Notes: generated by a model not told the origin, from the sequence alone. A stretch of 64,000 nucleotides of DNA from Slackia sp. ZJ119 (GCF_011039175.1 NZ_JAAKEN010000008.1:62001-126000), one strand, 5' to 3'; positions 1 through 64,000 are shown, numbered from the stretch's first letter. Made by a program: numbers and translations.

Positions 1-3000
1 TACCAGTCCGACTACGGCGACGACACCTATGCCACCAAGGGCACCGAAGCCCAGCGCATGAAGAAGAAGAACGCCCACTACGGCAAGGCCGACCTGGACG
101 ACGCGGAAGACACCGTTGAATCCCGCAAGCTGGTGCGCGATTTGCTGTCCGACCGCATCGAGACCGTGAAGAATCCCGCGACGAACGCCAACGAGCAGGT
201 GCATGTCGACACCGGCAGCTACCAGACCATCAAGCCGCTCGAACACGACCGCGAAACCGTCGTGTTCGAACTGGCGCCGCCCGACGACGCCACCGACGGC
301 GAGTTCGCCACGCACGACTCGCTGATATCGGCCTTCTACAGCGGCGTGCATGCCAACGGATACGTGGGCTACACCGACCAGGTGACGTTGAAGGTGAAGA
401 CCCGCCTGGACAACCTGGGCGACGTCGATTCCGCCATGGACGAGTCGTTCCTTGACGAAGAGGGCAACGTGCGTGCCAGCTACAAAGAGCAGATGGACGC
501 CATCAAGACGTGGCAGGGCGACGATTCCACGGCCTATGCCACCGCGCACGAAACCGCGTTGGAATGGATGGCCAAGCAGGACGGCTGGAAGCACACCTTC
601 AAGGGCGACGACATGTACGACGACCTGAAGTGGCGTGCCGAACTGCAAAAGGAAGAGACGGGCGACACGACGGAATTCAATCCGGGCGACATTCTTGGTC
701 TTGTGACCAACGCTGCGCTCTATGGCACGATCACGGCAGACTCGACTTCCACTGAGCTGCCGACCGTCTCTATTGAACCCAAGACGGTTTGGGTTCCGGG
801 CTATGCCTTTAACTGGGACAGCAAAACGGGCAGATACAACTACTGGTTGTCGGGCTATCATGCCGTGTCCGATGAGCAGGTTGCATGCGTGAATACGCAG
901 GACAAGACCATCAAGGCCACCAAGCCCAAGGTCAGCCCGGCGGCCGAGACCCTCGGCTCTGTCGTGGGCACGCAGTTCTCCAAGCAGTCGCCCAGCCGCT
1001 TCTTCTACTGCAAGCTGAAGGCTGCCGACAACCGCAAGGAAAAGCTCAACTACGACCGCGACAGCGCCTTTGACGACCGCTACACCTCCGACACGTCCGG
1101 CTGGTTCCACGTGCGCAAGCCTTCTGCGAGCGTGCGTGCCGACACGGCCGAAATCGGCAAGTCGACGGCCAGCCCCAAGCTGCAGACCTACAGCGGCATC
1201 GACACCACCATGCAGTCGAGCAACAAGTTCTACGTCACCCAGGCCATCAACACCGGCGGCGCGGTGAACTCGTTCGTGCTCGACTGGCAGATCCCCTTCT
1301 GGGGCATCGCGTCCACCACGCCCAACGAAGTCATCCCGCGCTACGACTACGACACGCCCTTCGGGGAGACCGAGTACGCCATCGGGCGCGTGAACAGCGC
1401 GTTCCGCCAGGTGTCCACCGGCGTGTGGGAAGTGCCGGGGGCCGAATACGAGAAGAAGCTGGTGAAGTACCAGCGCAATGAGAAGAACGAAGTCGTCTTT
1501 GGCAAGGACGGCTACCCGCAGACCGTCGATGTCGAAGCCGGCTACACCGGTCCCGTCACCGACGAGCCGTACCATGACGAGGTGCGCGGCGTGGTCGACG
1601 CCAACGGCGACCCGGTGCTCGGCGGGTTCAAAGAGCAGCTGACGGAAACGGTGCGCGTCTACACCGAAGACGCCTTCGAAGTGAACGATGTTACGCGACC
1701 GAAGAACAAGGAAGCCGAGACCGAAACGAAGCTGCGCGTGTTCATGTACGCCCGCATGGCGTCGGCCGACATCACCGACGAAGACAACGTGTTCTTCGAG
1801 CAGAACGGGCCTGAAACGCAGCTGATCGAAAACTATGCGCTGCCCAATTCCGACGCCGACCGCGACTACTGGTACGGCGAAGACGACGTCGAGCTGGGCG
1901 GCGACAGCGCCGACGGCAACACCGCCGACGACAAGCATTGGGTCCAGATCGGCTCGACCAACGGGTATGCGGTGTCTGACAAGAAGAACGTCACGATCAC
2001 CCGCGACGACATCATCAAGCATCTGCCTGCCGGTTATCAGGTGCGCCAGATCCGCTGGGTCATCAAGCCGGTCGACGACGGCGTGACGAGCGCCAGCAAG
2101 CTGTCTACGCGCGTGACGGTGCCGCACGGCTTCCGTCTGGACGTGGACGCCATCGACGATTCGCTCGGCGACGTGAAGAACCCCGACACCGGCCAGATCG
2201 AGCGTCAGGACTACATCTACGACGTGAACAAAAAGCCCATCAAGGTGTCCGGCAAGCAAGAGGCCGACGACTTCGACCCGCTGCGCTTGAACGACGGCTG
2301 GTCCTACAAGACGAACAACCGGGGCGAGGTGTACACGCGCCAGTACGGCTTCGGCGCGTATCGCCAGACGTCGCCCGACCCGCTGCCCGCCGGCATCACC
2401 GACAACGCGCCGCTGGTGGAAGTGAGCACGTCGAAGCTGACCGAGCCGACCGTGAACCAGTACCTCGGCGGCAGCGACGCAGACGACGACGGCATGAATG
2501 CCGAACGTTTGTACCATTTGAACCACTTCGTGTCCGCCGCGTCGCACTACGACGACACCAAGTACGTGCCCAACGTGCGTGCCCGCGCCGGCTTCACGCG
2601 CAAGGCCCAGTCGCCCTACATGACCATCGAGATCGACGAGGGCTACTACAAGGGCAACGCCACCTCCGGCTATTCGTGGGTGGAAAACGAGAAGACCATT
2701 TCGAAGAACGACTCGCTCATGGTGCGCTACCGCATCACGCTGTCGAACCTGTCCAACGAACAGATGCGTGCCCTGGGCGACTTGAAGGGCTATCAGGAGG
2801 ACTATGCCTCCAACCCGCAGATTTCGCTCATCATGCCCATCATCGAAGGTTTGGGCAAGGCCGCCGACCTGACCGACGAGAAGTTCAAGTACGTGGAATA
2901 CGACGACATTTGGAAGCGCGAGGAAAAGCAGAAGCACGTCGCCACCTATGTCACCCAGACCACTCCGTCTGAGGGCAACGTGTTCGCGTACTCCATCGAG

Positions 3001-6000
3001 CCCTACGACGACCCGGTGCTCGACGGCGAGGGCAATCCCACCGGCCGGACGGTGCGCAAGTACCGCTGCTACGACGCCGACGGCAACGAAGTGCGTGCCC
3101 TTGAGCGCCGGCAGGTTTCTGACGGCAACGGCGGAACGAAGACCCAGCTGTGGTACGAAGGCTTCGACTCCACCATGTTCATCGACGAACGCGTGGACGA
3201 CGACGGCAAAAAGTACTACGAGGACAAGACCACCGAGCACAACCGCTACCCGGTCGTGGTGGACGTGAACGAGACCGACCCGAACAATCCGACCTACACC
3301 TACAAGGACCCCAACGGCGACCTGCTGAACGCCGTGCTGGTGAGCAAGACGCAGATAGGTACCGAAACCATCACTCCAGAGCCGACCGATCCGGACGCCC
3401 CGACGACGAGGCCCGTCTACCGCTACTCTTACGAGAAAGCCAACAACGGCGGGGCCCTGAATTCGACGCTGAAAGTGGTGTCCGACAACAGGGGCAAGCT
3501 GGCCTGCTACGACAATGCCAGCAACCCGAAGTCCTTCCTCAACGTGGTGATCGACGCTGCGGGCAACACGCTCTACTACGACGGCACGCCCGGCCCTGAC
3601 GGCGAAACCATCGAGATGGAGCAGGTGAAGAGCAACGAGGGAGCTGTGGACGTGCCGATGGCCACCCTGGTGCCCAAGGCTGCTCCGTCGACCGCCAAGG
3701 AGCTGCGCCTCGAACCGCTGCCCGCCGGCCTCACGTTCCAAGAAACCGACCTGCCTGAAGGCGTCGCCCCGCAGCAAAAGACCTACGACGTGTACGTGTA
3801 CACCTACGTGGACGAGAACGGCAACGAGACGACGTGCTACGCCCAAGCGGCGAACAACGAGCTGTACGACATGGTGCTGAAGGACTACACCGAATACAGC
3901 TACGTCACCGTTCCGCAGGAAGACTACGAGTGGTTCGACTGGGGCTACAAGTCCACCGCAGTGGGCCGCGTGCATCCCAACCTGGACAGCAAGACCCCCA
4001 TCTGGACCTACAGCATCGTGAACGTCGACAACGACCTGAAGCCCACCGACGTCATCTACGACGACTACCCTGAAAAGCCGCGCATGGTGGAGCCGCACCT
4101 GTATCGCGAAGACACCGAGGAAGGCAAGAAGGGCGCTCTGCGCGTGAAGGACGAGCCGACCAGCAGCGACGCGGACAGCTCGTTCGACCGCAAGATGTTC
4201 AACTGGCGTTTCATCGGCGGCGAGCTGGTGCGCCCCTCGCAAGTCACGGGCGAAGAAGTGAGAGAGCGCAGCCGCGGCACCTTGAACCCGGGCGAAGGCA
4301 TCGTCATCGAACTGATCATGCCGGTGAACCCGCAGGCCACCGACATGGTGAGCGAATCGCTGCTGACGGCTTCTTCTTGGGGCTACACCACGGGCAGCCC
4401 GAACTATTACCGTCCGCAGACCGAAAACAACGAAGAGGGCGTGCGCTCCATCCTGGCCGACGACTACGACGTGAACCAGACGAACCTGGTCGAGAACATG
4501 ATCGTCATGGAAACCCGTCCGCTGCACTTCACGGGCGCGGTGGGCCTGACGTCGCACAAGTACGCTTCGTCCCAGCTTGAGACCGAGGCGTTCAAGGACG
4601 GCACCGGCCCGGTGGGCGTGCCGGAAGGCTCGACGTATTCCTATTCGGCCGAAATCGTCAATTCGTCGTCCGACGAAATGGGCGCCGAAGTCTACAACGA
4701 CATCGTCATCTACGACATCCTGCCGTTCGAGGGCGACAACCACGTGCGCAATGCCTCGACCACTTCGGGCACCACCGAACCGGTGCCGCGCGAGTCCGAA
4801 TGGCACGGCTTCCTGCGCGACCTCGACTCCATCGAGGTGCGCCGCTTCGCCACGAGCGCCAATTCGGCCATCACTTCGTCGGAGAAGCTGGAAGACGGCG
4901 TCGGCGTGAACATCTGGGTCGGCCCGTTCAAGAAGGTTTCGGGCGAGGGCGAAAGCCTGAAGCTTGAGCTGCACAAGGAATCCGACCTTGAGTGGCTGTG
5001 GACCCACGCCGATTCGAGCGGATACGCGCCCGCCTTCGTGGTGGCCGAGGAAATGCGCGACGGTTTGTGGGCGGACCAGCAGGGCAACACGGTCCTGCGC
5101 GGCGGCAGCGACGCCGGCCTGGAAAACGTGAAGACCTCCGACGAGGCCAAGCGCGAACGCTTCCTGGTGCCGTTGAGCGAACTGAAGGAATACCTGGCAG
5201 CGCATCCCGAAGACGCCGAGCGGTTCAGCCGCGGCCTGCGTGCCATCTGGGCCCAGGTGAAGCCCGAGACGTTCATTCCGCGTCGCGGCTACGTGCGCCT
5301 GAACTATGACCTGGACGCTCCGCTGAACCTGCCCAAGTTCGTGGGCACGAAGACGGCCGATCCCGACGTCGACCTCTACACGCTGTCGGAGGACGACGTG
5401 CGCGAGCAAGACGAGAAAACCAGTCAGCTGAAGCCGGACGCCGACGGCAAAACGCCGGTCACCGAGGTGCCCACGCTGCCCACGCTGCGGGTTGACGCAG
5501 ATTCCGACAGGCAGCCGCCGCTGTTCACCGCATGGGTCGATGGCTACAAGAAGTACAACCGCGCCACGCAGCTGCGCAGCGCCCTGCAGATGAACTCGTT
5601 CCTGGGCCGCGTGAACCAGTCCAACGACAAGTCCTACGCGTCGAGCTTCTTCAAGGAAGACGGCGACCAAGGCGCCTTCATCGACGCGCCGGATCGCCGC
5701 GGCTACGTGGGCGACTACGTGTGGCTCGACACCGACTGGTCCGGCGTGCCCGACGACATCGCCGACGCGAAGGACAAGGACGAAAACGAGCTGCCGAAGT
5801 ACCAAGAGTCCCTCAACGGCCGTCCGCTTCTGCGCGGCATCGATCCCAACAAGGTCGGAAGCGGCGAATCTCCTGCCTTCGACAACACCGGCATGATGTC
5901 CGACGGCACCTACGACCTGCGCACCGGCCAGCTGGAAACGCTGCCCGAAGAAGGGTCGCGCCTGCTTGACCTGGACTACGACGGCAAGCTGGAAGACCCG

Positions 6001-9000
6001 GGCCTCAACGGCGTGAAGGTCGAACTGCTCAACCAGTACGGCCTGCCCGTGAACCGCGACGGCGAGGCCGTCGAGCTGCGCAACCACGAGCAAATGACGA
6101 GCGGCCTGGACCAGTGGGTTGTTTTGGACGCGCGTTCCGGCAAGCCGGTCAAGAACAATCTGGGCTTCTGGGAGGTGTCCAACTACGGGCCGTACTCCAC
6201 CTATACCCAGACCGACTACTACGGCAACCCCGGCTACTACATCCTGTCGAACCTGAAGCCGGGCTATTACCGCCTGCGCTTCACGTTCCCGGACGAGTAC
6301 TACAACTATTCGCCCACGACGCAGTCCATCGGTGAAAAAGGCACCTACATGCTGCAGAACGACACCGAGCTGACCATCGAGCGCAAAGAGCCGGTGTACG
6401 ACGACAACAAGGTGCTCGTGTCCAACGCGTCGATGACGGTCACCACCGCGCCGTTCGAGGTGAAGGCGCTCGAATACGACAAGGACGTCATCGACAAGTC
6501 CGAGTTCGACCCGATCTTCTACGACAAGAAGCATCGCGCCTACGACAAGCGCATGACGTCGTTCAAGCTGGGCATCGCGCAGGGCGTCACGTTCAAGGGC
6601 ACGGCGTTCCGCGACGACGTGCTGGAAAACGGCGACCTGGTGGCCGAAGAGGACATCAACTCGCTCATGGACTCCTACGGCGCACCCGAAGAGGAAGAGG
6701 ACGGCCCCGAGCTGACCGACGAGGAAAAGATGGCCGGGTCCACCTATGCGCCCGAACAGCGCCTTGAGGGCATCCGGGTGAACGTGTACAAGTACAACAA
6801 GCGCACCGGCGCCACTGAATCGTCTGTGGCGCTCGACGCCGACGGCAAGGTGGCCACCTACATCACCGACGAAGACGGCCGCTTCGAATTCCGCCTGCGT
6901 CCCGGCGAGACCTACATCTTCCGTGCGTCCGACAGCGTGTCCACGCGCCTGATCAAGCCCACGCTCGACACGTGGGTCAACGACGCGCTGGCCTACCCGA
7001 AGAAGGGCCTGTACTACAAGGGCACCGAGGACACCGCGAAAATCATGGTGAACCCCAACGACCTGCGCTATTCCGCCGGCTCTGCCCGCACCTACCCGGT
7101 GCAGGCCGTCTTGCCGCTGGTGAAGAAGAAGCTCGACGAAGGCACCGAGCACGAGCGCGTCAGCGAAGTGGTGCAATACGAAGACGAGAAGAACCCGTGG
7201 AAGGGCTTTGCCTGGCAAGACAAGCTGGCCTTCGGCTTCATCGACGGCACGAAGGGCTATCTGGGCAACTACGTGTGGAACGACGCCAACTACGACGGCG
7301 TGCAGCAAGACACCGAAAACGGCATCGGCCACGGCAAGGCGTCTGGCGTGAAGGTGAAGCTGGAGCAGTGGTACTACGGGCCGACGATCAAGAAGGACGA
7401 GCAGGGCAAGCCTGTCGAGAAGAAGGACGCCAAGGGCGAAACCGTCTACAAGAAGGACGCCCGTGGCGTCGAGCTCAAGGACGCAGAAGGCAACGGAATT
7501 CCTGAATACGAGTACAACGAGAACAGCTACAGCTGGCAGCTGTACCCCGGCAGCTACGTGCAGGCGACCGACGAAGACGGCAACCTGCTGTGGCTGGAGG
7601 GAACCGGCGCAGACGGCAAGCCGATCCCGCAGATGGTGTGGGACAACAAGCTGCGCGAGGCCTACACCGGCGACGCCGCGTCGGCGGGCATCTACCTGTT
7701 CCGCAACGTGCGCACCTACGTGGTCGACCCGCACGAGGCCGAGCTCGACTTGAGCGACGACTACAAGACCAAGCGCCTGGCGGGGTATCGCCTGCGCATC
7801 GACTCGGAAGATCTGACCGGCAAGGAAGAGGACTACTCCGTCACGCTGCGCAACGCCCCGCTCCTTGACGCGCAGGGCAACGTCGCCGGGCATTCGATGG
7901 ACTCCGATTCGAACCTGTCCACGAAGGGCGAGTACACCCACGTGCTGACGCAGGCGGACGGCCTGAACACGAGCATCGCCGCCACTCAGACCGGGCAGCT
8001 GGCTAATGGCGAGCGCAATCCTGGTAAGGACGGCGACAAGGACCTGAAGGTGCTGACCCATTACCTGACCGGCACGCAGCCAAATCCTGACGATCCCGAG
8101 ACCAACACGATCACGGACGGCGGCCGCCAGTTCATCGTCATGGCCGCCGTGGGCAACCAGACGGCCGAGGCCTACACCTACGACGTGGTCGGCGAAACCT
8201 CGACGGCTACCGACACCAGCACCAATCCGCCGACCGGCGGCGACGACGACACCACACCGCCGACCGGCGACGACACCACGCCGCCAGCCGGGCGGAGCGC
8301 GGGCGCCGACAACGATCTGCCGGCTGCCGGCGGCGGCCAGCAGCAGGCGACCACGAAGTACGTGACGAAGAGCGACGTGAAGCAGCCCTACAGCGACCTG
8401 CTGACGAACCGCTATGCGGCGGTCACCTACACCACCACCTATGCCAACGACACCGACCGCACGAAGAACATCGACATCACCGACCCGTATCCGGAGGGCC
8501 AGAGCGTGCGCGTCGTGCAGGTGGATGCGTCCATCAACGGGACCGATCTGAAATGGGAGAGTCCGTCGTCGACCGAGCTGATGTCTGAATGGAAGGCTGC
8601 CAACTCCAGCGAGAACAAGGGCCTGAAGGGCACGCGCGAGGCCGTCGACCCCGATCCGAGCTCGAAGAAGTCGCTGACGGCCGACGCGTCCGACAAGGAC
8701 GCCGAAGGCAAGCCCGTCGTGACGTTCAGCGACATCGAGCTTTTGCCGGGCGAGTCGGTCAGCGTGTCGGTGACGTACTACTTCATCGCCGAGAAGACGT
8801 TCGTGCACGTGAACACCATCGCCGACGAAGACGACCCCGACGCCACCTTCCAAACCAATCCCGTCAGCTACGACGTGAACTTCGACGTGAAGGAGCTGAA
8901 GCCCCAGCTGCCGTTCACCATCGGCATCTACGGAAGCGACGTGCCTTACGAGGACGAGGAAACGAGCGTAACGAAGAACCCGGACACCACCGTCCCCAAT

Positions 9001-12000
9001 GTGGTGGGGGAGAACTTCCAAACTGCCAAGAAGATCCTGAACACCGGCAACGCTGATTACAACGCCATGGAGTCAGGAGACTACAAGCTGCGCGTCGGCC
9101 GCGTGACGTTCATGTCGCAAGCGGAATACCGTAAGCTGCATCCTGATGATCCCTTGCCCCAAGAGGGCACCGTCGTCGAGCAGCTGCCCGCTGCCGGCAC
9201 CGCCGAAGCACCGGTCCTGAAGTTCCAGGGCGCCGCCGTGAACCTGACGCTGCTCGGCACCATCGACAAGGCCGCGCAGTACGGCATCGACATGGAGCCT
9301 GCCGTGGCCAAGGAAGACCCGATCGACTTCTACGACGAGTCGAAGGTCGAGCCGACCGGCATCGATGCAGACACAGACAAAAAGAAGAAGGTCAGGCCTG
9401 CTGCCAGCGCTGAAAAGCCGACGACGTATGTGAACCAGGGCGAGAGCCACTTCACCATCGATGAGGGCGAACACAAGGGCACCCCTGTCACAACCCAGTA
9501 CGTGGGCGTGAACCGCTACGCTTCGGCCGAAGAGGTGAAGGAGGACCTCAGCCGCTTGTGGCAGCTGGCAAAAGACGCCGAGGGCCAGATTCCCGCCGAA
9601 CCGCACCAGGTGCCGACGTTGGAGATCGGCGCACTGGACCCGAGCAACATCGAGTACAACTGGATGCAGTACCTGCCCTCCATCATGCAGGTGCGCACGG
9701 AAACGAACGGCGGCAAGCCGCTGAGCGAGGAAAAGCTCGTCGAGGAGCTTCTGAAGGTCCACCGCATCCAGCTGGACGAGACAGAGCTGCTGACAGAGAT
9801 GCAGAAGAACGGCTTTAACGAATCCGCCATTGATCAGAACGATGACCATTACAAGAACGCGATCAAGAAGCTTTCCGTCTACCAGTACAAGGGCAACAAC
9901 ACGCTCATGTCCAAGGCGGAAAAGGACGCCGAAGAGCAGTGGCGCGTCGACTGGCTGGCGTTCGCGCGCAAGTACGCCGACAAGCTGGGCTTTGCCTATT
10001 ACGACGAAATGGGCGAGATCGTCGTGCCTGCCGGAAACGGCGAAGACGACGAGAACAGCCCCTATGCCCAGCCGTACGTGAGAAACGTGCTGTTGCTCAG
10101 CAGCGTGAACAGCAACGACCCGTACAGCATCTACGGCGAGCTGCAGGCATGCGTGACAGGCGGCTATGCGAGCTCTGTCGTTGCGGGCGTGACGCCGCTG
10201 AACATCACGGATACCATGACCGACGCCGAAAAGAAGGCGGAGCAAGACAGGTATCAAAAGGCGCTGGACGAAGCGCTGAAAGACCAGCATCAGTTCGTGC
10301 TGGTGGACGTGGCCAACCTGAAGATCAAGGGAACGTCGGCGCTGTCCCATGACGAGTTCCCCGGCTATACCGACATCTACAACGAACTGAAGCGCCGCCG
10401 CCAGGCCCTCGTCGACGTCTACGTCGACCGCATGGTGCTGTACTCGGCTCTGAACGACGACTTCACCAGCTACACGGCTGACGAAAAGAACTATCAGCGC
10501 GAGGTGGCCAAGCTCGAAGCCGCCGAGGACTACGGCGCGAACAAGCTGCAGCTGCCCGGCTCGGATACCATCTACGACCTGGGCGACGCGTCGCGCCTGT
10601 ACAACTGGGACGCCGGCCTGGTGGCCGTGCCGCGCTCCGTCATCAGCGGGCGCATTTGGGACGACGGCTACTACGCCAAGGACGTGCGCAGCCGCGTGAC
10701 GGCCGACCCGGACGCGAAGACCGCCGACGGCCGCCTCGTTTCCACCCTCACCGACGACGAAGTGCGCGACCTGGCCTACAACGGCCTGCAGGACGGCCAC
10801 GAGCTGGGCATCGCCAACCAGACGGTGTACCTGACGCAGTGGTACTACCTGCCGGTGTACAAGGGCATGACCGGCACGAACACGGGCGAAGGGTCCGGCG
10901 AGACCGGCGCCGCCCAGACGCTGCTGAAGGACACTGATACGTTCAAGGCGCTTGCGGACGACAAGAAGCTCGAAGAGCTCGTCAATGAGGCCGGCCTGAA
11001 GGTGCTCGGCGTGAACGTGCAGGAAGACGGCGTTGCCTCTCTGCCGGCAGGCACCCGACTGCTGCGTGCGGAGGACGTGGAAAGGTCTGCCCACGACGAC
11101 GGCCTGTGGGTGCGCAACATCGCCTTCGGGTCCGACGCGCAGACCGGCAGCTGGACCATCTTGGAAGAGAGCGATCTGGACCAGTACGGCGTGAAGTTCA
11201 ACGAAAGCGTACCTGATACTAATACCGAACCTGGCGACGCCGCTCCGTCCCAGAAGACTCCCAAGACCATTGACGGCACGAATCTGGTCGAGAACACGAC
11301 CGGCGCCACCATCAGCTACGAAGACGACGAATACCGCGTGCTGAACGGCCCGCGCTCCGAAGACAGCTGGACGGTCGGCAACATCGGCCTTGACAACAAG
11401 CTCATCGCCGGCTTCGACACGAAGGGCAAGCTCGTCGATGTGGACAAGGTTGCGGTTAGGGAGTGGACCGAGATCCTGAATAGCGATCCTTGCCTGGTCA
11501 AGGACACCGAGGGACATCTGATCGTCGGCGAAGACGGCATCGTCAAGACCGCCGACGGCTCCATCGTGCGCCAGGTGACCGAAGGCGCTGGCGCGAAGCT
11601 TGAGAAGCTCGTTTTGCCGCAGCTCAAGACCGGCGTCATCGCCGTGAAGACCGGCGACCTGGCAAAGACCGCCGTCACCGACAAGACCACGGGCAGAACC
11701 GTGTTCGACTACGACACCGACAAGCTTGGCAAGTACGAGTTCTCCGGCCTGCCGAGCGCCTACACCGACGTCAACGGCGCCCACTACCTGGCGTCGTACC
11801 GGGTGGAGCTGGCCGACTTCTACAGCACCAGCACCGACGACAGCACCGTCGTGGAAGACGAAGAATGGCTGCTGTCGCCCTATCATATGGCCGCCGACGG
11901 CCTGTTGAAGAACCCCAAGGAGAAGGTGGCCGCTCTGCGTCGCGCCGACTCCGACCACGTGGGCAACGGGCATGAGGGACATGCGGGATACGCCGTCACC

Positions 12001-15000
12001 GCGCAAGACACCGTGCTGACCGTGGGCAACAACCTGGTCACGGGCAAGCGTGCGCATTCCGGCCACATCATCGTGGCCGGCATGACCACCGGCGAAAAGG
12101 GCGTTGCCGGCCTGGACGAGACCGGCGTGGGCATCCAGCAGTCCAAGGTGGCCGTGTCCATCGACGACGTCCTCGACCTGACGGGCTGCGCAGAGCCGAC
12201 CCTGACGCAGGAAGAGATCGACGCCAAGAACCAGGCCGACCAGGACCGCACGAACAAGATCAACGCCATCAAGAATCTCGAAGGCAAGAAATACACGCCA
12301 GAGCAGGCCACCTCGCTGTACAACGACGCCATCGCCAACATGGTGCTCGGCGGCAGCGGGCTGACCTACGAACAAGCGCTTGACCAGGCCATCGCCGAAT
12401 ACGAGGCCGAACAGGCAGCCGTCCGGCGTGCGGCCGAACACAAGGCGATGGTCAATGAGCTCATGACTGGCTCCGAGAAGCTTGACGAGGACCAGGCGGT
12501 CGAGAGAGCTGATGACTACTTCGCCATGCAGGACTTCCTTGCCGCTTGGTCGCAGGAAAAAGGGCACGAGAACGCGACTAAAGAGCAGAAAGAGGCCGCC
12601 TGGAAGGCGCACGAGGCCGAAAAGAAGGCCGCGAAGAAGGCCCGCATCGACGAGCTGGCCAAGCAGATCATGCGCGACGAGAAGCTGTTCAAGGACGCTG
12701 CCGAAGAAGCGGCGACGCTCCAGATCGAGCGCGAGGAACGCGAAGCCGCCAAGGCCGAAAGGCTTGCCGCGAAGCATGCCCGCGAGGCGGCGGCAGAACG
12801 GCGTGCGGCCCGCGACTACGCCGCCGCTCAGGCCGAGAAGCGCAGCGCCGAGAAAGTGACGCAAAGCCACGTCGTGTTCGACTACCTGTCGGCGCGGTAC
12901 GTGTCCACCATCAAGGAAACCACTGACGTGCTCGGCAACGAGTACCTGGAGCTTGATCCGGTCTATGAGTCGGACGAAGCCATGGAATACGACGAGCGCA
13001 CGCGCATCGTCGATGGCGGTTCTGTTGGCGAACTTGCTCCTCCGAAGCAATCTATCTCCGGCGTGGCGTGGGACGACGCGGCCGACGGCCAGAACGACGG
13101 CATCTACACCCGCGTGCGCGACGACGAGGGCGAGCTGGTCGCCGTGGCCGGCCTGCCGAACGTGCAGCTGACGCTGGAGCGCTATTACCGCCCGGTCGAC
13201 CCCGTTACGGACCGCCCGGTCGAAACCGGCCCCGACGCCGGCAAAGACGCCAAGTCCGGCAGCACCGCGCCTGCCGGCCCCGGTGCGCCTTCCGCCGACG
13301 AAGGCTGGATCCGCGACGACGGATGGGCGCTGGCCCAGTCCGCCGACGCCTATGCCCTCGATCCGACGCTGGGCTTGGAAGGCAACGACACCTACGGCGC
13401 GACCAGCATCGACGCTGAGAGCGGCTCGTATCTGCCCGACCTGGGCAAGACGATGGCTGCCCCCGGCTCTGTCAAGGAAGCGCCCGAAGGCTACGATCCC
13501 GAGCTGCATGCGGCGGTCGAGCAATCCCTCGCCTCGCTGCAAAGCGAGCTGATCGCGACCGACGCCAAGCTGACCGCTGCCAAGAACGACCCGTCGTCGA
13601 AGCAGACCTACATCGACTCGCTGAAGCGCGACGTGAACGACCTGTACGCACGCATCCGCATCGTCGGCGAACAGCTTGACGAGCTGGACGATCAAAAGCC
13701 GCCCGTGGATGAAGTGCCGCTCACCATCGACGAGCGCATCCACAAGCTGCTGATCGAGTTGACGATAGACTACTACGAGGAAAAGCACGGCATCACCGTC
13801 AAGCACCAAGAGGCCGAAGGATCCGAGCCCGAGAAGCTCGTGAACCAGGCCAACAACGAGACGGTCGAGCTGCTCAGCGTGACCGAGGCTCTGGCGTATT
13901 TGAACGCCACCCTGGTGGACAAGCGCGAAGAGTTGCCCGAAGCCGCGAAGGAAGAGGCCGCGCACGTCCAGTGGATCAAGGATCTGAAGAAGGCTCTGGG
14001 CGTCATCACGAAGGACGCGGCAGACGACATGGTCGCCTGGCAGACGGCGGAAGACAAGCTGTCGGCGCTGAACGAGGCCGCGGAGAACATTGCGTCTGTC
14101 AAGGAGGCGTTGGACGGCAAGCCCGGCGGCGCACAGGGCAAGCGCGCCGACCTGGCGGACGAGGTTGCAAGCCAGGGTGAATACAGCTCCGCGGCCATCA
14201 GGCTGAAGGCAGAGATCGCCGGTCTGGAAGCCCAGCTGGCGGCCTATCAGAAGACCATAGCCAACACCGATCGGAAGACCGAAGAGGACAGGCGCGACGA
14301 GGCGGCAGGGAACATCGCCGAGAAGCTCAACGTAGCGCTGACAAACGAGATGACCGACGCGCTGCGCACGCTGTACAACAAGCTCACCGCGTCGGTAGAA
14401 ACCGAACTGGACGAACTCAAAGAACTGGAGATCCAGCTGTCCGATGCGCAGAAGCATCTGGAAGAGCTGCAAGCCGACCCGCAGAGCGTCATTGGCAGTG
14501 CGGACCTGCACGAGGCCGCCGTCACGCGTGCCGAGGAGCGGGTGGATCAGCTGCAAGGAGAGGTGAACAGCAAGAACAAGGAAATCGAGAGCACGCTGCG
14601 CACCGAGCTCGTGAAGGGCAGCGGCGTCGACGAGTTCGAACCCGAAGGCGACTTCAACTTGGCCTACTACCTGAAGGGCATCCTCGAGCCCGCTGACCCA
14701 AGCAAGCCCGCTCCCAACGCTGCCGCAGTGAAGGAAAAGCTTGATTGGTACATCGGCAACGCCCAGAAGCGCACGTTCGCCGACGACAGCTCGGCGACGT
14801 CCATCGAGGCTGAAATCGCCGAACTGGAGGACAAACAGTCGCTGCTGCTGAAGGTGTCGCACAACACGTTCACCGACGAAAACGGCGTCTACCACTTCGA
14901 GAACCTGCAAAGCCAGGGCTGGCTGCCGCTCGACGCCAATGGCAAGGTGGCGATCGATGAAGAGACCGGCAAGGTCGACGAGAACGCCCGGCGCACGTTC

Positions 15001-18000
15001 GTCGTCTTCTCGTACCGCGTGCGCGTCACCGACAGCGACTGGTGGAACCGGTATTGGGGCACGGCGAAGTACCTGCAAGGGGAAAGCTACGACGTGGAGT
15101 CCAGGGACTACCGGAAGGATTCCGACCTGATCAACGACACGGGCTATCTGATGAGCGACGAAGGCGACGCCGGCGAATACACCGTGCTGCTCGACGTTGC
15201 CGCCACGCCCGAAGAGCTGCAGAAGCAGTCGGAGAACATAGCGCCCTACACTGCGGCCTTGACCGCGTGGCAGGCCAAGATGGAAAAGGTCGAAGAGCTT
15301 GAAGCCGGCATCGCGAACGCCGAGAAGAGCATAGCCGACGCCGAGAAGCTTTTGCCGGCGAAGCAAGAAGACTTGGCTCAGGCGCGAGAACTGCGGGACG
15401 GCGTCCAAGACGAGCTGAACAAGACGCTGGCAAACGACCCGAAGCGCCCGTCGGTCGAAGCCGACCTGGCCAAGGCGCAATCGGCCGTGACCGCGCTGGA
15501 AGACGAGATTGCGGATCTCAACAACGCCATCAGCACGAATGAGGCGAGCCTGGCGTCGCTGCGCCCGCGCTATTCGGCCGCGGCTGCCGAAGCCGAACAG
15601 CTGTGGAAGGACGTGGAGGCGACGTCGCAGGGCAAGACCGACCTGATCAAGGCCGTGGAAGGCTTGAAGAAGCTGACCGTGCCGCACAACAAGCGCACGA
15701 CGCTGAACCCGGACAACTACAACGTGAACGGCGCCGACCGCTACACCCGCGAACCGCTGCCGAGCGTGTACACCGAAAAGGCGGTGGCCGTTGCTCCGCC
15801 GATGCTTCTTGGTGCGGCTGGCACGAACGCCTTGGTGCCGAACCTGCTGACGACGGATCCGCCCGCCGACCCGCCTGCTGGCGGCTCGACCGGCGACGAA
15901 CAGACGGCCGTCGGCTACCAGACCAACCTCGACTACGACCTGGCCCGCGGCGCCGACCGCACGTCCAACGACGCCGGCCTGATGACGCCTGCGGCCCAGA
16001 CCATCGCCGGCGTGGTGTTCAACGACCACGACTACGACGGCCTGCTCGACGAGGACAAGGGCGTCGATCCGCGCCTGGGCGGCAAGCGGGTGCTGCTGAA
16101 GCAGTGGTACTATGTGCCGCTTGACTTCTCGAAGAAGACTGATACTGGTACCAATAACGTATCTAATACTGTTATCGGCAAGTCTGGCAGCGACCCAGTC
16201 AAGCCGAGCCTCGAATACATCCAAGACCTGGCGCCCTACCTGCCCGCAGGCGTCAGCCTGAACGGCTACACGCTGGGCCGCGACGCCATGCTCACCGAAG
16301 ACGGCAATGCCGTGTGGGTCCAGAACAAGAACTTCGGCAACGACGCCTACACCGTGGCCAAGTACAACGAGAAGAACGGCTCGAGCGGCAACCAGCGGCA
16401 GAACGACCGCACGTTCGTCATTCCCGAGTCGTACTACGACGCGGCTGCCGGCGCGGTCGCCCTGCTCACGCCGAACACCATCACCACGACTTCCCAACAG
16501 ACGGTCAACGGCAAGAAGGAAACGGTCACGACAGTCAAAGACGACCCGCGCAAGGGCGAGTACTCCTTCGACAACCTGCCGACCCGCTACGTCCGCGCCT
16601 ACGTGCCCGGCACGGCGGCGACGGCGGCCGAGGGAGACAATCCGGCCACTCCGGCGACGCAGCCTTTGATCGCTGCCGAATACCTGGCCGGCTACACGGT
16701 CGAGGTGAAGGGCGGCACCGATGGCGACGCCATCCACGGCCTGCCCGCGTCGCCCGTGCAGGTGGACACGACCGACAAGGACCGCGACAGCTCCAAGGCC
16801 ATCAGCGCCCTGCGGGCTTCCGGCAACACGACGGAGAACTTCGCCGACTACGTCGACGGCAACTACCCGGTGCGCTGGAACGAGCTGACCACGCAAAACG
16901 TGAAGACCGAAACCATCGACCTTGGCCAGGACGAGACGCCCGAAGGCGAAGGCGAGAAGACCGAGCAGGGCGACGTCAACCTGCAGTCCGAGACCGGCGG
17001 CGCCGGCGAAGGCCAGACCGGCACCGAAGGCGGCACCGAGGGCGGCGCTGACGATGAAGCCGACCAGGTGACCATTACCACGGTGACGAAGGCCACCCTC
17101 GACGGCAAGATCATCCTGGCGGGCCTGGGCACGGAGGAATCCGGCGACGCCACGCTGGCGGCTGCCGGCACCGACGCGACAGCCGACGCGTTGCAAGCCA
17201 GCGAAGAAGCTGAAGACCAGAAAGCGGCGCAGCGGCTCCGCTTCAAGGCGCACGGCACGTCGCCGTGGTTCTACCAGCGCCAGACGCGCACCCCGGCCGC
17301 CGAAAACACGCCGGTCGCCCTGGACAACGCCACGGGCCTGGTGCCTCGCGACATCGAGGCCGCGACCGAAGCGAACGCCGCCAAGGATCAGACCGTCTTC
17401 TTCGACTGGTCGATCGGCCGCAACGAGACGCGCATGAACGCCGGCTTCGCCGAATACGGCTTGGCCAAGGTGACCGGCAAGGTGTGGGAAGACGGCAACT
17501 TCGACGGCATCTTGAACCCGGGCGAGAAGGTCATCGACAAGACGTGGCTGACCATCACGCAGTGGTTCTTCGTGCCGGCCGACGAGAAGGACGTCATCGC
17601 CGCTTTGCGCGCCGACGACCGCTTCGAGATGGACGACCACTTCGAGAAGGTCCAAAACGACGCCGGCGAGACGCTCACCGGCGTGTGGGCGCATGCGATC
17701 AACGCCGAAATCGACCAGGACGCGACGGTGAGTGCGGACGCGACGAAAGAGGGCTACCAGGGTTGGAAGCTGAAGAGCAACCCGGTGTCCACGTTCCTGC
17801 GCCAGAACAAGAAGCCCAACAGCGAAACGGGCATCTACGAGTTCAAGAACCTGCCGAGCTACGTGTACCTGTTGACGCGCACCGAGGGCGCCGAAGAGGA
17901 CCAGGTCACGAAGATCGGGGCCAATGCGAACAGCTTGGCGGTCCTGCAGCCCAACGACGAGCCTGAAGCCATGGTGAACCTGGCGACGAAGACCATGGGC

Positions 18001-21000
18001 GTTGCCAGCGACACGGCGACCGGGACGTACCAGCCCAAGCAGGCCGACGCCGCCGCCATCGACCACATTTACATGACGGGCTACCGCATCGAAATGGAGC
18101 AGGTCATGCCGCAGTACGGCCTGACGTCGGCCCATATCGGCGTGAACCTGGACAAGAAGTTCACGGCAGAGCAGGGCGAGGCCATCGTGGTCGACACGGC
18201 CGGCGACGCGCTGCCCGAAGACGCAGACTCCGACGCCGTGGTCGAGAAGACCACTGCGACGGTGTATGTGGACACGCTGGGCGACGAGTACACGAAGAAG
18301 ACGGTGTACGTTGTTGGCACAGGCGACAGCGAGACCGAGGTGGAGAACCCGACGCCGGTGCGCGTGTTCACGAAGAAGGCAGAAGGCGATGCGGGGACTG
18401 ATACGAAGTACTGGAAAGCTACCAAGTACTTTAATGCCAGCGACGTGGCATACGACGAAGCTGCCGAAGGCCGCACCGCCGAGCAGGTCTACGTGTCCAA
18501 CGAGACCACCAACAACATCTACCGTCCCGAGACGCGCTACGCCGATGCGAAGGGCGTCGAGTACCAGAAGCGGACGGTGTACGAGAACGCTGACGGCGAC
18601 CGCGTGGAAGCTTCCGCCGAAGGCGCCACGGCAAAGACCGTCTACGTCGCCACCGACGACACCGGCAAGGAATACCGCGGCAAGCCCAAAGACCTGAAGA
18701 CCAAGACCGTGTACGTGAACGGCGGCAAGGTGTTCTGGCCGCTCGACCCCTCGCTCGAAAGCGAGACGGTCTACCGCGATGCGAACGGCACCGACTGCAC
18801 GCCGAAGGCCGTGTACGTCCGCGTCGATGACGAGGCCATCCGCTACAACGGCGACACAGATGATCTGCGCGAAGAGACGGCGGTCACCAGCTCGAAGATA
18901 GCGCTGACCGAGGAGTTCTTCGATGACACCTTCACCGTGAAGGACGGCAAGCCGACCATCACCCACGACGACCGCCTGACCAAGAACAACCACAAGTGGC
19001 GCATGGACGGCTACGTCATCGTGGCCAAGCAGGGCGACGACGACCGCGACGGCAAGCGCAACAACGACTACCAGTACAACCAGGACTACAACAAGATCAA
19101 GTACGACTATGCCTGCCCGGTGAACGTGCAGCGCGGCGGCGAAGCAGGCCTGCTGAACATCCCGCGCGGCTCGCTGCAAGGCGACGTGTGGGACGACACC
19201 GGCAAGCGCGTGTGGAAAGAAGAGAAGGAAGAGCACGCGTTTGACGACGCGTTCGAATACGACTACTCGACCGGCTACAACGGCTCGTTCGACGCAGGCG
19301 AGGCCGGCATTCCGAACCAGGTCGTATACGTGACGCAGTGGTACTGGGTGCCTGGGCGCACCGAACAGCAGGGCGACGAGCCCGTGCCCGGCCAGTGGGT
19401 CCGCAACACCTCGTTCGGCTCTGATTTGTACACGTCGAACTTGGCCAACGTGAACTACGACGTGAGCCAGACCGTGCCCTACGTCTTCGACCTCAACCGC
19501 GAGATCGAAGAGAAGGACGATCCGTTCGCAGCCATGCGCTTTGCCAGCAACAGCAATCCCAACAAGCTGCTCGACTACGCCGACAAGGGTGCGGGCGTGC
19601 TGCAGGTGCTCACGAACGACAAGGGCAACTACCATGTGGGCAACCTGCCGACCTTGTACATCGCCGACGACGGCACGTTCCACCTGGCCGCCTACCGCGT
19701 CGAGCTGGCCGACCTGTACAGCCAGTCCGAGGCCAACGAGGTCGACGGCACGGACAACACGTGGGAGCTCACGCGCTACCACCACACCACCGGCGACGTG
19801 ACCGCCAAGGTGGGAGCCGAGATGGCCAAGCTGGACGATCCTGACAACGCAGAGGGCGCCAAGAGGAAGAACGAGGTCATCGAGGCCTACATCGCCCAGC
19901 AGGTGCAGGCAAAGATCCTGGAGAAGAAAGAGCACGATCTGCCGGCGATCATCGAGGCGTATCGCGACGTCGTGAAGACCGATGCCATGACGGCGGGCGC
20001 CACGGTCACGTTCGACGACCACTCGACGTGGACCATCCCGCTTGACAAGCTGCTGTCCAACGACGACTGGCGCAACCTGCGAAGCGACAACAAGCTGACG
20101 AAGAACATCGTTGAACTGGGCAACCTCTACGAGAAGCACCTGGAAGAGACCAAGGGCGACGAGTTCTATAAGAGTATCAAGTTCGCAAATGGTATCGATG
20201 GCGCCACCAAGGAAGCCACCGTTACGGCGGCGCTTGCGGCCGAGCGGGAGAGGCTCACGCGCGAGTACCAGAAGAACTCTGCCAAGGTCAGCATCGACAA
20301 CGAGTCCGCGTCGATCATCGACGACTCCGACGTGGCCACCGCCGTGCGCACGGCCAAGGCCGAGGGCGCGGGCGGCTACGCCATCGCCAGCCGCGTGGGC
20401 AACGACACGGTGGGCATGGCCTCCGACGGCACGAACGCCGACAGCGTTGAGACCACGCGCACCACGCGTTCCAACAACGGCCAGGTCATCTTGGCCCAGC
20501 CGGTGCGCCAGGGCACGTATACCTACGAAACGGCCAATACGCTTTCGCGCACCATCGAAGAGTACCTGGTGGACGAAGAGACCGGCCGCTGGGAGTTCGA
20601 CGAAAGCATCGTAGGGGAAGACAGGCGCAGGCACGAGCCGGTCGTCTACAACTACGAGTACATCAAGACGGCGAAGACGAACGGCGACGTGGTCACGGGC
20701 GAGGTCGTGGAGAACGTCAACGGCAAAGACGAGACCAAGCGCGTGAACGTGAAGGCCAACGAGGGCGCGATGGTCGAGCTGCCGGCCGGCCAGGGCATGG
20801 GCACAGGCGTGGAGACCTACGACTTCATGGCCGCCCAGCTTGACGCGGCCGAGGCGGGCGACGTGGGCGAGGTGAACCAGCCCACGCAGTCCATCAGCGG
20901 TTACGCCTGGTTCGACTACGACAACGACGGCAAGTACGGCCAAACCAAGCCCGTGCAGGCCACCGATGCCAACGGCAAGCCCGTGTTCGACAACGGCCAG

Positions 21001-24000
21001 CCGGTCTACGAAACGCTGAAGGACGCCGGCGGCGACGTGCTGCGCGACGCCAACGGCGAGGCAGTGTACAAGACCGAAAAGGCCGATCCGCTCGAGAAGG
21101 CCGCCGAAAACATCGAAGTGGTGCTGGAACGCTACTACCAGGTGGCGCTGCAGGCCGCAGACGGCACCTACGTGGCGGCCGAAAAGCAGACCGACGGCAC
21201 CTACAAGGCGTCGGAGAGTCCGGGCGAGGTCGACTGGACGCGCGACGAGGACTGGGCCGACAACTGGGCCGAGTACGACGCCGACCCGACCATGGGCCTG
21301 AGGAAGTACAAGCTTGACGAGTTCGGCAAGCGGATCCCGGTGCTGAACGACAAGAATGAGCAGGTGGCGGACGAGCTGGGCAACCCGGTCTACGAAGTGG
21401 TGCCCGGCCGCCAGACTGCGACGGACGAGAACGGCACCTTCGTCTTCGAGAACCTGCCGAGCCACAACGTGCAAGACGCCGTCATCGAATACATGGACAA
21501 GGACGGCAACCTGTACGACCGCACCGTGACCATCACGAAGAGCGAGCCGGAAAACGCGAACGAAAAGCCCAAGCCGGTCGTCACGGTCACGTTCAAGAAG
21601 AACGACAAGGAGGCCGTCAGCCACAGCGGACTGGACAAGGAAAGCATCTACGTGAACGCCGCAGGCGTCCAGCTGGAAGGCGACGCGCTGAAGCTGGCGC
21701 TTGAAGTCGAAAATCGGGATCAGAACGACCCGTTGAAGAAGGTCACCGAGATCTTCCAGGTGACGCAGCCCATCATCAAGCTGTACGGCTATCGGGCCCG
21801 CGTCGTGAACGAGGACGTGCACGACCATGCCGTGGGCGTGGCGAAGTACCTGCAGGGCGACGACTACACGCGCGATTCCGACCTCATCTACGAAAACGGC
21901 TATCTGATGGCGCCCAAGCAATACGACGTGCTGCTGAACGTCGTCACCGAGGAAAGCCCCTCGTCGAACCACCTGGCGGCGCCCACGTCGGCCAACATGA
22001 ACAACAACACGGCCGACCGCTACGCCGTGGCGCGTTTCGGCACGGACGAGCAGAAGACCCTGCGTGACGCCGCGATCGCGGCCGCCGAGCAGGCCGTGGC
22101 CGCCGCGAAGGCGGATCGCGACGCAGCGAAGACCGCATACGAAGCGGTGAAGGACGATGCGAGCAAGACCACTGCTGAGATCGGTGCGGCGAAGACGACG
22201 CTGGACGCGGCCGAAGACGCTGTGGTCGCGAAGCTGACCGCCCTTGCTGTTGCCGAGGCGGCCGGTCCCGACTTGCCGCTGCAGGTGATGGACGAGCAGG
22301 TGACTAGGGACAACAAGTCCAAGTTCGTGAGGACGAGCATGTCGGAGATCGTCAACGTGGACGGCCGTGCCACCGCGCAGCTGGTGGATGGAGTGTTCTC
22401 CAATATGGAAGGAACGCCGGTTGGTACCGACGTCGCCGTCTACGACCTGGGCAGCGGTGCCGACCGCGCGTCGAACGACGCCGGCCTGCTGCCGCCTCCC
22501 GAGGCGAAGATCGAAGGCATCGTGTTCAACGATTCCAACTACGACGGCCTGGTGACGAAGACCGAGACTGCGACGGAGACGAAGAAGGCCGATGACTTTA
22601 CAGCCGAAGAACACAACGAAGATGGCAGCGTGCGCGTAGGCGAAACGACCGAAGAGGTTGACGACTACACCACGATCAAGAAGAACGTGGTGCACAACCC
22701 GGCCGTTCCTGCGTCCGAAGGCGTCGAGGCGAAGGAAGAGTCCTACACCGTCACCACCACGACCACCACGCTGGAAGAAGGCTACGCCGGCAAGAGCGTG
22801 TACCTGAAGCAGTGGTACTACGTGCCGGCCGATCCGAACTTCGAATTTGACACAGAAGACGAGATCATGCCGATTGCCGAAGGCGAGACGCAGAAGGGCC
22901 ACACCACGCTGGCCGAGGCGCTCGACGCCCTTGAAACGTCGAACGAAACGATCTGCCAAGACAAACTGAAAGACATCGAAGGCGATACAAACAAGTCTGT
23001 CACGCAAAAGAAGGCCGCCAGCGCTGCGGCGCTGGCGGAGCGCGACGAGGCTCTCGCTAACGGCTACAAGAACCTGTACGCCAAGGCCACTGGCATCGAC
23101 CTCGCGGGATACACGTGGGGCGAAGAGGTCATGCTCGCCAGCAGCGGCAACGGGCTGTGGGTGCAGAACAAGACGTTCGGCAACGACAAGTACACGCATG
23201 CCAAGCATGCTCGCGACTCGGTAGACGCCTGCAAGGATCACAACCTGTACGCGTCCGAGATCTTCGGCTACGGCGCCTCGGCGCTGGCTGACGGCCGCGT
23301 GCGCGTCACCACGACCGACGGCACCGTCGAGACGACCGACGGCGTCGCCGCCGCCCCGAAGGGCCACTACCGCTTCGGCATGCTGCCGACCCGTTACGTG
23401 AAGCCGCGCGAAACCAAGCCGATCTACTTCGACCTGGACGGCAACACGATCACTGCCGAGAAAGCCGAAGAGCTGAAGAATGCGGGCAAGCGGGACGAAT
23501 ACCGCGTCTGCCGCAAGACGACCAAGTCCGCCGCCGAATACCTGGCCGGCTACACGGTGGAGATCGAGGGCCATGCCGATACGGACGTCACGTCCATGAA
23601 CGGCATGCCGGCCACGCGCCTGCAGGTGGACGCAGCAGGCCGGGAGACCAACGAGCCGAGCACGGTCGACCAGTTCAATTCCACGGCTGCGAGCGCCTAC
23701 CAGAACACCCGCCCCGTCTACACCGACGGCGACTATCCGGTGCGCTGGAACGAGTTCACCGTGCAGGAGCACTACCAGGTGAAGCTTGAGACCTCAAAGA
23801 CCGTCAAGAACGAAAAGGGCGAAGACGAAACCGTCACCGTGCCGGCCGTGTTCGCCGACAAGGCCACGCTCGACGGCCGCATCATCCTGGCTTCGAAGAC
23901 CGTCGCGGATCCCAGCAAGTACGAAGGCAACACGCCCGCGCACTACATCGTGAACGCCACCGGCAAGAAGCTGGAAGACGAAACCGACACCAATGCAGTC

Positions 24001-27000
24001 GAGGTCTCCTTCGACTACTCCGCGCCGCAGGACGAGCTGCGCATGCACGCCGGCTTCGGCCTGTTCTTGAAGAAGACGACCATTTCCGGCAAGGTGTGGT
24101 ACGACAACGACTTCGACGGCATCCGCGAAGACGAGGACTATGAGGAGAAGAAGGCGCAAGGCAAGTCCGGTAACAGTACTAAGACCGGAGAAAATACTAA
24201 TACGCAAGCAGGTACGGCAACAAACCCAGGTACGGATGCCGGAACGCAACCTGCGGAAGGCCCGCTCTACGACCGGGGCGTGAAGGACATGACCGTCCGT
24301 CTGCAGCAGCGCTACTGGGTGCCGAACGGCAACCCGGGCAGCGCGGTGTTCGTGCCCGAAGGCGACTGGCGTGCCGTGGGCGAAGACGGCAAGAAGGCCG
24401 GCTACACGCTCGTGTACGGCAGCCCGACCACGGTGCTGGGCGCTTGGGTCGACGTGCCCGACGAGTGGTTCGTCATCGACGCCCGCACGCAGACGTTCTT
24501 GGACCACAACGCGTCGTGGTGGGGCCCGGTGTACTACCAGGACTACTACCGCAGGGACGGCGACCGGCGCGTGCTTGACGACGCGTCCGGCGTCGGCCGC
24601 CCGGGCAGGGACGACAAGGGCGTGACGTGGCCGCTCGTGCCGCAAAACGGCGGAGCCGTCGGGCCGACCGACATCGACACCGAGACGAACGGCCACTATG
24701 ACGTGACCGACGAAAACGGCGACTACGAATTCAAGAACCTGCCCGGCTACGTGTACCTTGACACGGGCAGCCGCTACGGCCGCATCTACCAGCCGGGCAA
24801 CAGCCGCGCGACGGACGGCCAGGAGAATCCGCAGTTCCTGACCCCGTTCGAGAACCAGAACGAGGTGGGCTCCGACAAGATGTTCCTGGCGTCGTACCGC
24901 GTGACGCTTGACGAAGTGGCGCCCCACTACTCGCTCACGCAGCTGCACATGGGCATCAAGGCCGAGACGACCACCATCAGCAAGGACAAAACGACCGGCA
25001 ACTACGAGATCAACCGCGGCAGCGAGATCGTCGATCCGAATAAGACTGGCGAGACGCGCAAGACGCGCGAGCGCCAGGACTCCGACGCCAAGCGCGACGA
25101 AGCCGGTGCCATCACCATGTACGAGGAATACTACGACGGTGTGCTGACCGGCAACGCGCTCACCGGCACCACGGCCCCGTGGCGCACCGACGGCGCGGTC
25201 ATCGTGTCCGACATCGCCGTGCCGGGCGACGGCCACCAGTACGAGCGCAGCTATGGCAGCGGCTACACCGCCGCCGTGGACTACGACGCTCCCAAGCCGC
25301 TGGCCGCTCAGGCCGCCGGCGACGCGGGCCTCTACCGGGTGCCGCGCGGCCGCATCCAGGGCCTGCTGTGGAACGATGGCCACTACGGATCCGACGACGC
25401 CCGCACCTACAACGGCTGCCAGGACACCGGCGAGCCGGGCCTGGCCAACCAGAAGGTCAACCTGACGCAGTGGTACTACGTGCCGGTCGAGCTGGCTGGC
25501 GCCACCGCCATTGAGAAGCCTGCAGAAGACGCACCCGCAGAGCAGACCGTCGTGTATGAGAACGCCCTGAAAGAGCGCTTCAACGCGCTGCTTGAGGCTG
25601 CGCACATCGCCGTGGTGAAGGGCTACAACGCCGTGCCTGACACGACGAGCGAACGCAGCGACGGCACGCGCGAAACCGACAAGGTCGACCTGCTGCAAGC
25701 GGCGCTCAACACGCCGGGGCCGGAAGTCTACTACAGCGGCATGACCACGGCCGAGAAGCTTGACAAGATGGTCGATCTGGTGCAAGCGGCGATCAAGGAG
25801 GCGAAGGATAATCACACTACCATCACCACAACCGACGCCGAGCTGAACGCCCTTATCAACGATTACCTGGCAATGAACGCGGACAAGCAGGAAGCGGCCG
25901 AAAAGGCCTTCGACGACCGCTCCGATGAAGACAAGCTGTACATCCTCGAAATGATCGTCGATCCTAAGACGGTCGAATGGACCGCCAAGCTGACCCGCAC
26001 CCAGATGCTGCGCGTGCTTGAGGCCCAGGCCGGCACCATCGTGGTGGACGAGGCCGACGTGGAGATGGACGAGAGCATGGAAGGCCTGTGGGTGCGCAAC
26101 ACCCGCTTCGGCGACGACCGCTACACCGGCAACGGCGATCTGCGCCACGCCTACATCACCGACGGCCTGACCAGCAACATCACCAACGGCATGACCGGCG
26201 ATCCGCTGCCGCGCGGCAGAAACGGCGTCGTGACCATGCGCACGGGCTCCGGCGACAACCTGGGCGTGTACCTGTTCGGCAACGTGCCGACCGCGTACGT
26301 GACCGATGACGACGAGTACTACCTGGCTGCCTACCGCGTGTCGCTGACCGAGACGAACCACACGAAGAACCCCGACGGGTCCGACAACGAATGGCTGCTC
26401 ACGCGCTTCCAGGTGGCTCAAGCTGCCACGGACGCCGGCAGCTCCGTCCAAGCCGTGTCTGCCGGCCTGGATTCCGACGCCGAAGACGTGCCCATGGACG
26501 GGTCTGACATCAAGGTCACCGGCAATTGGGAGAAGACCGAGACGACCGGCACGGGCGATGCCGCGACGAGCACGAAGGTCAAGGTGCGCCGCGCCAACGA
26601 CGGCCAGGTCATCTTGGCCAAGCGCGTGGACGTTCCCGCCACCGGCGACGACAAGCCGCACCAGCTGGCGTCGTACGTGGCCGTGCCGACCGGTGACGCC
26701 ATGGACACCGACGAGGCGGCCCTGTACGACTGGACGAAGCTCGTCAAGAAGGACGACCCCCTGAACACGTCCGAGAACATCCTGGGCGAGGGCCTGGTCG
26801 ACGGCGGCGACGTGGGCGAGGTGAAGGCCCCGGTCCAGAGCATCACCGGCAAGCTGTGGTTCGACGAGTCCAACGACGGCCTGCGTGGTATGGTGGGCGA
26901 AGACGCCGACGCCCGCAAAGAAAAGCCCGCCGCCGGCTTCGCCGTGACGCTGGAGCGCTACTTCTACGTGGTCGGCTCCGGCCAGACGACGTGGCTGCGC

Positions 27001-30000
27001 GATGACGCGTGGACCGACCCGATCCAGAACCCCGAGTACTACAAGTACGTGACGAGCGGCGCCACGAAGAAGTATTCGTGGGCCACGCCGGCCGAATGGT
27101 CTGCCTACGACGACGCCCCAGCCACCACGGTGACGGTGTCGGAAGGCAGCGCGTACGAAAAGGTCGCCGGCAGCGGCGAGTGGTACGCCACCGATATGGC
27201 CTATGACTTCGAGGGCGGCTTGGCCAGCGCCAACACCTATGAACCCTTCGACGATCCCTACGACGGCAGCAGCACCTTGCACAACGATAAGCTGTTCACC
27301 ACGTACGAGGTGACGCCGGACGATCCGGCAACTGCGAACGAGGACGAGTTCGCGAAGACGTTCGATTCTTCCAACGCGGTCGTGCTGCGCACGACGGTCA
27401 CGGAAGCCGACGGCACGTTCCGCTTCCCGAACCTCAATTCGCAGGAACGCGTCGTGCTGCTGGATTCGCGCGGCAACGTGAAGCAGAAGGCAACGGTCAT
27501 CTACGCCTACAAGGTGCGCGTGACCGACGAGCGTTACTGGGATCGCTACTACGGCACGGCCCGCTACCGCGTGCATGATCAGAAACCGTTCACGCCGGAA
27601 GGCGAGATGGAGCAGACTGAGAGCTACCCGATCGACTCCGATCTGCTGTACGAAAACGGCTACCTGATGGCCGACAACGAATACGACGTGCTCATCGGCC
27701 AGGCCGACGAGAAAGAAGCGCCGAAGTCCAACCGCATGAACGGCTTCGACCCGAACAACATGAACATGCAGCTCGACAAGAGCGCCCGTGCCAAGGTCAT
27801 GGGCCGCTACACCGCTGAGACGACGACGTCCGGCGACGGCGACAAGCCGGCCATCACGACACCGGCCATGGTCCTCTACGACTTGGCGTTCGGCTCCGAC
27901 CGCAAGTCCAACGACGGCGGCCTGCTCGAGCAGGAGCGCCAGAGCATTTCCGGCGTGCTATGGACCGACGCCGACACGGCGGCGACCGGCCTTACCGACA
28001 CCGACTACGATGGCCTGTACCAGTCCAAGGGCGAAAACAAGCAGACCATCGAAAAGCCGCTGACGAACAAGCGCGTCGTGCTGAAGCAGTGGTACTACGT
28101 GCCGGCCGGCGAGGTCGAGATCGACGCGGACGCCGACGCTGCGACGAAGACCGCGGCGCTGGCGAAGGCAGCCGGCGTGGTCGTCATCGACGATTATGCA
28201 AAGCTTGACGACAAGCTGAAGGCCCTGGAGAACGCCATCAAGGGCTTCGAAGACACGGAGGATGCGGGCAACAAGCGCATCAACCGGGCGTATTACGACT
28301 CGCTGCCCGTCGAAGACCAGAAAGACGCGAGTGGCAGCGTTACGCAAAAAGGCAAGATCACGGAGCTGAAGGAGCAGGCGGGAACCAAGCTGACCGATGC
28401 CGAGCGGACGGAGTATCTGATTCCTCTTCAGCCGGCTGCTGGCGGCGCGTCCACGCTCCCCAACCCGTACTATTACAACGACATCGACTGGGCCAAGCGT
28501 CTGAGCCTGTCCGACCTGCAGAAGACCGGCGTGCTGGAAGAGGCCGTCGGCAACCTGGACGCGATCGATTGGCCGAAGCAGCTCGACTGGAAAGATGAGC
28601 AGCTCATCGAATTCCTGCGCAACCAGATTGACGACATGAACGCCGTTCCGTGGGCCGAACTGATGGGGATCCCCTATGACGAGCGCGTCGAGATCCTGAA
28701 ACCGCACATCGGCTTCGTGTACATCGACGGCTACGACACGATGCAGCCGAGCGAAAAGGCGGCCGAGCTTGAGAAGCTGCTGCCGAACCACAACAGCCTC
28801 TACTTCAAGGCGAAGGCGAGCGATGCGACGACGCAGCTGAAAGCGCTCAAGAGCCAGGTGGATGGCTGGAACATGGCCGTTTACCGCTCGCTTGACGACT
28901 ACAGCCGCGTCGATGCGCTTGCCGGCGTGCTGCAGAGCAAGGGCAGCTCGGCCAACGAAGCCTACTTCGAAGCTCTGTCGCCGCGCAAGCAGCTCGAGCA
29001 GCTCGAATCGCTCATCGACGTCGACGCGGTTGATTGGGACGACGTGCTGGGTCTGTCGGGTGAGGGCAAGATTGCGGCCCTCGAAGCGTCGCTTGACTTC
29101 CCGGTCATGGCTTCGGCCGACGTGGCTCCCGCCAACGACGGCAAGGGCCTGTGGCTGCGCAACGTCACGTTCGGCAACGACCAGTACACGCGTGCGGCCA
29201 ACGCTTCGGGCGTCAAATGGTTCAACACCATCTGGCGTATCGAGAACTCCACCTACGGCAACAACGGCCAGGTGTACACGCACACGTCCGACGGCAGCCT
29301 GAAGTTCACGCTGCCGGGCATCGAGCCGGCCGAGGAAGACACGACCGGCGGCACAACGGACGGCAACGACAACGGCGGCACGCCGGCTGCCGGATCTGAC
29401 ACCGAGCTGACGACGCCGGCGGTTCTGGCGGATGCCGACGGCACGACCGGCAGCATCACTGATCCGGTCGACCCGACCACCTTCAAGGCCGAGGCCGGAC
29501 GCTACCTGTTCAACAACCTGCCCACCCACTACACCCGTGCCCGCGTCGGTACAAAGCCGGCCCTGGCCAAGGAATACCTGGCCGGCTACACGGTGGAAGC
29601 CGTCGACGGTCGCGAGGATTGGGAGATGCAGGGTCTGCCGGCCACGCTGCTGCAGCAAGAGATCGCTGCAGGCAAGGCCGAGCCGAAGCTGGTCAGCCCC
29701 GACGATGCCGTGAACTCCAACGCGCTGTCAACGGCCGAGACGGCCCGCGCCGCGGCCGACATTGCGCTGCCGCTGCGCTACAACGCGGCCAATTACGGCC
29801 TGCGTTGGAACGAGGCCACCACGCAGCAGGCCTACCAGGCGAAGAGCACGCTTGCGCTCTACCAGACGAAGGGCTCGCTGGCGCCGCTCGGCGTTGCCGC
29901 CGACGATGCCGGCGTCGCGACCTACACGAAGAACACCATCGACAGCCTCATCGTGCTGGCCGGCGCGGCCCACGAGAAGGCTAACGACGAAACCGTGGTG

Positions 30001-33000
30001 ACGGCAACGTCGACCGACGAGGTGCCCGAGAACACGACTCCGGCCGTGCTGCGCTACGACTGGGCTGACGGCCGCGACGAGTGGAACCTCAACGGCGGCT
30101 TCGGCCCGTATGGCCTGTCGTCGGTCAAGGGTTTCGTGTTCCAGGACAAGGACATCAACGGGTACTACAACCCGACGTACAAAGACGTTGACAACGGCAA
30201 CAGCCAGACACCCAAGGTCGTTGTGACCAAGGACGAAGAAGTCAACGGCCAGAAGCTTGTTGCCAACGACAAGCCGCTCGCCGAGAAGGGCCTGAAGATC
30301 GAGCAGTGGTTCTTCGTGCCGAAGGGCACGACGATCACGGTCGACGGCGAGCAGACCGACTTCCTCGAGTACCTGATCAGCGCGAAGAACACGAAGTTCG
30401 GCAATAACGTCTACGTCGGTGGAGCGACGAAGGTCGCGACCGACACCGATGAAATCACGGATTCCAACAGGTCGCAGTATGTGCCCGCCGACAAGTTGAT
30501 CAAGGACGAGACTGGCAAGTTAATCGTCACCTACGTGCGCTACCTGTCGCAGGCCGACATCGACCTGAGCGCGTCTGACGACGGCGCGTGGGTGCGTGCG
30601 AAGAGCTTCGGCTACACGTCTAAGAAGTGGGTCGATGACGAGCGCGGCGAAGAGATCAAGCCTGAAACTAAGGGCACCGACCATGAAGTGAAGGGCTACT
30701 GGGAGATCTATGACGGCACCGAGTCCGACGAGAACGGCGACTACGAGTTCAGCGAGCTGCCGCCGTACGTGTACGTGGACGACATCGTCACCGACGAGAC
30801 GCGCGACAATACCATCGGCAGCCACATCAGCTCTCATGAATGCAATATTACGTGCGGCCGTAATTGGTGGTATGGCATGTCGAAGGCTCAGCGTCGTGAA
30901 GAGGCGAAGGGCCACGGCGGCACCACGTTCATCGACGTGCAGCCCTACAACGCTCCGGAAGAGCAGATAGAACATACCCATGTGAGCAAGGACGAGGCCG
31001 AGCAGGCCACGCTCGACCGCCTGTTCATGGCGGGCTACCGCGTGACGGTCAACCGCACCGAGCCCGACTACAGCCTGACGTACCCGAGCTACGGCGTGGA
31101 CGAGGAAGCCATCGCAGCCGAACGTACGGCTAAGACGCTTGCCGACAACGCGCCTGATCCCATCACCGTCACGAACGACTCCGACGCCATCCGCGAGGCC
31201 GAGAATTCCACCGTCGTGTATCTGCACGAGGAATATCCGGGTGAGGGCGATGCTGATGCCACGAACAAGGCTGGCAAGCATCGCATGGACGGCTACACCA
31301 TTGTGTCTTCTGAGTTGAAGAAGGCTGATACTGATACCGAATCTGATACTACAAAAGGCATCGCAAACAACCAGATATTGGGCGAGAAGTACTGCAACAA
31401 CGATGCCAAGGCCAACGGCGTCGATGCGACGCCCACGCCGCTGACCGATGCTGCGGCCAACGGCCTGCGCACCGTCGCCAACGCGGCGACCAGCGGCACG
31501 TCCGCTGCCGGCCAGTACCAGCAGGGCGACGTGGCGAACAAGTCCAACACCGTGGCCTTCTACAACGGCAAGTACTACGACGTGCCGCGCCCGACCTACG
31601 ACGTCCGCAGCGGCGACGTGGGCCTCGTCGAGATGAAGAAGGCCCCCATCGAGGGCGTCATCTTCAACGACAAGGACTACGACGGCATCCAGAACCACAA
31701 GAAGCCTGTCGAGGAAACCTTGTCGCAAGTGACGGCTGAGCAGCTCAAGGCGGCAGGTCTTGAGGTCGGCGTGACGGTTGCCACTGAAACCGGCGACAAC
31801 GCCCAGTACCTGATCAAGACGATGGTCACCTATAACGAAGGCACGAAGACGTACACCATCAAGAAGACCACGACGGAGCTTACCGAACCCGGCATTCACG
31901 GCCAGCAAGTCATGATCACGCAGTGGTATTGGGACCCGACGGTTGCCGAGACAACGGGCGAGGCGACTGGCGGCGAATGGAAGCAGAACCCGTTCTTCGG
32001 CTACGACCTGTACACCGCCAGCGTGGACGACACGCATACCGGCAGCGACGCCAAGCTCGTCAAGCCGTACAGCGGCAAATTCACCAGTTATCGAAACGGC
32101 ATCATCGGCACTATCACCGACGAGTGCGGCCGCTACTGCTTCGACGACCTGCCCACCGTCGCCATCGTCCACACCATGGACGAAACTACGGGCGAGTGGG
32201 GCTACCAGTACGCGCTGGCGTCCTATCGCGTCACCGTGCCGTCCACGAACACGACCAGCGAACAAGACGTGAACGGGGATTGGCGCGACAACCGCTGGAT
32301 GCTCACGCGCTACCAGGCCAAGGCCGACTCCTTCAAGGCCGATCCCGAGCGCAACAACTTCAACTCCGACATTGCCGACGAGACCGACCGCTGGACGAAC
32401 GAGGAAGCGAAGCGCTCGGGCGAGTACGGCTTCAATGAGAGCCTGCCCGTCTACAGCGGCATGATCGTGGCCGGCCATGCGTCGAACACCGAAGTGAAGA
32501 CCCGTCCGTCGACGGTTCAGAACCGCAAGGCGGGCGACCGTAACGGCCAGATCATCCTTGCCAAGATGAAGGACTCCACGGCGAAGTCGAACAACCTCGC
32601 GACCGTCACCGAAGGCAACACCGCCGACGGCCTGGAAGCGATGTTCGATTGGATGGACGTTGAAACCGAAACGCTTGACGGCACGCCGGTGCTGGACGAG
32701 GACGGCCGCGAGGTGTCCAAGACGTTCTATGCCGGCAACGTCGGCGAGGTGGAGCCGACTCGACATACCATCACCGGCACCATCTGGTTCGACCTTGACG
32801 AGCGCAACAACGGCAAGCAGGACGATAAAACCAAGATCGACGCCAATATGTCCGAGGTTCAGAAGTACCCGGTCAAGAACTTGAAGGTGTCGCTCGAGCG
32901 CTACTATACCGTGGTTGAGAGCCAAAAGACGATAGACGAGGCCATTCGATCGCTTGAGCAGTGGCTGACGAAGATTAGTAACTACTTCAATAGTGATGAT

Positions 33001-36000
33001 CTGGACGAAGAGCGCAAGGGCTATGTGCTTACCTGGATCGAAGGCGCTCCGTCGGCAGCAAGTCTCGAAGCGTTGAAGAACGTTGCGGAAGACTCTGCCA
33101 TCTATCAGACCATCTATAGTGAGGGCCGAAAGCTCAATGCCGACATTGCTACGGCCATCGACGCTCGCAAGACCGCTCTTACGAACGCGGGAGCCGAGTG
33201 GGTCTATGACCTCGACTGGGCCGGCGAGGACAACCGCATCACCGAAGCAGACCTTGCGACCAAGGGCGACGAGTTCAACAACGAAGACAACTTGACCATC
33301 CCCGGCGTGAACTGGCGCGGCCAGAATGCTGCCAATGCCACGTTCTGGGGCTGGGCGAACCATGCCAACGTGAAAACGGATTCGAAAGGCAGGTTCACCT
33401 TCGATAAGCTGCGCACGCACGACTACCGCTACGTCAGGAACGCCATCGCCCCTGCAGATCTGCCGGGCGAGATCACAAAAGCCCAGTTCGACGGATACGT
33501 CAAGTTGGCAGACGGCACGTTCGCTACCGTGGCCGAATACGCCGCGATGACCGACGAGCAGAAGGAGGACTACCGGCAGGCTTCCGTCTGCTACGACGAG
33601 CAGCTCGTCATCTACGGCTACAAGGTGCGCGTCACCGATCCGCAGTTCCGCAACCGCAACCTGACGAGCACCGTGCTGCGCACGCGCCTGAACGGCGCCG
33701 ACTACACGGTCGATTCCGACCTGCTGCACAAGACCGGCTACCTCATGGCCGAGAACGAATACGACGTGCTGTTGAACGTTGAAGACTCCGAGACGAACAA
33801 CGGCGACAATCCGAATAAACAGTTCGACTACAAGCCTGACTACACGCCTGTCGACGGCGTCGAGAACGGCCTGGACGGCCAGGGCGCGTGCACGGTTGCG
33901 TCGCAGCCGTCGAACCTGGTCGTCGGCCTTGCGTCGAAGAACAAGAACCAAGACGAAAACGACGTGTACGGCCGCGTCTCTGAGCAGACCTACACGGAAG
34001 ACGAAGCCAACAAGACCGTCGCAGAGCTTGACGCCCTCATGGCGGAGCCCGCCGTGCTGACCTACGACCTGGCGAAGCCGGCCGACCGCGAGCACAACGA
34101 CGGCGGCGTCATGCCCATCAAGACGCAGAAGATCTCCGGCTACGTCTGGCGCGACGCCACCTACGACGGCAAGTTCTGGACTGACAAGGACGACGACGCC
34201 GCGTTCCAGATCCACGCCTATGGCAACACGTTCGTGAACCAGCAAGAACAAGGCATCCCGAACAAGAAGGTCGTCCTGAAGCAGTGGTACTACGTGCCCG
34301 ACGGGGATGACGATGGAGTCAGCGCCAGCGGCAAGTGGGTGCTGAACAAGACCGTCCTCACGCCGGAATACGACCTGACCGGTGCGCTTGAGGCCAAGGA
34401 GGACGAGATCCGCGAGAAGCGCAAAAACGAGACGGAAGAGATCGACCCCATCGACCAGATCGTGGCCGACCTCGTTAAAAAAGAGACGCTCGACGCCGTC
34501 CAGAACGCGCCTGAAGACGCCGAAGACGAAACCAGGAAGGCGATCGAGGAAGCCATCGGCAAGATCGTCGAGAAACTGAATAAAGACGACTTCTCGAAGA
34601 CCGAAGACGGCACCGACGTGCCCGAAGACAAGCGCGACGACATGGCTCGCGAAGCCGCCGAGAAGCGCTACCAGCAGGCCCTCGACAAGGAAGCGGCCAT
34701 CCAAGGCATCATGGCCGAGCTGCGCCAGACCGATACGTACAGCGCCAAGCAAGATGACGGCACCGGCGCTATGGTCTACGTCGTGTTTGACGATGACGTG
34801 CGCGAGGCCGCCGAGATCCGCTATGAGGCGCAGGAGCTTCTGCGCGAGCAAGCGACGACGTACACCTGGCACGAGGTCAGCACCCTTGCTACGTACACGC
34901 AAACGAAGAAGACGGTCAAGAACGACCAGCAGCAAGACGTGCTCGTCAACGAGGACGGCTATTACGAGTTCGACAACCTGCCGGTGTACGTGCCGGTGGA
35001 GGGCAAGGAATACCTGGCCGGCTACACGGTGGAGGTCCAGGGCGGATCGATGCGCACCTGGTGGAACGGCGAAACCCACAACGTCAGCCTGCCGGTGACG
35101 CGGTGGGAGGCCAACGCCAAGGGCCTGACCGACTCCGAGGCGCGTGTGGTCGGCACGACGCTCATTGGCGCAGAACCTGGCGCAACGGACAAGAGCGGCG
35201 CCGATGGCACGTACGTGAAGCGCAACTTCGCCAACCGCAAGCTGTCGGAAGACACCTTCGCAACCCATCGCGCCCACAAGGCCGAGAACTACCCGGTGCT
35301 GTGGAACGCCAAGAACGGCATGGCGTCTGACAAGGATGCCGAGACGAACCACCGCTTGAGCGGCGACAACACGTCGTCGAGCACCGTCGACGGCATGATC
35401 GTGCTCGCCGGCACCGCCACGGCCGAAGTGGCCGCCGCAACCGAGCCGACCGATCCGCCGGCTGGCGGAGGCGGCGCCGGCGCGACCGCGAAGCCGTACC
35501 AGCAGACCGACGCCGCATACCGTCGCGACATCACGCGCGGCACGGGCGACAGCGCGATCGAGATGGCCTTCGACCTGAACACCGGCCGCGACGAAACCGC
35601 CCTGAACGCCGGCTTCGGCTTCTTCGGGTCGACGTCGATCAGCGGCACTGTCTGGCGCGACAACGACTTCGATGGAATCCTGAATGAGGACCAAGTACTG
35701 AATAACATCAAGGCGACGCTGACCGAGAAGGACGGCACGCAGGTCGTCGACGGCAACAAGATGGACGACACCAAGGACGAGGCTGTGGCCGGCGAGACCG
35801 TGCGCCTGACGCAGTGGTACTACCTGCCCGGCGAGCTGAAAGACGGCGCGTTCGTGTCGACCGCCCAGGTGCGCCAGGGCAAGACGGTCGTCCCGTCGAA
35901 GACGTTCGCGGTCAGCGATCCGAACGAGATCGAGCTGGTGTACGCTGCCGATCAGGCGGTGACGCCTGATCCGACCGCGCCGGAGAAGGTCGAGACGCAG

Positions 36001-39000
36001 GCTCTGAACCTGCTGGCCGAAACGGAGCCGACGGACGCTCCGGCCGAGATGGACGGCGGCAGCGTGCCTGTCACGTCGCTGACGCCTCTGGCGCCGAAGG
36101 GCACGGTCGTGGGCGCCTGGATCAAGAACCCCTACTTTGGCGCCGCCACGATGTGGTACGAGCTCGCGGTGAAGAACGTGACCGAGAACGCTGACGGCAC
36201 GAAGCAGGTCGAGACGGAAGCCGTGTCCGACCCGCTGACCGGCGAGATTCTGGCGAGCATGACGCTTGCCGAGGGCGAGCACGTGAGGCTTGAAGAGCAG
36301 GGGAACAGCTCGCTCGTGGCCTATGTCGACGCCCAGACGCTGAAGAACGTTCTCGGACCGGGCAAGATGCTGCAGTTTGAGAAATTCGTGAACGAGCATT
36401 ACACGGTCGACCACTACCTGTGGTGGAGCGGATACCGCGACTACAAGACGAACTCGCTGTACATCGAAGAGACGGCTGCCGACGGCACGGTGAAGCAGGT
36501 CGTCAATCCGGCTGCCGGTCAGTACGTCTTCAGCGGGCTTTTGCCGTCGGTCCAGTTCGACGCGGACGGCAACCCGGTGCATCCGGGCAGCACCTGGCCC
36601 GTGAACGACGCCGTGGCTCTGGCCGGCTACCGCGTGACCACGCCGGAGCTGGACGACGCCAACGTGCTGACGGCCTACCACACGAGCGAGAGCGACCCGT
36701 CTGAAGACAAGAAGTCGAACATCGACTCCGACGCCAAGCGCGACGTGCTGCGCGGCCCGCAAGACATGACGAGCGCGACGGCGTATCCGCAGTTCAAGGC
36801 TGAAGGCGAGCAGTCCGATAACGACTATGCGCACGTCACCGGCTTCATCACGCTGGCTGATGCGACGGTGCGTGAGAACACGTCGTACTCGAACAGTACC
36901 GAGTATCAAACCATTACCAATGACCGCTACGACATCGGCGACAACACGAAGACCCTCGATGCGCCCTGCGTCGACACCGCGACGAAGCTCGGCACCACGG
37001 CATACGACGCCGTGCACCAGGTCGAGCGCAAGGACGTCCACTTCGGCCTGTACCAGGTGCCCACCGGCATCGTGAACGGGTACGTGTGGGACGACACCAA
37101 CTACGACGACGCGCCGTCCAACGGCGTGCAGGACAACCTGAACAAGCTGCCCGACGACAACAGCCCGGCCGACTACCGCTATGAGCTGGGCCTGCCGGGC
37201 GAGCGCGTGGCGACCACGCAGTGGTTCTACGTGCCGTTCAGCACCGACGAGACGAGCGCCTACGCGCAGATCGTCGCCGAGGTCACGGCCGGATCGCGCA
37301 ACCGCAACACCGTCGAGTTCGTCTACCAAGGCGGCGCCCTGCCGAACAAGACGCTCGCCCAGATCGTGAACGAGCTGAACGACACCGAAGCCGAATACCT
37401 TGAGCGGCTGGAAGATCTGACCGACGAGGCCGTCAAGGCTCGCGTGAACGTGATGAACCTGGCAGACGACCTGAAGTCCACGCGTGCGTCGCTCGAGACC
37501 GTCACGCGGTACCTCCACGAAGCCTTGAGCGCGTTGAGCGAGGACGAGACGCTCGAAGATCCCACGAAGAGCAAGGTGCTGGCGTACCAGGCTGCGAAGC
37601 AGGCGCTGAAAGGTATCGAGGAAGAAGTCGACGACATCAACATGACCGCCGATCAGCTGCAGCAGCAGATTACGAAGCTTGAAGCGGAGATTGAGGGTCT
37701 CCAAGCGGATAGCGACAAGACGACCGAGCTCGAAGCGGCCAAGGCCGATCTTGACAAGGCGAAAAAGCAGCTGGATGTGGTCAATGCGATTGCTGCGTTC
37801 GACGGGACAGTTATAGAGATAGAGAAGCCGGTCAAGCACTCGTATGAGAAAGCCGTCGAGTTCGCGAACGCCATTGAAAGCGCTTCCGAACAGCTGAACG
37901 ACCCGGACGACGGTGCTATCGTCCAGCTTGAGCAGGCGAGCGAGGATCTTGCTGAGATGCGCGAGGAGCTGAAAGGCAAGCTGCTGACCCTTGTCATGGG
38001 CTATGAAGTCGGCTTGTTGAACGCCGATGCAGGCGAGGAAGCCGACACTGAAGAGACCACTGGCTGGCTGAGCGAAGCTGACCTTGCCGAACTGAAGAAG
38101 GCGGCGTCCACCGAGAACCGCGTGCTCGACGTGTTGGAGACCGCTGATGCGACTGAAGCTCTGACCGCTGCCATCAGTGCACGCGGCTCGTCGATCGAAA
38201 CGCTGGCCGAAGACATCGACAAGGCAGCAACCGACGCTGACAAAGCCAGCGCCATTGACGCCTACAACGATGCCGTCGCCCAGATGGGCGGGGGCAATAA
38301 GATCCAGGGCATCTGGGTCCAAAACACCACGTTCGGCAACGACTTCCCGTCCACGCGCAACTTCGCGGCATCCAACCGGAAGCCGCGCGTGACCGGCGGC
38401 ACGTCCACGGGCGACGTGCGTGGCGCCCAAAGCGTCGTGTCCGTGCTGACTTCCAAGGACGATGGCGACTTCTTGGTGGCACCCGAGGGCATCATCAAAT
38501 ACAACGGCAAGAACTACCTGCCGGCGCCTGCGGGTGCGACGGAGGGGGCTGCCGGCGTCGTCAAGATCGACGACAAGCTCTATGTCAAGACGAGCTTCGA
38601 CTTCGTTGAAGTCGGTGGCGTGAAGTATCTGGCCGACCGCCTTGGCAACCGGCTGCGCAAAGACGGCCTCGCCGAGCGCGGCCTGTACACGTTCGACAAC
38701 CTGCCTACCGCCGTGGCGCGCACGAACCGCCTGACGGCCCGCGACGAGTACTTCCTGGCCGCCTACCGCGTCGAGCTGCCCAACACGAAGAACGAAAGCG
38801 ACGGCTTCGGCCCGTGGCACCTCACGTCGGTCTACCAGGGCGACGACGTGACCGTCGATTCGGACGCGTACAAGAACAACATCGGCATTGCGGCCGGCAC
38901 GGGCGACGCCCGCTACCAGGTCGCGAGCCGCTACAACAACGACAACCCCGTCAAGACGGTCCGCGGCCGCGACGGCCAGATCATCCTGGCGGACAAGATT

Positions 39001-42000
39001 CTGACTGCCGACGAGGAGCAGACGAAGACCGGCATCGCCGATCGCTACCGCAACCTGGCGACCGTCGAGCGCTTCGAAGCCAAGCAGAGCGACGTTGACA
39101 CGAGCAAGAGCAAGAAGACTGCTGGCACCGATGATGTTGGCAACGCCACGCAGGTGGCCAGCGAGCTTGCCGGCATCGACACCTACGACTGGACCGCCAA
39201 GCCGCGCGGCATCGTCGTGGACGAAAAGCCGACCGGGACGTTCGAAGGCGGCGACGTGGGCGAGACCAGGCCTGCCCGCACGACCATTTCCGGCTACGTG
39301 TGGAACGACGACCCGTACCGCGACGGCTTCTACAACCTGTCCGACGAAAAGGACGTCGACGACCACTACAACCTCGATCCTGACACCGACCAGCCGCTCA
39401 AGCGCGACATCAAGAAGGAAGCGGGCTACTACGTCAAAGGCGAGGAAAACGAGATCGTCGTGAAGGTGCTGCTGCGCCAGTGGTACTTCGTGCCCAAGGA
39501 CGATCCGGCCTTTGACGGCTTGACAGCGAAGAAGGCGGACCCGACGTACACAGGCCAGATCGAATGGATCACGACCAGCGGCGAGCCGGCTGCCGACGCG
39601 ACCGACTCCAATGTCACCGGCGCCTGGGTGCGGGTGAACGACTTCGGCGCGAGCAGCAAGGACCCGGCCACCGACAACGCCCGCGGCAATGATGGCGAGA
39701 ACAACTACGTCAGAGAGCCGTACTACCGCGTGACGTATTCTCGCCGCGGCGACGCAGGCCCGGACGCCTATGGCAATCCGGTGCAAGACGGCTTCTACGA
39801 GTTCCGCAACCTGCCGGTGAGCGTACACGCCAAAAACGGCCGCGAATACCTGGCCGGCTACACCGTGTCGGTGCTTGGCAACGACGGCCTTGCCGTCACG
39901 CGCATCCAAAGCGACGAAGACGACACCATCGACCCGAACCTGGTGGAGTGGGATGCGACCGAGAAACGCTACAAGGTCAACGAGGGCAACCAGGGCGAGG
40001 GCAAGCTGTTCCGCGACCTGGACGACTGGAACTCCAACGCGCGATCCATCGGGACGCAGGGCACGGCGAAGTATTCCAGCCGCAACTTCCCGCTGATCTG
40101 GACGAAGCGTTACTCCGACGACGGCGAGAAGCACGTGCTCGACGGCATGATCGTGCTGGCCGGCGAGGCGAGCCCGGGCCAGTACAGCGTCGGGACGCAC
40201 TACACCGAAACGGTGCAGGTGCCCACCGCCGACGGCATTGGCATGGAAAACAAGGTGACGAGCAACCGCGTGAAGTTCGACCTGTCCTACGCCAAGCGCG
40301 AATACCGCTTGAACGCCGGCTTCACCGAGCCTCCTGCGGCGCCCATCACCGGCATCGTGTGGAACGACAAGAACTACAACGGCCTGCGCGACGAAGGCGA
40401 AGAGGGCGTCCCGAACGTCGGCGTGAAGGTGTACAAGTACTATTGGGGCCCGACCGTGGTCGAGCTGAACCCCGACGGCTCCATTAAGAGCGAAAGCAAC
40501 TTCCAGTGGATCGCTGCGGACAGGGAACTGGCAGAGACGTTCACGTCCAACGGCTATGCCACCACGCTTGCCCCCGGCGGCGACCTTACCGCGAAGCCGC
40601 AGCTCACCTATGACGAGAAGAAGGTCGGCGTCTACACCACCCAGAAGCTGCCGACGAGCTATCCCGACGAGTACGGCGTCGAGCGCTTGGCCGGCTACCG
40701 CGTGGTGCTCGAGGATTGGGGCAACCATGCGATGCCTGCCGGCGCCACGCTGTCGAAGGTGCACGTTGGCGACATCTACAACTACGGCGACAGCCACAAG
40801 CACTACAACCAAGAAACCTTCACGGATGTGGAATCCGACGCCTACCGCTCGATGAAGGCCGGAACCGATACGACCGTGTATCCGCTGGTCAACCGCTTCT
40901 TTGAAACGGTGCCCGGCGAAACGGAGAACGTGGAGGTCACCCGCGCCGACGGCATGGTCATCACGGCGCACAAGTTTGATGAAAAAGACGAGGCGACGAC
41001 CGAGGAAGGCAAGAAGAAGGAATACGAAGGCGTCGTCTATGACATCAGCCAGGGTTCTGTGGAGACGGTCTTTGGCGGCGACGCCGGCCTGGTGTTCATC
41101 CCCGAAGCGCCGCTCGAGGGCGTCGTGTGGGACGACGGCTTCGTGGCCCCGGCCGACGAGTTCGACGAAGGCGCCATGGCCGCCGCGACCGACAAGGCCT
41201 ACAACGGCATCCGCGACACTGGCGAGGCCGGCCTGCCCGGACGCATGCTGCTGCTGACGCAGTGGCGCTACGTCCCGGCGCATGACGAGCCGGTCGAGGC
41301 TGCGGCCGAAGACGCCGAGCCGATGACGCGGCACGTGGAAGCCGCTTGGCAGCAGATGACCGACTTCGGCAGCGCTATGGCGGAGGGCCAGTGGACCTAC
41401 ACCCCGGCGAAGGACGGTGCGGAGGCCACATGGAAGCACGACGCCACGGGCGACGAGCTGAGCTATCGCGACCTGCGGGCCCTCTATGCGGCCCAGAGCG
41501 CGAGCGCCCATACGCCGTATTCGCTCAAGGGGCTTGCGGGCCATCTGTTCGTGGACGAGGCGCTGCAAAAGGCCGAGGCATGGCAGCAGAACGAAAACGC
41601 CGTCCTGGCCGCCGAAGCCGCCGTGCTGGCTGAAACGCTGAAGGCCGTGCGAGACGCCCAGAGCAGCGAGGACAAGGCGTTCAGCGTCGAGAAGGCGCAA
41701 AGCGCCGCCGTCAAGAAGCTGGACGAGAAGATCAAGGGGTTGGAAGAGGAAGTCAAGAAAGCCGACGGCACCGACACCACCCAAGCCATCGTCGACGCCA
41801 GAACTGCCGTCACCGACGCCATGGTGAAGGCAGGAGAGGCCGAAGATGCCTTCGACGATGCGCAAACGGCCGCTGTTTCGGCTGCCGCAAACGTCGAGGC
41901 CGCCAAGCAGGCCAAGGCCAAGGCGGAAGCCGAACTCGAGGCTTCCAAGGAAGCGCAGAAGGCCGGCGATGACGTCCTCGGGTCCGCCGAAGCGGTTGCA

Positions 42001-45000
42001 GCCGCTCAGACGGCGCTTGACGCTGCTGTCGATGCGCTGACGAGCGCCAATAAAGAGAAGACCGATGCAGATGCGGAGCTGAACGACAAGGAGAAGGCAG
42101 CGTCTGACGCCGCGGCCAAGCAAGGCGAGGCCGAGAACGCGCTGCGAGAGCTTGAAGAGGCGTTCGACAAGAACACGGCCGAGCTGGCTGCCGCCGTCAA
42201 CGTCAAGGCCGCGCTGGATTACCGCATCGCCGCGGCGAAGATCGCGGCCGGCGACGCGGCGACGCTGCCGGATCTCGGCAACGACAAGGCGAGGGAGCTG
42301 GTGCTTTCGCTTGGCGCCATTGACGATTTCGCGCAGAAGATCGCCGAGATGACGGTCACCGGCGACGTGGCGAAGAGAAACGCCGTGAAGGCCGCCAAGT
42401 CCTGGCTCGACGCTTTGGACGCCAAGCTGGTCGCCGACAAAGAAGCGGCTGACGGCACGTCGCTGACCGACCAGGAGCAGAAGAAGGCGTTCCTGGCCGC
42501 CCACAACTACTACGGCGATCTGGACGACCTGCGGAATCACCTGACGGCCACGCTTGGCTTCACCGATGCCGAGGCCGACTACGCCGTCGAGACTGCCGTC
42601 AAGGTGACGACCGACGAATCGAACAACAACCCGGTGGGCAAGCGCCGCGCCGTGTGGATCGATCAGACGACCGTCAATCCGACCATGGGCACCCATGCGG
42701 CGGGCAACGGCGTGGTGTACACCTACACCGCCGACGCCTACACCGCCTACAGCCTGAAGGCCGACGACGCCGGCTGGGCGTGGACGAAGGACGTTTCGCG
42801 CGAGGGCCGCTACGCCTTCGACAAGGTGCCGAGCGCCGTGTCCTACGCGGTGGACGGCGCCGAAAACGGAGACGCGACCGACGAGCGCTTCGAGGGCGCC
42901 CTGGGCACGGACCTCGCGGCCATCTACACCGTGGAGAAGAGCGCTGACGGCAAACCGACCTATACGCAGGCAGCCTTCCCGCAGCTGAGCAACGACGAAT
43001 ACGCCCTGGCCGCCTACCAGCTTGAGCTGGCCGGCCTGGAAGAGGGCTTCAACGACGGCGAGCTTGCCGTCACGCGCTACCACGCGCAGAAGAAGGAGCT
43101 GGTCAGGCCTGCAGGCACGGCCGGCACCGGTGCGCTGACCGGCCAGACCGAGGCCGCCGAGCCGACCTACCGGTTCGTGAACGCCTTTGGCGAGGATTCC
43201 GACGTGGCGACCGGCGAGCACACGGGCATGCTGCAGGGCATGGTCGTGAGCGACCAGACCGCCGCCGATCCGTCGAAGAAGAAGGTCCAGACCACGGTCG
43301 GCGAAGGCGATGCGGCGCAGACCGTCGAAACGATAGAAGAGCAGACGTTTGAAAGCACGCGGGCCAAGTCGGTCGACGGCCAGACGACGCCTCAGGCCGA
43401 CGGAGCCGCCCAGGCCATTGAAAACGGCGCCCGCATCATCGTTGCGAGCGAGGCGAACGTCGAGCCGAAGCAGCAAAAGCCCGAGCAGGATCAGCCGACG
43501 GACAAGCCGGCAGAAAACGTCCAGACGCTTGCCGCCGATGCCGACGGCACCGGCAATGCCGGCGCCGATGCAGGCACGGCGGGTGCGAAATACACGAACC
43601 TGGCGAACGAGAGCGACTGCATCGACGTGAACCTCGACCAGGTGCTTGACGACGAGTACGTGGCCGCCAGCGACCTGGCCGACCGCTTCGTCAGCTACGA
43701 CTGGCTGACGGTCGATTCCGAGACCGCGTCGCTTCCGGTGCGCCGGCCCGTCTTCGTGAAAGAGGGCGGCAAGCCGACCAACGTCGTTTCCGTCGACGCC
43801 AATGGCGACTACGAATTCGAAGAGGGGTCCAAGGACGCCGAGGTGCCGGTTGCGGTCAACGGCGGCGACGCCGGCGTGGTGCGGGCGAAGCGCCAGAAGA
43901 TCGAAGGCGTGCTGTGGGACGACAAGAACAACAACGGCCTGCAAGATCCCAAGGAGCTCGGCCGCAACGGCTACAAGGTGGCGCTCGAGCGCTACTACTA
44001 CGACCCGGTCGCCAACGAATGGAAGCTTGACAAGAGCTTCACGAACACGACCGAGACCACGACCAATCAGGCAACGGGCACGACTGCGACGACGTTCACG
44101 ACCAAGCACGCGCACGTGGCCGAGACCGCCTATCTGCAGGTGGCCAACGATTCCGGCCAGAAGTTCCGCTCCTACGAGGCGCTTGAGAAGGGCGCGGCGG
44201 GCGACGTCGACCTGAAGGTCTATCGCAACGCGAACACGAACAAGGTCTACCAGAACGGCATGTACCGCTTCACCGAGCTGGAGGGCGCCGGCCAGATCGA
44301 CATGAACCAGGTGCGCTACGAGGCCTATCTGCAGGCGAAGGCTGCCTATGACGCTGCCGTGGCGGCTGGCAAGGCCGAAGGCCTCACTGAGCCGGCTGCG
44401 GTTGCCAAGCCTGCTGCCGACGCCAAACCCGACATGCAGTGGGTCGTTTACGGCTACAAGGTGAAGGTCATCGACGAGCGCGTGACCTCGGGCGAGAAGC
44501 TGAAGTCCAAGTACCGCGTGCGCGGCGCGTCCGGCACGTTCAAGAACGATTCCGACCTGGGCGAGCTCGACTCCGCCCAGAGCGAGATCGACCCCGGCTG
44601 CTATCTGACCGGCGAAGACGAGTACATCGTCTTGCTCGACCAGGTGACGGTTGACGGCAAGACGCCCGACGGGCGGACGTCCAACCCGTCGAACATCCTG
44701 TTCGCTCCGCCGTCGAACAACGACGACCAGACGGCGCTTTACGAAGACCCGCGTGCGGGCGTTCCGGCGACGAGCGCCGAGGGAGGCACGACCGAAACGA
44801 CCGAAACGACCGATCCGGCCGATTCTGGCGACACGACCGAAACGACCGATCCGGCTGAGCCCGGCGGCGAGGGCGAAGGCGACGGCGGCGAGCCTGCCGA
44901 AACGCCTGCTCCCGCAGAGCCGATGACGAAGCCGGCCGCCGCCGGCACCGGCGACAATGCTGCGACCGAGACGCTCGTGGCCTACGACCTGGCCTGCTCG

Positions 45001-48000
45001 AGCGACCGCAAGCATTCCGACGCCGGCATCATCGATCTGCCGACATACAAGATCGACGGCTATGTGTGGGAGGACTTCGACTACAACGGCCTGTACGACG
45101 ACAAGGCGCGCTACACCTACGATTTCGTCCGCGACTACCAGGGCGAGTTCGTGAAGTGCGACAAGGACGGCAACTACGAATACTACGAGTCCGAGGAAAG
45201 CACCGAGCCGGTCACTGGCAAGGCTGAAAAGCCCGTCGCCGGCGAGGTGGACGAGCAAAGCGCCGAGTTCGTCATGAACGGCGGCAACGACTACTTGATG
45301 AAGCGTTCGTACACCCACGAGGACGGCTACAACGGCAAGCAGGTCGTGCTGAAGAAGTGGTACTACGATCCGGAGGCGACGCACTTCGAGCCGGTCATGG
45401 AGACGGTGCCGATCGAAGGCAAGCAGGTCGAGAGAGTGAAGCACGACAACGGCAAGATCGTGTACGAGCAGGTCAAGGGCACGTGGCTGCTTTGGGACAA
45501 CGAATACGTCCCGGCGCACAAGGCGACGGAGAGCCAAGAATGGGTCGAGGGCAAATGGACCGTTCCGGCTGCCGCGAACCCGGCCAAGGACGACTTCGCC
45601 AAGAAGCCCATGCTTGACGAGACGGCGGTGGGCGCCTTTGCGACGAAGACCGGTGCCCAGGGCGAAGAGGAGACCGTCTTCAAGCCGTACGATCCGAACG
45701 ATCCGAACGATGCGGAAGCCCTGAGCAATCGCGTCGAGATCGGCAAGGACGGCGAGGGCAACTCGGTCTACGGCTACGCCGGCGAGATGAACCGCATCAC
45801 GGAAGTGCCGGCTGCGTCGGTGGACGACACGCTCACGCACACCTACGACGACCCGTCGAAGTGCGCCGTGCAGCCCATCGTCGAGAAGGACGGCATCGAA
45901 TCGCTCAAGCACGAAGGTGCTTGCGAGGCCGACAAGGAAGGCTATTACAAGTTCGACAACCTGCCGACCGCCTACGCCAAGATCGACGACAACGGCCAGT
46001 ACCACTACTACCTGGCCGGCTACACCGTGGAAGTGAACGGCGACAACGACGAAGACGGCATGATCTCGCTGCTGACGACCACCTACGAGTGGCAGACCAC
46101 CGGCGAGGACGAGCGCAACTCCAACGCCGAGCCCATGGTCATCGAAGAGGACCATGTCATCGACGAGGACTTCACGAATGACGAGTACCTGTTCGGCGAC
46201 TACGGCGAGGGCAACTACCCGGTGCATCTGGGCAAAGACGACGTGCAGACCGGCACCGCGCTCGACGTGGACCCGGCCTCGATGAACCCGGTCGAGAACG
46301 CGGGCATTTCGAAGAACGCGATGGAAGGCAAGATCGTGCTGGCCGGCGTGGCGGAATACGAGATGGTTGCGGGCGGCACTGTCGAGAAGCCGACCGTCGA
46401 GCGCGACCGCATGCTCACGAACGGCGCGTACTACCAAGCGTCCAAGCCGTACGACAAGGAGGTCGTCAAAGAGGTCACCATAAACGGCAAGACGGAAAAG
46501 AAGACGGTCTTGCAGCCCGGCAACCAGAGCGAGTTCGACTTCGCCATCGGCCAAGACCAGCGCTTCATCAACGCCGGCTTCACGCCTCCGGACAGCGCAC
46601 TGCTCAAGGGCTATGTGTGGGAGGATCGCGACGGCGACGGCGTCATGGCCGAAGACGCCCACAAGGCTGCAACCGACGACTTGGAGAACAAGACCATAAA
46701 CGACGGCGACGACCCGCTCGGAAACGTCATCGTGTCGCTGGCGCAGTACTACTTCGTGCCTGAATACGACGCCGACGGCCACCAGCTGGTCGAGGACGCC
46801 GACGGCAACATCTTCTACTGGGAGCCCGACGCGAACGACTCTTCCAAGCAGCACCTGCGCCTGTCGGTGGCGGCCATGGGCAATCGCCACACGAAGAACA
46901 TCGTCATCGGCAACAACAACAACATCTACTACATCAGCGGCGGCCGCGCCTACCTCTACGAAGAGGACGACGTCCGCGTGAAAGCCCTGCACAACTCCGG
47001 CACGTGGGTGCTCAACGAAAGCTTCGACGGCGTGAACATGACCGCCGGCGCCGAAGGCGAGCCGAAGACCGTGTCGCAGTTCGGCATCGCGTTCTCCAAC
47101 ACGCCGGACGAGCAGAAGGAAGACCTGCTGATCGCGTGGATCAACGGCAAGGCGACCGTGGTCGAAGGCGACGTCACAGACGCCGACGGCAGCACGAACA
47201 AGAGGCTGGTGCTCGTTGACATCGCCGATACGGCCAAGTACGAGAAGCGCTCGCGCGAAGAGCTGCTGGCGCTGTGGTTCGCGCCCGACGGCTCGGACGC
47301 GTTTGCGGCCCGCAACTTCATCTTCGGCGTGGAGCAGATCAACGAGAGCGCCGAGGAAGGCGAGGACGGCAGCAAGCCGACGATCATCGTGGGTGCGCAC
47401 AAGGTCGCAGAAGACGCGCTTGCCGCGGCCATCGACCTCGACCTGATCGACTGGATCGACAGCGACGACTTCACGGCTGAAGCGCTGACGACCGACAGCA
47501 TGGGCCGGGCGCACGACTACATCTACGGCGTCAAGACGACGACCGTCGATGCAGAAGGCAACGAGGTCGTCGAGACCGTCGGCGGCGACAAGACGCTGGC
47601 TGCGCTTGCGAATGCGAAGCTTGGCATTGCCAGCGGCGACGAAGGTGCTGGCGATGGTGAAGGCACCGGCGCGGGTGAAGGTGGAAATATCGAAACCGAA
47701 CCTGGTACTGGAAACGACCAGCAGACCGACCCGGGCGAGGCCGGCGACGGCGACGAGACGCTGACCCCGGCCATCTCCAGGATGATGTCGCACCGCTTCA
47801 TGGCGCTGGCAGACGTGCCTGCGCTGCTTGCCGACGACGGCGCGGCCGGCGGCTCGAACACCCCGGGCGCCGTGACCGCTCCGACCGGCGGCGAGACTGC
47901 TCCGGGCGGCACGACCGACCCGAGCGGTACGGGCAACGGGCAGACCGACGCTGCGCTTGCTGACGAGCCGGACACCGTGCGGACCGAAGTGACGCGCCAG

Positions 48001-51000
48001 CCTTACGAGACCTGGGTGCAGACCACGGCCGACGGCGCCTATCGCTACCGCGACCTGCCGGCATACATCCTGCTGGACAACGACGAGGACAGCCCGGCCG
48101 ATCCGAGCAAGGACAGCATCTACCAGCCGCAGAGCGGAGTGTCGTTCGAAAAGGCGCAAGAGCAGACCTTCGACAACGCCACGCCGTATCTGGCCGGCTA
48201 CGTGATCCACGTCATCAACGCGCACAACTCCGAATACGTGGCCACGAAGTACAGCCCGCAGAAAGACCCGAACAAAGAAGAGATCACCAACGACCTGCAG
48301 GTCTACGTCGACAAGTCGCACAACGTGCTGCAAGGCAACATCAACGGCAGTTCCGCGAGCGAGACCGTGGCCGTGGTGGCGACCGACAACGACCACGACA
48401 AGGAAGCTTCCGACCGCTACCAGGTGGAATACAAGCTGAAGAACTACGACCTGGCCAACCGCCTCGTGCTCAAGCACGCCGGCAACGCAGGCCTCACGCT
48501 GCGTGCTCCGGTGCTCATCTCCGGCCGCATCTGGGACGACCTGGACGCCGACGGCATCGAAGACGACGGCGAGCCCGGCATCGAAGGCGCACTCGTGAAG
48601 CTGACGCGCTACTGGTTCGACGTGGAAGGCGTCGGCGTGTTCGAAGAGCGTGCCGACAGCATCAGCGACGAGGTGAAGCAGGAGCTGACCGACATCGTCA
48701 ACACGCCTGCCGGCAGGGCGGCTGAGGAAGCGGACGACTTCTCGAGGTTCTACGAGCCGCTGCGCAAATGGATCGCCGACCGCGCCGACGTTGCCGCAGA
48801 CACCACGGACGAGCAGATCGAGCAGAACTACTGGGCCCTGTACGCGCTGCAGAACGCGCCGGCCGACAGCGAGTTCGTGAACCTGAAGAAATACATCTAC
48901 GGCTACACCTATACGAAGGACGACGAGACCGTGTTCGTGCCGCCGCAAGACCAGCTGGGCGCGAACGGCGGCCTGCCGCTTGGCCAGGAAAGCCTGCGCC
49001 TGCTGCTTGACGACGCCGTCGAGAAGCTGGCTTCCAAGCTGAACCTCGAGATCACCGAGGGCGACCGGAACGTGTGGCGCAAGGACAAGACGTTCAACCA
49101 GGCCGACGTGTACACGCTGTCCGAGGTCAAGGCGGACGACAACGAGGCGCTGGCAGACTCCACGCTTTCGGTCGACGAGATGTACGACGCATCCGACAAC
49201 TCGTTCGACCTGGGCGACTGGATCGACGTCATCGAGACGGGCGAGGACGGAGAAGTGTTCGTCGAGGGCGCGGCCTTCGCCGACTCCATCTCGTCGGGCG
49301 ACTGGTGCTTCGTCGTCAGCGGCGTGGGCACCCATGAAGTGGCCGGCATCAGCCCGAACGTGCTGTACGGCTACCAGGCCGAGGTCGTGTCCTATCCGGC
49401 GTCGCCCACCAAGGAGCGGCTGGAGTCGATCGATCGCGGTTCGCACGACTATGACTACTACGACGAGGCGTTCTACGTGCCGTCCGTGCAGCACGCCGAC
49501 TCGCGCACGACCGCGCAGCTGACCGATGCGGCAAGCACGGCCAAGAACGAATACGACCTGGTCAATTCGGACCTGAACGTCAATCCCGAGACCGGCCGCT
49601 TCATCGTTGCCGAGGACGCCGGCACCAAGCGCACGGGCGAGGCCGCGCCGTTCGCGCCCAACGACATCGACGTGGTCTTCGATGCGCCGACCGGCGACAA
49701 GACTCCGGTGCTCGACGACGAGAAGAGCATGGGAGACTTGCTGGATCCGGACCTGATCACGCTTGCGAACCTGGTGGGCACCGGCGACGCGGACTTCTTC
49801 GTGGCCGGCCCGTACGCCAAGATCGTCGACGTGAACGGCAAACGCAAGGCCGCCGGCCTGGACGCCAGCATCAACGAAGGCCAGTATGGCGGCGGCGACC
49901 CGGAGAACGTCGGCGGCGGCACCGGCGCGACCGACGCGTCCGGCGACGACGCTGGCAGCGGCACGACCGACGAGTCCGGCGACAACGCCGGCACGACCGA
50001 CGACGAGGCCGACACGCCGACGCCGGCGGCCGAGACCTACGACTTGGCCGGCGACGAGGGCGACGACGAAGGCACGACCGGCGACAACGCTGGCGGCGAC
50101 GCCGGCACGACCGGAGGCGAGGGCGACGAGACCGAGGCGTCTGCGGCGTCCGAGACGCTGGCGTCCGACATGGCGTTGTTCTCGACGCTCAGCACCTTCT
50201 CGCTGCTGAGCGACGTGGCGGGCGACACCGCAGAGGGCGAGATCGCAACGACGTTCAGCGAGCCTAGGGCCGCGACGTGGACCGGCACGACGCTGGCAGA
50301 GTTGAACCGCTTCATCGTCGCCTCGCGCAACCAGGCCGACAAGGAAGCGGCCGTGAAGAAGTGGATCGCTTCGGTGACCGCGAAGGCCGAGCTTGAAAAG
50401 ATCAAGAACGGCCAGGGCGCCGCGCACGACTTCGTGTACGGCACCGGCGGCACCGGCGGCGTCGACGAGCTGCAAGCGGCTGTGGACCAGCGGCTGGAGC
50501 TCTTCGACAAGCCCGAGTCCAACGAGCTGAAGGCGGCTGCGGCCACGTTCGCCACGCTTGGCGAGGACGAGAAGCGCACGTTCGTGACGGCCTTCATCGA
50601 CGACGCCACCCTGCGCGACCTGTACTACCTGCAGAACGCTCCGGTCGCGGCCGACTGCTACGAGATGCGGCAGTTCATCGAGCACGACAAGCCTGCCACC
50701 GGCACCGAGTCGCTCAAGGCGTATCTGGAATACATCATTCTGCGCGGCGAAAGCCACGGCACCGTGAGCAAGGAACTGATCACCTTCAAAGACGACGGCT
50801 CCTTTGTGATCAACAAGGACTACCTGGAGAACGAAGCCACGCGCGAAGACCTGGAGACGCTGGCCACCACGGTCAAGTACGCCAGCGTGATCTTCGGCGG
50901 CGTGCAAGGCTACGAGCGCGAGGCGTCCACGGGCAACGTGGTGCCGGTGTACGACCGCAAGAAGGCTGACCCGATTTTGGCTCCGGCCTACGAGGCCCGC

Positions 51001-52752: not shown

Positions 52753-52832
52753 GGCATGAACGAGGGCGGCGCTTCTGGCGGGGCCAGGGCTCCAAGGAGG
52801 CGCCGCCGGCTTCCCCGCTTTCATGGCATTCC

Positions 52833-52862
52833 GCAAATCCGGCCCTCCGGGGCCGGATTTGC
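52833..52862. terminator. Strong hairpin after the giant gene
   Basis: A perfect 13-bp stem (gcaaatccggccc / gggccggatttgc) closes on a TCCG tetraloop, 80 bases past the stop. There is no U-run after it, so classic intrinsic termination is uncertain; it may act as an mRNA 3'-end stabiliser or a weak terminator before mihF. A second, weaker inverted pair (ggcggcgc 52765-52772 / gcgccgcc 52800-52807) precedes it. Confidence 0.6.
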
Positions 52863-52919
52863 AGGAATAGGGGCCGCAAGGCCGAAAACGTAGAACCGGC
52901 GAAGAGAAAGGCAAGCGCT

Positions 52920-53225
52920 GTGAATGCACTGGAGCGAACCCCCGAGGAAAGAATGGCCGCGCTGAACAAGGCTATGGAAGCGCGCAAGAAGCGCCAGGCC
53001 GTCAAGGAGCAGCTGCGCGACGGGTCGGTGACGCTGGTCGAACTGCTCGACTCCGACGACGAGGCCGTGCGCAAGATGCGGATCGTCGATGCGCTCATGA
53101 GCGTCCCCTACATCGGCAAGGGGAAGACCGAGCGCATCATGGAGGAAGCATGCATCTCCGAGAAGAAGCGCGTCGGCGGTCTGGGAAAACGCCAGCGCGA
53201 ATACCTCCTCGAGCGCTTTAGCTAG
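52920..53225 (+). CDS. mihF: Integration host factor, actinobacterial type (mIHF)
   Basis: The 101-residue product matches the mIHF family in length and pattern: an N-terminal helix rich in Ala/Arg/Lys (RMAALNKAMEARKKRQ, 11-26), a middle LLDSDDEAVRKMRIVDAL, then VPYIGKGKTERIM (62-74) and a GGLGKRQREYLLERF end (86-100). In mycobacteria this nucleoid protein binds DNA through the S13-like helix-turn-helix and is needed for DNA compaction and phage integration. The GTG start at 52920 is chosen because the family aligns from this N-terminus and an AAAGG lies upstream; an ATG at 52953 is an alternative. In many actinobacteria the gene neighbours gmk; here it stands alone behind the giant gene. Confidence 0.88.
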   Translation: MNALERTPEERMAALNKAMEARKKRQAVKEQLRDGSVTLVELLDSDDEAVRKMRIVDALMSVPYIGKGKTERIMEEACISEKKRVGGLGKRQREYLLERFS

Positions 53226-53235
53226 GAGTTCCAGA

Positions 53236-53330
53236 GCGTGACAGAGGGAGCGTAGCGCGTGACAGAGGGACGGGGGATTCGTCAGGCCGGCTCGCCGGGC
53301 GGACGAATAACCCGTCCCTCTGTCACGCGC
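53236..53330. repeat. GTGACAGAGGGA direct and inverted repeat
   Basis: The 14-mer gcgtgacagaggga occurs directly at 53236-53249 and 53257-53270. A perfect 20-bp inverted repeat, gcgcgtgacagagggacggg (53255-53274) and its complement (53311-53330), brackets 36 bases. Inside it a further 7-bp pair attcgtc/gacgaat (53277-53283 / 53302-53308) extends the fold. The arrangement looks like a REP-type palindromic element. Confidence 0.8.
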
Positions 53331-53414
53331 GGAGGATGCAAGAGCAAGAGGGGAGAGCTGGGCGGCGGCTGCCAGACGAGAAGAGCGCCGCCGCCGAAAC
53401 CAGCTTCAAGAATC

Positions 53415-53480
53415 GTCAACGGGTCGGAAAGAGGTTCAAAAGGAGGAGGAGAGGAGGAGAGAAGGGCCATCCCCGTTGAC
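53415..53480. repeat. Inverted repeat enclosing a purine tract
   Basis: The 9-bp arms gtcaacggg (53415-53423) and cccgttgac (53472-53480) enclose 48 bases that are almost wholly purine, with repeated ggagga words resembling Shine-Dalgarno cores. Confidence 0.6.
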
Positions 53481-53553
53481 AAGACCCAGCATAGGGCAAC
53501 CGTCCGGGCCGCACAAGCGAATTCCCCCAAATGTTACCTTCGGGTTACTTTTG

Positions 53554-53598
53554 CCGGGCGAACGGTCGACGTCCCTTCGTCGACGAGCGTTCGCCCGG
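53554..53598. repeat. Long hairpin
   Basis: The arms ccgggcgaacg (53554-53564) plus gtcgacg (53565-53571) pair with cgtcgac (53578-53584) plus cgttcgcccgg (53588-53598), with a 3-base bulge and a 6-base loop. No U-tract follows on either strand. Confidence 0.65.
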
Positions 53599-53663
53599 GA
53601 AGGCATGTACGAAGTGCGGCACCTGCGCGAGGAGGCGGCCGTTTTCTTTCTGGGCTTTTTGAG

Positions 53664-53698
53664 CGACTGCGCCGGCGCGGTTGACGTCGGCGCAGTCG
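53664..53698. repeat. Hairpin with 11-bp stem
   Basis: The arms cgactgcgccg (53664-53674) and cggcgcagtcg (53688-53698) are perfectly complementary around a 13-base loop. On the minus strand it lies downstream of the ferredoxin gene, without a T-run. Confidence 0.6.
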
Positions 53699-53733
53699 AT
53701 TTCGAGGGCTCGGCCGTCCCGGTGCGCATTCTG

Positions 53734-53751
53734 ATGCTATTTTGGTAGCAT
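53734..53751 (-). terminator. Small hairpin just past the ferredoxin stop
   Basis: atgcta (53734-53739) pairs with tagcat (53746-53751). It begins two bases beyond the stop codon of the minus-strand ferredoxin reading frame. The stem is short and there is no T-run, so termination is only a possibility. Confidence 0.3.
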
Positions 53752-53752
53752 T

Positions 53753-53986
53753 TCAAGCGAACCATATCGCCGTCGTCGGCGTGGACAAGGCGTTTCGCGG
53801 GCAAGCCGAAACGCATTTCCAACAGCCGACGCAAAGGCCTGGGCGGGCGATCCTCACTTTCGCGAGCCGGACCTCGAAAACCCCCATGGGACAGCTTCTG
53901 CAACAAAGCGCACATTCCATGCAACGCGCCTTGTCGATTTGAACCTGTCCCCCGAAGTCTTGCCTGTTTCGCAACGGCCCGCACAT
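53753..53986 (-). CDS. Small 2x[4Fe-4S] ferredoxin (possibly a truncated remnant)
   Basis: The 77-residue product carries two complete bacterial ferredoxin cluster motifs: Cys22-x2-Cys25-x2-Cys28-x3-Cys32-Pro and Cys52-x2-Cys55-x2-Cys58-x3-Cys62-Pro, spaced as in dicluster ferredoxins. The ATG start has AAAGGG about five bases upstream. It lies 130 bases downstream of the molybdopterin oxidoreductase on the same strand, so it could serve as its electron-transfer subunit. The first 14 residues do not look like a ferredoxin N-terminus, and part of them (GGQV) is encoded by a ggggacaggtt sequence resembling the local repeat words; the original N-terminus may have been lost. The C-terminus after Cys62 is also short. 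Confidence 0.6.
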   Translation of the reverse strand: MCGPLRNRQDFGGQVQIDKARCMECALCCRSCPMGVFEVRLAKVRIARPGLCVGCWKCVSACPRNALSTPTTAIWFA

Positions 53987-54006
53987 ACGACCCTTTCATC
54001 ACGACA

Positions 54007-54051
54007 GGGACAGAGGTAGTCCTGAATCGGCGTCAAGACTACCCCTGTCCC
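54007..54051. repeat. Inverted repeat between oxidoreductase and ferredoxin genes
   Basis: gggacagaggtagtc (54007-54021) and gactacccctgtccc (54037-54051) are complementary except for one base, with a 15-base spacer. The words GGGACAG and GACAGAGG relate it to the repeat at 53236-53330. On the minus strand it lies 65 bases past the oxidoreductase stop and could end or attenuate transcription into the ferredoxin gene. Confidence 0.7.
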
Positions 54052-54116
54052 ACTTAATCTAAATCAGCGTTTCCCCAGGTGAATCATGCCTTGGCGAAAG
54101 AAGGAAAACCAGGCGA

Positions 54117-56807
54117 TCACATCCGGGCCAACTCGGCGGACCCCAGCTTGTCGAACTCTTGGACAAAGTGGTTTTGGGGGTTCTTGAAGTCATCGGGCAT
54201 GACGGTCTGGTCGGTGCGGTCTGCGGCGTCGATGCACGGATACACGCGGCACAAAAGCCCGCGGGCCCACCAGTTGCCGGTCATCGGATCGAGGCCGTCC
54301 GCGTCGTCAGGCGTGAGCACGTTGGCGTTCGACTCGAACACGCCTTGGCTCCAGGGCTCTTCCGCAGGCAGCTCGGGGAACCACCAGCTCGCCTGCGCCA
54401 GCACGACGCCGGGCTTGATGCCCTGGTCGACCTGGGCCTTCATGCGAATGCGGCCGCGACGCGTCTCAATCCAAACCCAATCGCCCTGGCGAATGCCGCG
54501 AGCGCGAGCGTCCTCGATGTGGATGTGCAGCGGAGGCCACGGCTGGGTGGAGCGGGTGCCTTGGCCGGGAACGCGGTTCTCGGAGTGGTACAGCGTCGAG
54601 TTGCGGCCGCCCGTGGTCAGGCGCAGGTCGTACTTCTCCATGAGCTCGGGCGTGCGCTCGGGGCTCTCGTAGGGGTGCACGTAGTCCGGAATCGGATCGT
54701 AGCCCAGATCCTGCATGACCGTCGGGAACACTTCGGCCAAGCGCGACGGCGTGGCGAAGCCGCGGGTCTGCCCGTTGTGCAGCTTTTCGGCGTACTTGTA
54801 GAAGTGCGTGGGGCCGGGGAAGTAGGTGCCGGTCTGGCAGGCGGTGTCCCAGTCGAGGCCGGGGGTTCGCTCGATGCGGGACTTGCATGCTTCCTCATAG
54901 GTCTCCCACGGCCAGTATTCCTCCTGGCCCAGACGGCAGCCGAGGTTCCTGAACACGTACCAGTCCTCGTGGCGGTCGCCGAGCGGGGTGGAGGCGCGAT
55001 CGCCGTAGAGCGAGAAGTCGTTGGCGTCCTCGCCCGGCCCTGCAAACGGGCGCTCCAGCGGGTCGCACGCCGGCAGGATGTAGTCGGCAAGAGCCGCGGA
55101 CGGCGTCTTCCAATACTCCATGACCACGTAGAGCTTCAGCTTCTTGAGCGCTTCATACACGCGCTTGGTGTTCGGCGCCCAAGCAAGAGGATTGGAGCCC
55201 CAGGAGATCATCACGGTAACGGGATACGGATCGCCTTCCTCGATGGCCTTCCAGCACGCCTGCGTGTTGCCCAAAAGCTGGTGCACCTGCGGGCGCGGAA
55301 TGCCGTACATCTTCTCGTAGCATGTGCCGATGGCCTCGAAGCCGGGCCAGCCCATGATTTTGTAGTCGTTCCCCAGGAGCTTTGCGCGGCTTTCGGGCGT
55401 GACCCGGTCGGCCAGCTCGAGCTCGCAGTCGCGCACGGGGAACGTCTTGACGCCGGTCTCGTCGGGCAGCGGCCCCGGCTCGCCGATGTATTCGCCGCCC
55501 GGGTTGTCGATGTTGCCGGTGATGATGCGCAGGATGGTTTTGGCGACGCAGCAGTTCGTGGCGTTGTCGCCCGCCTGGTCGCCGCCGCCAAGGCCCCAGC
55601 TGATGTAGGCGGGGCCGTTCGTGGCATAGGTGCGGGCGGAATCGAGGATCTTGTCCACGCGCACGCCGATCATGGGCGCGACTTTCTCGGCAGGGTAGTG
55701 GGATGCGCGTTCGGTGATGGCGTCGAACGCGGTATAGCACTCGACGACGGAGCCGTCGGCCATGGAGACCTCGAAGGTGCCGCGCAGCACGCGCTCGACG
55801 TCGGCGTCGGCGTCCTTCCAGTAGCAGATGTCGGAGTTCCACACTTCGGGCTTGCCGGTCTTGGCGTTCCAGGCCACAAAGTTGTCGTGGCTGCCGCCTT
55901 CGAAGAGCTCGTCTTCGTGCAGCATGTAGTTGTCGGACTTGCGCACCAAGAAGATGCCGTTCGTCCAGTTCGTGCAGAACTCTTCGTCGTACAAGTCTTC
56001 TTTGATGATCGTGTCGATCCAAGAGAGTGCGAGCGCCGCATCGGTGCCCGGGTAGAGGTTGACCCACGTGTCGGCCTGAAGCGACTGCGTGGTGCACACA
56101 GGGTCGATCTGAATGAGGCGCGGCTGCTGGTCGGCGGGACGGTTCGGGCTCAGCGCCATCTTCATGCCGCGCCACAGCGGCGATTGCGGACCGTAGGACT
56201 CCGACGAGCGCTTGCCCCAGGTGACGAACGTTCTCGTGTCCTGCGGGCTGACGGGGTAGGGGCCTTCCACGGGCCAGCCGACCATGGCCATGTTCACCGT
56301 GTAGTTCCAGCACCAGCACACTTGACCGGGATCGATAAGGTTGCCGGGGTTGCCGAAGAGGTTCGAGAAGCGAGAACGCGCCCACAGATGGTCGGAGCGG
56401 TAGGTTCCTTCAGAAACCACCAGCGTCTCCGGGCCGTACTCGTCTTTCAGCTCCTGCAGCTTCTCTGCGATCTCGTCGAGCGCCTGCTCATAGGGGATTT
56501 CTTCCCACTTGTCCTCGCCCTTCTTGCCGACGCGCTTGAGCGCATGGTTGATGCGCTTGGGGTGGTAGTGCATCTTGATGGCGTTGATGCCCCCCTCGCC
56601 CATGCGGTCGCACAGCACGACGCCGTTGCGCTTGTTTCCGCGAATCTCAACGATCTCGTCGGTGTCAAGGTCGACGCCGACGCAAATGCTGCAATTCATA
56701 TGGCAATAGTGGCAGATGGCGTATCTCCATCTCACGTTGTTCTCGTCGACATAGCCGTTGGGCATGTCGTCAGGAAGCTCGACTTCCTTCTTGGCTTCTT
56801 TCGCCAT
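54117..56807 (-). CDS. Molybdopterin-dependent oxidoreductase, catalytic subunit (DMSO reductase superfamily)
   Basis: The 896-residue product has an N-terminal [4Fe-4S] motif, Cys32-x2-Cys35-x3-Cys39-x26-Cys66, and about 100 residues later GQVCWCWNYTVNM, where Cys164 or Cys166 should ligate Mo (or W), as the spacing in formate dehydrogenase predicts. Cofactor-binding landmarks follow (WGLGGGDQAGDNAT, ITGNIDNPGGEY, MISWGSNPLAW, LTTGGRNSTLYHSE near the C-terminal dinucleotide domain). There is no Tat leader, so it should work in the cytoplasm. The ATG at 56807 has GGAG six bases away and is preferred over an in-frame codon 14 codons upstream. Related enzymes in gut Eggerthellaceae include catechol dehydroxylases; acetylene hydratase and transhydroxylase are other relatives. 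The substrate cannot be read from sequence. Confidence 0.9.
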   Translation of the reverse strand: MAKEAKKEVELPDDMPNGYVDENNVRWRYAICHYCHMNCSICVGVDLDTDEIVEIRGNKRNGVVLCDRMGEGGINAIKMHYHPKRINHALKRVGKKGEDKWEEIPYEQALDEIAEKLQELKDEYGPETLVVSEGTYRSDHLWARSRFSNLFGNPGNLIDPGQVCWCWNYTVNMAMVGWPVEGPYPVSPQDTRTFVTWGKRSSESYGPQSPLWRGMKMALSPNRPADQQPRLIQIDPVCTTQSLQADTWVNLYPGTDAALALSWIDTIIKEDLYDEEFCTNWTNGIFLVRKSDNYMLHEDELFEGGSHDNFVAWNAKTGKPEVWNSDICYWKDADADVERVLRGTFEVSMADGSVVECYTAFDAITERASHYPAEKVAPMIGVRVDKILDSARTYATNGPAYISWGLGGGDQAGDNATNCCVAKTILRIITGNIDNPGGEYIGEPGPLPDETGVKTFPVRDCELELADRVTPESRAKLLGNDYKIMGWPGFEAIGTCYEKMYGIPRPQVHQLLGNTQACWKAIEEGDPYPVTVMISWGSNPLAWAPNTKRVYEALKKLKLYVVMEYWKTPSAALADYILPACDPLERPFAGPGEDANDFSLYGDRASTPLGDRHEDWYVFRNLGCRLGQEEYWPWETYEEACKSRIERTPGLDWDTACQTGTYFPGPTHFYKYAEKLHNGQTRGFATPSRLAEVFPTVMQDLGYDPIPDYVHPYESPERTPELMEKYDLRLTTGGRNSTLYHSENRVPGQGTRSTQPWPPLHIHIEDARARGIRQGDWVWIETRRGRIRMKAQVDQGIKPGVVLAQASWWFPELPAEEPWSQGVFESNANVLTPDDADGLDPMTGNWWARGLLCRVYPCIDAADRTDQTVMPDDFKNPQNHFVQEFDKLGSAELARM

Positions 56808-57028
56808 GATCTCTCCAATCGTCCTGTGGCTGGGCAAAGAGGTGCGCACTCTTCTCGGGAGGCGCCGATCCGTTTCGCCGGCCCTGTTCAGACGGCTTTC
56901 GTTGGCGTTTCCCTGGCGGCTTCAATTCTGCGTGCCTGTCGGCTTGAATCCAATTGACGCGGCTGTCAAGATGTCACACAATGTGACAATATTGATACGG
57001 TGTCATATTCTGCTCGGAAGAAGGTGCC
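56808..57028. promoter_or_regulatory. Divergent promoter region of oxidoreductase and TetR genes
   Basis: These 221 bases separate two divergently transcribed genes and must hold both promoters. For the TetR gene, ttgacg (56954-56959) with 17-base spacing to cacaat (56977-56982), or gtgaca (56983-56988) to tattct (57006-57011), are possible -35/-10 pairs. No equally good pair was found for the minus strand. The operator palindrome overlaps both candidates. Confidence 0.5.
56972..56988. promoter_or_regulatory. Palindromic operator tgtcaca-caa-tgtgaca
   Basis: The 7-bp arms tgtcaca and tgtgaca surround a 3-base centre, 41 bases before the TetR start codon. Size, symmetry and place fit a TetR-family operator that would control both the regulator and the divergent oxidoreductase. 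A further half-site, tgtcat, is at 57001. Confidence 0.65.
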
Positions 57029-57607
57029 ATGAGCTGGCGTCAAGACGCTCTTCGCAAGCGCGTGTTCGAGGCTGCAGAGGAATTGCTTGCCGATCGGAGC
57101 TTTTCAGACCTTTCCGTAACGGACATTTGCGCTGCCGCCGATATATCTCGGCAGACGTTTTATCGCTACTTCAAGGACAAGTACGACATTCTCCAGTGGC
57201 ATTTCGTCACTGGCGTCGGGCAATACCTTTTCGAAGTGGGCAGAACCCTGAACTGGCACGACGCGACGCTGCTTTCCATTCGAGAGATCATGGACCACAA
57301 GGTGATCTATATGGCGGCCTACCAGCAAAGCCGCGGCTATCAATCGATAAGCGCATTCGGGCACCGCGCCGTGAGGGACAACCTCGTTGAGACGCTCGTG
57401 ACATACAAAGGCGTCGAGATTTCCGACAGCCTGGACTTTCAGATTCGGTTTTTCGCCGAGGCGACGCTCAACGTGTTCACGAACTGGGGCAAAAAGGGGA
57501 TGAACATCCCCGCCGAGCCGTTTGCGACCTACCTGTGCGAATGCGTCCCTCACGGCCTGTTCAAGCTGCTGAACAAGCCTTCGGAATCGGTCGGTGAAGT
57601 GGGTTGA
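57029..57607 (+). CDS. TetR/AcrR-family transcriptional regulator
   Basis: The 192-residue product has a TetR N-terminal DNA-binding domain: FSDLSVTDICAAADISRQTFYRYFKDKYDIL (25-55, split here by function into helix 2, turn and recognition helix ending in TFYRYF). The C-terminal ligand domain is of the short type, near the family's usual 190-200 residues. The ATG has GAAGAAGG four bases upstream. Divergence from the oxidoreductase and the palindrome between them suggest it senses that enzyme's substrate or product and controls its expression, as well as its own. This contrasts with LuxR-type control described for several Eggerthellaceae dehydroxylases. No ligand can be named. Confidence 0.88.
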   Translation: MSWRQDALRKRVFEAAEELLADRSFSDLSVTDICAAADISRQTFYRYFKDKYDILQWHFVTGVGQYLFEVGRTLNWHDATLLSIREIMDHKVIYMAAYQQSRGYQSISAFGHRAVRDNLVETLVTYKGVEISDSLDFQIRFFAEATLNVFTNWGKKGMNIPAEPFATYLCECVPHGLFKLLNKPSESVGEVG

Positions 57608-57993
57608 TCATCGCTTTGAGGCGGCGCCGTTTGAAGGCGTCGAGGGCGGGCGTCATGGGGGGGGGCCGTGTCAAAGCGAAAAGACGTTGTGCAACGCAGG
57701 GTCCACCATCACGCTGGGCGAGAGACGGCCGTGGAGGGCCTTGCAGGGCACCGCTGAAGCTTCGGGTTGGCGCATGTGGCCAGCGAACGCCCTTGCAGGG
57801 GCGTTGGAAGCTTCTGCGCGGGCAGCAAACGTTCTTGGTTGGCGCCAGGGCTTTCGGTTTGCGCCGGGAAAAGTGAAGATTTTGTGTACTGGAGATTATC
57901 GAGGCGCTTTTCTGCAGTTTCCGCATCATTTTGCCGTTCAACCGTGCTGCCTGGAGACAAAATTAGGCATATATGCGCTCAAAATGTACCATT

Positions 57994-58005
57994 AGTAACG
58001 TTACT
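57994..58005. promoter_or_regulatory. Perfect palindrome agtaacgttact
   Basis: This 12-bp perfect palindrome lies in the low-GC block. Next to it, on the minus strand, is TTTTATACT (58009-58017), a good -10-like element. It looks like an operator at a promoter, but no gene follows in that direction before the end of the TetR gene. Confidence 0.4.
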
Positions 58006-58032
58006 GAGAGTATAAAAGCGCTCATTGCTGCC

Positions 58033-58078
58033 ATTTCGGCCCAATATCTGGCGAAAAAGATGCGAAGGCGGCCGAAAT
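58033..58078. repeat. Inverted repeat atttcggcc/ggccgaaat
   Basis: Perfect 9-bp arms at 58033-58041 and 58070-58078 flank 28 bases. It follows the agtaacgttact palindrome and may form part of the same regulatory or RNA structure. Confidence 0.55.
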
Positions 58079-58145
58079 ACGGCTCAAAAATCTCTAGTAC
58101 ATAATTTCTACATATTAGGATGACGAAGATTGGGGGGACGCTCAT

Positions 58146-58165
58146 GCGAAGCCGTCGTGCTTCGC
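58146..58165. repeat. Hairpin gcgaagc/gcttcgc
   Basis: A perfect 7-bp stem with a 6-base loop (cgtcgt). No T-run follows, so a terminator role is not supported. Confidence 0.5.
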
Positions 58166-58778
58166 TGCGGAAGCCCCAACGCCCCTTGGAGCTTCCAGTG
58201 CCCCGCTTCGACGTTCCCCCGGAACCTCTGGGGGAGACGCTGGTAAAAGCTGCCGGCTCTGCGCAGGTGAGGTGGCGACTGGGGCTTCAGACCTCGTTTG
58301 CGCACGTCATGCACACGCAGGCAAGCCTGGTGTTTCTGCAGGGAGCCGCCATGTTGATGATATGATAATCCCAGCTTATCAGCCTGTACTAGGAAACCAT
58401 AATGGATAGGCAGACCGCTGGAGTTGGTCGGTGTTTCCCTGAAATGCAAGCAAAACTATGCGCAGCAAACGGGCAGACCGACTGCGTGCTTCTCCGACCT
58501 CGGCGGAATCGACGGGCGGTTGCGCAAACGCTTCGAGGAAGTTTTGATGCGGCTTCGTCAGACCATTGAGCGCCGGGGCGCAGACGTCATGCTCGAAAGC
58601 GCCATCGCGTCCTTGGTTTCCTATTCTATGTCGATATCGCTGATCTTATGAAAATCTGGAACTTTTTCCGAAAAAATGAGCAGTGATTTCTATAGAGGCC
58701 CGTTTTTGGGTCTTGGCCGGCCACCGTGCGTGTGCACGGAAAGGGCGAGCCACGTGCGGCGCAAAGAAAGGAGCGCCC

Positions 58779-59033
58779 ATGAAGTATCAGCACATTCTCA
58801 GGTCGAACAGGCAAAAAGAGATCTCGGCGGCCTTGTTCGCGTCCCGAATGTCGTTCCTCCTGGTCGGGGATCACCTCACCAATGCCCAGGACGTTGTGGA
58901 AGCGCTCGCTGAGGCCATTATCGACTGGGGTGATCCTGTCCTCAGCGACGCGTTCGACAAGGAGGTCGAGCTCGTGCGCTTCAGTCCGCCTGACACGCTC
59001 GGCGAGCCGGCGAACACCTACTACCGCAACTGA
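58779..59033 (+). CDS. Small hypothetical protein, 84 residues
   Basis: The ATG at 58779 has a strong AAAGGAG six bases upstream, so this start is chosen over upstream non-ATG codons in the same frame. The product begins MKYQHILRSNRQKEISAALF and ends LGEPANTYYRN. It has no membrane helix, no signal peptide and no cysteine; the middle (DHLTNAQDVVEALAEAIIDW) is probably helical and the net charge is acidic. I do not recognise a family. It converges on the membrane-protein gene of the WYL operon, with 81 bases between stops, and could be an accessory part of that locus or unrelated. Confidence 0.65.
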   Translation: MKYQHILRSNRQKEISAALFASRMSFLLVGDHLTNAQDVVEALAEAIIDWGDPVLSDAFDKEVELVRFSPPDTLGEPANTYYRN

Positions 59034-59114
59034 TGCAAGCTGGGCAAGATTCAGAGGATAGGCAGCGCGGTCCCCGTCGCATATCTTCTGTCTGTCTGGC
59101 TTATCGAGAGAACC

Positions 59115-59627
59115 TTAGGCGGCGCGCTTGATATTCGGCAATGTGATGTTGGTTTTGCCGCCGAGCACAGTTATCAAAGCGCCAGTCGCGAAAACAGATA
59201 CGGCAACGGCGATTCGGGCAACATTGATGAGGAATCGCTTATTGTCCGCATCGATTTCTCGCATCAGCTGGACGACCTGGATCGACTTGTCGATGAGGTG
59301 TTCGCGCTCCTCGAACGTTAGCTCGCCCTTTGCAAGTTCGCGTTGGACAGAATCGTTTATGACGGAGCAGGCTGCAAGGCAGGTCTTGGTGCCGACGTCG
59401 CTGCCTTCCAGGCACTTGGCGATAGTCTCTTTGCAGCGCCCGGTTATCTCGATCATGGCTGAGGCGAAATCCGGGAACTGCTCGAGCGCCTTTTTGGCCA
59501 CTTCGGGATCGATTTCGGGCAGAGCCGATACGAAGCTGACCAGCTTGTCTTTCGACATGTGTCGGAACGAGGGAATATCGAGAAGTTTGAGCAAGTCTTT
59601 TTCGCTTATCTGTCGCTTAGGCCTCAT
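59115..59627 (-). CDS. Hypothetical protein with one C-terminal membrane helix
   Basis: The 170-residue product has a soluble, mostly helical N-terminal part (about 1-130) with five cysteines, then one hydrophobic segment (FLINVARIAVAVSVFATGALITVLGG, 132-157, split by a single Arg) and a short basic tail. There is no signal peptide, so it is probably tail-anchored with the bulk in the cytoplasm. The start overlaps the end of the WYL gene by 11 bases (ATGAGGCCTAA), which indicates translational coupling and a shared job. I do not recognise the family. In a defence-type locus, a small membrane protein controlled by a WYL regulator could be an effector or sensor; that is inference. Confidence 0.8.
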   Translation of the reverse strand: MRPKRQISEKDLLKLLDIPSFRHMSKDKLVSFVSALPEIDPEVAKKALEQFPDFASAMIEITGRCKETIAKCLEGSDVGTKTCLAACSVINDSVQRELAKGELTFEEREHLIDKSIQVVQLMREIDADNKRFLINVARIAVAVSVFATGALITVLGGKTNITLPNIKRAA

Positions 59628-60810
59628 AAGGCGATAGCGCCTCCTTCAAATGTCGAACGTATCCTTGCGTTGCTGCTTCGAAATCAGCAACCAAACTCTC
59701 GAACGAGCGCTTCGATGCGGGATTCTTCGCCCACGACCCGCTCCTGACCCACAGCTCGTTCACCGGACGGGCGACCTGGACCATCGAGCCGAACCCGCAC
59801 AGCCACCTGTAGAACGTCGGCGAAAGCTGCACCGCGACAAGGAGATAGCCGTACTCGTTGCCGGCGTCGTCCGTCGCGATGTTCTCGAACTTGCATGCAT
59901 AGCCGAAACGTGCGAGCACATTGTTGGAGGCAAGGGCGTCAACCTTCAGGAACAAGCAGCGCTCCGTGCCATCGCCATACATGTCGAATGTCTGGCTGAT
60001 TCTTCGCGGCACGCTCCGCTTGAGCGCGTCGATCTTCTTATTACGTTCGGCATCGGCGTCGAGGACGCGCGGGTTGCGAATCCTGTCGAGCCTGCGGCTG
60101 AAGTGCTTTCTGGGCAGATCTTCGTTCGGCGATTCCGGCCATGTTTCGAGATAGTAATTCCCGTTGCTGAAAATGAGCGCGATGGGGGTCTCCCGAAATT
60201 CGTATCCGCCGTCGGGTGCTGGCAGTAAGTGCTCCTTGCCATCGAGGCCGTAATAGCAGTATTCGAACCCCATCTTTCTGCCGAGCTCGATGGACTGGGT
60301 CGCAACGTCGGCTGCCTGAAAAATATCTGGCTCTGACGGACGAGGGCGCTCATCAACATACACCTCGCCCACGATCCTGTCCTGTTGATAGACGGAGACG
60401 AGGCTTTCCAAGGCTTCGCAAAGCTGACGGCATTCGTCGAGCGTGATGAACTTGCATGTACGCACGATGTTGATGAGCAACCGCGTCTGCGCGTTCGTGA
60501 GAAAGGCTTTCGTGCACTTGAATCCATCCGATTTGCCACGGGTCGGGCGTTCGATATCGATGGCTGGCAGACCGTTTTCGGACAGCGCCTTGATATCGGC
60601 GAGGATGGAGGGCTCGGACGGGCGCTTGCCCGATTCACATCTGGACTCCAACACATCGCGGATTTCGGCGGCAGTGAGGCCATGATCGGAATCGGTGTAT
60701 TGCATGAGGATGCCCAGCGTGCAAAGAAGCCGCGAACGCGCATCGTCCTGCATGCCAAGAGAGCCGGGCAGCATCTCAGCCATTTCCTCTGTTGTCATAA
60801 CACTGTCCAT
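59617..60810 (-). CDS. WYL-domain transcriptional regulator
   Basis: The 397-residue product has a DeoR-like winged helix-turn-helix (about 25-85, GLTAAEIRDVLESR), a WYL domain (about 165-252) whose core reads NGNYYLETW in place of the usual W-Y-L, followed by the Arg-rich FSRRLDRIRN typical of the family, and a C-terminal WCX-like extension (about 270-390). WYL domains bind nucleic-acid-type or nucleotide ligands, and such regulators often control phage-defence islands. The ATG at 60810 is chosen because AAGGAGG sits five bases upstream; an in-frame start 23 codons earlier has no such site. It is divergent from the VWA/phosphatase/kinase operon and coupled to the membrane-protein gene. Confidence 0.88.
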   Translation of the reverse strand: MDSVMTTEEMAEMLPGSLGMQDDARSRLLCTLGILMQYTDSDHGLTAAEIRDVLESRCESGKRPSEPSILADIKALSENGLPAIDIERPTRGKSDGFKCTKAFLTNAQTRLLINIVRTCKFITLDECRQLCEALESLVSVYQQDRIVGEVYVDERPRPSEPDIFQAADVATQSIELGRKMGFEYCYYGLDGKEHLLPAPDGGYEFRETPIALIFSNGNYYLETWPESPNEDLPRKHFSRRLDRIRNPRVLDADAERNKKIDALKRSVPRRISQTFDMYGDGTERCLFLKVDALASNNVLARFGYACKFENIATDDAGNEYGYLLVAVQLSPTFYRWLCGFGSMVQVARPVNELWVRSGSWAKNPASKRSFESLVADFEAATQGYVRHLKEALSPYEA

Positions 60811-61072
60811 TGAAACCTCCTTGCGAGCATTATGCGTTAATCTACAGCATGGGGAAGTGGGCAAACAGAGAAATGACAAAATAATATTTTAGTCATATAG
60901 CTTATTGGATAATGGATGGGACGGTCGTATGATGAAATAATACGAATGACTGGAAATGCGTGCCGGATGAGCGTCAGATGGTGCGGTTGATGGCAGCCGG
61001 GTTTTATACTGGATAACGTCACTTGGCGACTAAAGCCTGCGAGGCGTAACTATCGAACTCAAGGAGACGATC
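60811..61072. promoter_or_regulatory. Divergent promoter region of the WYL and TerY-like operons
   Basis: These 262 bases are much richer in A/T than the flanks. On the plus strand TATACT (61005-61010) is a good -10 for the VWA operon, about 57 bases before its ribosome site; no strong -35 is seen, which suits an activated promoter. Toward the WYL gene, AT-rich words (taaaat near 60888-60893, minus strand) may serve as a -10. A near-palindrome aaaataatatttt lies at 60879-60893. Confidence 0.5.
60925..60945. promoter_or_regulatory. Inverted repeat tcgtat-N9-atacga, candidate WYL operator
   Basis: Perfect 6-bp arms at 60925-60930 and 60940-60945 are 9 bases apart, placing their centres about 1.5 helical turns from each other. 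It lies midway between the two divergent operons, where a dimeric regulator could control both. Confidence 0.45.
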
Positions 61073-61885
61073 ATGGCGAAGTTCAATGCAGCAGATTTCG
61101 CGGTAACCAAGGCGAAACCGCTTCCCATCATCATGCTTTTGGACGAAAGCGGATCTATGGGCGCGCATCTCGGCGAAGGCGTAAAGATTGACGTTCTTAA
61201 TAAAGCTGTGCGCATGATGCTTGCCTCGTTGGCAAAAGAAGAGACCATGGCGTCTGAGTTTCTCGTTTCAGCGATTGCTTTTGGCGGAATTGGCCCGCGC
61301 GGTGCGCGGTTTGTCGCCGGCGAGATCCCGGAACCCGCTTCTCGGGTTCAGTTTGCTGGTCTGACCGCAAACGCCAACACCCCCCTCGATGCCGCCCTTG
61401 CTATGGCGAAAGATCTTATTGAGGACAAAGAGAAGATCTCCTCTCGCTCCTACAGGCCTCTGGTTGTGCTTGTATGCGATGGCGTGCCCGATTGCGGCTG
61501 GGAAGCATCTTTGAACGATTTCATTATGAATGGCCGAACAGCGAAGTGCGATCGCATGGCGCTCGCGGTAGGATGCCAAAAAGGCGATGGCGCCTGGGAA
61601 ATGCTAGAGGAATTCGTAAAGGGAACCGACAACCCCGTTTTCGCCGCTGACCAGGCTGCAGACATCGTCAAGTTCTTCAAATTCGTGACGATGAGCGTAA
61701 CCCAGCGCACCCAATCAAAGAATCCGAACCAGCTTATACCCGCAAAGCAAGTACTCCAACTGCAATCTGGAGAGAGCGCAATCGAAAGGGCCAACAATAT
61801 TGCCGACGATGCCGATGGAGCCGTCATTGTCGAAGCTGTCGTCATCGAAGAAGATGAGGACGAAGAGGAGGGCTTCAGGTGGTAA
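61073..61885 (+). CDS. terY: TerY-like VWA-domain protein
   Basis: The 270-residue product is a von Willebrand A domain with a complete metal-ion site: Asp24-x-Ser26-x-Ser28 (LLDESGSMG), a Thr in LTANANTPLDAAL (98 or 103) and Asp136 (VCDGVPD). Length and the PLVVLVCDGVPD strand fit TerY of tellurite/stress loci. It is soluble and cytoplasmic, with a strongly acidic C-terminal tail (about 255-268). AAGGAG lies six bases before the ATG. It opens an operon with a second VWA protein, a PP2C phosphatase and a kinase; in TerY-P triads the VWA protein is thought to be the scaffold or the phosphorylated partner. Role is from family and context. Confidence 0.88.
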   Translation: MAKFNAADFAVTKAKPLPIIMLLDESGSMGAHLGEGVKIDVLNKAVRMMLASLAKEETMASEFLVSAIAFGGIGPRGARFVAGEIPEPASRVQFAGLTANANTPLDAALAMAKDLIEDKEKISSRSYRPLVVLVCDGVPDCGWEASLNDFIMNGRTAKCDRMALAVGCQKGDGAWEMLEEFVKGTDNPVFAADQAADIVKFFKFVTMSVTQRTQSKNPNQLIPAKQVLQLQSGESAIERANNIADDADGAVIVEAVVIEEDEDEEEGFRW

Positions 61886-62337
61886 ATGAGGCCACAATTG
61901 TATGTGATCTTTCTGGAAGCATGGTGGAGTGTGGCAAGCGCTATGCCATGAACACAGTCCTGCGCACCATCGATCAGTACTGCCGAATGCTCAACCCCAA
62001 TGCCGAAATCAGGCTTTTGGGCTGGAGCAATGAAATAGAAGACCTGCAATGGGGGCTGGGTGACGATCTTCCCGAGAAGCTATTAGATTGCCGTGGTTCG
62101 TCGGACGTCAGTACGTTGATTAGGGAACTAGGCGACTATCCCGACACGCCTGCGTTAATTCTTTCAGATGGTTATTGGGATGATCCAGACAACGAATTCG
62201 AAGGTTGGGCCGAGTCCCTTGGCGACGGATACGTGCGGGTGATCTTGCTGGGGGCGGATGCCAATCGAAAGCTCGATGCCCCGTATGTTTTTAACGTCGA
62301 AAGCATCCTTGCTGCTCTCGAGGAATTCGGTGATTAA
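61879..62337 (+). CDS. Second, short VWA-like protein
   Basis: The 152-residue product starts MVNEATIVCDLSGSM, giving a metal-ion site Asp10-x-Ser12-x-Ser14, and continues with GSSDVSTLI and ALILSDGYWDD, the expected Thr and Asp elements. It is shorter and quite different from the preceding VWA protein, so it is not a recent duplicate. The GTG start overlaps the previous stop (GTGGTAA), with GAGGAGGG six bases upstream; no other in-frame start is near. Overlap indicates translational coupling. It probably forms part of the same complex; standard triads are described with a single TerY-type VWA, so this is an added subunit. Confidence 0.85.
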   Translation: MVNEATIVCDLSGSMVECGKRYAMNTVLRTIDQYCRMLNPNAEIRLLGWSNEIEDLQWGLGDDLPEKLLDCRGSSDVSTLIRELGDYPDTPALILSDGYWDDPDNEFEGWAESLGDGYVRVILLGADANRKLDAPYVFNVESILAALEEFGD

Positions 62338-62339
62338 TT

Positions 62340-63068
62340 ATGGCTTATTGGGCCAGCTTCGGAGCCAGCGTCATCGGCCCAGGCCATATATCGATGCGCA
62401 CGCCGAGCCAGGATTCTTGGAGCTCTTTCCATCATTCCTTTTGCGACGGGATAGTCGTGTCTGATGGCCTCGGGTCGAAGGACTTTTCACACTTCGGGAG
62501 CACGGCGACCTGCATGGCGGTTGAGCGGGCTGTGTTCAGCATGTGGATCAATGAATGCGATGCTCCAGATGAAGACTTCCTCGATGAGATAAGAGACTGT
62601 TGGCTCGAGCACATCGCGCCATTGGAGCCCCGTTTGGCAGCCGCTACGTGCTTGTTCGGAATCATATTTGATTCGATGGTTTGGATTGGGCTGCTGGGAG
62701 ATGGATGCGCTGCGGCCATTAGAGACGATGGCAGGGTGGTGATTCTCACCGACGACAAAACCGACAGCTTCTCGAACATGACGGAATCACTTTCCGCCAC
62801 CGTACCTGCCGACAAGTGGAAGCTGGCGTGCATCCCGGAAAGCAAATGCACCGCAGTCGTCCTCTGCACGGATGGAGTGTCGGACGACATCGAGGGTGCC
62901 GATAATCTACGCGGATTCATGAAAGGATTTGTTGAGTCTTCTTCCGAAATGGCAACCGTTTCAGCAGCGAAAGCCGCAACGGACATGCTCGAGAACTGGC
63001 CGACCCCAAAGCACACCGATGACAAAACCATCGCCTGCCTCCTCAAGAAGGAGGTGGAAGATGAGTGA
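62340..63068 (+). CDS. PP2C-type protein serine/threonine phosphatase
   Basis: The 242-residue product carries the PP2C metal-binding pattern: Gln24-Asp25, Asp42-Gly43 (VSDGLGS), Gly120-Asp121-Gly122 (LLGDG), Thr177-Asp178-Gly179 (LCTDGVSDDIE) and Asp227-Asp228 (TDDKTIA). It is cytoplasmic, with no membrane segment. The ATG follows the previous stop by two bases; the ribosome site is weak (GGTGA), so translation probably depends on coupling. Its last eight bases overlap the kinase start (ATGAGTGA). It should reverse phosphorylation by the neighbouring kinase, as in the TerY-P triad. Confidence 0.88.
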   Translation: MAYWASFGASVIGPGHISMRTPSQDSWSSFHHSFCDGIVVSDGLGSKDFSHFGSTATCMAVERAVFSMWINECDAPDEDFLDEIRDCWLEHIAPLEPRLAAATCLFGIIFDSMVWIGLLGDGCAAAIRDDGRVVILTDDKTDSFSNMTESLSATVPADKWKLACIPESKCTAVVLCTDGVSDDIEGADNLRGFMKGFVESSSEMATVSAAKAATDMLENWPTPKHTDDKTIACLLKKEVEDE

Positions 63069-64000
63069 AGGACTCCTATCGAGAAGCGGAGAAATCCGAG
63101 TCGACGAATTCGGCAACGTCTTCAGCCTTCGCAACGAATTGTCGCGTGGAGGCCAGGGCGTCGTGTACCGGACGAAGGACCCCGACCTCGCCATTAAACA
63201 GCCCATAAACTCGGAAACGGGGGAGATAGATTATCAATCGAATATGCGGAGCATATTCCGCGGCGTGCGCAGCCTCCCCATTCCGAATGACGCGAGAATC
63301 GCGCTGCCTCTGTCAATCCTTCGAGACGAGCCCGGATATGTGATGCGACTTCTGAGGGGAATGTTTCCTTTCGATGGCGTCTTCTACCTCAAGGGCGAAA
63401 CCAAGGAACGCATGAAGGAAGGCGATATCCCTGAATGGCTGAAGGGTGTCGACCCCGATCAAGCCATCCCGTTAATTTACTATGTCAGGAGCGGCTCGAC
63501 AAGAAAACGACTGATAGCACTTGCCGGTTGCGCTGCCGTGTTGGCAAGGCTCCACGCCAACGGATTGGTCTACTGCGATCTATCGCCCAACAACGTATTC
63601 ATCGATAAAGCCACGGGTGAGGTGTGGCTAATCGACGCCGATAACCTAAGATTCGAGCAACGGCGCGGCGGGGCGACTGTATATACCCCGCGTTTCGGTG
63701 CCCCGGAGGTCGTACAGGGACTTGCGGCATCGCGAGAGGTCTCGGATGTGTGGTCATTTGCCGTGATGGCGTTCGAGATGCTAGCTCTCAACCATCCTTT
63801 CATCGGAAGTAGAGTACTCGACCCCGAGGGATCCGACGGCGGCTGGGATTGTGGCGATCCTGTCGATGAAGCCGATTTCGAGGACCTTGACGAGATGGCA
63901 TATGCCGGATATTTCCCGTTCATTGATGACGAAGAGGACGATACAAACGAAGCCCCGGACGCAGGCCTTCCGAGAATCCTGATTCTCACCCCAATGCTGC
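63061..64000 (+). CDS. Serine/threonine-type protein kinase (3' partial)
   Basis: 313 codons are visible before the window ends. The kinase landmarks are present in order: a Gly-rich loop RGGQGVVYRT (29-38), Lys46 in LAIK, a catalytic loop YCDLSPNN (171-178; Asp173, Asn178) where Tyr-Cys replaces the usual His-Arg, IDADN (191-195) in place of DFG, and GAPEVV (213-218) for the APE motif. After the lobe comes a very acidic segment (about 264-300). The ATG at 63061 has AAGGAGG six bases upstream and overlaps the phosphatase stop. It is the third member of the TerY-P triad. Its C-terminal domains, and any downstream genes, cannot be seen. Confidence 0.88.
   Translation, partial: MSEGLLSRSGEIRVDEFGNVFSLRNELSRGGQGVVYRTKDPDLAIKQPINSETGEIDYQSNMRSIFRGVRSLPIPNDARIALPLSILRDEPGYVMRLLRGMFPFDGVFYLKGETKERMKEGDIPEWLKGVDPDQAIPLIYYVRSGSTRKRLIALAGCAAVLARLHANGLVYCDLSPNNVFIDKATGEVWLIDADNLRFEQRRGGATVYTPRFGAPEVVQGLAASREVSDVWSFAVMAFEMLALNHPFIGSRVLDPEGSDGGWDCGDPVDEADFEDLDEMAYAGYFPFIDDEEDDTNEAPDAGLPRILILTPML

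Follow-up and report, generated by a model that had tools for sequence, protein, structure and literature searches.

The giant surface protein encoded in the 64,000-nucleotide stretch of Slackia sp. ZJ119 DNA analysed here (the window) carries 23 SdrD-B-like modules of four types (A to D) at positions 10630-48504, in the order ABCD four times, A-CD once and ABCD once more. This typed array is the wall-proximal stalk of an LPXTG protein of an Eggerthellaceae gut bacterium. Taken as a whole, the stalk is probably built from ancient ABCD blocks whose order has since been frozen.

Modules were placed by their heads, which follow the pattern [I/V]xGxVWxD...DG..., and the measured bounds agree with those originally predicted (10640-48507, residues 3544-16168 of the window translation). 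All blocks lie on the plus strand. Block 1 (10630-19161) comprises A1 (10630-13041), B1 (13042-15990), C1 (15991-17457) and D1 (17458-19161), and is followed by block 2 (19162-25341) with A2 (19162-20880), B2 (20881-22497), C2 (22498-24069) and D2 (24070-25341). Block 3 (25342-31635) holds A3 (25342-26829), B3 (26830-27933), C3 (27934-30111) and D3 (30112-31635), and block 4 (31636-37059) holds A4 (31636-32757), B4 (32758-34119), C4 (34120-35625) and D4 (35626-37059). Block 5 (37060-41100) lacks a B module and reads A5 (37060-39273), C5 (39274-40332) and D5 (40333-41100), while block 6 (41101-48504) is again complete, with A6 (41101-43887), B6 (43888-45039), C6 (45040-46590) and D6 (46591-48504). 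The sixfold recurrence of A-B-C-D in the original prediction thus holds for five blocks, and its block size of about 5-8 kb fits the complete blocks (5.4-8.5 kb) but not the three-module block (4.0 kb). Three untyped SdrD-B-like modules precede the array (5686-8139, plus strand; window residues 1904, 2191 and 2422), the third of which is also present in other giants, and three untyped modules, E (48505-51090), F (from 51091) and X (from about 51745), follow it on the same strand as far as 52296. Counted with the 23 typed modules, these make up the predicted total of about 29.

The types had been predicted to carry distinct head and tail motifs. Such motifs mark some copies, but TQWYYLP has only two occurrences, in one A and one D module, and typing by literal head and tail motifs was dropped as the motifs are too degenerate. 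Because they mark only some copies, typing needs the whole module. Labels in the window's protein were assigned by hand, initially with the order in view, and the types were therefore tested by other means.

The protein is far larger than the window displays, which corrects the original picture. Its open reading frame spans 34,856 residues (104.6 kb), from an ATG at C39:10182 to a stop at 114752 of genome G000, so that it starts 52 kb upstream of the window, and the second half of the frame occupies window positions 1-52752 (plus strand). It ends in a C-terminal anchor (52606-52752, plus strand) consisting of the sortase signal LPQTSD, a membrane segment and the positively charged tail RRRRDEEDEG before the stop. 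A sortase (PF04203, 88.7 bits) is present in the genome; no sortase gene was found on the giant's own contig. The in-window part contains 9.6% D, 8.1% E, 8.5% T, 4.9% S, 5.0% N, 5.9% K, 3.8% R and 0.18% C; its lysine content is not especially low. Two more giants are encoded in the same genome, C12 (30,463 residues) and C2 (22,174 residues).

Several features of the surroundings were also recorded. Upstream of the window, 5' of the 34,856-residue frame, a tract of 13 G (G000:C39:10143-10155; L004:8143-8155) parts the giant's frame from a 476-residue ORF in a different frame (contig 8744-10174) that contains a conserved signal-peptide region. In the paralogue C12 this signal region and the giant share one reading frame. 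The frame break at the tract likely reflects either phase variation or a homopolymer or sequencing error. Another poly-G tract, some 20 kb upstream of the giant of C2 type, varies in length between two genomes at homologous sites, with 10 G here (G000:C2, about position 67; L024) and 13 G in genome G136 (G136:C1, near 1,395,400; L041). Downstream of the giant are a molybdopterin oxidoreductase and a VWA-domain protein (54117-56849, minus strand, and 61073-61885, plus strand), followed by AAA/helicase genes. Pfam and NCBIfam searches of whole stretches returned only SdrD_B-related and weak coiled-coil (SMC-like) matches, and neither the Rfam search nor the plasmid comparison gave a match.

The modules resemble the B domains of staphylococcal adhesins in fold. 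The SdrD_B profile (PF17210, cut-off 29.7) matched an early module (window residues 2421-2456, 43.7 bits) and the C-terminal stretch (32.0 bits), but the typed modules tested from the window and the C2 paralogue reached only 24-27 bits, below the cut-off. An ABCD block from the C2 paralogue, modelled with AlphaFold at moderate confidence (mean pLDDT 62), had SdrD A2-A3-B1-B2 as its top PDB match in Foldseek (E 8e-7). On realignment it matched the B domain of UafA (Z 12.3, 116 residues, rmsd 2.4) and SdrD B1 (Z 10.5, 114 residues, rmsd 2.3) at 26-27% identity. The roughly 115 aligned residues are distributed across the full extent of a module, which suggests that each module may be a single B domain, prealbumin/Ig-like in fold, with large loop insertions. 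A model of C5-D5 from the window was too poor for a fold search (pLDDT 49). By sequence, the PDB yielded no significant match (SdrD at E 0.02 for D5), and the viral structure library gave no meaningful match. SpaA-type shaft pilins (CnaB/prealbumin) have a related fold (Z up to 7.9 in the structure search), but match less well than SdrD and UafA and are separate subunits joined by sortase, whereas the giant is one chain.

With the B domains of SdrD, SdrG and UafA the modules share the fold, an acidic head loop and a position in a wall-anchored stalk. Staphylococcal adhesins have few compact B domains, whereas here at least 23 diverged copies of four types stand in fixed order, each with loop insertions of roughly 100-900 residues. 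Unlike in MSCRAMMs of the Sdr/Clf type, no SD dipeptide repeat lies between the last module and LPQTSD. A Pfam scan of the N-terminal half (17,000 residues), covering all but about 7,000 of them, gave no match, and so none to the ligand-binding N2-N3 domains. In all four types the head residue D12 is 98-100% conserved and the loop glycine (G17; G29 in A) 96-100%, and types A, B and D carry a DSD motif as well as the acidic loop. The B domains of SdrG and SdrD hold three calcium ions and withstand forces above 2 nN (PMC6232131). Given these near-invariant loop residues and the calcium-bound staphylococcal domains, we propose a stalk that would be stiffened by calcium.

All-against-all blastp within the protein revealed similarity maxima at spacings of four and eight modules (mean bits of 18.5, 23, 14, 43.4 and 38.3 at lags 1, 2, 3, 4 and 8, respectively). 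Modules in the same register averaged 38.1, compared with a maximum of 33.3 over 20,000 shuffles of the order (p<5e-5). For 20 of the 23 modules the best match was of the same type, the exceptions being D5, B6 and D6, and unsupervised clustering recovered 6/6 A, 6/6 C, 4/5 B and 3/6 D modules. The prediction that the modules are not random copies and cluster by type is borne out by this period of four.

Relatives of the modules occur in 20 of 138 genomes in a family-wide search, many with open frames of 20-31 thousand residues, and in 19 of 396 in a class-wide search, all within five genera of Eggerthellaceae; carriers include Adlercreutzia caecimuris, A. equolifaciens, A. faecimuris and Parvibacter caecicola. 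An HMM for each of the four types, built from the window's protein only, was run against ten other giants (20-31 thousand residues, two of them from this genome) in four genera. The head search had fused two adjacent modules of block 5 or 6 in seven proteins, and type-specific domain matches served to split them. Nine of the ten giants showed the complete series of ABCD four times, A-CD and ABCD, including the absence of B5. The tenth, G002_b from A. equolifaciens, lacks exactly C2-D2-A3-B3; the modules that meet at the junction, B2 and C3, show no mixing in any third of their length. Among shorter relatives with LPXTG, some have a single block (G058 and, twice, G135; a second gene of A. faecimuris is one of these) and others two to three (G088, G090). 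In A. caecimuris another large LPXTG protein, of about 12.7 thousand residues (G001:C1, about 2,480,000-2,517,286; L112-L114), reads D-A-A-A-B-C-D, a duplication of single A modules and not of blocks. The loss in G002_b, the block counts of the shorter relatives and this exception together indicate that the four-module unit is the main, though not the only, unit of change. A 4,094-residue ORF in a single-contig genome (G005:C1, about 1,348,398-1,360,679; L121-L122) retains only D4 to D6 and the C-terminal end, and is apparently a broken or truncated giant.

The window's protein is the longest through insertions inside modules and not through extra modules. The conserved core of the 23 modules amounts to 4,963-5,196 residues in all full-length giants, while non-core residues range from 2,250 to 7,429, the window's protein having the most. 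Helix-forming residues abound in many of its inserts. Those in B1 and A6 (window 13567-15660 and 41371-42340) are rich in A, E, K and L and coiled-coil-like, and weak SMC matches lie at 15180-15670. In a concatenated tree the window's protein is sister to the pair C12/G136_a. Differences between orthologues fall most often on third codon positions, consistent with translation under constraint.

This constancy would also be expected of a titin-like scaffold or ruler, in which the four-module pitch and the fixed module number set the spacing or length for periodic binding of a partner, for instance another surface protein, a glycan or a cell-wall unit. Ten of the 11 giants keep the 23-module series and a constant core length while their loops vary three-fold. 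Titin A-band super-repeats, which have the same position-specific similarity, are considered to provide a template for regularly spaced binding sites (PMC10665226), and loss of two titin super-repeats shortens the thick filament (PMC5648799). The A band is the nearest analogue in principle: it too is an ordered super-repeat in a giant protein, grown by recursive block duplication, with domains that cluster by repeat position and not by neighbourhood, as the modules do here. Titin, however, is an intracellular muscle protein with unrelated Ig/FnIII domains and longer units (11 domains in the C-zone), whereas the present unit combines four variants of a single fold and sits on a bacterial surface. 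Several points speak against a ruler: it has no known partner, one homologue is short of a four-module unit, shorter paralogues have one to three blocks, and the large loop inserts would be expected to disturb strict spacing. We therefore consider a ruler unlikely; if true, it would be a bacterial counterpart of the titin super-repeat, a surface fibre maintained across genera.

We then turn to the history of the blocks. In an LG tree of 251 modules (242 core columns, FastTree local supports), modules clustered by type, with clades for A (0.994), B (0.984), C (1.0) and D without D6 (0.861). D6 falls outside its clade, D5 and B6 join the other modules of their type, and D is the loosest of the four. 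Blocks did not group (Jaccard at most 0.33) and neighbours were never together, which excludes the grouping of neighbouring modules that would have spoken against the original prediction. Each of the 23 positions formed exactly one clade across the 10 full-length giants, with support from 0.385 (C1) up to 1.0. Such clades place the duplications before the three giant paralogues of this genome separated, and before the genera did. In a joint tree the shorter relatives group with the giants by type, mostly outside the position clades of the giants, and the four types therefore predate the giants.

Between-block distances agree among types (C-D r=0.93, p=0.004; B-D r=0.94, p=0.008; all four jointly p=4.5e-4), as expected under whole-block duplication, with type A agreeing weakly with the others (r=0.38-0.50, pairwise not significant). 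In separate trees of B, C and D, blocks 1-3 are nearest each other and blocks 4, 5 and 6 are deeper. Such congruence is not expected if selection kept the members of each type alike as a functional class, and domain shuffling, not block duplication, set their order. Type-specific conserved residues outside the fold core would suit such classes, but relatives with a single ABCD block also exist, and we regard this explanation as very improbable.

Still harder to accept is recent growth of this one gene by lineage-specific block duplication, the picture given in the original prediction. The block structure and the clustering by type inside the protein fit it. Core identity, however, is 51% between modules at the same position in other proteins and 34% between modules of the same type in other blocks (23% for other types, 22% for neighbours), so that blocks are 32-34% identical where the same position across genera reaches about 50%. 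At the DNA level the best internal repeat of the ORF covers 127 bases at 79%, and all 23 positions are clades across genera, which refutes such recent growth. Growth by duplication of a four-module block is thus upheld by type clustering, congruent distances and relatives with one to three blocks, but not as growth inside the present gene: the module comparisons point to block duplication that was ancient and then frozen. An assembly or repeat-collapse artefact, conceivable in a draft genome of 40 contigs, has negligible probability, since independent assemblies, among them the single-contig genome G136, show the same architecture and giant LPXTG genes are already published for A. equolifaciens.

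We propose that the four module types diverged before the array grew, and that several rounds of whole-block duplication of A-B-C-D followed in an ancestor shared by several genera. Blocks 4, 5 and 6 would be the deeper copies, blocks 1-3 on the N-proximal side would be the youngest, and one block copy would have lost its B. Related genera, and the two or three paralogues within each genome, would then have inherited the 23-module series nearly unchanged, the loops inside modules expanding afterwards, most of all in the window's protein with its coiled-coil-like inserts. The conserved acidic loop resembles the calcium-binding loop of staphylococcal B domains, and predicted calcium binding would stiffen the modules. 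In fixed order they would form a long, mechanically strong stalk that holds the remaining 20,000 or so N-terminal residues away from the wall, and the protein may act in adhesion. Four types would make four specific junctions (A-B, B-C, C-D and D-A), so gain or loss would be best tolerated as whole four-module units. Against strict junctions stand A5-C5 in all giants and the D-A-A-A-B-C-D relative of A. caecimuris.

Giant LPXTG genes of A. equolifaciens were reported in 2013 (AEQU_0093, 74,766 nt; AEQU_1251, 74,247 nt; PMC3778203), shorter homologues occur in another subspecies (PMC8142583), and a relative lacks them (PMC4599084). They belong to the same bacterial family and size class as the present gene and share its C-terminal LPXTG. 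We compared the published loci through A. equolifaciens DFI.6.87, which has two giants with the present module family. The window's protein shares the reported traits (giant ORF, LPXTG, rich in D, E, T, S and N, poor in K, R and C), except that lysine is not notably scarce. The papers give length, composition and LPXTG but no modules or super-repeat, and the present ORF is longer. In the literature library searched, no paper linked Eggerthellaceae with 'giant protein', and papers on 'super-repeat' and bacterial adhesin domains dealt with other subjects (mucin MUC2, Lactobacillus mucus adhesion). We found no description of the super-repeat, although the giant Adlercreutzia genes are already known.

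Giant bacterial surface proteins are usually dismissed as repetitive and fast-changing. Here a family of 20-35 thousand residues keeps 23 individually recognisable stalk domains in fixed order across genera, so that each domain can be traced as an orthologue. This offers a clean case for growth of a giant repeat protein by whole blocks followed by freezing, and a testable model for the mechanical stalks of gut bacteria.
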